Shown in pieces: positions 1-64,000 of a stretch of DNA of 64,000 nucleotides. The notes beneath the pieces were generated by a model that was not told where the DNA came from, did no database searches, and saw nothing but the letters and a program-made list of their open reading frames with translations. The DNA comes from Nereocystis luetkeana (taxonomy: Eukaryota > Sar > Phaeophyceae > Laminariales > Laminariaceae), in assembly GCA_031213475.1 (NCBI GenBank), contig JARUPZ010000018.1, forward strand, positions 8,196,406-8,260,405, in the 5' to 3' direction. Positions within the stretch are counted from its first letter, which is position 1. Each line of letters begins with the position of its first letter. The position numbers and the translations under genes are program-made.

Positions 1-1260
1 CCAGAGCTTCCTACGGTCCCCAACCGTCGGGGGAGGGCTCGGTTTCTGTCCCGGTCCGTAGGCATTGGCGCTCTCCCCCTGTAGGACTGAATGAGATGGC
101 CGAGGAGCGTGGGAGTTCCCCGCTCAACACCGCCTCCGTACTAGCCTCTTGGCCCGGTCGTCTCCTGTACGTACTGTCCCCCTCAAGTCATCCCGTCAGG
201 GCCAAGGGTCCCGACTTGGCCCCACATCTACCGATGATGGGCTGGAAGGAGTCTGTCCATCCAGGACGGGTGTGGCGAGTCCCATTGACCCTGATCGTTT
301 CTATCGCTCCTCCTGCCCAACCCCTCGTGGCCTCAAGCTAGCAAAAACCTCTTCGAGGGTGAATGGCCTCCAGCGATTGTCCTAGGCTTCTTTGGCGAAG
401 GTGATCCTAGTCTGCCAACGCGGACGCCCCGCCCCCACGTGACAGGGGGGGGCAGACCTCTACCTACATGGCAGAGTGCCTACCAAGGGTTCATCCTCGT
501 GCATGGAGGTGCCACCCTCCACCCCTCGGGTCCCCCCCTGGTAGGGGGGGGGAGACCGCCACCTACATCGCAGAGTGCTTACCGAGAGTGCTTCCTCGTG
601 CGTGGAGGTGCCACCCTTCACCCCTCGGGTCCCTGCCCGATTCCCATGATGTGACGCAGGCGACGGACACCTCGACTGCGAACATGGCCGTGGTCAAGGC
701 GACGGAGAATCGCTCCCTCCTACGACACCCGACGAGGGCGAGGAGAGCTAGGAACTACTTGTGTCTCCTACCGCTGGCGATCCTGGCGCTTCCTGTTAGT
801 TGGGGCCTTTCCAAGCGTCGAAGTGGTCATCCCGATCTCCGTGCCGACCCGCGCCGACGTAGTCGACTGCCGCCCTCGTCCCGCCCGTGGCAGGACTTCC
901 TCGAGGGCCACAGCTGGTGCGCCGTTTGTTCATCTCCTTGCTTAGTCTTCCCGGATGTCCCCCGCTGTGCTGCTACCCGACACCTGTAAGGGTGGCGCGT
1001 CTTCCTCTCCTTTTACAAACGGTCTGGTGTGCTGAAGCCCACCAGGCAGAGAAGCACGGGCGGCGAGGCCTTCTTGGGGTCCCACCGCCGCTATCGCACC
1101 TGCACTGCCACGGGTCTCCAAGGCGGGTGAAAATCTGCCCATCCTCCTCCCTACGCGACTCTCCGGTGCCTTTCCCCCCATCTTCTCATCAACTATTTTC
1201 TCCTCGCCCCTCCACTCACCCTCCTTCCTGCCCCATCTGTTTCCCGTGTTCTTCTCCCCT
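1..1260. other. Gene-poor opening stretch with an internal duplication
   Basis: I recognise no gene. A unit of about 85 bp is present twice in direct orientation (about 452-537 and 547-634). Each copy runs from a CTACCTACAT-like start through a GTGCATGGAGGTGCCACC-like middle to CACCCCTCGGGTCCC. Overlapping reading frames here have no recognisable domain and no splice-site pattern. It may be retroelement debris because the flanking DNA is. Confidence 0.3.
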
Positions 1261-1261
1261 C

Positions 1262-1335
1262 TAACCAGCTCTGTCTCGAAAGGGATGCGTGGTCAGTGGT
1301 CAAATGACTGAGGCAAACAACAAAATGAGTACGCT
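1262..1335 (+). mobile_element. 3' end fragment of the window's LINE family
   Basis: The stretch TCTCGAAAGGGATGCGTGG onward matches the 3' end of the LINE at 36.3-38.2 kb, here in sense orientation. It ends in GAGTACGC followed by a C-rich tract, the same terminus seen in the other copies. It is a 5'-truncated copy of under 100 bp. Confidence 0.6.
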
Positions 1336-1494
1336 CCCCCTCCCCCCCCCGCACCAGTTACGTAACTTTTATAGGCTGGGTTGGGGTGTCGGTTGACAAC
1401 GACGCTGGAAAACACGCCAATCACTGCGTGAGCTAGACAAACAGGGCGCTGTCATTGTTTGTTTGTTTTGTTGGCGGTCGAGTTAGACCCTTGG

Positions 1495-1870
1495 TGAAGA
1501 GTGGAAACCCTTAACTCCGCACAACGGAAGTTATCGTATCACATGCGGAGGTCTGTATATGGTAACACACCCACAAAGCAGTTACATAGCATAACCCGTT
1601 GCTGTCTGTGGACGTGGCCACACCAGAAATCAAATTAATTCGTTCGATGCTGTCATCCACATGCGAGATTTCCGCTTCGCAAACGGTTTCTAGTAGGATG
1701 CAGCTCACCCTTCATGCAACTAGGTGAGCACCTCACGGCGATTCGTGCTTGGTGCATGCAATATCTGTCTGGTGGGTGAAAATCAGACGTTCTCCTTACC
1801 AGCATTGTAGGGATGCGAGGGTTTATGGTCAGACGATTACGGCCTTACACTACATGCGTACACCCCCTAC
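1495..1870 (+). mobile_element. Partner retroelement (LINE-tail family), plus-strand copy
   Basis: A diverged copy of the roughly 400-500 bp non-coding family also found on the minus strand at 19.86-20.31, 21.23-21.69 and 60.15-60.55 kb. Recognisable blocks in order are an ACTCCGCAC box, GGCAGTTACATA-like (here AGCAGTTACATA), GCTGTCATCCACATGC, CACCTCACGGCG and TTGTAGGGATGCGAGGGT. It ends at a very C-rich stretch (1860-2165). No protein is encoded. Confidence 0.6.
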
Positions 1871-2170
1871 CTGCTCCCCGCCTCGTCCACCCCGCCTCCC
1901 CCCGCTCCTATCGCCCCGACCCCCGTCCCCTCTTGCTAAGTCCCTTTCACTCCATCCTCCTCTTCTCCCCACCGCTCCCCTCTGTCTTTATTCTCCCCAT
2001 TCCATCAATCATCCCCCCTCTTCCTCTTCCTGTGTCTCCCTCTAAACCACCCCTCCGCCCCTCTCCTCCTCATACGCCTCTCCTCTATTATACTCATGCT
2101 CTCCCTCCTTCCTCTTCACCCCCCGCCGTTCCACCCCCGTCCTGCTGCTCCTCCATTTCTCCACCTGCGT
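1870..2170. repeat. C/T-rich tract downstream of partner-element copy
   Basis: About 300 bp of almost uninterrupted C and T on the plus strand. It follows directly on the 3' end of the preceding element copy, so it may be a degraded, expanded C tail. No coding potential that I trust. Confidence 0.4.
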
Positions 2171-3859
2171 TTTGAAGCCTTTTCCGGCATGACCTAAACT
2201 CTATTGATTCGTGTCCGTTGTCCGTAACACGCTCAGTCTCTAGTCTAAGTTTCCCTTTCCCGGTCGATGCCGCCCACTCGGGGCCGCTGCGGCCGTGGAG
2301 CCGCTGGGGGGCCGCAGCAGCAGCGATGACCTATCGACGTGCGTGGCTTGCCTCCTCTCGGCAGGGTGTCCTACTCCAATAGCTGCTGCTAGAAGTGTAG
2401 TATAGCTATATATGAGTGGCTTTTACAGCGGTGTGGTCCCTGCCACCTCGACAGTAGTAATACATCCACACTCTCCATGTTTCCCAAGCCCTCTCTCTCG
2501 AATACGGCATATTTAGTATTGCACCACTGCTCCGTTATCTGTCCTAAAACATTATTGGCCTCACTGCAGAACGGTAGACAAGCCCGCGCGGCAGGCGATA
2601 ATGTGCGTGTTCGAGCTACATATGTGTATAGTATACCTGGTGTAGCAGTGCCGCTGCTGTCGTTTGTGAACGATAGCCGCCCTTCAAGACCCCACCGCCC
2701 CTATCCACAATATCTGACTCGCTCTCTATATATTGATATGCATATATAATATACTTGGTATAAAAAAAATATATATATATATAATATGTATGTATATATA
2801 TCTCTCCCTCTCACTCTCCCTCTCTTTCTCTCCCAAAATATACGACGTTCATACATACAGCAAGGACTACGACCCTCAAAACATTTCATAGTTTCATTTC
2901 CGTTCAGCGTGGTACATCACAGCACACTATTAATACAAGCACCATACCAGGTACTCGCATACTCATGCGAGTATTAGTAGGGCCAACGCAGGGCTAGCGC
3001 CACGACCGTAGCCGTGGCCACATCACTAATTAGATTGAAATACAGTGAACAGTAGCGTTACCATGCTTTACAGACCCACTGCAAAGTGCTCATCAACAGC
3101 GCAAACCATCCTCCACACACCAAATATATAACAAGATGACCGGAAGAATTCTAAGAGGAAGACAGTTACAACTTTTGATAACGAGGAGACTGACATACAT
3201 ACGTGTACGTGGTGAAAATATAGTACGTACACTGTACCTGGTGCACACTTACGCACATTACGTACAGTAGCGTCGACATATCAAAATCGATAGTGGAAGG
3301 GCTACTGTTGGGTGTGCTTTTACGTGACAGGTGACCCCTCAGGTATGGTTGAACGCGACCCCCCCCCCCCCCCCCCCCTCCCCAGCAGACAGGAGTAGAG
3401 TAGTAGTTAGCGACACGAGGCGTTGGGAGTTCAGCGTTTCGGTAAACTCCATATATTTGGCCATGCACTGCGCCAAAGACGGTGCTCATGTGAAACTGTT
3501 GCGGTGTAACCTGTTCTCCCTACGGGCGGGGAGGCCCGAGTAAAGTGGAGCATCACCCTCGATATCGATGGCGCCTACGTGCTGGCTGGGTAAGAATTTA
3601 ATTTGCGCGCAATGGGTACAGTGTCATTAATGATCGGATCGCTGCCGCTGTACTGATTCTCGGGGAAAAATGACGTACATGGATAGTAACAACCTCCATG
3701 TTTCCTTCGCTCGTTACCATGCTGAGGGGTTGAGTAACACGGCACGGAATAATCGATATCAAAGTGGAAGGAGAGATGGTTCCGTGCGCGGGGTGCTCAG
3801 AGGCTAAGGGGAGGAGGGTAGCTGCTCCGTGGACTACGGTACCAGTTACCGCCCGACCA
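2171..3859. other. Intergenic, microsatellites only
   Basis: I see no gene. Contents: an (AT)n and CT-rich microsatellite at about 2765-2835, a TACCAGGTA word at 2945, a TATTAATA word at 2928, and a C homopolymer of about 20 at 3360-3380. Confidence 0.4.
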
Positions 3860-3902
3860 ACCCCTGGTACGCCTCGTTGATCTGTCGGGAAAGAGGTTCC
3901 GG

Positions 3903-4229
3903 TCGCCTGGTGGCGCGGACTACCTCATGATCATCGTGGACGAATGCTCTAGGTTGTCATGGCCTTACTTCCTCGCGAAGAAGCCCGATGTGCCAGCTGT
4001 CTTAGCCAAGTTTCTGACGACAGCCGTGCGCGGGGCACTACGCCCACCGTGGAGTGTCTGCGCTCGGACAATGGCGCCGAGTTCACGAAGCAGACGTCCG
4101 TGGCGCTACTGGGCTACCATACGTAGCATCCCCCTCGAAAACTCGCCCGTCGACTCTCCCAAGCACAAGAGCATGGCCGAGCGCTTCATAGCGATGACGC
4201 TGGAGCTTGCGATGGCTTCCTGCCCGTAG
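3903..4229 (+). pseudogene. Copia integrase core fragment
   Basis: The frame beginning MIIVDECSRLSWPY reads the first part of the rve-type integrase catalytic core. The region around 4050-4090 (SDNGAEF) lies in another frame, and the end (SPKHKSMAERF, about 4157-4190) returns to the first, so small indels interrupt it. The family joins retrotransposon cDNA to host DNA; this copy cannot. Confidence 0.75.
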
Positions 4230-5215
4230 GCCCCTCGCCTGTTTGGTGGTGTGCCTCTGTCGCCGACGGGACCTCTCAGGGTGGGAGCACTCGTTTAGGC
4301 TTGGCATACTCGAAACATGACCGCGAGAGTGGGGGGCAAACCGGAAACTCGGCCCCCGTACCAGACACGCCACGGTAAAGCGTCGTCCCCGCGGCTGCTC
4401 CGTTTCTGAAGCCCCGGTCCCACCACGTAAAACGGGCACTATAAGTCGGAGGCAAAGGCGTAGTCGAGCTATATCTGAGCGGTCGTAGCCACCATCCGCG
4501 CAACTGCTGTAAAATCTTGCTTCCGTCCGGACGAAGATCGTACACGCGGGATGTCACCTGGGAGTAGCCTGGCCTAGGAAGGCACTCGCTGGGGTGTTAC
4601 CCGCGGAATAGGGAGGCAAGACCCCCCCACCGTCGTCGCCACCGCTGGACGTACCGGAACCCCCTGAAGACTCGGGGGTGTGGTATAAGTCTTCGTCGCC
4701 CCCGATAGCGCCCTCCGCACCGTCACCGCAGCCACCGCCGCTGCCTTCACCACCAGCGCCCTCGACGCCGTCGCCACCGCCACCGCCGTCACCACCACCG
4801 TCGACGTGGTCGCCGCCATCGTCGTCGCCGCAGAAGAAGCCGCGGCACCAGGCCCGGCCCGGCAACTTCCACAACGTGCCGCCGAGGAGCTGGGGTCACA
4901 TAATCCAGGACCGGGGGATAGCCATAATATTCCGCAGCAGGGGCGGACAAGAGGCGAAACCGCGCGACCTTCACGGCAGGCGTATGGCTCGCGCTAAGGT
5001 AATAGAGGTCGAACTACATCTTGGGGAATATATATATATATATATATATATATGCCGGGAGGCTTCCTTAGCTGAAGAAGTGCCCGATATCGTTGAAATA
5101 TCAATACTAGTTAGTGATTTACTACAGCACCAGGTATGCGTTTCATTGTATGCCTTAATACCTACCTTGGGCGGTGGGGTTGTTCTCTAAGCAGGCAGGC
5201 AGGAGACTCAGAACC

Positions 5216-5600
5216 ATTAGAAGCTACTCCTACCGCCACCTGTGAGGGTGTTACCTGCTGAGCTATCGGGGTGAAAGATCAATCGATTACCCAGCCCAGG
5301 GACATCCTTAAAACACTCTCCCCCCCTTCTGAACGGCGGGATGTTTGGGTCGTCGGTACCGTGTACGGCAGTACGCTGACCTACCCGCTTCGTTTCAATA
5401 TATGGGGGACTAGGGAGGAGATATATTTTTAGGGGCGCACGCGCAAGCGCTTCTGAATAAGGGGCGTGCGAAGTGGGATTCGCACCCGTGTTCTCGGCGA
5501 CGTCAAATGTGAAGGTGTTACCTGCTGCGATATACGGGTAAAAGATCGATCGATTACCCAGCCCAGGATAATCCTTACAACATACCTACCGTAGCGCGCC
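5216..5600 (-). repeat. Two tRNA-like segments in direct repeat inside the copia relic
   Basis: The blocks at about 5245-5315 and 5510-5585 are near-identical (GGTGTTACCTGCTG ... ATCGATTACCCAGCCCAGG). On the minus strand the first reads GATAGCTCAGCAGGTA, close to a tRNA A box. The second is followed on the minus strand by GGTGCGAATCCCAC, close to a B box. Acceptor-stem ends do not pair, so they are not functional tRNAs. They could be tRNA relics or a SINE head. Confidence 0.3.
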
Positions 5601-5947
5601 TCGTATTGGACATGGGCTGCTGTCTTTGATGGCGGAGCTGTAGGGTATCCATCATGCACTCCTCCGCCGAGTTTCACCTCACAGCAACCCGCCTCTGTTC
5701 ACGTGCCCGGTGAGCGAGCTTCCTTAGCGTGTGCGGACGATCACTCAGAGATATATATGGTGCCGGGTTATGGGGAAGGAGATCAGTGGTCTGGCGGACG
5801 CGGGGACGTTTCGGTCGGTGTAGTAACCAACCGGGCTCAACGTTGTTGCGGCGAAGTGGTTGCACAACTGAAAGGCGAACGAGCACGGCAAAGTGGTGCT
5901 GACGACCGCGAGGCTGATGGCAAGGTGTTTTAAACCACACGAAGGTA

Positions 5948-6577
5948 TTGATTTATTCTGAGACTTTTACTCCGACGTCCGCGACGTCTTGTTTTCGTCT
6001 GTTGGGTGCCGTCGCTTTGCTACTACTGCTGTACTCGGGTTTGAATTTGCGTCACTTCGATGCCGAGCAAGCGTTGGGCCAGCCAAACCTGGAAGGGGGC
6101 GCTTTTCTGCGAATATCTCAGGGTGGCGCGGAAAAAAATGTCTGGCAAGGTGGTACGGTTGAACCACAACCTCTCGTACGGCTAGCAAGCGTCGATATCG
6201 TGGCACAAGTACCCAACGGCCGACGTAGAGGGGTCTTGGATTTGAGCAGGGCCCCGCTGATGATGCGTGTGTTCTGTGTTTGGTCGAACTGGGATCTGTT
6301 TTCATCGTGATAGTGGTGGATGTGGATGACTCATTTTGCGGTGGAGGGTGAGAGTGAACTCGATCAGTTCTGCGAAGACCTAAGCCGACTCGTCTCAGTC
6401 AACAGTCTGAGCGAGTTGACGTGGCATGCTGGTTGTCCTTTTGTTGTGAGAGATTTGGATGCTGGTACTTTGATGATCTCGCAGAAGAAGGCTTTCGCTG
6501 AAAACACAGCGGTAACGCTTGGTGTTTTTTCTGGAAGGAAGGCCCCCCTCCCAACCGGTCTGAGCCTCGAGGAGTGA
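5948..6577 (+). pseudogene. Copia reverse transcriptase fragment
   Basis: Two adjoining frames (5948-6310 and 6320-6577) give consecutive parts of a copia reverse transcriptase, including the RHFDAEQA block and the SQKKAFAENTA block. The catalytic YVDD-type region should fall near 6310-6335, where the frame breaks and only a MWMTHFAV remnant is visible. An in-frame addition rich in Leu (about 6018-6035) contains the word TACTGCTGTA and is discussed as a finding. Confidence 0.75.
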
Positions 6578-6614
6578 CCCGGACGGCACCCAAGGGCAAC
6601 TGGCCCCTTTGTGA

Positions 6615-7240
6615 GCTGGTGAGGCACTTGATGTGGCTTGCGATCCAAACACGCCCGGACTTCACGAACGCGGGAAGAGCGGTAGCTCTAGACAAGCGGA
6701 TATGACGAGGGGGATACACTGGTGGACTGACTGCGATGTGGGTATTTCGGGTTATATTTATTCTACGAGCGGGTGCAAACTATGCCAGCAAGGCCGCTGG
6801 CAGGAGGTCAGTCCAGGTGGGGGCTGTACGGTAGCGTGCGCAGGTTCATGCGCGTGCTGATCTTTAACAGCGCCGAAGTACGTTTCGCTTTTTACCGCTG
6901 AAGCGGAGTCTATTGCGCTGGCAGCCGCCACCAAGGAGGCTACCTCTGTACACTATATACAGGTGGATTTTTATTCTGCAGACTTTGGTGCGACGTACAT
7001 CATGGTTTTCGAGAATATTGAGGGAGCAAGGCACCTGGCACTAAAACCAAGCGTGTGCGTCGAATTCGAACCACATCAACGTGTGACACCACTTTCTGAG
7101 AGAACCTGTGTTCCGGGGGGGGGGGGGGTATCATTGACCATAAGGAGTCAGAGGAGAAGCATGCAGACTTCCTGACAAAAGCCCTAGCCAATAATGCGGC
7201 TTTTACCTACCACCGGAACGTTTTTAATACTATTTGATGG
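6615..7240 (+). pseudogene. Copia RNase H and C-terminal fragment
   Basis: HLMWLAIQTRPDFTNAGRA (about 6622-6682) is the post-RT block of copia polyproteins. EAESIALAAATKEATSVHY (about 6900-6955) corresponds to the RNase H region normally reading EAEY. The stretch near 7115 is broken by a run of G, and the terminal ADFLTKAL motif (about 7165-7190) is followed by a stop at about 7236. Several frame changes occur. Confidence 0.75.
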
Positions 7241-7245
7241 GGAGA

Positions 7246-8887
7246 TAGATTTCGAATAGATTTCGGAGTAGAATTTGTCGGATCGGATGCGTTTTCGGAA
7301 TGATGAGAGGGTTACTACCTGACTGATACAAATATTCAAGTTTGATGAGGGTTTTCGGGTCGAGAACTCCGAATATTATATAAATGGAAGGCGTGGTAAC
7401 CTGTTTGTTTTTGGAGTATTCTTGAGCTGGACGCGGAAAAACGTATATATATACGTACAGATAAAACTGGATGCTGCTGCTGTGCGGTGTGCTTGTTGTT
7501 TCGACCTTAATTCACGAGGGCAGTGATCGTTTGATTGCCGGGCGGTGCCCTGGTTACGACGGTGTTGCGCTGAATACCGCGAAGATATTGGAGTGACAGC
7601 CAGACAGTACAGTGTACTGCAGCAGCTATGCTGCTTATATATTGCTGGTGGTTTTTGGTTCTAATAAGGGCGATATATTTTCCGTGTGAGATTCCGGCAT
7701 TTGGTAATTGGATTCCGAAATTTAATTATAGGTTTTCGGGATGGTCTTTAGTCACTAAGGCGCTGCAACACTTTATCTCCCGATCACTGGGCAGGGAAGA
7801 TGTTCATTGCGCATCTGAGTTATACGCCATCGCGCCGTATCGAGTGCGGAGCAGGGAGGATGCTAATTAAGCCTGTAACAAGACGCGATCGCGGCGGCAG
7901 TAGATCATGGAGTCCCAGTGGTAGCCAGGCTGAGTTATTGTATTTCACCGCATACGCTGCTGTACTCATGAGCGGATTCGTCGGGCATGCTGCGTAGCGG
8001 CGTCAACCCGTGTGCTCGGTGTCAAGAGTACACAATCAAGATACAGGTCCATGCCAAGGCGCATCCAAGTGTTTGCTCCTCTCTCCCGTTGCTCCTCTCT
8101 CCCGTTCCGCAAGTACCCAGGCTTTGTCTAGGGTCAAAGCAACAACTGCTGTCAATAGTAGGAGGGTGAGGCTGCGTTGTTAGCCCTCGGCAGTGACTTG
8201 TCGCTCGACTGGCAGTCGCTGTTATACAATCTCCGCAGAACTTGAAAGCGGAAGTGACGGTGTGCTGGTTTGGATTTGCACACCACACGAGCGACTCACA
8301 CGTACCCGGCGGGACATTATTTTGAATCCTAACAGCTATTTGTAGCGAAAATCTGGCGGCCCCCCACACTGACGGGAGGAAGGTGCGGTTTGGCGCAGAC
8401 GAAGTCTCCCTGTGTCAGCTACCCCTACTCATGGCCGCACCGGCGAAGCTAGCGCCTCATCGATTATTTCAGTCTTTTCGAGAGCCACGCGTGGTCGGTA
8501 CTGGACTAGACTAATAACCGCTTTAAACATCCGCTTGCAGTAGATCTCCGATTTAACTGCTGCACTGCAGAATTCTATATAATAAGGCTCACTCCTATCG
8601 GAGAGCGTTTTTTCTTTTGAAATAATTGGAGATATGTATCGATATACGGAGGCGTTCTGTCACTATTCGTGAAATTCTCCAGAACCAAAAATATCAAGTT
8701 CGTTAATATTCCAATATTTGGAAAAAAAAAAAAAAAAAACAGGAAAATATGGAGATATTGAAAAATTGCGCGAAAAAAATGTCGAAAAATTGGAAAAAAA
8801 AAAATCTCCGATAAAAGAGTGACCCTATAAAAGTAGTCGCAATGTTTGTTTTTTTTTGTCGAGATGAAACCAAAGAGTGAACTCTTA
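7246..8887. other. Intergenic, no gene recognised
   Basis: About 1.6 kb downstream of the copia relic. It may hold the remains of its 3' LTR, but I found no matching 5' copy. It has long A runs (8719-8740, 8793-8805) and a run of T at 8849. No convincing exon on either strand. Confidence 0.35.
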
Positions 8888-8995
8888 TTAACCCTTTTAG
8901 AACTCCAGTCCCGTTTTGGGGACACACCAGTCAAATTCCAAGTAGTTTTGTCCCAAATTGTCCCCAAAACGAGACTGCAGTCCTAAAGGGGTTAA
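8888..8995. mobile_element. MITE family 1 copy (TTAA-CCC palindrome)
   Basis: A near-perfect inverted repeat: TTAACCCTTTTAGAAC at the left, the mirrored AAAGGGGTTAA at the right, with internal arms CAGTCCCGTTTTGGGGAC. It is flanked by TA on both sides. This is one of at least 16 copies in the window. Confidence 0.85.
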
Positions 8996-9926
8996 TAGGA
9001 AAAGTGGCCGCGTGCGAGGAAGTGTTCAAGGTTGCCAACCGCGAAGAGCTTGTGGAGAAGCCTGCACCTGCAAGAGTATAACTGGTACCAGTACCTGGTA
9101 CGAGCAACTACCATAATATACTCGAAGGGTGTACATCATGGGCATCCACAAAAGTTTCGCCAACAGAACGACGCCGATTCCGAACCGACAACGGTGGTGG
9201 TGGTGGTGGTGGTGGTGGTGGTGGTGGTGGTGGCGGCGGTGGCGGTGATGTTGTGTCGGCTTTTCCGAGACATCAAAGCAAGGAACATCGGCCAAAAGAG
9301 CGTGACTCCTTCCAACTTTCGCCACATCGTCGGGCGGTTGACCTCTCTGCGGGTCATGTCAATCAATGGTAGATGCTGTGCGCGAAAATGGGGCGCTCGC
9401 TCATGGCTCCTGCTGCTCGTGATGATGATGCTATCGGGTTTTCGTTCCACCCATTTTCCCCCATCCACTCAATAGAATGTGCACCGTTTCTTCTTGGCGT
9501 CTGCCTCTCTTCTATAATAAGCTATACCGACGAGGGGGCACATTCGACGGAACTTGACAAAAATTCTCGGCATGGCGCTTCCAACCGCGATAACGTAGGG
9601 ATTGCTGAGAACTAAGAGATGCCTTCTTTTTCCCCTCTACTCGTACAAAACTAAGGTGTCGAGGGTGAACGTAACTACTGTAGTACAAGCGCACCTTTCG
9701 ACAAAAAAAAAAACGAACAAAAAACGAGACCGACAGGAAAAGAAGCGGGGACAGAAAAATGCTACGTTTCTCGATCAAAACGAAAAAAATAAGCATGGCC
9801 GATGGGAAAACTACGGCGTGTCACACCCGGCGCCTTAGCCATACCAACCCAACACACGCACCCCTGGACAACCCATCGACCTAGCAGTTACACGACCTGA
9901 CAAATCAAAAATCAAATCTACGTACG
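8996..9926. other. Intergenic with (GGT)n microsatellite
   Basis: A (GGT)n run of about 45 bp at 9192-9235 and an AT-rich, A-run-rich stretch at 9690-9800. TACCTGGTA at 9092. I see no exon. It lies just 3' of the long minus-strand gene, so its 3' UTR and polyadenylation region should fall near 9,700-9,927. Confidence 0.35.
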
Positions 9927-9927
9927 T

Positions 9928-10092
9928 TTAGCATCGGACTCGTGCATTAATAAGTGTTCTGTCAAAATCATGACGCCGGACAACGCAGAGCGACTCCGGC
10001 ATCGGCTCAATGGAACACACGCCATCCATGACCAGGAACAGCGCAGAACCATTTTTATTCTTACACGGCAACCAAGACATATCGGCGAAGAC
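9928..10092 (-). CDS. Terminal exon of the long gene
   Basis: Acceptor TATATTTAG at 10,093-10,094, then 54 codons and TAA at 9,928-9,930. It reads VFADMSWLPCKNKNGSALF, continuing to FDRTLINARVRC and stop. Third positions are GC-rich and the frame is open throughout. Phase 0 matches the preceding exon. Confidence 0.65.
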   Translation of the reverse strand, partial: VFADMSWLPCKNKNGSALFLVMDGVCSIEPMPESLCVVRRHDFDRTLINARVRC

Positions 10093-13000
10093 CTAAATAT
10101 AGAGGAAATGCGCGGACTCCATGCAACCTCCAAGAAATCCCTCCATTCACCGTCGCCCTCACTTCCCCATTTCGGTCCGCTCGAGCGTGATCACGAACTG
10201 CAGGGGTCGCAAGAACGTTGCGGGAAAAAAACATGTCACTCATCAATAGAATTCAAACAAACACTTCACGGAGAGAGAGAGGCAGAGATAGGCAGTATGG
10301 GCGGGGGACGTGGCGACACATCGCGCCAAGCCTCGCGGCCCAATCATCACCTCGTGGGTGACCTCCCAAAACGAGCAAAAAAACTACCAAAAACAACAGA
10401 CCAGCCCACGACCAGCGGATGTACATACCCCCCCGCCTGCTACTACATTTGTCGCTGAGCTGGTGGGGAAAAAAGCGGCGGGTGCTTCTACGGTACAAAC
10501 GAAACGGAACAAGGCGGCGGGCATCATGGGAGGTGCACCGGACTTGACGCTCCCGGCGTTTCCGAATCCCTGTCCGAATCGGCCCCCCAATTCCGTTTCG
10601 AATCGGTCCTCGAATCCGTCCCGCGGAAGACCAACCACGGACAATTTCATGTGGATTCAGCCAAACGCAGCAACTCCTCTAGAGCACCCATAGAAGGCCC
10701 ACCGGAGTTCACGCTCCAAGCCCGGCGGACCGCTTACGGATCCGCCCCCGAATCTCTTTCCGAAACCATTCCCCGAATCATTTACCGAATCCCTGTCCGA
10801 ATCCGTCGCCGATCCCTGTCCGACTCAGTCCCCGAATCCGTCCCACGAGAAACCAACCACGGACAATTTCGGATGGACTCGGGTGAATATAGCTACTCCT
10901 CTAGGGCACCCCAACCAAATTGAGCGCTTAAACGGACCGCAAAAAACAAACCAACGCAGGAAGGCAGGCTGGCAGGCAGGCAGGCAGGCAGACAGGCAGA
11001 CAGACAGATAGACAAACAGACAGACAGGTAGGTAGGTAGGTAGGTAGGTAGGCCGCACACCAAGACAGCTACATACGCACCTGCCAGCCCTACGGGGGAA
11101 TTCTACAGTACACCGCACTTCACATCCAACTTGCCCTGCCTGCTTTCACCAGCTGAGATAAAAAAAACAACAAAATAACGACCACCACGGTACATTCCGC
11201 CGAACACAGCGTTGTCCCTCAACAGCCTTACCAAGGCGATGCCAATGAGAGAGTCCCCCCGTACCCCCCCCCCCCCCCCCCCCCCCCCTCTGGCCGAAAA
11301 AAAAATTGACGAGGTCCTCCGCCCCGACATTGTAGGGATGCGCGGGTCTATGGTCATACGACTACGGCCATGCATGATATCGAGTACACCCGCCGTCCCC
11401 CGTCCCGTGTCCCCCGTCCCCGCCTCGGCTGACATCACCATATGGGCAAGGAAGCGGCAGCGGCATCCATGTGCGTGCCTTCCTTCCGTAGAGTCGGGGG
11501 TGTAGACGGGGTGGGAGGTCGAACGACTATCGCGGACCCGACGAGGTTGTGGTCGGTGTTGTCAGGAAACGTCACGTTAGGCCCGATGGCCCAGCGCTGT
11601 CGCGGCGTCGGCATCTCGCGGATGTCGATGATCCTCTGTGAGGATAGCAGGAAACGCGGCGCGGGATCAGGCGGGGATCGGGGAAGCGCAAGAAGCGAGC
11701 AGGGGGGGGGGGCGGGCGAGCGGTGCGTGTCAGACGTTTGCTGCTTACTCAAAAAAAGTACACAACTTCGTCCGAAAAAACAAAAAACGTTATGGAACAA
11801 AATACGTTAAAAAAAAAAAGGCTCTTACCCAGGGACAGAGAGGTGCTGCAACCCAGACAACTCCTGCGACTCCTGCGATATATATACACCACACACATAA
11901 TTCTGAGTGGGACACGGTTGTACAGCAGTGAGAAAAAATAGACAAGAACGAACATACTAACGAAAAAAAACACGCTGTCCAACGACAAAAAACGCCCCAT
12001 GGGGTATCGAACAGTATTTAGCGCGGACACGAGCAAACAGAAATGACGCAATTCATGCACCAACAAAAGCGTAAACCCAGCGAACGAAGCCCCCGGGCTT
12101 AGTTAGATCACAATACCACCCCTATCCCTCCCAACCTCCCTCCCTGTCTCTCTGTCCTTCCGCCCCCTCCAGCAAATATGATGCCATGGTTGACGGCACT
12201 CTTGCCCGTTGATGTACAGCCGTCAAGGACAGCCGCCAAGGACATCCGGTAAGGACAGCCGTTAAGGATAGCCGTCAAGGACATCCGGCAAGGACAGCCG
12301 TCAAGGACATCCGGCAAGGACAGCCGTCAAGGACATTCGTCAAGGACAGTCGTCAAGGACATCCGGCAAGGACAGCCGTCAACGACAGCCGTCAAGGACA
12401 GAAGTCAAGGACAGACGTCAAGGACAGGCGTCATGGGCGGCCATCAAGGACAGCCGTCAAGTAAATCCCGCCATCAAAACAGGACACCAAGTGTACCAAC
12501 GTCCAAACAGCCCTTGACCTAGGAAACTCTAGACCGTCAACCGACATTTATTTTTCTCAAAAGAACGGAAAGGTTGCTGGCACCAAGACAACAACCACGG
12601 CGTCTTTCGGCGAAGATCTGCTCGATAGATAGCCATCCCGAACAATGTAAATGCTCGACTTTTATCGTAGCGCCCTTAAAAACCCTTTCAGTGCCGCAGT
12701 CCCGTTTTGGGGGCAAACTACACATAATTTGACCCTGTTGTCCCCTAAACGGGACTGCAGCTCTAAAAGGGTGAATGCCTTTGTCGAAGAAGACGAGAGT
12801 TGAAAAACGGTCGCACCGTGCGTGCGGGGTCACTCAACTCTCTTTTGCGGCAGTCACCCTACCGCGGACACGCAAATGCGCACCGCACCCGCCAAGACAT
12901 ACAGACGCACCTCTTTCGCTCGACGCTGGCTGTGCATCATGAGCGTGGGTGGCGGGTTCTGCCCCGCGCCGCCGTTCATGAGGGCCCAATGGAGCTCTGG

Positions 13001-16000
13001 GGGCAGCGCCGTGTCCACGGGCTGACCGTAGAGCACGTAGTTTGGAGGGCGGCCGATGATCCAGCCCTCGCGGCCTCCCAGACATTCTTTCGCTATAGTC
13101 ACCTGCAGTGCGTGGACGAGCGCGAGCCAAGTCGACCGAACAAATAAAAAATAGAAAACAGCACAACGAAAACCCCCACTGAATTGCCCGAGAAAATTAT
13201 GTGCGGCCACGCCTTTCGGCCATTGAGTGCATATACCGGCCGGCACGAGAGGAAAAAAAAATACTGTTCGCTAACCCGACAAGAAAATTGAGCGGCCACG
13301 TCTTTCGGCTACGTGTGATATTATGTACCTGTACCAGGTACATACCAGGTACTACACCTACATACGAATGAAAAGTGGCATTCGCCAGGAGCAGTGGTGC
13401 CACGCTTCCAAGCCTCCGACAGCTACGACCCAAAAAAATGTCGCGGAAACCCCTGCGACACCCCACGCACGCGCCGTTGCCGGAGAGACGAGGCAGCGCT
13501 TCTGACAACTCCTCCATGTCGTACAACTCCTGCAGCCCAAACCAATCCTCCGACAACTCATATAACTCCTACAACTCGCTCAATTCCTGACACTGAAACT
13601 CATACCTGGTACGCTAGTATACAATTCTTACAACGCATATAACCCGATGCTGCTCATGTAGCTATTAATAGCTCCCTACCAGTTCTACCACCTATACAAC
13701 TCCGGCAACCAATGAAACCCCTACAATTCATAAACACAACACCTGCTGAATACAGCATCATACAACTCCTACAACTTACGCCTGATAATACGATCCATAC
13801 TCATATGACTCATACGACTCATACAACTCATACGACTCATACAACTCACAAGACTCATACGACTCATACAACTCACAAGACTCATACGACTCATACAACT
13901 CATGCATGAAAAAAGCGAGAGATCAAGCGAAATAGTGAGAACTCACGTCATCCTTTCCCTTGGTATAGACGGGGGCTCCATGACGGAAACCCGCTAGCTC
14001 GTACGTACCGTTGGCCTGAAGCAGCGCAACGCGCAGAGCGGGAAATAAACGATAGGGGGGAGGGAGGGAGCACGGGGTTTCTCGTCCTTCTGAAGTATCT
14101 GTTGGGTGAGCCGAGGGGTGTGCCAAGGGTTCCACATGTACACGCTAGTCTACTGAATCGGTGTCAGTAAAATAGTTCCTCCTTTTTTTTACTGATCCGA
14201 GTCAGTAAATCGGTGTTCCTCAACTCGGGCGATCGATCATTGATTCCGACAGAAACTCGGTTGCGCATGCGGTTGTTGCTCGCCGCTCTCAAGATATTCG
14301 TCGAATGGTCGGAGTCCAATAACCTCCACCCGTCGTTACCGGTCAGTGTGGGATCTCTTCGTTTTTGGGCGATTCCTGATTGGACAGAAATTACAGGTTT
14401 GTCCCCGCGATTGGTTGTTCATTGCTCTACCATAGGTTGTCGTTGCCTGGGCGTGTTCTGGCAGTCTACTGGTCGACGTCGGTCCATTGGTCGTTCCATT
14501 TGGACGGTTCCTGATTGGACGAACAGCCGTGGTTTGTAACGTGCAACCGGGAGTTAACTTTCGCCTGGTGATTGGTCGGCTGGATTTCATCAATCACCAT
14601 GGGCTGAACAGGCGGCACGGTGACCGACGCCGAGAGGGTCGCCAGCCACAGACAAAAACTGCCTCCGCAGAGGACGAAACTCACGTTGCAAGCGAGCCTT
14701 GAGATCATTCGAAGAAAAAGCAGAGCTCAAACGTCCGGAAACACTCTTCATAAATAACTCACAAACCAAAAAGAAAAAAAGAGCAAGAAACGCACGTACG
14801 TGCCAGACAGACAACACCAACAAAACGTAACGGTGCTTAGCATAGATAGGTGCGTACGTGTGTACGTGCCATAAACAAACAATGAAATGAAAAAAAAGCA
14901 AAATAAAGGTGCTCATCACAGACAAGGCAGGCGGGAAGGCAGGCGCAGTGCAGCATCCCTTCCTGCCAGAATCAGACCAACCAAACCGGGGGAACAGAGC
15001 TTGAGCGAATCACCAATCGACAGAGATACAGCGCGCGCAACCGTAAGCACCAACACGCACATGCACACCCGAAAGGGCACACGCACCTCATTGGCTCCTG
15101 CTCCAAGCAACATGCACTCTGGCGGACAGCGCTCTACGTCCGGGCACGCGACCCTCAAGCGTCGCTTGCTGGAGCCGTCTAGCAGGCACAGGTAGACTTC
15201 CACCGTGCCCAGCAGAGAAATGCCCGCCGCCTGCGGATGCGGCGAGAGATGGGAAAGTCGGCGAGCACCGACGAGGAGAGAGTCTACGTCAATAGTCCAG
15301 TTCCTCTAAAATACCTTCTAAAAATACCTGGTCTTGTTAAAAATTGTGTTTGCAAGATTTCAAATAATCCAAAATCCCAACACCAGAACAACATACCTCG
15401 CACGTGCTTACAACAATGTTACCAGGTCGTCACTGAAAACAGGTTTGGAGTAAAAATGCGAGGACGAAAAAATTACCAGGTACCTGGTCTAGGTTTCGCT
15501 GATTTCTTCCAAAAAAATAATGTAGGAAACATGAAAAATATAATCAGACTCACATCGCAAACAAAAGAAAGACCAACTGCAACCGAAGCAAAAGAAAACG
15601 AGAACGATCTCTTACGAACCACAACAACACAAACCACAGCAACAACTCAAAACGAATTGAAAGGACCTCTCCACGTGGTATCGCTCCCGCGTACCGAACG
15701 ACATCCGCGTATAAACACGGCGGTAGACGTTGCCGACCGACCAGCGATCAACAGCCACAGCACTCGACGACCCTCAGCTCTCAACACCGACGCAAACCAC
15801 TCGCACACCCGCACGCACGCACGCACGCACGCACGCTCGCGAGAACCAATGCTGGCCGAATAACACCGACACCGCACACGCCGCTCAGATGACGAGCCCC
15901 TCCAAGGTCCCACACGGATGCCGGGCGGCGTGCGAGCCCCCACCACACTCGTCCGGAGCCTACACGGACAGACGGCGCCGCACAAGAACTGCCGTCGCCT

Positions 16001-18079
16001 CGATCGCATATCGTGCAGCGAACACCACCCAGGCCTTCTGCACACGGGACACCGACCGGCTCATAAGCACGATGAGCCTCCCAAAGATGCAACAAACCAC
16101 CGCAGAGGCATTCACACACACAAGACGCCCCGCGGCGTACAAGGCTCTACTGTGCGAAGAACAGCGCCAAGATCCAACACGGCGCACGAGCACAAAGCCG
16201 CCACCGTGCAACCAACACCTCTCACGCGCCCTATGCACGCGGCCACCATCCCTGAGGCCCTGGACGGGCGCGCCTCTACCGTGCAACGAACACCCCCGAG
16301 GCCCCGCACAGACACGCCTCTACTGTGCAACGAACACCCCCGAGGCCCCGCACAGACACGCCTCTTTCGTGCAACGAACACCTCCTTAGGCCCTGCACAC
16401 AAACACGAACACGCTTCTCCACTGTCCGACGAGCACCGCTTAGGCACTCCACTACCGTATCACCCTGGGGTCATAACATAACACACCCCCTAGGACGATT
16501 TTCACAGCTCTGGGTTTCTCGTACTGAATACGACGAGCGATACGTCTATGCCTGCAACCTTCTCGACGAAAAGGTTCCAAAGCACCCCTAAAGGCATGTT
16601 TTGGAGGAAACCGGGTCTGAAATTCGTCCAAGGGGGGTGTGTTATCTTATCACCCAGTGTGATAGTGTTCACCGTACGCAACGAACGCTGCTCGTGTATC
16701 ATACATAGGCCCTGCACGGACACCGCGCGGCACACGAGCGCAAGTTCTCTCGCTGCCGCCTAGAGGCAGGAACAAGAGGGGCGCTCACCTCGGCAGCAGC
16801 GACGCCCCCGGGAGAACAGCGAGAGTCCTTTGCGGTCGTCCCATCAACAGACCACCCCGGTCCGCCCCACACCTCCCTCTTGGCCTGTACCGAGAGGGAG
16901 GGGGGGGGGGGGGGGAAGTGAACAAATAAAAAGAGGGAGGAGAAGGCTAAGGTTAAAACTGGTTCGCATCGCACGCACAGAACCAATCGGGATCAGATCG
17001 GGTCAACATACTCACGCGCCCCCGAGGAATTTAACAGCAGCAGCAGGTACTGCGGTTCTGCTGCTATACTGCAACGGGGGCGACGAGATAAATTGACACG
17101 CAGAGCACGTACTTTGCATGTAGGGAGTGTGGCGAGCTGGAGCTTCGGTATCCTCCACCAATCGACGGAGGATTAGAAAACGAAAAACACAAACAAACAA
17201 ACAAACAAACAAATGCGGTGAGTTCAAGTTTTTTACCTTTACCAACCCCACGGAGGATTTTGATGAAAATATTGTTTTTTTTAAAAGAAAACAAAAAAAT
17301 CGAAAAAATCGAAAAAAATCGAAAACAAAAACGAAAACGAACAAAAAATCGGAATCGACTGCCCTCCGCTCTGCCGTGGACGAGCTAGTGCTTCATTTCA
17401 TCCCACTCCGATGAGAAAGCCACTCCAGACGTTTTTTTTCCCCAACGGGTCTTCTCTGCCGAGACCCCCACTGACGCGACCCTAACGGTTATGGGAACGG
17501 GGTCATAACGCTTTGGGCACGCTTAGCAACGTTGGCAAACGTACAAATGGTCAGGCTTGCTAACGCTTGGGAAGGTTTGCAAACGCTTGGTCAGGCTGGC
17601 CAACGTGTAGTCAAGCTTGTTGACGATTGGTAAGGTCTGCTCTCGCTTGGTAAGCTTCGCTACTGCGGCCCTAACGCGGCTCGTGCCGCGGACCTAACGC
17701 TTATTAACGCCGCTCTAACGCTTGATAACGCCGCCTTAACTTCTCATTATGCGGATCTACCGCCTGCCAACGCAACCTAGCCTGGAAAGCCTTGCTATAT
17801 TTCATACCAGGTACATATATTGCTAACGCGGACCTACTGCTTGCTCACTCGGCGCCAACACTTTTCAACGCCGCCGTAAGGGGTACTAACGTGATATTAA
17901 CGCCTGCTAACGCTTTTGCTAAGACAGCCCTGACAAGGTGTTTGTGCGGCAAAAGCAGACAGGCAGATAGGTAAATATATGACCAGACAGACTTAAACCA
18001 CGTAGACAGGCAAACAAGCCAACGGACAGATAGACAGACAGACACAGACAGGCACAGACAGAGAGACAGACAGACAGAC

Positions 18080-18122
<43 letters not shown>

Positions 18123-18237
18123 GGCAGACAGACAGACAGACAGAGACAGACAGACACACAGACAGACAGACACACAGGCAGACAGACACACAGACAGACA
18201 GAAAAGCAAGCAAGCAAACAGACAACCAGACAGACGA

Positions 18238-18276
<39 letters not shown>

Positions 18277-21200
18277 ACCAAACAAAAAGACAGACAAACA
18301 AGCAAACAGACAGACAGACAAGACACGAGACAAGGCAAGGCAAGACAAACCACCGCGCAAGACAAACACACAAGACAAAACAGGCAAGAAGACATAGCAA
18401 GCGGACGCGACAAAACAGGCCGACAAAAACAAACACAGACGAAAGACGCAAGACACAAGACACAAGACACAAGACAGATGACAGATGACAGATACACTCA
18501 CTGTAATCTTGCGGAACTGCTCCGCCGTTTGCTCCACGAGGTCGTCCAGCTGCCCCCGCGCCCTAACCATCCTCTCCTTAAGGCTGCCCTTATCGCCGCC
18601 ACCCCCACTATTCCCAGGACAGACGCCCGTCGGCGGCGGCGTAATGTTTCCAGCCCCGTCTATCGCATTCCGCCGCAACAAAAAGCTGCGGCGCGATTCA
18701 GCGAACGGAGACAAGACAGGGCGGGAGATAGATGGGTAGTTATAGGTGGGAGCTCTTGGAATGCCTTGGCAAGGTCAGAGTCGTTGCCGTGGGTTGTACG
18801 TGTGGTTTCGGGGAGGAGGGGGGAAGAGACCATCCGCGTTTTATTACCCCGCTGCAATTCCAGGGCCCTTTGTCCTTCTCCCAGGAGGGGCGCGCGAGTG
18901 GGGTCGGATTAAAACGCACAATATAAACGATGCCCTCTGCCTGGTGCTGTACATACCGCGGACAGCGGAATGAAATACAAGAACGTTTATGGTTCTTGCG
19001 TTCGTGATCTGTCGGTGTGTCAAATGGTTGGTACAAAAAAAAAACGGGCGGTCCTATGGCGAGAGGAGATAGATCCGCTAAAAAAACAATTCCAAGACAG
19101 ACACACCACTACTTACATCCAGAAATACGCAAAAGGACTGCTTGGATTGTAACAATATTACACAAAGGGTCCGAAAAAATCCAAGACAAAGTGGTATATA
19201 GGCACTTGTGTCTGAAGGAAATATAGACGGGCCCCTTAAAATATTAACATAGATTAGTTCTCCCTTGTCACCAAAAACAAAAAAGCTAACCTCCACCGTG
19301 GTAACCAACATCCGAAAAAAAAAAAAAAAAAAAACAGAAGTCCCTGGTATGTACTACTGTAATTCAACCAACCTGTTTTCTACTGTGATGACGACCTCGC
19401 CGTCCGCCGCATCGACGTTGATGCCGATGGCCGCCGACTCTGCTCCGGACGGTGTGAGCAGGTCCCCCTCGGCCGGCCTCGACAGGAGAGCAGCCATGAC
19501 CGCGTACGTATCGCCGCCGGAGGAGGTCCGGCTTGACGCGCGGACGATGTCCTGGCACACCTGTACATACACGAAAAAAAAAGCCAATCATTAAGAAGGG
19601 AAAAAAAAAAAAAAAAAAAAAACGGAAACGAAAAATACGGGATACACCAGGTATATACCAGGTAGGTGGGTAACGCCGGATAGGGTGGAAACGGTTTGGA
19701 CTTCGAGGGCGAAGGCGATTAAGATCAGCTAAAGGAGGAGGAGGCGGGGAAGAAGGAGGAATAATAGGATTAAGGCGGGGGGGGGGAGGGGGGGGCCAGG
19801 GTACCATGCCCTGCATGGCCGTAGTCGTAATACCATAAGAGGAGGAGGGGAGGGGGGTGTACTCGATAGGAGAGATGTACTCGACCTCATGAATGGCCGT
19901 AGTCGTATGACCATTGACCCTCGCATCCCTACAATGCCGGGACGGAGCATGTCGGGTTTTCACAGACCAGACAGATTTTGCTTGCACCAAGCGCAAAGCG
20001 CCGTGAGGTGGAGGGCGAGTCGCATGAAGGGCGAGCTGCATCTAACCAAGAACCGCTTGGGAGGCGCACTTGCACATGGATGACAGCTCCAATGAGTTAA
20101 TTTAATTTCCAGTATAGCCACGTCCAGCGACAGCCCTGGGAGTACTACTATATGTAACCGCCTCTTGGGTGCCCTACCATGAAAACTCCGTGATACGATC
20201 AATTCCCTTTTGCGGAGTAAGGGTTCTTTACCTCGCACAAATTATCTAACTCGACGACCAACTGTGGGCGACCGTCAACAAAAAAAAAACAAAAAAACGG
20301 TACCCTGATTGTTTACAAAACAAATCGGAAATAAGAAAACAACGAATATATATATATATATAGAGAGAGAGCGCCGGGATGGTCTGAAACGGCTGGGAAG
20401 GGCACGGCTCTGCGGCAGCGGAGAGCCTCGCGCCCCTAATCCTGACCCCGTAAAGACTCGTTCAGAAGGGAGAGAGACCCCGTCTCTTGGGACAACCGGT
20501 GCGGAGAAATAGACTAATAAAGAACGACCACGTCCGACCGTTTCGCCGACGTGTTTCCTCGAAAACACTCGACCGTTATGCTACTCTCCAAACAGAGAGC
20601 ATACACCCGGCGGCCAGGACTCTTCTCTCAACATGCAAAGAACAGGCTGAACTATTTCTTCAAACACTCGGCTGCTGGGACGGTTCAGAAAGGTTGTCCC
20701 GGCGCGCGGCTCGTTTTTCCTACCCTTGTTATCCAAGTTACCCCCCCCCCCGTCCCCACCACCCCCCCCTACCCCCATCTAGATAACGAAGGCGGACCTG
20801 TAACGGCAATTGTCGCAAATTCTTGAGAAAGCAAGCGCACTTTTATATATATTTTTGAAAGTGATCTTAGTTGATCGACTGCAACTGCTGTACGTTACCA
20901 TAAAAAGAATATATATATATATGCCGAAACCGAAGGTAAGAAATCTCTGTAAATCTGTAACAGTGCCCAAAAACTGATCACAATTTGAATTTTACCCAAC
21001 TACTGCCGTATCATAACTGTACTTGTGCTAACCTACAGTGCTACAGAAAGGAACTGGAACACAATCACTCACCGCCCGCGTCAAGATCTCGTCTCCCACC
21101 ACTAGAGGCCCTATCAGCCTCCGGAGAGTCTTCAGGAGCTCGTCCACATCGCCCTCGAACAGCCGCCCGTTAACCTGTCGGAACCAACAACACGACGACG

Positions 21201-24200
21201 AGACCGGAGAGAGGACGGGGGAGGGGGAGGGGGGCGGGGGGGGTACTTCATGCCATGCATGGCCGTAGCCGTATGGCCTTATAATAGTCCCTCGCGTCAC
21301 TGTAATGCCGGGACGAAGCGCGTCGGGTTTTCACCGACCAGGCGGACGTTTTGGCTTGCACCAAGCGCGAAGCGTAACTTGAGGTGCTGGGCGAGTCGCG
21401 TGAAGGAAGAGCGGCATCCCACTATTAATAAGACTCGCTTGTGAGGCGGACCTGCGTATGGATGACAGCTTCGAATGAACCGATTCGTTTCTCGGTGTGG
21501 CCCACTTCGAGAGACACCAATGGGTGTACCCATGTATCTGCCTCGTGGGTACCTCTTACCATATGCCAGGTACCTGGAACACACTACGTGATACGATCAC
21601 TCCTCTTGTGCGGAGCTAAGGTTCTCCACACACCCCCCGCACCAACCATATCACTCGACCGCCGCCTCTCACAACGACAGGCGAGGAGCTAGATGATCTG
21701 CGTACAGATCATGATCTATCTGTCACCGAGGTTTGCAACCTTGAGAAAACTGTAAATTTTGCACGGCATTACCCACTCGGGGCCCACATCGTTCCATCTG
21801 ATACAGCAAGCGCTCGGCCCAGCAGAGCACTTAATAGGAAGACAGACTCCAACACAACTTGGGCTTTATTTTCGGTTTCGGCTTCATCCGTTATAATACA
21901 GCACTCCACAAAACAATTTTGCGCCGCCCGGTAAGGCCAGAGATGGGACCCGACCCGACCGGTGGCGCGCGGACGCAGCCCACCTGTATAGACTCCCTCT
22001 GCGCGTCCTTGAGGGCCTGCTCGTAGTCCACCGTGGCCGGCGGGGGCAGAGGAATGCCGAGCAGGGTGTGTCGAAACTTGGTGAGCACAGTGAGGAGCTC
22101 GTCGTCGGAACTGCTTACTTCCACCTGCGGTGGACGCAAAAAAAAAAAAAAAAAAAAAAAACACGATGGCGTAATCCTTCTTGGGTTCCCTGAGTCAGCC
22201 GTATCTCATTTCTAGAATAAGTTTACTGCTACTCCTTCTCTCCACCTCCGAGGCTGAGGGTGCGGCCAAAGCAACGGTTTTTTACTACAGCAAACCTATT
22301 CTGCTGCGAAGCATAATTTCAAGTAGCTTTGACGCCAACGAATGTGGGTGCAAACTGCAAAAGAAGGTCACTTGGGGGATTGGAGTATGAGGGTTGGGGG
22401 TTGGGGCGGGGGGTGCTCGACATCATGCATGGCCGTAGTCGTGGGGGGGGGGGGGGGGGGGGGGGCGTACTCATTTGTTGCTTGCCTTAGTCATTTGACC
22501 ATTGACCACGAATCCCTTTCGAGACGGAGCAACGGGGGGGGGGGGGGGGGTTACTCATGCCATGTCGAAGTCGTGTGACCGTAGACCCTCGGATCCCTAC
22601 ATACAATGCCGTGGCGAAATGAGGCACGTCGGATTTTCACCGAACAGGCAGGCGTCCGGTTTACATCAAGAGCGGAGCGCCGAGAGTAATTCGGCGAGTC
22701 GCGCGAAGGGTGACCTACCTCCTACATAACTCCAAGAACCTCTCGTGAGACGGAGTTCCTTCGATGAATTACACGGGGGGGGTAAACTTTTGAATATGGC
22801 GGATGAGAGTTGGGGGGGCGTGCGTGCGTCTATGCGGAGAAACGCAAGAAAAAAAAAAGAAAAAAAAACAAGGTGCTGTTTGTTCGACGCTGTTAACATG
22901 AGGCTGTTGAAAATTGGAGGTCAAAAGTCGGCGCTGTTAGGTTGGTACTGTGAGCTGCACGCTGCTACAGTAGGTTGCCACTGTTGGCTCGACGCTGTTA
23001 GCTCGACGCTGGTAGCTTGACGCTGTTAGCTTGACGCTGTTAGCTTGACGCTGATAAGAGCTACGCAGCTAGCTTGACGCCGTCAGCTTGGGCGATGTTA
23101 GCTCGACGCCGTACTCCTAACTCTGTTAGCTCAACGCTGTCAACCTGATGCTGTCGGCTCTGCCCTTACAGCTCTGCGCAGGCGGCTCGACGCTGATACA
23201 TCACGTTTACCATCCCATCCGTCCAAAGGTCCCTCGGCTTATATGAACACACGCGCGATTATCATCACCGAACCCCCTTCCCGTTACACACCGTTACCCA
23301 CCGTGCCCACAGACGACAAAAGGCGCCGAAACCTATCTTCCGCAAAAGTCATAAAATATTCCTCACCTGCGCCTTCAAGGCATTCCGGGCCATACCGTCC
23401 AGCTCCCGCAGCAGTGGCGCATCCCCCTCCCCGACGTCACACTGGTCGGCGACCATCCTGGCACACCAAACACGAAAACGCCCGAAAGATCAATAAATAA
23501 AGCCAACCAGGACCTCGAAAACCGCCCAGCGGCATACCCAATAGCATACTCCGACTGCTGCTGGAACGCTAAACGCTGCCGACAGTTTGTACGCCGTGCA
23601 TCACTAGCGATCGCCCCGTGCCCACGATCGGAGACACGCCCTCCGGGAGGAACGCCGTCGAGGAGCAGGCCTAGGCCCGTCTGCATGCTGCTGAGTGCAA
23701 CCTCTGAGCAATGGTGGGGTGACGGGTGTGCCAACCGAACAATACTAAAAATCAAAGGGCGAGATCCCACCAATACCAACACCACCAACACCAACACCAA
23801 CACCAACAACACCAACACCAACAACACCAACACCAACACCACCAACACCAACACCAACACCAACACCACCAACACCAACACCAACACCAACAACACCAAC
23901 ACCAACAACAATACCAGCAATACCAACAATAACCAACGACACCAACACCAACACCAACACCAACACCAACACCACCACCAACACCAACACCACCAACACC
24001 ACCAAAACCACCAACAACACCAAACACTACCATCCACCAAGCCCCCTAAAAACTCCACTCTCACCCCGAATAATCCAGCGGGAGCAAAATCCCCAAGGTC
24101 TGCGGCTGCCCGTCCGCCGATATCCTCCCTTCGCTGGCTGCCGCCGCCTCATCAAGCACCTCGCCCGCCGACCTTGACCCCGTCCACGACCTCGGTCTGG

Positions 24201-24939
24201 ACGGCACCGACTCCGACCTGGCCCCTCTCCCCTCCTGCCGAGGAGGCGTGCGTCTCTCCGCCGACCCCACCGCTCCACCGCTACCGCCGCTACCGCCGCC
24301 ACCACCACCACCCCCACCGCCGGCAACGCTACACGCGGCGGAAACCCGGCGCAGCCTCTGCGAGTGCGGCGACAATCTCCTCCCCGCGCTGCTGGCGTAA
24401 GCGTTAGCATTGGCGCTGGTGTCGCTGCTGAAGCTCGCCCGTGGTGGAGGGGACCGCGACCGCGAGAAGGCGCGGTCCGCCCGCCTGAACGGGCTCCCGG
24501 CCGGGCTGTTCACCGAAGAGACCGGGGAGATCGCACCGCCGCCTCCACCCCACCCGCCCCCACCACCCCCGGTGCTGCCGCCATACTGCTTCATTGCTGC
24601 GGCGTAGCCGCCAACACCGCCGCTCCGCGCGGACGAGGCCGGCGAGGTCCCGACGCCGCCTGGGGCGACAACAACGCCGCCACCGCCGGTGCCGCCACTG
24701 CGCCCCATCGACGAGCCGTTCTGGCTGCCTGGGGGCGACGCGCGGCCCCTTCCGCCGCTGTTGGAGGGGCTCATCCGCCGGCCGTAGCTCGAAAGCGCGC
24801 CCCCACTGTTCGAGCGGCGGCACGCTCTCGGGCTGAGATCGTTCGCAGTCCCCCTCCCGCTCCCGTCCCAGGTAGTCGCGCCGGCACCCGAGTCAGTCCC
24901 CGCCGAACCCCCGTACTGCTGTTGCTGCTGCTGCTGTTG

Positions 24940-24996
<57 letters not shown>

Positions 24997-25651
24997 CTCC
25001 AGGCCTTCCAGCCGCCGCCGCCGCAGCCGCTCCTCGGCGACCGTCGGAGGGCGACTAACCGCACCGCTCTGCTGCGACTCCGCGCGGTTGATGTTCACCG
25101 CGGCTCCCCCCGGAGTGTCTGACACCGACCGTACCTGCAGGGCCGGCACCAATGGTACATCCAAAAAGCTGTTGCTCACGGTGGGTGCCGTATCTGACGT
25201 CACCCCCGCCGCCCCAACCCCCATACTCCCCATACTCCCACCCGCACTCATACCCGCACTTGCACCGCCCCCAGACACCCCTATCCCCACCATCTGCGCC
25301 CAGGTCATCCCCGGGCTCATGCCGGAAGACCCCGCCTGCGGCCCATGGCTTAACCGAGAAGTCGAGCTAGCGTGCATCTCGGGGACGTGCGAGAGATCTC
25401 TCGGCTGCTGCTGAGCGAACATGGGAGGATGCGTGCCCCAGGGCTGATTGAGGAGTTCCGGTGGAGGCAGAGGCGGGGGTGGCGGCGGGGGTGGCGGTGG
25501 GTGGTGCTGGTGGTGCTGGTGGTGCTGGAGAGGCTGGTGAGGAGCGCCGTGCGGCACGTATCTCATCAGGGGCCCCGGCGGCGCGTCCCTCCCGGGAGGG
25601 ATATACCCAAATAAGGAAGGTTCTGGCGGGGGCGGAGGTGGTGGTGGTGGT

Positions 25652-25702
<51 letters not shown>

Positions 25703-26088
25703 GGCACACTCGGGCCGGCAACGAAGTGGCTGTGCGCGGGGGGCGTGGCCGCCCTGGCAATATCGGACTGCACCATCGCCCCGGTTGTGGGAGAGGACAG
25801 CGCGTCCCACGCACTGGTCACCTGCGGCCCCAAGCTCACCGTTCTCACGATGTCGCCGGTGGGGTGATGTCGATGGGGAATGCCTACCGTCAGGGCCGAT
25901 ACACGCCGCAGCGGCTGTGGTTGTTGCTGCTGCTGCTGCTGCTGCTGTTGATGTTGCTGTTGCTGCTGCTGCGGCTGCGGCTGCTGTTGTGGCTGTTGCT
26001 GCTGTTGCTGCTGCTGCGGGTGCTGTTGCTGCTGTTGCTGCTGCAGTTGTTGCTGTTGTTGTTGCAGCTGCGGGCGTAGCTGCTGTTG

Positions 26089-26119
<31 letters not shown>

Positions 26120-29100
26120 GGCTGCTGCGGCTGCTGCTGCGGCTGCTGCTGCGGCTGCGGCTGCGGATGTAACTCCACAGGTAGCAGCTTTCTCCCTGCA
26201 GGAAACGCCGAAGCCGACGAGGAACTCGCGCCACCCGACCCGTTCGAGGCGGGCACCGACCGCGCCATGTCGAAGCCAAGGTCAACAAGAACCGGCGCCG
26301 CGGTGGCGAGCCCATCATCAGCTCCCTGCCCACCCGCCCCCCCCCGCGCAACCACCTGCGCCGGCGAAGATCCCGATTGCATCGCTACCGCCGGCACCCC
26401 CACCACCGCCGTCGATGTGGCGGGCGCCCTATCACCGAAACCCGAGAACAGCATCGCCCGAGGCTGTCCAGCCGCCGCCATCCCACGTTCCGTGGCCGCA
26501 GCTGCCGGCGCCGCCGCTACCCCCATACCAGCTGCCGCGAATGGGACATTCTGGCCCGCGGTCGCCGGAACGAAGCCGTTAGGCGGCGAGCTGGTGCCGT
26601 TACGGCCGACGTCCCCGCCGTGCTCCGGCATCCATCCTTGGCGGTCAAGCGCCTCGGAGGGCAGCGGCAACACGACCGTTGTCGACGCGCCGTCCCACCT
26701 CGCGCTGCCGCCTACGCCGCCACCACCACCACTACCACCACCACCGCCACCCCCTCCACCACCTCCACCAACACCTTCGCTGCCACCACCACCACCAACA
26801 CTACCACTACCACCAACACCACCAACACCACCAACACCACCAACACCACCACCGTCAATACCACCACCACCACCACCACCACCACTACCGCCAACACCAC
26901 CAGCACCGCCGCCGCCGCCACCGCCGACACTACCGCCGGCACCGACAACGCCAACCCCCATCCCGTTCCCCGCGTTAACCAGATGGGGACCGGGGGACAT
27001 CGGCCCCCTCACATTCGGCCGAGGCCTGCGGGCGGTCGGAGCGAGGAGCGTGGGGCTCGATGTCGGGGACGCTGCCGCTACTGGCGATGTCTCCGCGGCG
27101 CCCATGGTCTGAGGGCTGGGGTTAGTAGGGTCCACGCGGTCGATGCGGAGCCGGCGGACAGCCTCCATGAGGCAGTGCTCTAGGGTATTCCGGGCGTCGG
27201 GGTCCGGACTTAATTGTGCAAAAAATATACCAGCCAAAGATGCGTGAGGTGCAGAGAAGCGGACGAAAACATAGCAACGGAGGAGGACGGGGGGTGAGTG
27301 GGTGGGTGGTTTGGTGGTCGGGTGGGTGGGCGGGTGGGTTTATACGTAAGTAGGGGTGGCGGTTTCGTGGGTGGGTGGGTGGTTGGGTGGATGGGCAGAG
27401 AAGGGGGAAGGCAACCGGGGGATACAAAAAAAAAATAACGGATTGAGAGAGTTGACGAAAAAAAACAAGCACAACGTGAACGACGGAATAATAGAACTAC
27501 ATACTTAGATCACAACCCCTGAACGTGCTCGGTTGGTGCATCCCTGGCCTCTCAGAGCTCCCACTTCCAAACCGCCTCCTTTCATTACTTGCCGGACCTT
27601 TCCAGCAGTTCTGTGTTTTCTCGGTAATTTCTTCCTTTTTTCGTCTTTCGTTTCCTGTGCGTGCGTGTTCTCCGAACACGGCATCGCGGGAGGACCCGGC
27701 ACCGTCGAGGGTGCCAGCGGGTGCTGGCGGGTAGAGGGGGGGTTGCAAGGAGCGCGGTCGCCGCTTTCGTGCCTAGGCGTCGCGTGTGCCTCGAGACACG
27801 AGGGATGCATGAACGGGCTTTGTCTGGCTTCGATTTATGATTGTTGATAGAGTATGTACGAGTGTATAAAGGTCGTTCGGGACGGCAAGATAATATTCAA
27901 GCGGTGCTTATTTTTGCGACCACGCTGAAGTTGAAAGAGAGAGGTGTGCAGTTTGAACACCAACGTTATCGAGCTGGCGAACGACGGCCACGGTGAGCAC
28001 CGGGCTTCACGCGGGGCGGGCGACGGGGCTGATTGCGGCAGAGAGTGATAAAAGCTTTACCCGGACCGAATCGGTAGCGAGGTGGTCGCGAGAGGGGCGG
28101 GCGGCGTACGAGGCTGAGAGAGCTCTTCTGTGCGATTTTTTCTTTTCTTCTTTTCGACCGGGTGTAAGGTGTTCCAATCAGGCAGAAAAAAATTACACGA
28201 GAGGGGACGGGGATTTTTTTTTCTTTCCGAGTTTTCGGTTTCATTTTCATTGTTTTTGCTGCTGTGCCGTGCTGTGTTTTCGCTTTCTTCGTGCATACAG
28301 TACAGACATAGAGCATATCGAAAGAAGAAAATATGTACAGACAGTAGTACACTACCTGGGGTGTATGTACGTACGTACGACATCCGCGAGGCCAAGCGTA
28401 TATGTGGCACCCAAGCTGACGTCGGAGCTGTTTTTTCCTGACGCATGGCGGCGGGGCTCTTGGCATTATCAAGTCGCCGGTTTGCAATTACGATCCTTGA
28501 AACCACTAAACTCAATCTTGGACCTCTGTTCGCTTCGCATAATTTGATGTACTGTTTTCCTTCCTGAGCGAGCGTAGCGGGCGGCGTAGGCCGCCCGCGG
28601 AGCGAAGCGCCTTGTATGAGATATGATACAAGCGTCACATTGGTTGACTCCACCAAACGTTTGAGGCCCACACCCGACGCATGTCTTTCTCTGCGGGATC
28701 ACAGCCGATTCGGCCTTGTAGGAGAGTGGGGGGAGGCGCGGGGGGGGGGGGGGAGGGGGGGAGGGGGGGAAGCAGCACTTTTTCGGGCTACGCGGCGAGA
28801 CCACGTGCGCGGCAAGCACCGATCACGCGGGGGGGGGGCGCCATCTGCCCCCATCCCTGCACACGTCAAATGTCAGCCGCCTCACGTACCTTTATTAGGT
28901 TGTGCGTTTAATACTCCCACGACTATTTACACCAGAACGCAATTCCTGTTGCACCACCACTGATGCTGTACCTATTATATGTGCGGGTAAAATACGTACT
29001 GCTATGCCCGGTACAGGGTACTACAATTGTATGGATATAAGAGTCGTACATATTATAGCATACCACTGGTACGTACCAGGTACTGCTGAATTCGGCCTAC

Positions 29101-32100
29101 AGATAGTATACTGATACTGCTGTGTACGGTACAAATATGGCGATGGAGGTGAAAAATCACGTTCGATGTTGATTTCGGTTTCTGCGGGGACCTGATAGAT
29201 GCCCTTATGGACCATAGTAGCCGGTCGCCCCGGTGGTTCAAGTGGTTAACCTCGAATTCTACTTGTGTGAGTCCTGGGTTCGAGCCCCAGGTGGGTCGGA
29301 CTTTGACTTTATTTGCAAAAATAAAAAAAAAGGATTCAATTGTTGAGAGCGCCTTGCAGCGTGGGTAGGCACAATTCGATGCGAGTCGACGAGGGAAGAA
29401 AAGGCTGAAATCTTCTCGCGATAAAAATGATGGCACGTACCGTAGCGGGAAGGGTGGAGAAGAGCCTGCTATGTGACCCCGGATCTGAGTTACGAGTTGG
29501 AAGGAGAGAGTAGAAGATGTGCAAAGATCATGAATGGGATGAGAAACAAAAAAAAAAAAAAAATAGAGCGTGCATGCAGCACAGGCAAGTAAGAGCGACC
29601 AAGGGTGGGTGGATTATCTCCATCTCTACCCACCGGAAGAAAAAAAAAAAAAAAAACTGTAATCTTGGGGGCAAGATCCGTCCCCTCGGTTTTCGCCTTC
29701 GAATGGGTGTACCTTGGTATGATACTTACTTACACTAATAACCCTTTTAGAACCGCAGTCCCGATTTAGGGACAAACTACTTGAAATTTGAGTGGATTGT
29801 CCCCCAAAATGAGACTGCAGTTCTAAAAGGGTTAATAGCGAGGCGGAGAAACTGCACGTGCATGAAAGGCTCTTCAGAACTGAACGTAACTACAATACCA
29901 CGGCTCTATGTATCTTTGGCAAGTATAGCAGAAGTGCCTATAGATATGATACGTACTGGTATGACCTTCGTGCACGGTACCTACGTGATGGAATCAGGGT
30001 GTGAAATGGGCCTCCGGCGGCTCCTGCGGAGGGCTGCATACTGCACCACAAAAGGGGAGCAGGGTGCCAAAGGAAAATCAAGAACCTTGCACGTACGAGT
30101 ATACACGTGTAATTTCTCCGCTGGTGCTTTTTACACTGTGTTATGTACGATGCACACCACAACAACAAAAAAGTGTTAGATTTTTTCAAGAGACCTACCA
30201 TACACACTCCGTGTATGCATCGCGCGCGCGATGGAAGCATCACACGCAGCTAGCTTGCGAAAAACAGTTTCGAGAAAACAAAAAAACAAAAAACGATTCT
30301 CACAGCGGCAGTAGCAGAGGTGTTTTTGTTTTGTTTCCTTCTCTTCCATCAAATATCACAGAACAAACAAATCCACAATGTTATTAACCCCTTTAGAACC
30401 GCAGTCCCGTTTGGGGACAAAACTACTTGAAATTTGACTGGATTGTCCCCAGAACGGGACTGCGGTTCTAAAAGGGTTAACAGCAGTGATATGATACTGA
30501 AGTATTATTATTTGTTATTACGGGGAGGGACCATAGTAAATAGGACCATATTTTGTTCAAAAAAATAAGGAAATAAATAGGTTTTTGTGTATACCGTAGG
30601 TCCTATTTACTACGGTCCCACGTAATAGTGAGCGTACCTGGCTGAACCAAATACTAGGGTAGGTAGGTACCATAGTGCTCAGGACCCACCATGCCCACAA
30701 AAAACCTACATACTCCAGAATTTGTCAATAAACATACCGGTATTTGGTCCTCATTACTACTGCGGGGGGCCATAGTAAATAGGACCTACGGCACACACAA
30801 AAACGACTATATTTGCCTATTTTTACAAACAAAATTTGGCCCTATTTACTATGCCCCCCCCCGCAATATGTTCTCTCATACCAAGGTATTAATATTACGG
30901 GGGACCATAGTTAATAGGACCTGTGGTATGCATAAAAACCTATACAAGGTATATTTAACCATGTTTACTAACAATACTTGGTCCTATTAACTATGGCCCC
31001 CCGTAATAGTAGTTAATGGTCTATCCCAGCTATAGGTAACACATCATACTTCGTACCAGGTACCTGGCTGAACCAAATACCAGGGAAGGTGGTAGGTATC
31101 ATAGTGCTCAGGACCCACCATGCCCACAAAGGTATATATACTCGCCGCGAAACAAAATACGGCAGGAAATACGAGTACGGCGTTCATAGTATGTTGCTTC
31201 GAATAGTGCCTGGTATTTTTTGCCATACGAGGAAAAAAAGTGGGGATGGGTTCTTCCCCTCGACGAGAAACCCGCCGATTCATGTTACCCACAGCCAGTG
31301 GTGTCATACAGTAGCTTGCCGCTGCGACTCTTCGCCTCGGCTGCGATCCTACCGTCGACTACACTAGTTTCAGGCATCGGCCAGATCATCTTGCAGATCA
31401 TCCAACAGATCATTCCCCCCAGGTACTTCACGATTCAGACATTCAAGGGTAGATGCATTCCCGATATGTGTGATCTGTACGATCTGTATGATCTGTATGA
31501 TCCAGCTCAGGTAGCCCGGGTGGGAGAGGCATACGATCTGCACGGTCGATCTAGCACATTGCTCCCTGGGTTGGATACGTATGATTGAACAAGATAATCC
31601 TGCACAATATCTTGCAACGGCAGGGTACGATCTAGATGATCGACCTGTAGATAGATAGATCGTGAGATGTCCGGCGCGTGAACAGGTCATAATCTGTACA
31701 CCAAGGGCGCTTTTAGTATGCTAGGAAATCTTGCGGATATGGTATGAGCGTCGATACTAAACGTACCCGACTACCCAGGTGTAGCAGCCAAAACATCACA
31801 TTACCTTAGGTGGAGACGGGTATGGTAATAGGGGGCTGTACCCGGATGGGAACACGGGTATAAACCCGCGTAAGTAGATATGTGGCGCTACCCTAAACAA
31901 TACCCGACTACCCGAGTATATTATCGAAAATAACATACCTGGTAAGTAACAGGTAACCAGGGAATACGTAGCACCAGTATTATATACTGTACGACGGGTA
32001 TGACATTATGGGGCGGTAACATCGGTACAATATACCCGTTGGCAGGTTATGCCCGCACAGAAGGCGTGAGCGACCGTCTCCGTGCCGGCCTCTGCAAACT

Positions 32101-35100
32101 GTGCAAGCCCCGACGCATGACAGCACGGCAACCAAGAATAGTCACATACCACCAATCTGAGCGATAATGTAAGGCATTTTTAGCCTTCATCTTCATGCCT
32201 AAACGCTCCTTATGATTCCGTCCAGAGCTGCACATACCATACGAGTACGATACACAAAACTATTGGTCGAATCTGGTATGTCCTGGTATGATATCATACG
32301 TCGTACGTACGAGACTCCTACTATTAATAGCAGACTACGTGGTAAAATACTCGTAGCCATTTTGTCGAACAAAAATGAAAAAATCAAAAGAAAAAAAAGG
32401 GCTAATATTAATACTGTCGTAGACGTGTGTAACTACAGTAGACTAGACCACTGCGGCATTATCACACCAGGTATCATATGTAGCACAGATTCTCGTTACG
32501 TACGATATGATAAAACCGCGCCCCGGAGATGTTCGTGCAAATCACACTCGTATACAGTACCAGGTGACACCTTCAAGCACCGCCGGTTTCGGGGGCAAAG
32601 TTCGGTTGGAATTAGTACTGCAACAACAATGATCATATGATAATGCTTGCCGTTAGTATAGGTATTGATAGTATACTACACGGCGGCACCTGTTTAGAGG
32701 GGTCGTTGAGCGGATTGGGGCGGCGGGGGACTGGCGGCCGGGCGAGACACACAGGCCTCTCTCGTTCTTCTGCGACGTCCACCTGCTCGGAACGTCAGCC
32801 AGCGTTAGCAAGCGGGTCGCACGAGGACAGGGGTCGCACGAGGACAGCGACAACAAACAGGCATCAGAGGGGCGCCGGGGTGAACCACCGACTAGAACAG
32901 GCGAGGAGGACATTTGATATGGTTGACGATCGATTGATGCGGGAGAGCATCAAGAACAAAGAACAGGAGGAGTGCGACGTGGTAGCTGCAGAATAGTTGA
33001 AACGGACTTGACTCGAACCCCCAACCCTGACCCTAGCTGAACCTGAACCTGAACGCTTGGCAGAGAAGCTCTCGAAAAAATGGTGTAAACGGTAAGAGGC
33101 TGTGAGTTTGGCTGGCCATTTTGACCGTTTCACTGTGCAGTAGTACCGCAGTGACCACGTACCTTAATGTGTGTCTCTAGTTCCAAGTGTTTTGTTCCCG
33201 AAACGGGAGTGAGTGAGTACAGTCCCGAGCGGTTCGACTCTTTTAGGCCCACAGTCCCGTTTTGGGGACAAAATACTTGGAATTAGAGTGGTTGGTCCCC
33301 AGAACGGGACTGCAGCTCTAAAAGGGTGAAGCCGCCGACTGCCTGCTACTCACGAGTGCAGTAGTTATTGGCTGGCCAGGTATGGGCGTAAACAGGTAGT
33401 TTGGTGTGTACCAATTTGCGACGGAGTTCTGTATCTCCCTGCCTGACTGGCGCATTTCGTACTTGAATTGTGTATTATACCGATGAGGGCTACATGTCAG
33501 TGGTTGACTTCGCCGCCCAACCAATAACCAGAACTTTTAAAGGGTAATATTGAACCTCGCGGGTCGGGTCGGGTCGGGTCGGGTCGGGCCGGGCCGGGTC
33601 GGGTCGGATCGGGTCCGGTTGGGTCGGATCGGGTCGGGCCGGGCCGGGCCGGGCCGGGTCGGGTCGGGTCGGGTCGGGTCGGGTCGGGTCGGGTCGGGTC
33701 GGGTCGGGTCGGGTCGGGTCGGGTCGGGTCGGGTCGGGTCGGGTCGGGTCGGGTCGGGTCGGGTCGGGTCGGGTCGGGTCGGGTCGGGTCGGGTCGGGTC
33801 GGGTCGGGTCGGGTCGGGTCGGGTCGGGTCGGGTCGGGTCGTTGGTCAGGGTGACGGTCGGGTCGGGTCGGGTCGGGTCGGGTCGGGTCGGGTCGGGTCA
33901 GGATGAGCCGTCACGCTGACCCGACCCGACCCGACCCGACCCGTAATATTTTGAAGACCTCCTAAACCCGACTCGCGGAAAAGTCGTCACCCGTCAAGAG
34001 CCCTGCCAGTAATACTAATATTAATACGATCGTACAAACCAGCTGTGAAATTCAGCCGAGGCATGGCCTACTTACAGGCAGTGCCCGATATTATGAGATG
34101 CCAATGTCACAATGACGAGGCTGCGTCCGCCCGGGACGGTTTGCCTCACCCAAGACAAAGGCCTCACCCAAGACAAATAGCCAGGCATGTTAAGACTCAA
34201 GTGTATACCTGGTACACCACTCACGTGTTCATGCTCTCCACCAGCGCGTGCGACGCTACCCTCCGCACCCTCTCCGCCTCCGCCCTCCCAAGAGGCGCCA
34301 CCGCCGAAGAGACGTTCTTTTCCACCAGCGCCAGGTACACAAACGCCTGCTCAGGGGTTTCACAGGGTGGACGGACGGAGGTAAAGGGACACGTGACATA
34401 CAAACGCCCAAGACATACTCGCGCACTGCTTGTGGTAAAATAACCGAAACTCGACACCCGCTACAGGAGGTTGTACGGACAGATGGCCAAAATAAGATAC
34501 GTGCAATAGATAGTACTGCAACATAAACCTGGTGCAAGTTATACCAGAACCTTATATGTATGTACAAAGTTGGCGCCACTTCCTAGTGCACTCGTCCCGA
34601 AAAAATGGTGGGCGCAGCTGTAACCAGAGACTTGCAATGCCGGTATCCGTTTCTCAGCGTTTCTCGTCTCAAAATCATATGCGGTTCTCGACAAAAATGC
34701 GGTTTCGGGATGATGTGCTGGCCCTCGGTGGAGAAGGAAAGCCTTCTCCATGTATAACGGAAACCCCTATTTTGGTGGGATTTCAAAAAGGGGATGATTG
34801 CGGTCCATCCCCTGGTTTACCGCCTCGCCGCCTTTTTCAGCTTCGGTTCTTGCGAGAGAGCGGGTTTCCGACAAGAATTTATAGCCAGTTTGCGGTACTT
34901 TACCGGTACGTCCGCTCTTTGAATTTGCGGCAGCACACATCCTTGGATGCAATGGCGTCGCCCTGCCGTCACATACACGTGGGCGATGTCGCAAACCGTC
35001 ATATGTTCTGTGCGTTTTCTGTTTCCTCTCTTCTTCCCTCCTCAACTCTCTTAAGTGCCCAAAAGGGGAAGCTTAGAGCCGTGAGTGGGCCCGACTCAAG

Positions 35101-37838
35101 TCGCCGACTGGTTCGTAGTCGGACGAATCATTAATATTAGTCGTTTCCCGGAGGTGCCGACTACTATCCGACTTACTGGGTTGGGTTTGCATGCTTGTAG
35201 GAAGGATTGTTGAAATTCGGGATACATTTTTTTATTTTGGGGGGGGGGGGGGGGGGGCGGGGCCCCCTACGGACAGATAGGTTGATTTGGACCCCTCCGC
35301 TCGCCTGACGTAAGCCGGCAGCTCGGCTCGCCAGCAGCTGGCTTCGCAGGGTGACTTGCCGACTAGAGCCAGCCGGTTGGCTAACGGTACCTACCGACTA
35401 GATATTTAGTCCTGAAATCATGTCGACTCAGATCTCTATTAATCGTCAAGAGGAATGGTACATGGTGAATGGTGAATGCATGATACCTGGTGTCTACATA
35501 TTAATAGCAGTTTCTAGATTCGTACACAGTAATGTTATATCTACTAGTGCCGGTACATATGCTCCAGTTAACAATGCCGGCACTATATGTAGCGGCAACC
35601 GCCACTATTGACAGCACACAGCCACACTGGTCCATCCCACATGCGCTCAGCGATGTCAAAGGCGCCATAACCGGCACCACTCAGCCGGCACTATAGAGGA
35701 GCCATACTAAATAGGACCAAACATTGTTAACAAAAAAAAGCGAAGTATATAGGTTCTTGTGTGTACCGTAGGTCCTATTTAATATGGCCCCCGTAATACT
35801 ACTGCGTGAGAAAAGATGCGCGGGTGGCACGCGTGGTCGACTCAGAAATAGGCATTTTTTTCACTGGTTTCCTCTCCGGCTTCCTCTCCTCGCCCCTCTC
35901 CACTCTCAACTTCCATCACGGGGCGAACAAGCCATACCTGGCATCTGGCACCTGGTATTGGGACCCAGGTACCGTCTTATCACCCCGGGTGATAGGAAAA
36001 GACGCCCCCTGGCACAAATTTCCGAACGGGGTTTCTCCAAACCATGTCTTAAGGGGGGCACCCAACAAAAATGGTGGCTTTGTAAAGGTCTGGAAGAAGT
36101 AGTTCCATATATATATATATAATAGACGCATCCCTGGGCGTTCGCGCCTTCCCCCATTGCCCAGAAAAAAACAGGTTCGAAAATAGGCCGAGCGGGGGGA
36201 GGGGGTGTACTCGATAGGAGAGATGTACTCGATCTCATGCATGGCCGTAGTCGTATGACCATAGACCCTCGCATCCCTACAATGCCGGGACGGAGGGGGG
36301 GGGGGGGGGAGGGGCATACTCATTTGCTGCTTGCCCAAGTCATTTGACCATTGACCACGCATCCCTTTCGAGACGGAGCACCGTTCCTACTTCTAAAAGA
36401 GACACCTCCAACATTTGGGCGCTCATTTACGTTGTTTCCATATATTCCATAGAAACTTTTTGCCAATATTATCCCCTTTCTGTTGGCCGCCTGTGGCCAC
36501 CATCTATCTCCTAGGAGAGCGATCGTTTTCTCGCTGCTATCTAGTGTACCAAACTCCTCCATGTCACAATCGTCTTATTTCCCTCCTATCCTCTTCTAAT
36601 ACATCCCGTTCCTCCGTGTACGTTTCGCGTTCTCCCATGTGAGTCACTCTCTATTGCTTTGCCACACGGGCACATCTGTGCATCTACTTCCTCCCCCCGG
36701 CTACTGGTATACTCGTACCTCTTTCTTCTTTCCGGCAGGTCCAGGTCACCTACACGAAATCGCAGTTTCAGCCTTTTCGCCAAGCCCATTTGGCCCTGCA
36801 AAACTACGTTTTCATCCCTCTTCCTTCGCTCAACCCACCGTATATTTGTAAGTGTTTTTCCGAACTCACCTTGTTTCTAAGCGCTGACCTTTCCCTTCTT
36901 TCTGTCATTTCTTCTACTTCTAGCTTGTACCTCCCAAACTTCCCGGCGGACATCACGTCTTCTTGGTTTCCCCCTATATCCTCCGATGCTTTCTCAACTA
37001 CGCCATCCCACCTTATTCCAGCTCGCCCTTTTGCTACGTACTCCCTTACAGTTCTATCAACTATGGCTGGCAACCTCTTTTTAGGCATGTTCCTTACTCT
37101 GTACCAGGTACTTCTCAGGTCTCTAATTGTCGTTCGTGGGTGCATTCCCGGTTCTGCTCTTGCCCCTTTTAGAACCGCAGTCCCGTTTTGGGGACAAACC
37201 AGTCAAATTTCAAGTATTCTGTCCCCAAAACGGGACTGCGGTTCTAAAGGGGTTAATACTGCTGTACTACTAGTCGTACTTGAGCATATTTGGATGTTTT
37301 TAGCTGCTGCTGTCTGTAGTGTTTCCAACTGTTTTACGAGCTTCGCGTTCCCTTCTTATAATTCTCCTGCATATTCCAGCTTTGGTGCTATCACATTCAT
37401 CAGGGTACATCTCTCAATCCTAGCATCCAGGTGCGAGTCTGTTAGGATCGCATCCATCTTGCCTGCGAGTGGTTTACCCTTTCTTATTACTTTTTGCTAG
37501 ATGTGTATCCCAAGAGCAGTATTTGGATATCTCTAGGCGAACGTACGTATACTGGTCTACGATCGGCAATTAATCTTCTCCCCACTTCCAACTGAAATTT
37601 ACCGGGTTCACCTTATCTCCGTTACAAGCAACTACGTACTGCGCATTTCTTGACGTTCGCCATCACCCTCCCTTTCCTAGTGTATGCTATTAATAGCGCC
37701 TTCTCTCTTTGTTTCTGGAATCCTTCGGGCGTTTCTGGTATCCCCACGAAGTCATCCGCAAACATCAATCCCGACACCATATCTTCCCCTACCGTGACTC
37801 CCAGTATTGCTGCTTCGACTGCTACTATCAGGTCGTTA

Positions 37839-37880
<42 letters not shown>

Positions 37881-38570
37881 TGAATAGATTAGGTGACAAC
37901 GTACATTCCTGTGCAACTCCTACCTGGTAGTAAACTATCAACACACTTCGATATTTCCCCGTCCAGCATCACAGATCACAGCACATCTCGCGCATTCCTT
38001 CATATTTTATTAATTCTCCACATCTATGTCCTCTCATCATTCCTATTCCCGACATTTTTTTCCACAATCCATTTCTGCATACTGCTGTGTCGTAGGCCTT
38101 CTGTACATCTATTAATATAAATAGTAAAAATACTAGAATACCAGGTATGAGGTCTTTGCGTATATGGTGGGTCCTGATTATTAACAAAATGGTTCCCCGT
38201 CATGGCAATCAGAACCCAAATATCGCCGGTAAAGATAGGGGAATGCATGGTCTTTGGGCTCCACCGCTGTGGGTTCTGATTGCTACGCAATAGGTTATTG
38301 CTATGGCCCCCCGCAACAGCGAGCGCACACAGAAATGCGACTACTCCGTAGTCTAAATTGCTACTGTACGCATGGCCCTCCGTAATGGTCTATTATAGCA
38401 ACCTCTATAGGGGAGAAGAGTGCCGAATAAAAGGGACTACTATGTGCAGCACCGGTCACTCACTCGAAGCAGTCCGGCCTCCGGGCTGATGAGGTCGGGA
38501 GTGTACCCGAGCTCCGAAGCGAGGCAAATTCCAAGGAAATTCCGACACGCAAGCGGCCGTGATGTATATA
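9928..38570 (-). CDS. Long multi-exon gene: RUN-like N-terminus, Gln/Gly-rich middle, GTYEL-type C-terminal domain
   Basis: I assembled this from the sequence by matching GT-AG sites and codon phase; individual exons are listed separately. The chain is phase-consistent from 38,570 to 16,789 and from 14,015 to the stop at 9,928. The joins between 16.8, 15.2, 14.6 and 14.0 kb are not settled, so two genes are possible. The summed exons give roughly 1,700 residues. Early residues (LISPEAGLLRAF VYLALVEKNVSS, split across two exons) resemble the core of RUN domains, which bind small GTPases in membrane traffic; this is a by-eye resemblance only. The 3.1 kb exon is low-complexity. The C-terminal part has ANGTYELAGFRHGAPVY and EGWIIGRPPNYVLYG, a pattern I associate with uncharacterised stramenopile proteins. 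Function unknown. Confidence 0.6.
10163..10197 (-). CDS. Small exon of the long gene
   Basis: 35 bp between an acceptor CCCCTGCAG and a donor GTGAGG. It reads RDHARADRNGE with two bases contributed to the previous codon. Its phases fit both neighbours (1 in, 0 out). Confidence 0.5.
10497..10549 (-). CDS. Probable small exon of the long gene
   Basis: 53 bp reading VKSGAPPMMPAALFRFV between acceptor GCCGGGAG and donor GTACCG. Phases (2 in, 1 out) fit the exons on both sides. The donor is not a strong match, and the frame stays open beyond it, so the 3' boundary could be elsewhere. A CCGAATC-type minisatellite (10,560-10,870) lies just upstream in the intron. Confidence 0.4.
10555..11060. repeat. 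Minisatellite and CAGG/CAGA/TAGG microsatellites in an intron
   Basis: Two related blocks of about 85 bp, built on a TCCGAATCC-type unit and ending CCACGGACAATTTC, occur at about 10,560-10,655 and 10,780-10,875. They are followed by (GCAG)n, (ACAG)n and (TAGG)n at 10,965-11,052. Non-coding on both strands in my reading. Confidence 0.6.
11262..11400 (+). mobile_element. C homopolymer and partner-element 3' fragment
   Basis: A C run of about 25 at 11,263-11,287, then from about 11,318 the 3' end of the partner retroelement in sense orientation (TTGTAGGGATGCGCGGGTC ... CATGCATGATATCGAGTAC) followed by a C-rich tail. It lies in an intron of the long gene, opposite in orientation. Confidence 0.6.
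11439..11635 (-). CDS. Exon of the long gene
   Basis: 197 bp from acceptor TCCTCACAG to donor GTGATG. It reads RIIDIREMPTPRQRWAIGP, then NVTFPDNTDHNLVGSAIVV and a Pro/Thr-rich stretch. Phase 0 in, 2 out. It follows directly on the previous exon's RRAKE end in phase. Confidence 0.65.
12183..12470. repeat. GTCAAGGACAGCC minisatellite in an intron
   Basis: About 290 bp of a 12-14 bp unit, consensus CGTCAAGGACAGC, with GGACATCCGGCAA variants alternating. Around 20 units. It occupies the intron between the exons at 11.5 and 12.9 kb. Confidence 0.8.
12676..12774. mobile_element. MITE family 1 copy
   Basis: Palindromic copy with CTTTCAGTGCCGCAGTCCC and the mirrored GGGACTGCAGCTCTAAAAG arms. It lies about 140 bp 3' of the exon at 12.9 kb within an intron. 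Left TTAA is present with extra A residues and the right end is mutated to TGAA. Confidence 0.75.
12911..13102 (-). CDS. Exon of the long gene (GTYEL-type domain, second half)
   Basis: 192 bp, phase 0 to 0, acceptor CACTGCAG and donor GTGCGT. It reads VTIAKECLGGREGWIIGRP, NYVLYGQPVDTALPPELHW and ALMNGGAGQNPPPT. Together with the preceding exon it forms a compact domain of about 70 residues with conserved aromatic and Gly positions. I have seen this pattern in predicted brown-algal and oomycete proteins but know no assigned function. Confidence 0.75.
13798..13908. repeat. ACTCATACG / ACTCACAAG microsatellite
   Basis: Nine- to ten-base units (ACTCATACG, ACTCATACA, ACTCACAAG) repeated about 12 times in an intron of the long gene. 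A looser ACAACTCC-type repeat precedes it at 13,505-13,790. Confidence 0.8.
13947..14015 (-). CDS. Exon of the long gene (GTYEL-type domain, first half)
   Basis: 69 bp, phase 0 to 0, acceptor CTGCTTCAG and donor GTGAGT. It reads ANGTYELAGFRHGAPVYTK then GKDD, which joins in frame to VTIAKECLGG of the next exon. This is the most recognisable protein segment in the gene. Confidence 0.75.
14598..14697 (-). CDS. Exon with two plausible frames; possible gene boundary
   Basis: Acceptor TGATCTCAAG and donor GTGATT. In phase 0 it continues the 15.1 kb exon as ARLQREFRPLRRQFLSVAG, and would hit TGA at 14,590 if unspliced. In the other frame (LATLSASVTVPPVQPM) it joins the 14.0 kb exon in phase, has higher third-position GC, and could start at an ATG at 14,708 with a signal-peptide-like hydrophobic segment. 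Either an intervening exon is missed, or one gene ends and a second, secreted one begins here. Confidence 0.4.
15087..15230 (-). CDS. Exon of the long gene
   Basis: 144 bp, phase 0 to 0, acceptor CATCCGCAG after a pyrimidine-rich stretch, donor GTGCGT. It reads AAGISLLGTVEVYLCLLDG, SSKRRLRVACPDVERC and PPECMLLGAGANE. Well-biased codons. Not recognised as a family. Confidence 0.65.
16045..16400. repeat. GGCCC(C/T)GCACAGACACG minisatellite
   Basis: Units of about 45-50 bp (GAGGCCCCGCACAGACACG ... GTGCAACGAACACCCCC) repeated about three times between 16,255 and 16,400, with more diverged units back to 16,010. In an intron of the long gene. Minus-strand open frames here derive from the repeat and I do not count them as exons. 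Confidence 0.6.
16458..16664. mobile_element. MITE family 3, ~207 bp with ~33-bp terminal inverted repeats
   Basis: The left end TATCACCCTGGGGTCATAA, then CATAACACACCCCCT, is mirrored by the right end AAGGGGGGTGTGTTATC then TTATCACCCAGTGTGATA. The internal part is found again in inverse orientation at about 35,970-36,065. The element at 42.6-43.8 kb has similar ACACCCCCGGTGAT ends. No coding capacity. Confidence 0.7.
16789..16827 (-). CDS. Possible small exon of the long gene
   Basis: 39 bp between AG at 16,828-16,829 and donor GTGAGC. In the phase delivered by the previous exon it reads TLAVLPGASLLP, making KFLGGATLAVLPGASLLP across the join. In phase 0 (DSRCSPGGVAAAE) it would instead fit the 15.1 kb exon. 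The acceptor lacks a clear pyrimidine tract. Confidence 0.35.
17016..17068 (-). CDS. Probable small exon of the long gene
   Basis: 53 bp, acceptor CCCCGTTGCAG and donor GTGAGT. Phase 0 in gives YSSRTAVPAAAVKFLGG, 2 out. Codon usage in this frame is weak; an alternative frame reads EPQYLLLLLNSSGA. Splice sites are good, so I keep the exon. Confidence 0.45.
17490..17960. repeat. Degenerate TAACGC / GCTTGG repeat
   Basis: About 450 bp in which TAACGC, AACGCTTGG and GGTAAGG-type words recur at irregular 14-20 bp spacing. Intron of the long gene. TACCAGGTA lies inside it at 17,805. Confidence 0.6.
17960..18480. repeat. (CAGA)n microsatellite, ~500 bp
   Basis: A long CAGA/CAGG/CACA tetranucleotide array with AAGCAAG interruptions, grading into ACAAGAC repeats. 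It starts 21 bp downstream of the donor of the exon at 18.5-18.7 kb. The long cysteine-rich minus-strand frame it produces is an artefact of the repeat. Confidence 0.9.
18502..18685 (-). CDS. Exon of the long gene
   Basis: 184 bp, acceptor CGCGCCGCAG, donor GTGAGT, phase 2 in and 0 out. It reads FLLRRNAIDGAGNITPPPT, then GVCPGNSGGGGDKGSLKER and MVRARGQLDDLVEQTAEQF. The last third is a likely amphipathic helix or coiled-coil segment. Confidence 0.65.
19373..19560 (-). CDS. Exon of the long gene
   Basis: 188 bp, acceptor TATGTACAG, donor GTTGGT, phase 0 in and 2 out. It reads VCQDIVRASSRTSSGGDTY, AVMAALLSRPAEGDLLTPS and ESAAIGINVDAADGEVVIT. Phase fits both neighbours exactly. No family recognised. 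Confidence 0.7.
19801..20315 (-). mobile_element. Partner retroelement, near full-length minus-strand copy
   Basis: Read on the minus strand it runs from about 20,315 (AATCAGGGTACCG then a T run), through ACTCCGC, GTCATCCATGTGCAAG and CACCTCACGGCGC, to TTGTAGGGATGCGAGGGTC and a 3' C-rich terminus near 19,862. A partial second 3' end lies at 19,801-19,840. It sits in the intron between the 21.1 and 19.5 kb exons, same orientation as the gene. Confidence 0.75.
21073..21174 (-). CDS. Exon of the long gene
   Basis: 102 bp, phase 0 to 0, acceptor GTTCCGACAG, donor GTGAGT. It reads VNGRLFEGDVDELLKTLRR then LIGPLVVGDEILTRA. Leu-rich, probably helical. Confidence 0.75.
21232..21690 (-). mobile_element. 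Partner retroelement copy
   Basis: Minus-strand copy from about 21,690 to a 3' terminus of C runs (G runs on the plus strand at 21,226-21,241). It shares the GTCATCCATACGC, CGCTTCGCGCTTGGTGCA and CGTCCCGGCATTACAG-type blocks with the other copies. A TATTAATA word (21,423) and a CCAGGTACCTGG cluster lie inside it. Confidence 0.75.
21984..22124 (-). CDS. Exon of the long gene
   Basis: 141 bp, phase 0 to 0, acceptor CCACCGCAG, donor GTGGGC. It reads VEVSSSDDELLTVLTKFRH, TLLGIPLPPPATVDYEQAL and KDAQRESIQ. Strong coding composition. Confidence 0.75.
22400..22760 (-). mobile_element. Cluster of truncated LINE-tail fragments separated by G runs
   Basis: Three 3' ends in a row on the minus strand: a partner-element scrap (about 22,420-22,440), a LINE tail (22,465-22,530) and a longer partner-element copy (22,550-22,750). 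Each is bounded on the plus-strand left by G runs of 16-23. This suggests repeated insertion at or near existing C tails. Confidence 0.65.
22970..23190. repeat. GCTCGACGCTGTTA minisatellite
   Basis: A 14-bp unit, TTAGCTTGACGCTG with GCTCGACGCT variants, repeated about 14 times with decay at both ends. Intronic. Confidence 0.8.
23367..23457 (-). CDS. Exon of the long gene
   Basis: 91 bp, acceptor GTGTGCCAG, donor GTGAGG, phase 2 in and 0 out. It reads MVADQCDVGEGDAPLLREL then DGMARNALKAQ. The single leading base completes a Gly codon from the giant exon. Confidence 0.7.
23770..24035. repeat. (ACCAAC)n / (ACACCA)n repeat array
   Basis: About 265 bp of AACACC and AACAACACC units. It lies in the intron directly downstream of the giant exon (donor at 24,063). 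Open frames on both strands through it are repeat artefacts. Confidence 0.9.
24065..27208 (-). CDS. Giant low-complexity exon of the long gene (polyQ, polyG, polyP)
   Basis: 3,144 bp, acceptor GCACAATTAAG, donor GTGAGAG, open in one frame throughout (1,047 full codons plus split codons). The start, PDPDARNTLEHCLMEAVRR then LRIDRVDPTNPSPQ, looks folded and joins in phase to the exon at 34.3 kb. The rest is disordered: a Gly/Val-rich block (about 26,700-26,960), polyGln blocks near 25,920-26,170, 25,655-25,700 and 24,915-24,997, short Pro and His runs, and an Arg/Ser-rich tail ending GILLPLDYSG. Transcriptional regulators and RNA-binding or trafficking proteins often carry such tracts, but nothing here fixes the role. 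Confidence 0.75.
27209..29220. other. Start of a ~7 kb intron; G-rich simple sequence
   Basis: (GGGT)n repeats at 27,293-27,390 and a G/GA tract at 28,735-28,770. I found no convincing minus-strand exon. A plus-strand stretch at 27,951-27,991 (AG before, GTGAGC after) could read LNTNVIELANDGHG, but it has no partner exons. The long intron of the main gene (27,209-34,224) begins here. Confidence 0.4.
29227..29563 (+). mobile_element. tRNA-derived SINE, copy 1
   Basis: The 5' part has a tRNA-like A box (TGGTTCAAGTGG) and a B box within a perfect T-arm (CTGGG TTCGAGC CCCAG), positions 29,232-29,290. A non-tRNA body of about 230 bp follows, ending GAATGGGATGAGAAAC then an A tail of about 17. It is about 90% identical by eye to the copy at 62.16 kb. 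No clear target-site duplication. Confidence 0.85.
29737..29835. mobile_element. MITE family 1 copy
   Basis: Palindrome with CCCTTTTAGAACCGCAGTC arms. The right end is GGGTTAA followed by TA; the left TTAA is mutated to ATAA after TA. Confidence 0.85.
30384..30480. mobile_element. MITE family 1 copy
   Basis: Complete TTAA ... TTAA copy with intact arms. TA precedes it and CA follows. Confidence 0.85.
30518..30625. mobile_element. MITE family 2 copy (TTACGGGGG ends, TA-flanked)
   Basis: The left end TTACGGGGAGGGACCATAG is mirrored by the right end CTACGGTCCCACGTAA, with TA on both sides. The inner arms TAAATAGGACC and GGTCCTATTTA also pair. AT-rich centre. It lies 38 bp from the family 1 copy. 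Confidence 0.85.
30758..30867. mobile_element. MITE family 2 copy
   Basis: GGGGGGCCATAGTAAATAGGA at the left and TTTACTATGCCCCCCCCCGC at the right. Ends are slightly degraded. Confidence 0.8.
30895..31006. mobile_element. MITE family 2 copy
   Basis: Intact ends TTACGGGGGACCATAG and CTATGGCCCCCCGTAA, flanked by TA on both sides. The left TA is the end of a TATTAATA word (30,887-30,894). Confidence 0.85.
31440..31660. repeat. GATCTGTATGATCTGT-type short repeats
   Basis: Imperfect 10-bp units (GATCTGTATG, GATCTGCACG, GATGATCGACC). A larger related array lies at 44.76-45.0 kb. Part of the long intron. Confidence 0.4.
31700..33180. other. Intronic, no exon recognised
   Basis: Rich in TATTAATA, TACCTGGTA and TACCCG-type words at 31.8-32.05 kb. 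A plus-strand frame ending 32,994 reads RLMRESIKNKEQEECDVVA, which looks protein-like, but it lacks splice or start support and I do not call it a gene. Confidence 0.3.
33238..33330. mobile_element. MITE family 1 copy with a degraded neighbour
   Basis: CTTTTAGGCCCACAGTCCC arms mirrored by GGGACTGCAGCTCTAAAAG. A broken half-copy lies just left (33,180-33,235). Confidence 0.75.
33560..33942. repeat. (GGGTC)n array closed by an inverted block
   Basis: About 65 copies of GGGTC from 33,560 to 33,899 with a short interruption at 33,841-33,857. It is followed at 33,916-33,942 by ACCCG repeats, which is the same repeat inverted. The inverted end could fold back on the array. Confidence 0.9.
34225..34346 (-). 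CDS. Exon of the long gene (RUN-like core)
   Basis: 122 bp, acceptor CCTGAGCAG, donor GTGAGT, phase 0 in and 2 out. It reads AFVYLALVEKNVSSAVAPL, GRAEAERVRRVASHALVES and MN(T). The A-F-V-Y-L-A-L-V-E-K pattern resembles the RUN-domain signature R-A-W-L-x-L-A-L. The out-phase fits the giant exon, giving ESMNTPDPDARN. Confidence 0.65.
34580..35690. other. Intronic, no exon recognised
   Basis: A G homopolymer of about 17 at 35,240-35,257 and a family 4 repeat near its right end. Several plus-strand frames of 60-200 codons have no recognisable domain and poor codon bias. Confidence 0.3.
35549..35612. mobile_element. TGCCGGTAC repeat family 4 copy
   Basis: GTGCCGGTACATATGC ... CAATGCCGGCACTATATG ... 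GCAACCGCCACTAT. The same roughly 75-bp element recurs at 45,054-45,124, 46,655-46,735 (inverse) and 52,340-52,430. Terminal and internal arms are GTGCCGG/CCGGCAC palindromes. Confidence 0.65.
35692..35796. mobile_element. MITE family 2 copy
   Basis: Intact right end GGCCCCCGTAA followed by TA. The left end is degraded (AGAGGAGCCATACTAAATAG). Confidence 0.8.
35970..36065. mobile_element. MITE family 3 fragment
   Basis: TTATCACCCCGGGTGATAGG ... GGGTTTCTCCAAACCATG ... AGGGGGGCACCC. It matches the 16.46-16.66 kb element read on the opposite strand. Confidence 0.55.
36228..36420 (-). mobile_element. Adjacent 3' ends of the partner element and the LINE
   Basis: Plus-strand order: a partner-element 3' end (36,228-36,292), a G run of about 15 (36,295-36,310), then the LINE 3' end (36,312-36,420). 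On the minus strand the LINE therefore ends in a C tract that abuts a second element's body. Confidence 0.7.
37161..37256. mobile_element. MITE family 1 copy nested in the LINE
   Basis: The interrupted minus-strand reading is ...STAVL | RAEPGMHP.... The MITE starts at a TTAA formed by the Leu codon TTA plus the next A. Its other end abuts CAAGAGCAG, where TTAAGAGCAG is expected. This supports insertion at TTAA with duplication of TTAA. Confidence 0.85.
37830..37880. repeat. (AT)n microsatellite
   Basis: About 40 bp of alternating A and T inside the LINE relic. Confidence 0.8.
38464..38570 (-). CDS. Exon of the long gene (RUN-like, upstream part)
   Basis: 107 bp, donor GTGAGT, acceptor TTAACAGCAG at 38,571-38,580, phase 1 in and 0 out. 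It reads YTSRPLACRNFLGICLASE, then LGYTPDLISPEAGLLR, and joins in frame to AFVYLALVEK. Codon usage is good from about 38,530 down. The acceptor abuts a family 1 MITE (38,577-38,674), so the true exon may begin at an internal AG such as that before CTCGGGTAC. Confidence 0.55.
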
Positions 38571-38576
38571 CTGCTG

Positions 38577-38674
38577 TTAACCCTTTGAGAACTGCAGTCT
38601 CATTTTGGGGGACAATCCACTCAAATTTCAAGTAGTTTGTCCCCAAATCGGGACTGCGGTTCTAAAAGGGTTAA
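38577..38674. mobile_element. MITE family 1 copy abutting an exon
   Basis: Full TTAA ... TTAA copy. It ends 6 bp upstream (gene sense) of the exon at 38,570; the minus-strand junction reads GGGTTAACAGCAG, which supplies the AG of the apparent splice acceptor. Confidence 0.85.
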
Positions 38675-38707
38675 TACGAGTAGTCGTATTTCTGCGTGCT
38701 CCTGCCA

Positions 38708-38836
38708 TTACGGGAGACCTTAGTAAATACCAGGTAGGTGAAGAACACACACACACGGTACACACGAAACCCTATATATTTCCCTATATTTACTACTAAT
38801 ATCAGTATTTGGTCCTATTCACTATGGTCCCCCGTA
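38708..38836. mobile_element. MITE family 2 copy carrying TACCAGGTA
   Basis: At the position where most copies read TAAATAGGAC, this one reads TAAATACCAGGTAGG (word at 38,728). An (AC)n stretch has expanded in the centre. Confidence 0.8.
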
Positions 38837-38867
38837 TAGAAGGGGTGAACAGGGAATAATGTAATAG

Positions 38868-38975
38868 TGGGTAAATGTACCTGGCACCTGGTGGTTTTAG
38901 TATAAACAGCTACCAGGTATAAGGTAATAGTGGGTAAATGTACCTGGCACCTGGTGGTTTTAGTATAAACAGCTT
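38868..38975. repeat. Tandem duplication of a 51-bp unit separated by TACCAGGTA
   Basis: The unit GTAATAGTGGGTAAATG ... TTTTAGTATAAACAGC occurs at 38,870-38,910 and again at 38,924-38,971. TACCAGGTATAAG lies between the copies. Each unit also holds TACCTGGCACCTGGTG. Confidence 0.75.
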
Positions 38976-39180
38976 CGTCCACGAGCATCGCGCGGGTTCG
39001 TTACTTCTCAGCTCGCCTCTCAAGACTCGAAAACGGGGGGAGGGCTAAGTTCGCAAATAAATGCCGGGCTGGCACCTGGTACTTCAACAGTCTGACACGA
39101 TGACATATAGCAACTCCCAACTTCCAGAAGAATGGATGAATCGTAGGTACAATAAAACCTGGCACCCGCTACTATCAATA

Positions 39181-39308
39181 TTACGGGGGGGGCATATTAA
39201 ATACCTGGTAGGACTTACGTTATGGACACACAAAAAAAAACTACCTACCTGGTATATCGCTATTTTTACCAACAATAGTAGGTCCTATATACTATGTGTC
39301 CCCCGTAA
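39181..39308. mobile_element. MITE family 2 copy carrying two TACCTGGTA words
   Basis: TACCTGGTA at 39,202 sits in the left arm at the same place as in the copy at 44.36 kb. A second TACCTGGTA at 39,246 sits where a sister copy reads AATATATTTCG. TA flanks both ends. Confidence 0.85.
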
Positions 39309-39598
39309 TACTGCTGTTGTCCGTTAAAACTTCGAAGATTCGTGTTATTTCTCGTTTTCCCCTCTCGGCTCTCCTAAAGGGGGGTTGCAGGTAAATAAAA
39401 TACCTGGCGCCCGGTGCTTGACAGATTCCTACCGGCATCACATATTGCGACTCTTCCAAGTTCCAGAAGTGTGGATAGGTTATACCTGCCACCTGGTGCT
39501 GCAGGACCAAGTTGTTCATAGATCCCTGTACCGTACGAGTACGCAATGCACGGGGCGTTTGTTTTATTCTCGTCGCTCAGCTCTTGAGGGGGGGACTA

Positions 39599-39705
39599 TT
39601 ACGGGGGACCACACTAAATAGGACCTACGGTACACACAAAAACCAATATATTTCGCTATTTTTACAAACAATATTTGGTCCTATTTACTATGGCCCCCCC
39701 CCCGG
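39599..39705. mobile_element. MITE family 2 copy (empty reference form)
   Basis: Left arm reads CTAAATAGGACCTACGG with no inserted word, so it serves as the unmodified comparison for the copies at 39.2 and 44.4 kb. Confidence 0.85.
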
Positions 39706-39755
39706 AAGACTGCTGTGCAGCAACACGCGTAGGTAAATCCCTGGCACCTGGTAGA

Positions 39756-39856
39756 TGCCCCTTTTGGGACCTCAGTCTCGTTTCGGGGGAAAACTACTTG
39801 TAAATTAGAGCGGAATGTCCCCAAGAACGGGAGTGCAGTCCTACTGTAAGAGGGAT
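39756..39856. mobile_element. MITE family 1 copy, degraded
   Basis: GCCCCTTTTGGGACCTCAGTC at the left and GGGAGTGCAGTCCTA at the right; the right end carries extra bases. Confidence 0.65.
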
Positions 39857-40578
39857 ATAACCAGTTCCCGCTATATCGTGCAATGCGCGGGTTGCACCGC
39901 CGAGCCGCTGTGCCACAGCGCGCCACAATCGCCAATCGACATCCAACATCCGCGAGGAAACGGGAATGCCGGAACATCGAATTGAGGAGTGATCGACCCG
40001 AGGTACCTCTCGCAACCCTTCGAACTTTCTATTGGTGATGCTGTTTATATACACCTATATGTAACTATACATAAGGGTTATTGCCAAAATCAGGTATATA
40101 CCTGGCCACTTTTGGGCCAACAAAATCAGATTCATACTAAAAACAAGTACCTGGTACAAATCAAACGCCAGGAGCCCTGCTGTTGTTAGCCAGACTGACA
40201 TCGTAACTGATTTTGCCTCGAATCGGCCAGGGTGTACCTGACTTTGTCTACTCCGTCTATTAATACAGGTAGCTTTCAACTGAATTGGCCAATTTCGAAC
40301 CAATCAGAAAGGCCACATACGTACACTCCTGTTTTTTCTCTGCGTACGCGACTGTGTGTGTGTGTGTTCTTCCTATTTAACCGTTCTGTCTGCGGTTCTT
40401 GTGCATAAACTCTGTACTCATGCGTGCGTGCTTCTGCATCTATGCATACACACGCACGCTCTGTATGTGTACGTTCGTACTCGAGCATACGCACGCACAA
40501 CAAGTTATTTCACTTTTTTTCCTCTTTTGGCGTGAACGACGAAGTTGTCAACAGACAGCCTTTTCGCCCCATGACAGA

Positions 40579-40703
40579 CGGCAACTTTGCCTCGACATGC
40601 CTCGACTGACACCACACTACTAGGTTTTAGTGTGGAACACTCGGCGCTGCACCCTTGAAAGCGCGCGTTTTGCCTTGCTTGACATGTCTCCTGACATCTT
40701 CGG
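40579..40703. repeat. Dispersed ~125-bp repeat, copy A
   Basis: CTCGACATGCCTCGACTGACA ... GTGTGGAACACTCGG ... AAGCGCGCGTTTTGCCTTG. A copy of about 88% identity by eye lies at 50,070-50,190 in the same orientation. Confidence 0.7.
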
Positions 40704-40799
40704 TGTACTATTAGTATTAATAATATGTACTTCTGTTGTTATGTACTTCGTATGATGTGTACTCTGTCGTTCTATTATGGCCTACCAGGTACACTCTGA

Positions 40800-41640
40800 G
40801 GCTCATTCTTATGCCGTCCGGATTGCAGGAAATTGCCGTCAAAACTTTTTCGATCCAACTGGCGACTGGGTCAAACACGATCCAAAACGCGCGATCGGAT
40901 CGAAAATAACGTATTTTTCGATCCGAACTCCGATCGCAGTCATCTCCACCTCATTTGGATCGAAAAGTGTCGACGGGGATTTCTTGCAGCCGGGATCCTA
41001 GAGAAACGGGAAACACCCCCAGACAGATCTTGGAGAGAACTCCGACACATTTTGAGGCGAGAAAGACCAACTTCCAGCATTTCCGGGGCAAAAGCTCATG
41101 CGAACGTGCTGAAAGGGGGCCTTTTTCAACAGACTGCAAATACGACGGCATAAGAATTGGTCAGAAGAAAGCAAAAACAAGAATAACAAAAAACAGATTT
41201 TGGAGGCCACACGCTATGCTCAGGCGCATTTTTTTTTGCTGGGTTTTCATGGACAAAAAGGCCGCTCGTGGCGCGCGTTTTTTACTTGGTTTGAGTATGT
41301 AAATGATTTTGACCCAAAAGTGGCCAGGAATGCCCTGATTTTGGCAACAGCCCTACAATTAATAGTAAAGAACATCGAAATATCGAACTTACGATGTGTA
41401 GTTTCGAACGTGTATAGCCCTCCATCATCTGATCCCCCGCGTATTTCGTGCTGAACGAAATCTTCGATAATCGAGTATCGAAATCGTACGTACCAGGTAC
41501 CGATTACTCCTTTTGTTTATCGGTATCGATCCCGATAGTGATATCCGATATCGATATCCGATATCCACATCATATATCGATATCCGATATCCACATCAGA
41601 TATCGATATCCGAAACTAAAATATGACCCTATAATACCGA
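40800..41640. other. Unrecognised unique sequence and GATATC repeats
   Basis: The stretch at 40,830-41,300 has several overlapping frames but no domain I know. At 41,520-41,610 there is a GATATCCGATATC-type palindromic short repeat. Confidence 0.3.
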
Positions 41641-41996
41641 ACGTTCAATTGATCATCCCGTTATGATACATGGCCCTACGTGCTGTCTCAACCCTATCCT
41701 CGGCCATGCATGATAGAAGGTATACTACCATTAACAGTAGCATGTTCTGCACAGGCATGGCGTTAATGGTATAGACTGGACTTGACGCATAAACTGTCTA
41801 CCAGGTTGCTGTAGTTGTAAAACATTCGTATGAATTGGATTTTTACCAAGGGAACTTTGTCACGGCCTCGGCTGCGGGGCCGGCCGGGCTCCGTGGCGCG
41901 TGCTCTGGGCGTTCAAAGTCGCGCGAGCTGGCTCTTTTTCACGGAATTGCTTTCAAACGACGCCGAGCCGCCCAGGAGTATGGAAACCCCACATAT

Positions 41997-42064
41997 TCAG
42001 CTTATGTATTCGCTCTGCGGCTGCTTCATCACACCTTCCCTCCAGCTCTCAAACGCCTCGTGCA
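41997..42064 (-). CDS. Candidate upstream or terminal exon
   Basis: After acceptor GGCTGCCGCAG it reads HEAFESWREGVMKQPQSEY then IS and TGA at 41,997. If spliced at GTGTGA (exon 42,035-42,064) its phase 1 end fits the 38.5 kb exon, placing it in the RUN-like gene. If not, it is the terminal exon of another gene. Only this short segment is seen, so the assignment is weak. Confidence 0.3.
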
Positions 42065-42604
42065 CTGCGGCAGCCCCGGTACAACAACAGATGCACATCA
42101 CAATATTCCCTTGTGACGGCCACGGGCGGTGATTTCGTGCGTGTGCATGCATGGGTGCATGTGTGTGTGAGGTTGATTCCTGTCGTCCTATTAATAGAAA
42201 ATAGGAGCAACCACATACCAGGTACCAGGTACTCTCAAGAGCTGCGCAACCCTTCGGATATAAAACCACACTTCCTCGGAAATACAAGAAAGTAAAAAAA
42301 AAAAAACGCGCACAGCCACAATGCACACTTCCACGACACCTGCAGGACGACAGCAGCACCACGGTAACAGCAGCGGCGGTGCAACAGCAGCAGTGGTGCA
42401 ACAGCACCCGCGCTTCACATCTCTGGTCTCTGTGACCTCCACGGTGCTTTCGTGCTCGGGTGTGTGAAGTCGTCTTCACGAGATGCAGTCGTAGCTACAA
42501 TTTCCACGTCAAAATTCGAAAACCAAAACCACACATCGTCGAACCTCATCCTGTTGCCATATCATAAGCTGGTGAATAAATACCGTATACCATGGTTACA
42601 CGGA

Positions 42605-43830
42605 AGGAAGCACACCCCAGTGATTACATTTTGGCATTGTAAAATTGCCATCACCGGGGGTGCTGTTGTGTGGGGGTGTGCTATCAAACGCACCCCCGGT
42701 GATACAACACCATGTACGAGAGCCCCGCAGCTAGGGGGTGTGATAACGAGGGGGTGTGACAACGGGGGGGTGTGCTAACGGCATTATTGGTTGATAAGGA
42801 GAGTTAGCCGACCCCGGTCAGATTCAGGGGGTGTGGTAATGAGAGGGTGCGATAACGGTAAATCAATGAGTGCTATGGAGTGAGCGTGAACAGACCCCGG
42901 CCAGAATGCAAGGGGTGTGATAACAAGGGGTGTGCTAACACATAAGAGGCTTTTGGTCCCGGACGCCGCCGTTGCCGCTTGCACCTCTTCCTCATTACGT
43001 AGACCGGCTCTTGATCCACGATACCAGCGTTGCCTCATTCCAAATTCCTAGCGCCCTGGTGACATAAGTCAGGCCAACAGTGCCTCCGGGCCCCCTTCCA
43101 CACAGATTGCACGTAACCGATCGCTTTCAGTACTGTATAGGGTACATCTTGCCGTGCGGGCCGCCACCAAACTCCGGAACTAGGAAGTCGGGCGGTTTCA
43201 ACTCCAAAGTTTTCCACATGTCCTCTCGCCCTTTTTCTTCCGGGGCTCCAAGAAGAGGGCTTGCTCGTCGTTGGCCTAGCACTCGTGGCTCTCACCGGGC
43301 AGCATGGTCTCACCGCTTGTCGCAATCGCAGTGACTGGCGATTCGGCTGCTGCCGACGGGGCCTCACAGGCCCTTTGGCTAGCGCGTTGGGCGTTGTTGG
43401 AAGAGCTGCGGATGCTTCGCCCGTACCGGTACCAGTACCAGTAGTCGGGGGTTGGGACGCGGCGGACGTAGGAGACGTGACAACGTTAGTACCAGTACCG
43501 GTGAGCGCGCTGGTCCCCGAGAAAAACGACAGGATCGTCGCCCGAGGCGCGGCAGCAGCAGCAGCTACAGGTGGGGTCGAAGCCGCAGACTCGTTCGGCC
43601 CACTTGCCTTCATGCTGGTGTCCATACCGGTGCGGGTTATTTGTGAATTGTGAACGGTCATCCATCCACCAGGTGGTGTGATAATTGTGGAGTTTGACAT
43701 TGTTTTCAGGCGTACATACGTAGGGCGTGTGTTATCTAACGTACCCCCGGTGATAAAGTGGCGGTGAAAAAACGAAGGAAAGTATTATCACCGGGCGTGC
43801 TTGTGTGGGGGGGGCGTGCCAGTCACCTAG
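42605..43830 (-). mobile_element. Decayed element with ACACCCCCGGTGAT-type ends and a broken gene
   Basis: Both sides carry repeated CACCCCCGGTGAT and GGGGGTGTGATAAC words (42,610-42,930 and 43,735-43,870), like the ends of MITE family 3. Between them is a minus-strand coding relic. I read this as a larger relative of family 3, now inactive. I cannot name the transposase superfamily. Confidence 0.45.
42960..43700 (-). pseudogene. Broken gene inside the 42.6-43.8 kb element
   Basis: Starts at ATG 43,700 with MSNSTIITPPGGWMTVHNS, a Thr/Gly/Ala-rich N-terminal region, then shifts frame. Downstream blocks EQALFLEPRKKKGERT and LELKPPDFLVPEFGGGPHG lie in different frames, with stops between. Codon composition in each block is protein-like, so it was once a gene. 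No domain recognised. Confidence 0.5.
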
Positions 43831-44354
43831 GGGGGGGGGGGGGTGTCAGTCATCTAAGGGGGGTGTCAGTCATCTAAGGGGGGTGTGCTTTCTTCCGTGT
43901 CATACGGTAGGGACGCCTGATGGTGAATATGTTTTTCAACCACTTTTCGTGTTGCGACAACCCCCCGGAGGATTCCACGTCCACCACATCCCGAAGGGCG
44001 AGCTTGTACATAATGCGTCATACGCCTTCACACGATAAAAAACGCTGGTCCAAACAGCCGTAACGCCTTTGAAAAAAAAATACGCATGCGCCACCCGCAA
44101 CTACTACGAAAACAGTTACCTTTGTACTCCCGACGCGTAGATAAGCCGCCATCGTAACGCAAGTACGTCCCTGGTACGACATATATAAGATAGTTTTACC
44201 GGTATACATAACCCCTATTAATAGCACTCTTGTCCCTTGGTACAAAGATCTGTTGTATATTAATGTTCAACGAAAGCAGTCCTTATATTAAGGGACAGAG
44301 TGGTGTAACGTATTCGCACCTCGAACGAGTCAGATAGATCATCAATTTCTAATA

Positions 44355-44466
44355 TTACGGGGGGCCATATTAAATACCTGGTAGGATCTATCGTACCCAC
44401 AAAATCCTAAATATTTCGCCATTTTTACTAACAATATTTGGTCCTATTTAATATGGTCCCCCGTAA
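44355..44466. mobile_element. MITE family 2 copy carrying TACCTGGTA
   Basis: Left arm reads TTAAATACCTGGTAGGATC; the reference form is TAAATAGGACC. Right end intact. Confidence 0.85.
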
Positions 44467-44467
44467 T

Positions 44468-44564
44468 GTCAACCCTTTTAGCACCGCAGTCCCTTTTTGG
44501 GGACAAAATACTTAGAATTAGAGTGGTTTGACCACAAAACGGGACTGCAGTCCCAAAGGGTTAA
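44468..44564. mobile_element. MITE family 1 copy, adjacent to family 2
   Basis: It begins within 2 bp of the end of the preceding element. CAACCCTTTTAGCACCGCAG at the left, GGGTTAA then TA at the right. Confidence 0.8.
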
Positions 44565-44754
44565 TAGACGATCCAGGCCTTTCCGAGGGCAGACTTCTCC
44601 ATTTTATCGTGCGTAGTATCTACAGGTATTATAGCCCGCGTTGGCGGGTGGGAGCGATCTAACCTGCACGATACAGGACGCGTTTCCTGGGTTAGATATA
44701 CGAGTATATATGTACCGTACAGACCCTATAGACTATACCAGGTATGTCGTGACG

Positions 44755-45000
44755 GCAGGTTAGGGTCTACTGTAGATCATACATCTGTAGATCGTCTATC
44801 TGTAGATTATCTATCTGTAGACTGTAGATCATCTATCTGTGGATGATCTATCTGTAGATCATCTATCTGTAGATCATCTACCTGTAGATCATCTATCTGC
44901 ACCTCATCTATCTGTAGATCATCTACTTCGACGTATCAGTAGAGTATCTATATGTAGATCATCTACCTGTAGATCACCTATCTGTAGATCACCTCTCTTG
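44755..45000. repeat. GTAGATCATCTATCT minisatellite
   Basis: A 16-bp unit, TGTAGATCATCTATC, repeated about 14 times. Each unit is itself near-palindromic (TAGATCATCTA). Confidence 0.85.
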
Positions 45001-45053
45001 TCATATGCGAACGTATCACCTACGCGTACTACCGTAATGGTCCCTCTCTGCGT

Positions 45054-45124
45054 ATAGTGCCGGCATGTATGCGCCAGCCAACACTACCGGCACTATAGAA
45101 GCAACCGGCACTATATACTCCGTA
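45054..45124. mobile_element. Family 4 (TGCCGG) copy
   Basis: GTGCCGGCATGTATGCGCC ... ACTACCGGCACTATAG ... GCAACCGGCACTATATAC. The best-preserved of the four copies. Confidence 0.65.
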
Positions 45125-45918
45125 CAGCTGGGCCCCACCCCTAAATCCCATACCTGGTATGTACCAAGAGATTTCACAGCCACTGGAAGAGTGCAGCCAG
45201 CACAACTCACTACTCAACCAGGGACCACTACTACTGCTGTACCCCTGGTACGTCATGTACATAGCCGTTGACGGCGCCGGAGGATTGCAGCTTGCTGCCC
45301 TCGGAAAAGCCAAAACCCGATTTGGATGGTGAACACGTCTGATTTCCTATTATTGCCAATCTCCGAGTTCACGTACCGTCGCCCATGAACGTGTGTGTTG
45401 TCTTCACATCAAATCGTCCTTTCTACACAGCTTCATCAGTACACCCAGTGTCCGTCCTGATTCCTGATTCTAGAGAGATAAGTGATTCTGTGGTCACAGA
45501 CTGAGAGACAGAGAGAGGAAGACCAAAAAACAACAAATAATAGCAAATTCAAGTGTTAAGCAAGTGAAGCGTCAGCGTACCGGGTACAAGAACACAACAC
45601 AAGCAAGACCAGAAAACAAGAACAAAAAGACAACAAAACAGGTGGCAAATGGAGGTGTACTGCTGTACGAGGCTGTACGCGGAGGCACCTGGTGCCTGAT
45701 AACTGATAACCTGGCACCGCACCAATGCACCATGAATAATGAATTACCAGGTATGAATCTCGTACGGGATGATGGTGTTGTCGTGGCTTGGGGTGGCTGA
45801 TCTCACCGTAAGCCGTTCTTTCTGTCCACCGAGGTGAAGCACACCCGGTGTCCGTACGAAGGTACTATTGATAGTGTCGGGCCGCGATGGGATTCAGCAT
45901 TCCCATCGCTTCGTACTA

Positions 45919-46023
45919 TTACGGGGGACCATAGTTAACAGGACCAAATATTGTTAGTAAAAATGGATAAACATATAGGTTTTTATGTGTACCATAGGTC
46001 CTGTTAACTATGGTCCCCCGTAA
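45919..46023. mobile_element. MITE family 2 copy
   Basis: Perfect ends TTACGGGGGACCATAG and CTATGGTCCCCCGTAA, flanked by TA at the left and TA at the right. Reads CATATAGGTTTTTATG at the place where the 49.9 kb copy has a TACCTGGTA. Confidence 0.9.
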
Positions 46024-46654
46024 TAACAGCAATCGTCGACCTTCATCGACTTCTGCCAACTCACGCTCTTGACCTTTCAACGATCCATTCATGATAAATA
46101 CAAGAGTAGATAACACATGGGTCTGATGGATTATTTATACAGCAGTTGCTGTATTATTAGTTGAATTTGGACGTGTTCCTTCTTACCTGCTACCGCCGTA
46201 TGACGTGTTTTTAAGGTCTTCCTCGCCTAATCGAGGAAATATTGTACACACAGCAGTACACACATACTCGTACATAGATCTGATGAACTATTTCACCAAA
46301 AAAATATGACAAGTGCGTCAGCTCTGTGACTTCGACCGGTTAAATGGCTGATGCTCGGGTCCTTTGGACCCCGCTCGGGGGCGTCTGAGGGAAAAACAAT
46401 CTCAAAAAAAAAAAATGACGATTTTACACATACTTCACCGTTGGTCACAGGAAAGACCTCGGCCTACCGGTGCACATGGGGTGTGTGTCCGAACTGCAAT
46501 GGCAGATGCTGAACAAATGCGTGCCTCGTATGTAGCAAGGTGATACAGCAGGAGGTGGTCTCTCTACAGTACCGGTTGGGGAGCGACGGATGCCCGCTAT
46601 AACGCCTGTGGACTCGCTTGGCACAGATGGGATCAACCAGTATCGTTTCAGTGT

Positions 46655-46735
46655 GCGGAGTATATAGCGCCGGTTGCCGCTATATACAATGCCGGTATTG
46701 ATGGCTGGCGCATACATATCGGCACTATTCCTCGT
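46655..46735. mobile_element. Family 4 (TGCCGG) copy, inverse
   Basis: GAGTATATAGCGCCGGTTG ... ATGCCGGTATTG ... GGCTGGCGCATACAT, the inverse of the copy at 45.05 kb. Confidence 0.6.
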
Positions 46736-46959
46736 ACAGGGAGCGGCACTACTGCTGTGCTGGTGAACCACTGCTCTGTTAACTATAAACATAAATAGTC
46801 GCCTCATAACATCGCGGCCGTCCATTAACGTTCGCTATCCATTGGCCCTAAAACGGCCAACACACTCGCGAGGGTGGTCGGAGTGCCAGTCCCAGTCCTC
46901 GAGACCATACAAGTGACCCACCAGTACCAGTCGAATCGAGGATCAAGTCCCAACGGGGT

Positions 46960-47160
46960 TTGGAGACTCGCTTGTCGCAAGGGTACTTGGGGCTGAAAAG
47001 ACTCCGTCCCCGCTTTGTCCCAAGCGTACTCGGACCTGAACGGAAGGAGTCCTTGCTTATCCCAAGTGTCCTTATAGCTGAAACGAATTACTCCTGTCTT
47101 GTCAGAAGGGTACTCGGAGCTGAGACAGGGAGCTGAGATAGGGACTGGGACGACAGGTGC
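46960..47160. repeat. Degenerate ~53-bp tandem repeat
   Basis: Units of AAGGGTACTTGGGGCTGAA and CAAGCGTACTCGGACCTGA type, four in a row, each ending in a CTTGTC or CTTATC word. Confidence 0.55.
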
Positions 47161-47377
47161 TCTGACGACATCTCACTAGATATTTCGGATTTGAGACTCG
47201 GGAAAAACACTTCGGCCTTTTGCGCCCGTCACAACAAATGACAAAAATATACCTGGTATATATCAAAATGGTTGAAATGGCACAAACCGACCAAAAATGA
47301 TGGCGGAGAATGAAGGCACATCGTACCGTAGGCCAAAAGGTTGCTATTTTAAGCGCGCCCTCCTCCGATATACTATG

Positions 47378-47930
47378 CTAACAATGGGCTTCAAGCGCTA
47401 ACAGCGCACCGATCAACCGCCTCATCACGCCGTGCGCCAAGCCTCTTAGGGAGGCAAAACAAAACGCCAGAGCGTCGAGATGAGCACCCGAAAACAGCAC
47501 CTCCTCCCTGCGCGGGGGGGGAAGGGGGGGGGGGACAGCAGCGGACAAACAAGGAGCAGCCAACACGCCGGAAGGTGCTCGGAACGATGGCCGGCGAGGA
47601 GAATCCGGGTATCCAATCGCAGAGTCTATAGCATTTGGTCGCGGCCGGCAAATAACGGGGTCCAACGTCAATCTTGGACGAGCTCAAATTGTTTTTCGAA
47701 GCACCCAGGGATCGACCGGAAAAAATCCCATCGGCTCCACGGGGTGGAGGCGGTGTAGCGGTCCGCGGCGGCTCGTGACAACGGGGGCGAATTGTACCGA
47801 CGGGTTGTCGAGGCAACGGACCGTTTCACGGTGAGATGGCACGAGGAGGAGCCGGAGAGGAGCTGGCTATACACGCCACGCATCAGAGGACGCCAAGAGC
47901 GGCGGCAACGGGGGGGGGGGGGGGGGGGGG
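47378..47930. other. Overlapping frames, no gene recognised
   Basis: Both strands carry open frames of 60-140 codons here. A plus-strand frame (GRRGESGYPIAESIAFGRG ...) has reasonable composition but no domain, start or splice support. It ends in a G run of about 22 at 47,910-47,931. Confidence 0.3.
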
Positions 47931-47931
47931 G

Positions 47932-48125
47932 TACTCATATCATGCATGGTCGAAGTCGTGTGAAGATAGACCCTCGCATCCCTACCATGCCGGGACGGTC
48001 AACACCGGGTTTCCACCGACCAGGCAGGCATTGCTCGCACCAAGCGTCGTGAAGCGCCATGACGTGCTTGGCGAGACACATGAAGAGTGAGCTTTATCCT
48101 CTGTTGAGAAATCTTGTGAGGCGGC
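47932..48125 (-). mobile_element. Partner retroelement 3' fragment
   Basis: Minus-strand copy ending in a C tract (plus-strand G run at 47,910). Contains TGGTGCGAGCAATGCC and CGTCCCGGCATGGTAGGGATG blocks. Confidence 0.7.
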
Positions 48126-49391
48126 GATGTGTGGGGGGCAGCCGGTTAGCTACCATTGTCGACGAAAGCAAAAACATGAATGGCAGATCGGGTTACACGG
48201 TTCCAGTTCGACAACCACAGTGGAGCCTGTGTTGATGCTGCCCCAAAATTCTACAGCAGTACCATTCGTCTTGCCCTGCTTTTCTGGTGGTGGCGAAACA
48301 GATGCAGTATTGGTGCTTGACACTGCTGTCGAAGAGAATAGGAAGGAGATGGCAGATCGTGCGGCAAGGTTCTCGGATCGACTATTGTACGTATTAATAG
48401 CAGAAACGGAAAACCTATATTATTGCTGGCTGCCGAGAGGTACTGCTAAATTGAGGGCTGGGTACTCCTGGTGCAGCATATATGCAGAATGTTGCCAGTG
48501 TAAGCATACTGGCAGTATCATTATACCGGCTGAGAGCAACAGCAGATTGAACAGTATATTTAAACTATTGCGATATACGTGCGTCCTCCAAAATGCCATC
48601 CCAAACATCGGAAAACCTCACAAATAAGGAAAAGGGCAAACGACAGAGGGAGGAAAGACAAAAAGAGAACGAGGGGAAAGTTGCGCACGATGGAACAGTT
48701 AGTAGTTGTCTCCCGGTCCCAACCCAGACCCCTGGATAGAACTCGCACCGAATTGTGATGGGAAGTGAGGCCAAAATGCCCAAAAAGTACAAAAAAATGT
48801 TGACTCCATCTAGGCCCCGTCGCCAACCTGGGGAGGGCAGTGGGTTGCGGCTTCACCGCGAGCAGCGGCTAAGCCGCAACAGCATACTGACGCAAACTGA
48901 TGTTAGTATGTTGGCGGCGTCAGCGAGTCCCAACCCTCGTGATTCTTGCTTCTGACCCTATTTTTGCCTTGCTGGTATCTCTTTCACTCTTCCGTTCTGC
49001 TGTGTCCTGCTCCGGTCTCTTCCTCTGGGTGTTGCTTCACTCGTGCAACAGCAGGCAGCCCCTCTCCGCGTTCCCTTCCTGTGCTGCTCTACTCCCGTGC
49101 TCTCTTGACGACGCCGTTCTACTCTGACTCGTTCCAGGTTTCCTTTTTATCAGTATTCGTAGATGCTGTTCCCTTAGTATATGCCTGGTGGTGTATTTCG
49201 TGTTGCTCTTGTTTGTGTTCTTTATTATCCGGTAGGAACGTCAGCACTCCCAACTGTTTTTGCTGATCCATGCCATACGCCTGCTATACATGCAAACCCG
49301 TACTCGCAGTACGCGCCATCGAAGTATCACACACAAAGGTGAGGTTCGACGAAATCCTCGTTCTCACTCACAGCGGTTGTTTTTTTCATCA

Positions 49392-49470
49392 TCTCCCTTT
49401 TAGGACCGCAGTCCCGTTTTGGGGACAAGTCACTCAAATTCTGAGCGAACTGCGGTCCTAAAAGAGTCAA
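49392..49470. mobile_element. MITE family 1 copy with internal deletion
   Basis: The left half is intact; the inner right arm is lost (CTCAAATTCTGAGCGAACTGC), leaving about 79 bp. It sits between two direct repeats of the host sequence (about 49,311-49,378 and 49,483-49,550, CGAAGTATCACACACA ... TCGACGAAATC). Confidence 0.75.
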
Positions 49471-49698
49471 GACACCGTATTGCGCGCGATCGAAGTATCA
49501 CACACACAGCACGCGGAAGATGAGTTTCGACGAAATCTTCGATCTCACAGCAGTTTTGTTTACAAATTTATGAACATACATGCCCCCATAAATTTGAAGC
49601 TGTTCCGGTTGCTTCTGACTCAACAGTTTGCGACCTTATCACCACAGAAGGAGCATATACACAGAAGCAGTATACTATTAATAGGTATTGTAGCTCCT

Positions 49699-49793
49699 GT
49701 AACCCTTCTAGAACCGCAGTCCCGTTCGGGGGGCACACCACTCAATTTTCAAGTACTGTCCCCAAAATGGGACTGCGGTCATAAAAGGGTTAT
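49699..49793. mobile_element. MITE family 1 copy
   Basis: TAACCCTTCTAGAACCGCAG to GGTCATAAAAGGGTTATAA. A TATTAATA word lies 16 bp to the left (49,676). Confidence 0.8.
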
Positions 49794-49848
49794 AACCCCT
49801 TTGGGATGGTAGCGACCGAAACATGATAAAACTTACCTGGTATTACTA

Positions 49849-49963
49849 TTACGGGGGGGGGGCATAGTTACCAGGACCAAATATTGTGAGTAAAAATGGT
49901 TAAACATATACCTGGTAGGTTTTTATGTGTACCATAGGTCCTGTTAACTATGGTCCCCCGTAA
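49849..49963. mobile_element. MITE family 2 copy carrying TACCTGGTA
   Basis: Reads CATATACCTGGTAGGTTTT (word at 49,909), where the copies at 45.9 and 58.5 kb read CATATAGGTTTT and TATGTAGGTTTT. TA flanks both ends. Another TACCTGGTA lies just outside at 49,834. Confidence 0.9.
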
Positions 49964-50069
49964 TAATAGTTTTGTCAGCCATCTACGAGCACCGTGAGCG
50001 CCCACAAGCTCTGGTGGGCAAAAATGTCACGAGGCAGCATGTTCATCCCTTGACACACCGCAACTTCGC

Positions 50070-50190
50070 CTCGACATGCCTCGACTGACACCAGACTACT
50101 AGATTTTAGTGTGGAACACTCGGGCCCACACACTTGACAGCGCGCGTTTTTCCTTGCTTGCCATGTCTTCTGGCATCTTCGCTGGTAGGT
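50070..50190. repeat. Dispersed ~125-bp repeat, copy B
   Basis: Partner of the 40,579-40,703 repeat. Flanking sequence differs, so the pair marks an old duplication or a small dispersed element. Confidence 0.7.
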
Positions 50191-50465
50191 TCATGGTACT
50201 TCCCGTACCGTACGCCTCCTTGCATTGCAACTCCGTCACGAATGTGCGTTATCACCCCATCACGCAGTGGCCGTCGCTGCTGCACTCGTCACTTTTTATC
50301 GTCGATTTTTGCCTCTGAAGTCGCAGGAGGACCCTGCGTCGTACCCGGTACGACCTGCGTCCGGGATGGAAAGTCTCTTGCATACCGACGTCCCTTATCA
50401 GAGTCGGTACCGGACCCTCTTTGATACGTACTGCTGCGAGTCAATAAATACCCTCTGGTACCTCT

Positions 50466-50564
50466 TCAACCCCTTTAGGACCGCAGTCCCGTTTTTGGGG
50501 ACAAAGCACTCTAATTCTAGGTAGTTTGTCCCTAAAACGGGACCGCGGTTCTAAAAGGGTGAAT
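50466..50564. mobile_element. MITE family 1 copy
   Basis: TCAACCCCTTTAGGACCGCAG to GGTTCTAAAAGGGTGAA. Confidence 0.85.
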
Positions 50565-50936
50565 ACGTACTGGTATTGAACAGTCAATCAATGCCCTTCC
50601 TCGTGAATACGTGCTGGTAGTCCATGAAGACTTTGGCATTTGTGTGTGTGTGTTCTTCACATTAAACCGTTCTTTCTACCCGTCGACATCCAGCACAACC
50701 AGTGTCCATGCCGATTCTTCAATCCTAGAAGAGATACAAGTTCTGCGGTCACAAAGCTACGCCACAGAGATACTACGTTGCCACGTGTGCAGTGTGCACT
50801 GCAGTGGGCAATGCAAAGCCATGTCATCATACTATTAATAGATACGACAGGCACGACATACGCAATCTATGAAACAGTGAAACGAAAAGAAACAATCATT
50901 TACGTAATTACAACAGGTACGTCGTATTAATATTTG

Positions 50937-51135
50937 GCCAATTTAAAACTCCAGTCTTGTTAAGGGGACAAAACTGCCTACCAGGTAATGTATAATTTCA
51001 TTGGGTTGTCCCCAAAGCGGCGCAGCTGCAGTTTGCCCTTAACCCCTTTAGAACCGCAGTCCCGTTTTGGGGACAAACCAGTCAAATTTCAAGTAGTTTG
51101 TCCCAAAAACGGGACAGTGGTTCTAAAAGGGTTAA
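50937..51135. mobile_element. Two MITE family 1 copies in a row
   Basis: A degraded copy (50,937-51,036) carries TACCAGGTA at 50,979 in its spacer. An intact copy (51,039-51,135) follows, sharing the CCCTTAACCCC junction. Confidence 0.75.
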
Positions 51136-51457
51136 AGGGTCCACATTAATAGTACCTAGCAAAGCTGATGTTCTTCAATGTACATATACCTGGTATATAT
51201 ATACCAGTACGTATGTAAGCACCAGGAAAGCTGGTCCAGGCTGGATTTATTTTCTGGTCATGGGTGCGTTCAACACTAAACTCAGTGCAATGGTTCCCGA
51301 ATTTCCTATTTTCTTGTCAATCTCAGCCCGTCTTTCTCATTGATAGTGTTCCTAGTACAGAGTAGGTGTTCTGTTCTGTTGCTGTCGTGGACAAATTCAG
51401 CGCGCAGACGTTTGAAAATCCTTTCTATACGTACGGCATTCCTTCGTCGCAGTGTCT

Positions 51458-51642
51458 TACAGCACTGCAGTTCCGTTTGGATACAAACCACTCAAATTCC
51501 AAGTAGTTTGTCCCGGAAACGGAACAGCGGAGGTAAAAGGGTCATAACCCCTTGAGAGCCGCAGTCCCGTTTTGGGGACAAAACACTTAAAAATTTGAGC
51601 GGTTTGTCCCCAGACCGGGACTGCGGTTCTAAAAGGGTCAAG
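51458..51642. mobile_element. Two MITE family 1 copies in a row
   Basis: A diverged copy (51,458-51,545) directly abuts an intact one (51,545-51,642). The tandem arrangement recurs at 50.94-51.14 kb, suggesting preference for inserting at existing ends, which supply TTAA. Confidence 0.75.
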
Positions 51643-51942
51643 AGTTAAAACGGGCTGCGGGGCCCATTCACTATTTTTTGTATCGCGACTCGTGGAATCA
51701 GTGCGCAGGTACGAGTACCACTGGGTGTGCTTGTGCGCCCTCGCGTTCGCTGTGCCGTGGGCACTCGTAGAATCGCGTAGAATGCTGCGCGAAGACAGCC
51801 CGCACAAACACGTTGGCTTCGACAGGAAAGGAAACACGACCGGTACCAGGTGTCTACGGAGCAAGCAGAACGTGTCTGCGATACGATACCCCAAGTGTTA
51901 CACATGAACACGTGACGTAAGAAAAAAGTTTATCCTTCGCGA

Positions 51943-51968
51943 GGGATGGATGGATGGATGGATGGATG
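51943..51968. repeat. (ATGG)n microsatellite
   Basis: Six tetranucleotide units, GGATGGATGGATGGATGG. Confidence 0.8.
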
Positions 51969-52143
51969 CTATCATGGCATTTTACCGTAAGAAAGAGCGT
52001 TGCGTTCATTTAGAACACGGGGGTGCGATCGTTCTGCGTACCCCACGGCGTCCGTGTCCCCCGACAACGGTTCAAGGAGTGCTCAAGTTCGAACATCATT
52101 TTCTCGCAAGGCTCTAGACCTGATCATTCCAAAAACACCTTCG

Positions 52144-52239
52144 TAAACCCTTCAGGACTGCAGTCTCCTTCGGGGGGCAACCTACTTAGAATTTGAGTGG
52201 ATTGCCCCTAAAACGGGGCTGCAGTCCTAAAAGGGTTGA
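52144..52239. mobile_element. MITE family 1 copy
   Basis: AAACCCTTCAGGACTGCAG to CAGTCCTAAAAGGGTTGA. Confidence 0.8.
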
Positions 52240-52339
52240 GGTTTGTTCGGTGTTTTTGATATGAATAGCAAATCGAGCGCTGAAAAAATCGAGCGCTGAA
52301 TAACGATCGCACCACTGGGCAGAACTCAACGCAGCAGTA

Positions 52340-52430
52340 GTGCCGGTCCCTTATATACTGCCGGTATGCGCCAGCCAACAATATAATACAAGCACTACCG
52401 CCGCAACCGGCACTATTTACTCCGCACACT
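52340..52430. mobile_element. Family 4 (TGCCGG) copy
   Basis: AGTGCCGGTCCCTTATATAC ... GCGCCAGCCAACAATA ... GCAACCGGCACTATTTAC, with a small internal insertion. Confidence 0.55.
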
Positions 52431-52439
52431 AACTACCAC

Positions 52440-53460
52440 ACCTTCGTTAATCCCGTCCGTGCAACGCGGTTCCACAGGCAATAGCGGGCAGTCGGCACGA
52501 CTAATTCTCAATCGGCCCTATAGTAGAGGGAGGCCGCTACAGAGTACCTTGCCAGTACTACCCTAATTTATTTCGTGTGTCCGAAGACGGGAATTCAACA
52601 ATTACCTCTATTTCGTCCCCGAATTCGGAAAATAAATAATTACCTCTATTTCCAGTATCGATATCATTAAAAAATATAATTAGGCGTCAAAATATTGACG
52701 AAAAGCACACAATTTCCAGTACGAAATAATTAAATTGAAATCCAGGCTTATTATTGGCTTCAGTATCTCATACTCGTACGTTAAAAAAACGGGTATAATT
52801 TTGACGACGCCAAAAAGTAGGGACCCCAGCGCTACCTCTCACAGGTATTTGGTATTTCCAGTACTTTATTCATTGTCATCACCGCAGGAGTAGTATTATA
52901 CCTGGTGTCGTACTCATGGTGTTATTTATACCTGGCTGGTAGTACCGTAATTCGCAACCCTACGCCTACGAACGAATTTACGCGCACCGGTCGGTGCCTA
53001 CGAACGAATTCACGCGCAACGGTGCCTACTAACGAATTCACGCGCACCGGTACACCAGACGACACGAGGCTGTGTATCTGTGTATCAGCTGTGTGAGCGT
53101 TTGTGTGTGTGTTTTTTTTGTCTTGTTATCCTCCCCTGCGGATTGGTTGAGGCTGCAGCCACCACAGCTCCTGGTTTTCGTATGGTACTATTAATACAAG
53201 CGTATGTATGCTGTGCGAGTAGGGCCTGATGCACGTAGAGCAGACGCCTGGTATCCGTGCTCGGGCTCTGCGGGTGTTCGACGCAGACAGAGCAACGGAG
53301 TGTCCGTGCTTCTTGTTCGCCTCGAGTGAAGGACGAATGAAGGACGAGTGAAGGGCATATTAAAAATGACTGAACGTTGACGAGTACCAGGTACCAGGTA
53401 CCTGGTACCAGGTATGTACGCACGGTTATCTCACAGATCATCGTGCATATACTATGAGTC
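52440..53460. other. Intergenic, no gene recognised
   Basis: Contains a short direct repeat (ACGAATT(T/C)ACGCGCACCGGT at about 52,971, 53,003 and 53,033) and four overlapping TACCWGGTA words at 53,385-53,414. Confidence 0.35.
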
Positions 53461-53461
53461 T

Positions 53462-53588
53462 GTACCGTAGCGGGAAGGGGGGAGAAGAGCCTGCCATGTG
53501 ACCCCGGATCTGAGTTACGAGTTGGAAGGGGAGAGAGAAGATGTGCGAAGATAATGAATGAGATGGAAAAAAAAAAAAAAAAAAAAAG
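53462..53588 (+). mobile_element. tRNA-derived SINE, copy 3 (5'-truncated)
   Basis: Only the last about 110 bp before the A tail: GTACCGTAGCGGGAAGG ... GATCTGAGTTACGAGTTGG ... GAATGAGATGG then A. Truncation at the 5' end is typical of retroposition. Confidence 0.8.
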
Positions 53589-53870
53589 GCACCAGGTACG
53601 AGTACGCACTCGTTCGTACCTGAGTATGTGATGTGATGTACTACATTGCAATATTGTACGTAGGACTCGTACGAGTACTGCTGTATTGGCAGTTAAAGGA
53701 AGCGCTTTTACAGGCAGTAAGAGATCGCATACCCTGGTTTGACACAGGACTCGCGCTTGCTGTACTGGCAGTTCATTGGGGCTCGTTGAGCATCGTGCTC
53801 ACAGACAAAGAGAGGCATCGTCAACATCGTATCAGGTACCTGGCATACATATCGACATGGTAAAGCGCAC

Positions 53871-53966
53871 CTCTTCATCGACAGGCATCCCGTCCGTCAC
53901 ACACAGGATGCCCAGCTCGCCCGTCATGTAGAGATAGAACACGTGATCCCCAGAGTGATGTCGAAC
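53871..53966 (-). CDS. Longin gene exon 2
   Basis: 96 bp, acceptor GGGCCTGAAAAG, donor GTGCGC, phase 0 to 0. It reads VRHHSGDHVFYLYMTGELG then ILCVTDGMPVDEE. The G-D-H-V-F-Y plus I-L-C-V-T-D spacing matches longin strands. Confidence 0.65.
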
Positions 53967-54008
53967 CTTTTCAGGCCCAGCTGCTGCTCCTGCTCCTGCT
54001 GTTGTTGC

Positions 54009-54041
<33 letters not shown>

Positions 54042-54142
54042 ATCCACGCCCCCCCCTCCGCCCCCTCCCCCTCCTCCTCCTCCTCCTCCTCCTCCTCCTC
54101 CTCCTCCTCCTCCTCCTCCTCCTGCTCCTCCTCCTCCTCCTC

Positions 54143-54176
<34 letters not shown>

Positions 54177-54785
54177 CGATCGCGAACTGCCGAATTTTTT
54201 TCTCCCTCGCTGTGTTGTGTTTTCGATATACAAGCAGTAAAAAAGAAAAAGAAGTCGGATCGTCGGGGAGAAAGAAAGCTTCACCGCGCAAGCACGACGA
54301 CGGCGAATCGTGCTTCGATAAATACGCGGGGAGCTGGTCGGACAGGGTGGGGGACGCCCTGCCGAACGAGGGCAAGCCTAGGCCATATACAGGCCAGAGA
54401 CGCGAGGCAAAGCTAATACTTCTTCGATTGAAGCACGAGTACGGTACTAACGTAGTCTACGGATGTACGCCTCGTGCCAGGTATCATACTGCGGTGACTT
54501 TCTCATCTCTTGCTCGTCGATGCATTCAACAGATTATCCCACCCCCAAAAACAGGGATTCTGCTATGTGTCTGTCCGTTTGTACGTACTCGCTCACCCGG
54601 ACCGCTGGCGACTGATGCGGCAGCGTGTCTATGAGCCGGCACGCCACGTCCGAGAAGTTACCCTGGTAGCTGAACGCCGTGTACGACGCTAGAACCTGCC
54701 TCCCTCCCCCCGAGAGCATGTCGGGCGGCGCTCCGCGTTGTTGATGTAAGGGCGCCAGCGCCGCTACTGCGGTGTGGATAAGCAT
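53871..54785 (-). CDS. Longin-domain (VAMP7-like R-SNARE or related) gene, first two exons
   Basis: Two phase-0 exons (listed separately) give a 95-residue N-terminal segment that matches a longin fold: VLASYTAFSYQGNFSDVAC followed after the splice by GDHVFYLYMTGELGILCVT and D. Longin domains open VAMP7, Ykt6 and Sec22 and regulate SNARE assembly in vesicle fusion. I found no convincing downstream exon for the SNARE helix or the membrane anchor below 53.87 kb, so it may have a long intron or be another longin protein. A stretch near 51.4 kb (RNAVRIERIFKRLRAEF) was considered, but the splice sites are poor. Confidence 0.6.
53980..54178. repeat. (CTG)n and (CCT)n triplet repeats in the longin intron
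   Basis: Two CTG runs (54,004-54,040 and 54,147-54,173) around a CCT run of about 85 bp. On the minus strand they place CAG and GAG repeats 10-210 bp before the exon 2 acceptor. They could be translated in several frames if retained, but the phase argues for an intron. Confidence 0.8.
54597..54785 (-). CDS. Longin gene exon 1
   Basis: 189 bp, 63 codons, ATG at 54,783-54,785, donor GTGAGC. It reads MLIHTAVAALAPLHQQRGA, then PDMLSGGGRQVLASYTAFS and YQGNFSDVACRLIDTLPHQ. GC-rich third positions run to the first ATG, supporting this start. An alternative is an acceptor at GGGAGGCAG before VLASY. Confidence 0.6.
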
Positions 54786-54789
54786 ACCT

Positions 54790-56500
54790 GGTTTAGAGCT
54801 CTTGACTAATCTACCAGCGGACAGAAGCAGTCCCGGCCAGTGCGCGGGGTGGAGGGGCGTGCTCCTTCAGAGCCCACTCCCTGCACCTGTCATTAGTAGC
54901 TGGGGCCGCCGAAAGCTTTGCCTGGGTACTGTTCGACACAGCAAAGCGTCAGAGGGTGAAACTTCACAGCCTCGAAGGTGAAAGGCGAAAGGTGGGGATT
55001 AAACAGCACCAGAATTCTCGTTTGGGTCGCCGCGCGCCAGTTCAACTATTATATGCCCGGGATCTCCCCTGTATAAAAACGCACAGTCGGCGTGTTGGAA
55101 ACCTTTGGCTCCAGACTCCAGACAACGCCGCAATCGTTAGGTGCGCTTGACCAACTTTACTTGCTGCGCTTTGTTCGAGTGGGCTGTATTCAACGGCATG
55201 CTGTCCTCGGGCTTCGTCGCAGGATTTCTCTGTATTACCGTCGGGCATGCAGTCCTCAGGTAAGGCAAGGTTTCCGCTCACACATCACGACTCTGCAACA
55301 GCCCAAAATGCATTTGTTGCAGAAATAAACAATTCGTGCGAGAGTTTCACAGCAGTTCACGTCTTTGCCCGCAGGTACGAGGTAAAAAGTAAAGCAGACA
55401 GCAACCTCTGCTGTGTGTACCTGTTGAGACATGGTGCGTATCATGCCTGGTGTGGTTCTGTGTCGAGCATTGATGGAGTATTATTGTATCCCGACGCAAG
55501 GAGCCGTTGAGGGCGGATGCAGTGAAGCAGCGAAAGGGGCGACGAACTCTGGTGACGGTGTGTTGTGCTATTAATAGACTGGCGCGCCGACTGCGGTTGT
55601 TGTTCGCAGCGTCCACGTGTGCCCTCGGGCTCCATCAGACGGCGGTATGATCTGCCGCCTGCGGCATTCTGATCACATGCCTGGTACCTGGTACTCGGTA
55701 CCTGGTGGTATATTCGTAGGAGATAGGAGGATATAACCCTCCACATGCTGCAGGAGCTATGTTATGGGTGGTCTTGCTCTCAATATTCTACCAACTGCAC
55801 CGTTTGCTCAGAACACAGCGCAATCGCAATGCTGCGAAACCGACAACTACTACCCTCTCATCCATCTGCTTGCCACAACTGCTCAAGTTTAGTACCGCAG
55901 TCCCGTTTTGGGGACAAACTATTAAAATTTGATTGGTTTGTCGTACTGCAGTTCCAAAAGTATTTGTGAATGCATTTGAGTGTTGTGAATACTCCTACTG
56001 GATATGCTGCCAGACCCGCTACCCGCAATCCGTGTTCGGCTGCGTGTTCGGGCTAACTTCCGTTCGCCATTGACACTAGGCGCGTCGAGGTGTCCTTGGC
56101 GACCGGCCGGTTACCTCTTCGAGTCCGTGGCCGAAGTATCCTCGTGTTTGCGCGTTCAAAACCCGGGGTTGGGGGTCCTTTATCCTTCCGAAGGCGAACG
56201 CCTGTCGAGTCGCTGCAAACTAAACACATCGCGGTTGCTGTACTGCTGTAGTTCGTGCGATGCTCCCGTGTCGAAGGGTGCTACCCGTATCAAATGCGGC
56301 GAACTAACAACAGGATAAAAAGGAGTAGAACGCGATCGTTTACAGCAGTTCAGCAGGACGTCGTATAACTACAAATATGATACCCCCATCCGCAGGTATA
56401 TAGTCTAACTACGTACGAGTACCAGGTACGTGTTTTTTTGTTTGAGTCGAGGCAAGGCCGAGCCTTCACGGGGCTCCCAACTAGGTTCAGATTGAGGGCA
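54790..56500. other. Region upstream of the longin gene, no further gene recognised
   Basis: Should contain the promoters of the divergent longin (minus) and desaturase (plus) genes. I see no TATA-like element I trust. Holds TACCWGGTA words at 55,685 and 56,420. Confidence 0.35.
55884..55961. mobile_element. MITE family 1 copy, partly deleted
   Basis: AAGTTTAGTACCGCAGTCCC at the left; the right arm lost its CCCCAAAACGGG block. About 78 bp remain. Confidence 0.7.
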
Positions 56501-57222
56501 AACTTCAAAGGGCGAACATGGAAGTTACTGTAGCAATAGTCACAGTTTCGGCGATGGAATTAGACGACATGCCGCGACTTTGTAGCAATTTCGGTGGCCG
56601 GTACGGTCACTTCCATGCTCTGTCACAGAATGGTCACCTTCGTGAAATGCGAGAACGATACAGTCGTGGCGAGGCAAGCCTGGCAACAAGTCAGTCCGTC
56701 GAAACGAGCGCAGCCCCCCCCACCCCTCCCCCTCCTTCCGCTCCGATTCCAAGCATGGTTTTGGGCTTCCTGATTGGCGTATAGGCACGAGCCGATGATT
56801 AATGTCGTACCCTTCGTTGCGTGCGCTGCGTAAGCCCTCGGGAAGCGCGCTCGGGGTGGATGCACCCGAAACTGCTGTTCTTGGGGTGGGGTTTATGTTT
56901 TCCCTCGTTAGCGTCCCATATCAAAACCTCTAGAGCTTGGCCCGGGAGCCCCCGGCGCAATTTCTAGAGCAGCAGCAGCAGCGTGGGATGCTCATAAACC
57001 GCAGACACTAGACATACACTGCTGCTGGTGGTGGTGGTGTGCTTCCGCAACAGCCTTCGTGGCCAATGGCCTTCCCTCCCGCCCCAACACCGCCGATCGC
57101 ACAACGGATGTCATGGTGGTAAGTTCCCCCTGCGATATTGCCAAGCCTGAGCTTTTGCCCTCCCGCGTTGCGCCCCGCCTCCTTCCCGCCCGCACGCGCT
57201 TGTACATAGCTCTGTGCTGCAG

Positions 57223-57288
57223 TTTAACTTCTACCGCCGGCGTGCCTCCGACCCTGAGCAGTGGAAAGTGCAACCGGAAAAGAAACAC
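57223..57288 (+). CDS. Desaturase-family gene exon (first one recognised)
   Basis: 66 bp, acceptor TGTGCTGCAG, donor GTGAGA, phase 0 to 0. It reads FNFYRRRASDPEQWKVQPE then KKH. The W-K-x-Q-P motif precedes the first histidine box region in the family. Confidence 0.75.
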
Positions 57289-60126
57289 GTGAGACTTGTT
57301 CTTTGTTTGCAGTGCCCGGGTGCGCCACACTTAGAAGCAGCGAGCAAAACGCTGCTGGGGTTGCACGAGCCGCGTAATGCCCACCCACTCCCCCCCACCC
57401 TCTCGCGACAGAACCCGGATCCTTGCCTTGGGCGGGCAGGGTTAAGGAGACGGTTGACGCGGATCGCCCCGGCGAAGTCTCCCTCGGCTCTTATCACGCT
57501 CTTGGATACGATGTTCCTTTCTTGCTGTTGACGCTCGGTTAACTACCATTCATGGCGTTCTTCTTACGCGTGCAAACGATTCAGAGCCTGCGAGAGGTGG
57601 AGGCACGACGGTGGTGGCTCCCTCTCCGGAGCCTTCTCCGAATAGGCCCCGAGAAGGTTGGCCGGCACCCCTTCCACGGCCTGTTCGCGACGATCAACGT
57701 GCTCACGGCATCCGTCATTGCTGGCACGGTGAGGCTTTGACATAATACTCGAGCTTGCGCGGCGCGGCGCTATCGCGTAGTAGGCAGAAACCAGAGAGCG
57801 GCGGGTAAGAGACGTACAACACAGCGTTCTTTTGTTTTCACGCATGGCGCTAGGCCTAGACGCTAGGGACACGCTGGCGCGGGCTTTTTGTTTTGTCGGT
57901 CGCTCTCGACGGTGCGACGATGGCGGTGCGGTTCGGCCTACCACGCTCCCCGCCCGCCTCCCCGTCCTGTGGATCTGTCCTGCCCGTCGCCGAAAAAAGG
58001 AAAGGTTCCCGAGCAATCAATATTTTATTGCGGGGCCGATGATTCTCTGTCGATTTTTCTTCGGGCATGGCAGGTGGCGCACTTGATCGGGGAGGGCAAG
58101 ACGAAAGTGTATGCGGCAACAGAAAGCTCCCTCTGGCGGTTCACGGTGGGACTGGCCCAGGCGCTGGCTTGGCAAAGCATATTAGAGTATTACTGGCACA
58201 GGTGACTGACTGACTGACTAACTGGCTGACTGAATGACCGCCGTGCGAAGCGAAGGCGTCGGCGCTTGCTCTGTCCTCGCGGTCGCCAAGTAGGGCTCAC
58301 GGCTTAAAGCCCTTTTTCTAATGCAAGACTAGTCCACACTAAACCCAAAGGTTTTGTGCCCACAAGAGTGGGTGCAGCTCTAAAGGGATTAAGGCGCGCA
58401 AGCAGCTGCACCCGTCACTGGGTATGTTTGTGCGTCAACCATCACCAGGCTCTTCATGGGGGCGACGTTAGACCAGGATGCTGCTATTACGGGGGACCAT
58501 AGTTAATAGGACCAAATATTGTTAGTAAAAATGGTTAAATATGTAGGTTTTTATGTATACCATAGGTCCTATTAACTACGGTCCCCCGTAATAATAAAGT
58601 TATCCATACGCCACCCTCTGCCCACGCTCAGCTCAAGGCCTAGCTGAAGGCGTACCCGCATACCGCCCCCGCGCGCCGCCTCCGCACGCCGTACGTCGTT
58701 TCCCGGTCCCCGCCGGCAAAGGTTAATGCACCTGCCGGTGGTATACGCGAGGCTGCACAAGTACCACCACTTCTACAAGAGCCCTGAGCCCTTCGACGAC
58801 CTGGTGGGTTACCGTTGAGGTGCGCAGGACTCACTGCCCCTCGGCTCCAGCTGCAATTTCGCAACCAATTACGACGGATTGTTTTTTGGGCACGTGCTAT
58901 AGGTGCGGCCGGGTGGCCCCTCCAGGCTGGTCTCCTAAGAAGGGAGTCGGTGCCATGGGAAAGGACGTGGAGAGTGTCGCGAAGAGGGTTGTCCCAAGGA
59001 TGTCGCTGCTGTTGTATGTTCTGTCGTGGGCTGGGGCAGAGGAACTGCTGCCATTGCCACGTGCAAACCGATACAAGTTTCAGATTTTCATACAGGGTTA
59101 CCCTCAAAACGGTAAATCAGTGTTGTGTTCATGTTGCGAGCTCCTAGTATATTGTAAGATCCTTCGTTTGACCGCCAACCCCCCCCCCCCCCTCACCCCC
59201 CCCCCCCCCCTTCCCGCCCCACCCCCTCTTCCTTTGCTCCGCTGATTCCCATCTCCTTTTGTTACTACCGCCATGTTCCATATATTCATCCGATTCGCGC
59301 GAAGATGATCCATCCCCTGGAGGCTTTCGGATACTGTCTTCAGCTGTACTCCCCTCCGTTCGTGTTTTCGATGCCGATGTCGAGTTTCGTGGCGTACATG
59401 GTGGTTTGCGGCACGTGCGGGGTTCTTGACCACAGTGGGGTGGCGTTTTCGGTGCCGGGGTTGTACGACACGGCAGGTGAGGAGAAGGCGCAGGCTCATG
59501 TGATAAGCTTGGGGGCGGTTTTTTCGGCGAAACCCGGAGAGGCAACACACCACCTCCATGGGGAGAATGCTATACGTATCTGCTGATGTTATGCTCCTTT
59601 AAAGGAAAAGTATAGACCGAATGTCCCCCTGTGCTTCAAGTACACGGCGTGTGCTACGTGATGTCACGGCCCTCTCTTCTTGTCTTGCTGGGCTGCAGGA
59701 GGGGTTAGGCATCGGTCTGGAAGGAAACTCTCTCCCGCCCCCGCCCCGCTCGTGCGAGATCTGCCACGCGTTATTGGTTCGAACTCATTTCTTTGCTCGA
59801 TGAACAGATTTTTGTGCCGACGATCCAGCAGCCCCTCCGAGGCTTTCCTAATTCGTCCCTCGGAATTTAGTAAAACTGGCAGCAACATCAGCATCAGCAG
59901 CAGCAGGAGTAGCAGCGGTACTAACGCGATCGCCGATTCTGTACCTGCTCTTCCTCGCCCCCTCTCTTGCTCGTTGCCAGATCACGACCGTCACCACTCG
60001 CGTTTCGAGGTGAACTACGCTTTTCCGTTCCCCTTTTTAGACGTCCTCCACGGCACGTACGAGGGAAGCTTCTTAGGAAAACGATACAGCTGCGGCGGGC
60101 GATCACGACGAGCGTATCGGTCATAG
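57223..60126 (+). CDS. Fatty-acid hydroxylase / sterol desaturase superfamily gene, 3' part
   Basis: Six exons join in perfect phase and end at TAG 60,124-60,126. The product is an integral-membrane di-iron oxygenase of the ER. The histidine motifs are visible: HRLMH (exons 58,074-58,201 and 58,722-58,803), HKYHH, and HDRHH (last exon). The conserved segments QWKVQP, PFDDL..HPLEAFGY, GVLDHSG and NYAFPFPFLDVLHGTYEG also fit. Members act as sterol C-4/C-5 oxidases or alkane/fatty-acid hydroxylases, and I cannot tell which this is. The N-terminal exons with the first membrane spans lie upstream of 57,223 and were not found. No frame damage is seen, so the gene is probably functional. Confidence 0.85.
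57657..57728 (+). CDS. Desaturase-family gene exon
   Basis: 72 bp reading VGRHPFHGLFATINVLTAS then VIAGT, donor GTGAGG, phase 0. The start could be three bases earlier (AAG) because two AG acceptors lie together. It matches the family segment ahead of a membrane span. Confidence 0.7.
58074..58201 (+). CDS. Desaturase-family gene exon
   Basis: 128 bp, acceptor ATGGCAG, donor GTGACT, phase 0 in and 2 out. It reads VAHLIGEGKTKVYAATESS, LWRFTVGLAQALAWQSILE and YYWHR. The terminal H-R begins the first histidine box. Confidence 0.85.
58201..58230. repeat. (GACT)n microsatellite at a splice donor
   Basis: GTGACTGACTGACTGACTAAC starts at the donor GT itself, so the repeat abuts the exon end. Confidence 0.7.
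58487..58591. mobile_element. MITE family 2 copy in the desaturase intron
   Basis: Perfect TTACGGGGGACCATAG and CTACGGTCCCCCGTAA ends, TA on both sides. It lies 130 bp before the next exon and has the unmodified TATGTAGGTTTT centre. Confidence 0.9.
58722..58803 (+). CDS. Desaturase-family gene exon
   Basis: 82 bp, acceptor CCGGCAAAG, donor GTGGGT, phase 2 in and 0 out. It reads LMHLPVVYARLHKYHHFYK then SPEPFDDL. Completes HRLMH and carries HKYHH, both iron-ligand boxes. Confidence 0.9.
59305..59476 (+). CDS. Desaturase-family gene exon
   Basis: 172 bp, acceptor CGCGCGAAG, donor GTGAGG, phase 0 in and 1 out. It reads MIHPLEAFGYCLQLYSPPF, VFSMPMSSFVAYMVVCGTC and GVLDHSGVAFSVPGLYDTA. Includes a membrane-spanning stretch and the D-H of a further metal-site segment. 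Confidence 0.9.
59981..60126 (+). CDS. Desaturase-family gene terminal exon
   Basis: 146 bp, acceptor TCGTTGCCAG, phase 1 in, stop TAG. It reads DHDRHHSRFEVNYAFPFPF, then LDVLHGTYEGSFLGKRYSC and a basic tail. The first Asp codon is split. H-D-R-H-H is the last histidine box. A partner retroelement begins about 25 bp after the stop. Confidence 0.9.
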
Positions 60127-60149
60127 TCAGAGAGCGCCGGGGCGGTGGG

Positions 60150-60550
60150 GTGTACTCGGTATCATGCATGGCCGTAGTCGTATGACCATAGACCCTCGCA
60201 TCCCTACAATACCGGGACGGAGCACGTCGGGCTTTCACCGACCAGCCAGGCATTGCTTGCCCCAAGCGCGAAGCGCCGTGAGGTGTCCGTCGAGTCGCAT
60301 GAAGAGGGAGCTGCATTCTACTCAGAAGGCGGACTTGCATATGGATGACAACTTCGATGAGTTGAGTTAATTTCCGGTCTGTCCACTTCCAGAAACGGCA
60401 TTGGGAGTACTATGTAACTGCCTCTTGGTTGCCTTACCACAAACACTGCGTGATAAAACCATTCCCCGTGTGCGGAGTAAGATTCTCCACCCCTCACGAA
60501 TGATATATAGCTCGACCATCAGCTGAGAACGGCCGCCAAAAAAAAGCGGT
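60150..60550 (-). mobile_element. Partner retroelement, near full-length
   Basis: Minus strand from about 60,565 (ACAACCAGGGTACCG then T run) to a 3' end at about 60,150 (GAGTACACCCC). The best reference copy together with 19.86-20.31 kb. It sits inside or just after the desaturase 3' UTR, in opposite orientation. Confidence 0.8.
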
Positions 60551-60649
60551 ACCCTGGTTGTCTAGCTCAAGTAGTCAGCGGCATGTTTTTCAGTGTCGTT
60601 GCCAACCGACGGCAACCCAGCCTATATATCAGGGTATAATATAATACAT

Positions 60650-60825
60650 AGGGGGAGGGTACTCATGTCATGCATGGCCGTAGTCGTATGAACATATACC
60701 CTCGCACCCCCTAAATGCCGATCCGGAGGCGGTGTGCGTGTATGCCTCCGAGGGGGGCGGTGACCACATTTATTGCTTGCCTTAGTCAAGTGATTTTTTA
60801 CCTTTCGAGACGGAGGGGGGGGGGT
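60650..60825 (-). mobile_element. LINE-tail fragments
   Basis: A partner-element 3' end (60,655-60,725) next to a LINE 3' end (about 60,763-60,817), each bounded by a G-rich tract. Confidence 0.6.
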
Positions 60826-61344
60826 TAACCAGTACTGAATCTTCTAGGGATTGTATTGCTACCACAGCAATAGGAGTAGCTGCAGGCCGTTTATTACACG
60901 TCATCGTACGTGCGTAGTCGGTGAGGGTAGTGCCTGGATACGTTCTCGGACGAGGCAGATGGAAGGCAGTGGTTTCGGACGACCCGTGCGGGTGGTGTGG
61001 CTTGTTCGCGTGGTGGCGCTGACGGAACGGAGGGGGAGTGGGGCGGTCGAGTCGGGGAAGACCTGTCCTTCGAACAGACGCTAGCGTCTTCCCTTTTCTT
61101 GGTGGTTTGCGAGGAAGGAAAACGTGACTTTTGTCATACGTGCGCGTACTTGAAAGCAGTTGCAGTCACCAGTTGCCACTGGTACCACGAGGACCCCGGC
61201 CCGTGTCTCTCTTGTTTTTTGTTCCTGTTCTTTCGTTATTGTCTGCCCCTTTTCTTATTGTGTCGAAATGCGTACATAGCACTGCGTTCTCGTGACCTCA
61301 CTGCCCCTCCCCCATTCTTGCAAGACGCCGAACACCTCACCGTG

Positions 61345-61465
61345 CTCCGAAGCAACGTCTGCTTGATCGGTAAAAACCCGACGTGCTCTGTCCCGGCGTT
61401 GTCGGGGTGCAAGGGTCTATGTTCATACGACCACGGTCGCGCATGATATCGAACACCTTCCCCCC
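61345..61465 (+). mobile_element. Partner retroelement 3' fragment, plus strand
   Basis: GTAAAAACCCGACGTGCTC, TTGTCGGGGTGCAAGGGTC and GCATGATATCGAACACC, followed by a C-rich tract. Confidence 0.65.
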
Positions 61466-61469
61466 CCTC

Positions 61470-62160
61470 CCCGGGCCAATTCTGAAGTTTAAAGCCGGGT
61501 ATTTCATTAAGTGGTGCTGTATAATGGGTGCAGTTTTCGTGAGCAGCGGCGTCATCATCGTTCGGCTCCAGAAGTCTCTGTTCCGGAGCAAGGAGTAACT
61601 GCGAAAAAATACCGGCACGTTGTGGGCGGTGAAGTACGCGTGGCAGTGCCCGTGCGTAGCGGGGTTGGCGAGGGGAGCACCCATTGTTAGTATGTACCGC
61701 TCTTTTATTGAGTACCAGGTATGCAGAATTGAAGAAACGTCGGCTGTGACCGAACGTTCGATATATTTTTTATGGTTTGTGCTGTGCTTCCACAGCTCCA
61801 GCAGATAATCGATTTACGCTTCATGATCTACAAACGGTTGTTGTCCCCAGGAAGACATATGTCCGATCTTGTATTACCAGGTATGCGGTTTTATCATGGC
61901 TCATGTTGCCGGGTGGGACTCGTAAAAACTGAATGATCTTAGCGCGTGTTTCCCGGGGTACATAACGTGTAAAGCGTACTGTATGCAGATCCTGCACAAC
62001 CTCTCACGACGGCACCAGACGAGGAGCTACATGATCTACTGTACTACTGTAGATAGATAGATGGGAGATATCATGATCTGTGTTGATCTATCCGATCTGT
62101 CCGAGCTGTGAGTGCCTTCGGTCGATTGTCCTACGTAGGGTATGGAGCTCGTGGAAGTTA
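61470..62160. other. No gene recognised
   Basis: A plus-strand frame (61,470-61,598) has a hydrophobic stretch, CIMGAVFVSSGVIIV, and ends LFRSKE then stop. It is isolated. TACCAGGTA at 61,714 and 61,875. Confidence 0.3.
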
Positions 62161-62510
62161 GGCCCCGGTGGTTCAAGTGGTTAACCTCGAATTTCACTTG
62201 TGTTTGAGTCCTGGGTTCGAGCCCCAGGTGGGTCGGACATTTGACTTCATTTGCAAAATTAAAAATAAAAAAGGATTCAATTGTTGAGAGCGCCTTGCAG
62301 CGGCGTGGGTAGGCACAATTCGATGCGAGTCGACGAGGGAAGAAAAGGCTGAAATCTTCTGGCGATAAAAATGAAGGCACGTACCGTAGCGGGAAGGGGG
62401 TAGAAGAGCCTGCTATGTGACCCCGGATCTGAGTTACGAGTTGGAGGGAGAGAGAAGAAGAAGATGTGCGAAGATAATAAATGGGATGAGCAAAAAAAAA
62501 AAAAAAAAAA
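62161..62510 (+). mobile_element. tRNA-derived SINE, copy 2 (full length)
   Basis: Same tRNA-like head (A box TGGTTCAAGTGG; B box GGTTCGAGCCC), same body and A tail of about 19. GAAGAAGAAG expansion near the 3' end. No clear target-site duplication. Confidence 0.85.
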
Positions 62511-62938
62511 CGGTAGATCGGCGACCCGTCGGTAGATCGATAGGCCGTCGGTAGATCGGTGACTCGTCCCTGGGTGATACAACCAGAGCCAACAGGGCTG
62601 TTTCGCCACCCTCGTATCCTGGGTTGGAGCAACGACGAAACACGAGTGAGTATTCGTGTAGGGCCTGCATAGAAGGCTGCGTAGTGGAGGAGTGAAGGCA
62701 AAAAAAAAAAAATGCGTATGCATCTCTTCGTTCGGTTGCATAAAGGAACTGAACCACACTAGCATGTGCCGAGCGTGGTGAGCGTGTTCTCACTACTGGA
62801 GGTATGGAGTTCATACGGACACTCTAATCTACTGTACGTAAGGTGTCCCAGATGTACCGGTAGCTCGCGGTTACGCAGAAAAACAAATGTATTTCCGTTG
62901 GAAGCTCATTCTTACCGATACAGAGTTGTATATATTAA

Positions 62939-63095
62939 TAGTAGTAGTAGTAGTAGTAGTATTGGTGGTGATGGTACTTATAGAAGAGTAGAATAACATA
63001 TGCCAGGTATATATATATATATATTGTGTATATGTGTGTTTGACGTGTTGCTGGGGTATATATACATATATATTATATATATTATATATATATAT
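62939..63095. repeat. (GTA)n and (AT)n microsatellites
   Basis: Eight GTA units at 62,939-62,960, then TATATA tracts at 63,008-63,025 and 63,055-63,095. Confidence 0.8.
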
Positions 63096-63099
63096 TGCT

Positions 63100-63660
63100 A
63101 GAGACTCACACATATCCCGTTCCAGGTTTGCCTCTCAGGCCGGGTCCCGCGTTGTCACTCACCTGAGCTTGGCGTTGCCCTATTCGGGTGGATGTTGATG
63201 GGTCTGAAACCAGGGCTCAGCCTATGGCTCGCCCCCCCCCTGTTCCCTATCCACGTACACGCCTTCCACGCAGTATGCCATCCCTTTGCCGTATGTGAGG
63301 GGAAGATACTTTGCTACCCTCCTAAGACTTTGTAGGCCTTCCAGAGCAATCCAGAACACAGGCAAGCTCATCCTGATAGGAGGTAACCAGAAACATGGAA
63401 GCCTGGGGTAACCACCTGTGTCCACGAACTAGACCATGCATCGAAGGTGCCAGTTCTCAACATCCAAGCAGAGCATACTATGGAAGACTGGAGCAAATAC
63501 CTGCTGCCCAAACTAGAACATGAACCGTAGATGCGGCTCCTCAAACCCCCTCCCACTTTCATCTCTACTCTGCGAAGCTACGAACCCTCTGTCGACAGGA
63601 CACGGAGAAAAGGCCCGACCCGAAAGGGGCTCGAAACACGTGAGCACCGCCGCTACCGCC
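63100..63660. other. No gene recognised
   Basis: About 550 bp of unique sequence. Two short direct-repeat words (GGAAGCCTGGGGTAACCACC and GAAGACTGGAGCAAATACC type) suggest retroelement remains, without a readable protein. Confidence 0.3.
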
Positions 63661-63674
63661 GCAGCGGGAGTGGA

Positions 63675-64000
63675 GGGGGGTACTTATTTGTTGCTTACGT
63701 TAGTCATTTGACCGTCGACCACGCATCCCTTTCGAGACGGAGCACCGTTCCTATTCCTATTGGAGACACCTCCAACAGTTGAAGCGGCAGGGGGGGGGGG
63801 GGGGGGGGGGGGGGCAAAATGCATCCTGAGTAACCGAATAACACAAGTTACCTCAACATCCCAGCGAGGGCGGCGGGTGTGTGTGTGCACATGTCATGCA
63901 TGGCCGTAGTCGTCTGACCATAGACCCTCGCATCCCTACATACAATGTCGGGACGGCGCACGGGAGCAGACATTGCGTACACCAAGCACGAAGCGCCGTG
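63675..64000 (-). mobile_element. LINE 3' end, G run of ~24, partner-element 3' end
   Basis: The LINE tail at 63,675-63,785 (reads VGGVSNRNRNGAPSRKGC on the minus strand), a G run at 63,791-63,814, then a partner-element copy from about 63,893 running off the window. Confidence 0.7.

Follow-up and report, generated by a model that had tools for sequence, protein, structure and literature searches.

The nine-letter word TACCWGGTA is in large excess both in the window (the whole 64-kb stretch of Nereocystis luetkeana DNA that was analysed) and in the genome. Most of these words fit an earlier insertion into a TA, and they are probably excision scars of a TA-targeting cut-and-paste transposon whose cut would leave a 5-base self-pairing overhang. 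The rates at which transposons depart are hard to read from a genome because the footprints of excision are, as a rule, too short for recognition by sequence. If the reading is true, a 9-letter scar standing ~100-fold above its control would provide a countable fossil record of departures that also carries a target rule and relative age; mobile DNA would have added more than 1 million bases seven at a time, with few or no elements visible, and the scar would point to a transposase that cuts in an unusual way.

Excess of TACCWGGTA in the window and the genome

Exact counting in the window gave 41 words, 25 of TACCAGGTA and 16 of TACCTGGTA, the first at 2945 and the last at 61875-61883 (Table 1). 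The initial annotation had estimated about 40, and the positions it cited as examples were all recovered except 61,714, which is 61,713. The chance expectation was taken from Markov models of orders 1 to 6. With orders 1 to 3 the mean is 0.6-0.9 words per window, in line with the annotation's estimate of less than one; with orders 4, 5 and 6 it rises to 2.4, 12 and 28, because these models have learned TACCWGGTA itself. Among TA-N5-TA words of the window, the core CCWGG is found 41 times and the runner-up core 8 times. Near-random counts in the genome would have spoken against a scar; instead, the 465 Mb contain 182,395 TACCWGGTA compared to 1,744 occurrences of a reversed-pattern control (~100-fold), the density in the window being ~1.6 times the genome mean. 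In the 338,013 bases read (the window, 20 sampled stretches and 13 transposase stretches), 120 TACCWGGTA were found versus 5 TACCSGGTA and 2 of the reversed control. The central letter is A in 71 cases, T in 49, and C or G in 5, as anticipated for a self-pairing remnant whose mismatch is resolved either way.

Table 1. Scars and scar-free repeat copies in the window
Position	Strand	Feature	Basis
2945..2953	.	Scar TACCAGGTA	Exact word
9092..9100	.	Scar TACCTGGTA	Exact word
13332..13340	.	Scar TACCAGGTA	Exact word
13343..13351	.	Scar TACCAGGTA, 11 bases after the 13332 scar	Exact word
13603..13611	.	Scar TACCTGGTA	Exact word
15474..15482	.	Scar TACCAGGTA, its last TA also used by a second unit TACCTGG	Exact word, spacing analysis
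17805..17813	.	Scar TACCAGGTA	Exact word
19656..19664	.	Scar TACCAGGTA	Exact word
29074..29082	.	Scar TACCAGGTA	Exact word
30943..30951	.	Decayed scar TACAAGGTA (TACCTTGTA) in family A copy, 7-bp insertion versus other copies	Alignment, profile
31054..31062	.	Scar TACCAGGTA, its last TA also used by a second unit TACCTGG	Exact word, spacing analysis
31936..31944	.	Scar TACCTGGTA	Exact word
34206..34214	.	Scar TACCTGGTA	Exact word
37102..37110	.	Scar TACCAGGTA	Exact word
37921..37929	.	Scar TACCTGGTA	Exact word
38139..38147	.	Scar TACCAGGTA	Exact word
38728..38736	.	Scar TACCAGGTA at target 1 of a family A copy, a 7-bp insertion versus empty copies	Alignment, profile
38911..38919	.	Scar TACCAGGTA	Exact word
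39202..39210	.	Scar TACCTGGTA at target 1 of a family A copy, a 7-bp insertion versus empty copies	Alignment, profile
39246..39254	.	Scar TACCTGGTA, family A copy of the 39202 scar, target 2	Alignment, profile
39595..39702	.	Family A copy without scar, empty reference	Alignment
40148..40156	.	Scar TACCTGGTA; joined-flank counterpart ~41264-41340, junction without nearby gap	Alignment
40783..40791	.	Scar TACCAGGTA	Exact word
41491..41499	.	Scar TACCAGGTA	Exact word
42216..42224	.	Scar TACCAGGTA, tandem pair no. 1, TA in common with 42223	Exact word, spacing analysis
42223..42231	.	Scar TACCAGGTA, tandem pair no. 2	Exact word, spacing analysis
44375..44383	.	Scar TACCTGGTA at target 1 of a family A copy, a 7-bp insertion versus empty copies	Alignment, profile
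44736..44744	.	Scar TACCAGGTA	Exact word
45151..45159	.	Scar TACCTGGTA	Exact word
45745..45753	.	Scar TACCAGGTA	Exact word
45915..46030	.	Family A copy without scar, empty reference for both targets	Alignment
47250..47258	.	Scar TACCTGGTA	Exact word
49834..49842	.	Scar TACCTGGTA	Exact word
49909..49917	.	Scar TACCTGGTA, family A copy, target 2	Alignment, profile
50979..50987	.	Scar TACCAGGTA, diverged family B copy	Alignment
51187..51195	.	Scar TACCTGGTA	Exact word
53385..53393	.	Scar TACCAGGTA, tandem of four, no. 1	Exact word, spacing analysis
53392..53400	.	Scar TACCAGGTA, tandem of four, no. 2	Exact word, spacing analysis
53399..53407	.	Scar TACCTGGTA, tandem of four, no. 3	Exact word, spacing analysis
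53406..53414	.	Scar TACCAGGTA, tandem of four, no. 4	Exact word, spacing analysis
55685..55693	.	Scar TACCTGGTA, partly decayed tandem group	Exact word, spacing analysis
56420..56428	.	Scar TACCAGGTA	Exact word
58484..58596	.	Family A copy without scar, empty reference	Alignment
61713..61721	.	Scar TACCAGGTA	Exact word
61875..61883	.	Scar TACCAGGTA	Exact word

Seven-base insertions at TA in repeat copies

The words are read as insertions and not as products of drift because some copies of a repeat, family A, have exactly CCWGGTA added at a TA relative to others, so that the TA is duplicated around the remnant. This is the case at five sites of the window and at one decayed site, occupying two target positions (targets 1 and 2), and an alignment of 11 family A copies has 7-bp gaps at two TAs. 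The step from TA to TACCWGGTA put forward in the initial annotation is thus seen between paralogous repeat copies. When its 7 bases are removed, the scar at 49909 aligns with the empty copy at 45931-46022 over 92 ungapped bases at 96.7% identity; when they are kept, the alignment has a gap of exactly 7. The flanks of the scar at 44375 match eight places in the window, 7 of the 8 ungapped once the 7 bases are removed. A profile built from scar-free family A copies and run over the sequence read revealed 42 insertions, with 7 bases as the commonest length (12/42); the scar sequence makes up 8 of these 12 rows, at 7 distinct sites, 1 of them decayed. Exact scars within family A number 8, among 37 distinct family A places. 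Two of them (L021:6298 and L025:5762) gave no clean 7-bp gap on alignment, the family B scar (50979) aligned without a clean 7-bp step, and the empty relatives of the scar at L020:831 have CA where TA is expected. A blunt empty-site test separated poorly, scoring 8/101 scars versus 42/913 other TA-N5-TA words; 22 of the 42 non-scar positives come from one satellite stretch and 1 is a decayed scar.

Two readings in which the word would not be an insertion in its own right are rejected. A short palindrome selected as a protein binding site or as a methylation or recombination signal could share the near-perfect symmetry, high copy number and constant core of TACCWGGTA, and HIP1 in cyanobacteria is a palindrome that was selected and spread in this manner. 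Such spreading proceeds by substitution without change in length, whereas it is a 7-bp step, and not substitutions, that separates filled from empty repeat copies, and tandem units carry both W letters, which makes this origin very improbable. Least probable of all is that the word belongs to longer dispersed repeats or to a microsatellite: some scars do belong to short tandem runs or lie within family A, but the flanks of different scars look unrelated. When 379 outward sequences of 150 bases behind TACCWGG were compared all-against-all, 23 pairs were alike from the word onward, many of them family A scars; of two pairs traced, one is a local duplicate and the other a pogo-like element end.

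Target preference, tandem units and variants

The flanks of the words share a target preference. In 152 half-flanks from the window and the sample, T is present at offset 5 with a frequency of 0.55 versus 0.24 (p 2e-15) and A/T at offset 6 with 0.85 versus 0.51 (p 1e-18). Outside the window, 59 sites gave T at offset 5 in 59/118 half-flanks (p 2e-9) and A/T at offset 6 in 96/118 (p 4e-12). The preference is present on each side of the A-oriented word analysed separately and is symmetric around TA, with and without the window. Avoidance of C at offset 1 is clear in the window and weak outside (15/118 versus 0.22, p 0.01). At offset 2, T is favoured over A ~2:1 in the window and sample, and more TACCAGGTACCTGGTA than TACCTGGTACCAGGTA is therefore predicted; TACCAGGTACCTGGTA occurs 4,522 times genome-wide, and the 14:5 ratio of the two among the matches listed had been noticed before the prediction was framed. 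Both the A/T centre and this two-sided target preference fit a transposase footprint.

The spacing of CCWGG pairs peaks at 7 and 14, and tandem double units number 15,917 genome-wide compared to 2 for the control; doubles carrying the same letter are in excess (40/59 among the plus-strand matches listed, counted by eye). One-mismatch variants mostly affect the outer TA (T>C 26, A>G 17), with C>T in the core found 11 and 7 times, a bias that is not what plain decay would predict. The commonest variant class, CACCWGGTA/TACCWGGTG (26 in 278 kb), has a weak target signature, with A/T at offset 6 in 30/44 (p 0.02) and no T enrichment at offset 5.

A candidate excision mechanism and the search for a donor

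The source would be a cut-and-paste transposon inserting at TA and duplicating it. Upon excision, the transposase would cut one strand at the element tip and its partner five bases further in, each flank keeping a 5-base 3' overhang, CCAGG (or CCTGG). The overhangs would pair via CC/GG with a central A:A (or T:T) mismatch, which end joining and mismatch repair would settle as A or T to give TA-CCWGG-TA. The same product would result if the flank retained two bases and the stagger behind them were a single base, the element then ending TA-CCA.... Because the TA-N5-TA layout of the scar would suit the target preference of the enzyme, scars may be re-hit and tandem units may build up. The existence of the element, the cut geometry, the repair route and the re-hitting of scars are what we infer.

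As in the TA-targeting mariner Mos1, whose terminal repeat begins CCAGG, the tip would read TA-CCAGG. The internal eliminated sequences of Paramecium are linked to Tc1/mariner ancestry; their programmed deletion leaves a single TA behind, unlike the scar, which is a retained 7-bp gain. Like the scars, they are TA-bounded events in very large numbers (PMC3464196). According to the parts cited, mariner and Sleeping Beauty, unlike the proposed element, nick 3 nt inside, with 3-nt 3' overhangs (PMC7827188), which would leave 3 bp; Tc1/mariner footprints are 2-4 bp, with ATATATAT as the ZB target (PMC7913693); Passer leaves 0-4 bp at its target AAGTACTT (PMC9976928); and the Sleeping Beauty footprint, given in a W-centred form, is made by end joining (PMC2874221). 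On these excerpts, the scar resembles those of Sleeping Beauty, ZB and Passer in its duplicated TA target, short symmetric remnant and AT-rich palindromic target preference. It differs in its sharpest preference, at offsets 5-7 from TA, in its number (~180,000 per genome) and in that the donor was not found; since the footprints quoted are 2-4 bp, a 5-bp remnant would be a longer variant. One mobile-type gene of the genome also points to a brown-algal host. In Ectocarpus, a brown alga as is the host here, 17 Tc1-mariner families with 11,912 copies, most non-autonomous, are described, and the words footprint and excision are absent from the main text as excerpted (PMC12477816); yet a search of the N. 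luetkeana genome for DDE_3 (PF13358; Tc1-type transposase) gave 0 matches, 3/14 control genomes being matched. Text searches of the literature for TACCAGGTA and TACCTGGTA gave other subjects and no occurrence of TACCWGGTA among the matches listed; the scar may already have been described elsewhere.

The Tc1/mariner-type scar suggested in the initial annotation thus agrees with the 7-bp gain at TA, the target preference, the A/T centre and the genome-wide excess; the donor is the part that was not found. Pairs of terminal inverted repeats beginning TACCWGG disclosed no donor element in the window, where the annotation had seen none either, and elements bounded by TA-CCWGG, which it had proposed to look for, were not found in the sequence read. 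Pairs beginning CCWGG in the sampled stretches were tandem scars or weak matches alone, and among 117 half-sites in 264 kb no inner 8-letter word recurred at one offset in at least 3. The repeat boundary TACCTGGCTGAACCAAATAC (30635, 31061) was considered as a donor end and rejected, being limited to two neighbouring diverged-repeat copies with no matching second end visible in the sequence read. The mariner transposase PF01359 gave 0 matches in the genome, which is uninformative as no control genome matched either. Read-through frames at 28.0-31.0 kb (3), 54-64 kb (6) and 1-10 kb (6) had no Pfam match above cut-off; one FA_hydroxylase match fell below it and one SR-25 match far below.

DDE_1 (PF03184) gave 28 matches, and the 13 stretches (L033-L045) holding 14 of them had no convincing CCWGG-starting terminal repeats. 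The four pogo-like elements with both ends clear have termini starting CAG, CAGTACCGG or CAGTGGGGG. That the words are footprints of these elements with extra repair bases might be suggested by their flanking TAs and by the CCAGG adjoining the TA site in L039 and L040; however, L043 and L044 have no adjoining CCWGG, and CAG tips would leave TACWGTA, with no source for the outer C and G. We reject this origin as highly improbable. An unlikely but more serious competitor is a 7-bp micro-insertion in which enzymatic cleavage at TA (or at a Y/R junction) would be followed by the addition of a short, constant sequence able to pair with itself, ACCWGGT or CCWGGTA being the propagating unit. It would agree with ~180,000 copies and no donor visible in the sequence read, with a net product that reads equally as ACCWGGT set between T and A, and with CACCWGGTA/TACCWGGTG as the commonest variant, the outcome expected from insertion at C^A or T^G. 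That variant class has only the weak target signature, however, the A/T-only centre and target preference are predictions of a transposase footprint, and the ~0.3 Mb read would be too little to catch an active element of low copy number; to our knowledge, no enzyme adds a fixed self-pairing 7-bp sequence at TA. More tentatively than the excision reading itself, we suggest that a TA-targeting process without description in the literature cited may have written the ~180,000 seven-base insertions, either as a 5-base-stagger transposon that moves without multiplying, scars far outnumbering elements, or as a donor-free 7-bp unit inserting by preference into copies of itself already in place.

In a scan of viral contigs, the triple unit and the family B word had 0 matches and the double unit was found on 9 contigs, each with that pair alone except L002. 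This bacterial-looking contig carries three words in 2.3 kb.

Abundance and distribution of TACCWGGTA

Exact TACCWGGTA words, of which the initial annotation had counted about 40, were found 41 times in the window (25 A-centred and 16 T-centred), where low-order sequence models expect about one. The genome-wide excess that it had proposed was borne out when the word was counted against a control: the whole assembly (465,085,209 bases in 1,987 contigs, the window being positions 8196406-8260405) contains 182,395 copies and only 1,744 of the pattern read backward. Sampling twenty contigs with a 10-kb stretch each, always at the same fixed position, gave 60 words compared to 1 control. The distribution in the window is uneven, with no word in 4-8 kb or in 20-28 kb; the latter segment includes the GC-richest part of the window and a long open frame. 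Other TA-bounded words (TACGTA, TACTCGTA, TACGACTA, TACWGTA and TACCGTA) are also above expectation in the genome sample; these include simple repeats and possible footprints of other elements. Three TACCWGGTA adjoining repeats with GTAACACGATGC also occur in a bacterial-looking contig of a viral database (L002:1975-2270, IMGVR_UViG_3300031776_000001) and are probably unrelated.

Insertion at TA in repeat copies

The TACCWGGTA words are insertions of CCWGGTA at TA, and two repeat families of the window serve as natural controls. Family A repeats are palindromic and about 110 bp long. One copy (49856-49969) has AAACATA-TACCTGGTA-GGTTTTT at the point where another (45923-46029) has AAACATA-TA-GGTTTTT, and once the seven bases are deleted the pair is 96.7% identical across 92 ungapped bases. 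The 7-bp step between TA and TACCWGGTA, anticipated by the initial annotation, was thus seen between family A copies: an alignment of 11 copies has 7-bp gaps at two TAs, the first filled at 38728, 39202 and 44375 (both W letters occur, in identical orientation) and the second at 39246, 49909 and, in decayed form, 30943. A profile built from scar-free copies was then run over all sequence examined and gave 42 copies as parsed, or 37 distinct places on recount, some having matched on both strands. Among 42 insertions relative to this profile, 7 bases was the commonest length (12/42); eight of these twelve rows carry the scar sequence and four do not, the eight representing seven distinct sites, one of them decayed, including L034:3909 in a transposase stretch. 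Family A scars at L021:6298 and L025:5762, outside the window, and the family B scar at 50979 align less cleanly.

Joining the flanks gave matches that are ungapped near the junction for 13 of 101 scars, some of them within simple repeats; those outside family A include W:40148 in the window and L014:4504, L020:831 and L029:9283 elsewhere. The empty relatives of L020:831 have CA in place of TA. A blunter automatic empty-site test was positive for 8/101 scars versus 42/913 other TA-N5-TA words (22 of these 42 fall in one satellite stretch), and the weight therefore rests on the inspected alignments. Family B is a palindromic repeat of about 100 bp, TTAA-CCCTTTTAGAACCGCAGTCCCG..., with 18 stretches aligned within 8886-55960; judging by its TTAA border, it may be a non-autonomous element of piggyBac type.

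Target preference and tandem units

Positions were counted outward from the TA of each scar, using 152 half-flanks (single sides) without a neighbouring unit from the window and the sample. Offsets 0, 2 and 5 favour T, and offsets 5-7 favour A or T, with no departure from background past offset 8. This rule was first seen in the window and then repeated at 59 sites outside it. There, 59/118 half-flanks have T at offset 5 (p 2e-9) and 96/118 have A or T at offset 6 (p 4e-12), and each side shows the rule separately when every word is read in its A-form orientation. Avoidance of C at offset 1 is strong within the window and weak outside.

TA itself stands at offset 5 in 42/152 half-flanks, compared to a background of 6.5%. 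As the scar is a TA-N5-TA word, it should be a preferred target, which would explain the tandem units: spacings of CCWGG pairs peak at 7 and 14, and 15,917 double units occur genome-wide, against an estimate of roughly 1,200 for uniform insertion at about 0.058 TA per base. Mixed W letters inside tandem groups argue for separate events. Local duplication probably contributes as well, since same-letter doubles are over-represented (40/59 plus-strand rows among the matches listed, counted by eye). As T exceeds A at offset 2 by about 2:1, the genome-wide number predicted for TACCTGGTACCAGGTA is about half of the 4,522 counted for its counterpart.

Proposed excision and candidate donors

We infer that the words arose by excision. 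On departure, a TA-targeting cut-and-paste element would leave a 5-base 3' overhang on each flank, and the overhangs would pair with each other except at the middle base, giving TA-CC(A/T)GG-TA. Sleeping Beauty and mariner are described as nicking 3 bases inside (PMC7827188), and footprints are quoted as 2-4 bp for Tc1/mariner (PMC7913693) and 0-4 bp for Passer (PMC9976928); the five-base remnant is longer and so lies outside the quoted range. In 278 kb, one-mismatch variants cluster at the outer TA, with 26 T>C and 17 A>G changes against 11 and 7 transitions in the core. Such a concentration would not be expected from plain decay; possible causes are correction during repair and the use of CA or TG as insertion targets.

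As the initial annotation had noted for the window, no donor is visible: a search of the sequence examined (about 0.3 Mb) turned up no element with TA-CCWGG borders. Among 117 half-sites in 264 kb, no set of three or more shared an 8-letter word at a constant offset behind the site, so that a uniform donor family is estimated to have a few thousand copies at most. Scars in this number could in principle come, over millions of generations, from a few hundred copies of a strictly conservative element, which would presumably be missed in 0.3 Mb, or from an element now extinct. A donor-free process may instead write the insertions, which is the bolder reading. Genome searches gave 0 matches for DDE_3 and 0 for Transposase_1, the latter search matching no control either.

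DDE_1 has 28 matches in the genome, 14 of which are covered by the thirteen transposase stretches examined (L033-L045). Both ends are clear in four TA-flanked, pogo-like elements (CAGTACCGGCCCGCTAGTAAGAAAC in L039, L043 and L044; CAGTGGGGGGCCCTATATAGTGCAGG in L040); L042 holds a fifth, diverged member of the CAGTACCGGCCCGCTAGTAAGAAAC kind, and L033, L041 and L045 have single ends. Terminal repeats of both families are perfect or near-perfect and start with CAG. The L039 element lies at a TA directly 3' of TACCAGG and the L040 element follows TTCCAGG. These elements were rejected as the source, as their ends would leave TACWGTA and not TACCWGGTA.

Positions of elements, repeats and frames (L, stretches outside the window)
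Feature	Position	Strand	Observation
Pogo-like element, first family	L039:1111-3084, L043:925-3152, L044:939-3122		DDE_1 match, TA-flanked
Pogo-like element, second family	L040:2154-4761		DDE_1 match, TA-flanked
Inverted duplication	L035:704-2591 and 4205-6092		1,888 bp, 99.5% identical, carries DDE_1
Family B example stretches	37150-37262, 51034-51135
Stop-to-stop frame	24061-27339	-	1,092 residues; long glutamine, glycine and proline runs; within the GC-rich scar-free part
Fatty-acid hydroxylase/sterol desaturase-like pieces	~58,600-60,060	+	several exons
Frames sharing FEVNHLNHRG	29053-29613, 62036-62758	-	probably a dispersed repeat

The L035 duplication adjoins satellite-like repeats, present also in L016 and L025, in a stretch without scars. 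For a transposase-like frame in L034, Ectocarpus sp. supplies the closest named relatives (34-62% identical), and nearer relatives are metagenome proteins (up to 94%). Taken with genome size and composition, this single mobile-type gene provisionally points to a brown-algal host. Tc1-mariner elements are common in an Ectocarpus transposon survey, whose main text mentions neither footprint nor excision (PMC12477816). The hydroxylase-like pieces of the window score 24.1 bits with PF04116, under the cut-off of 31.
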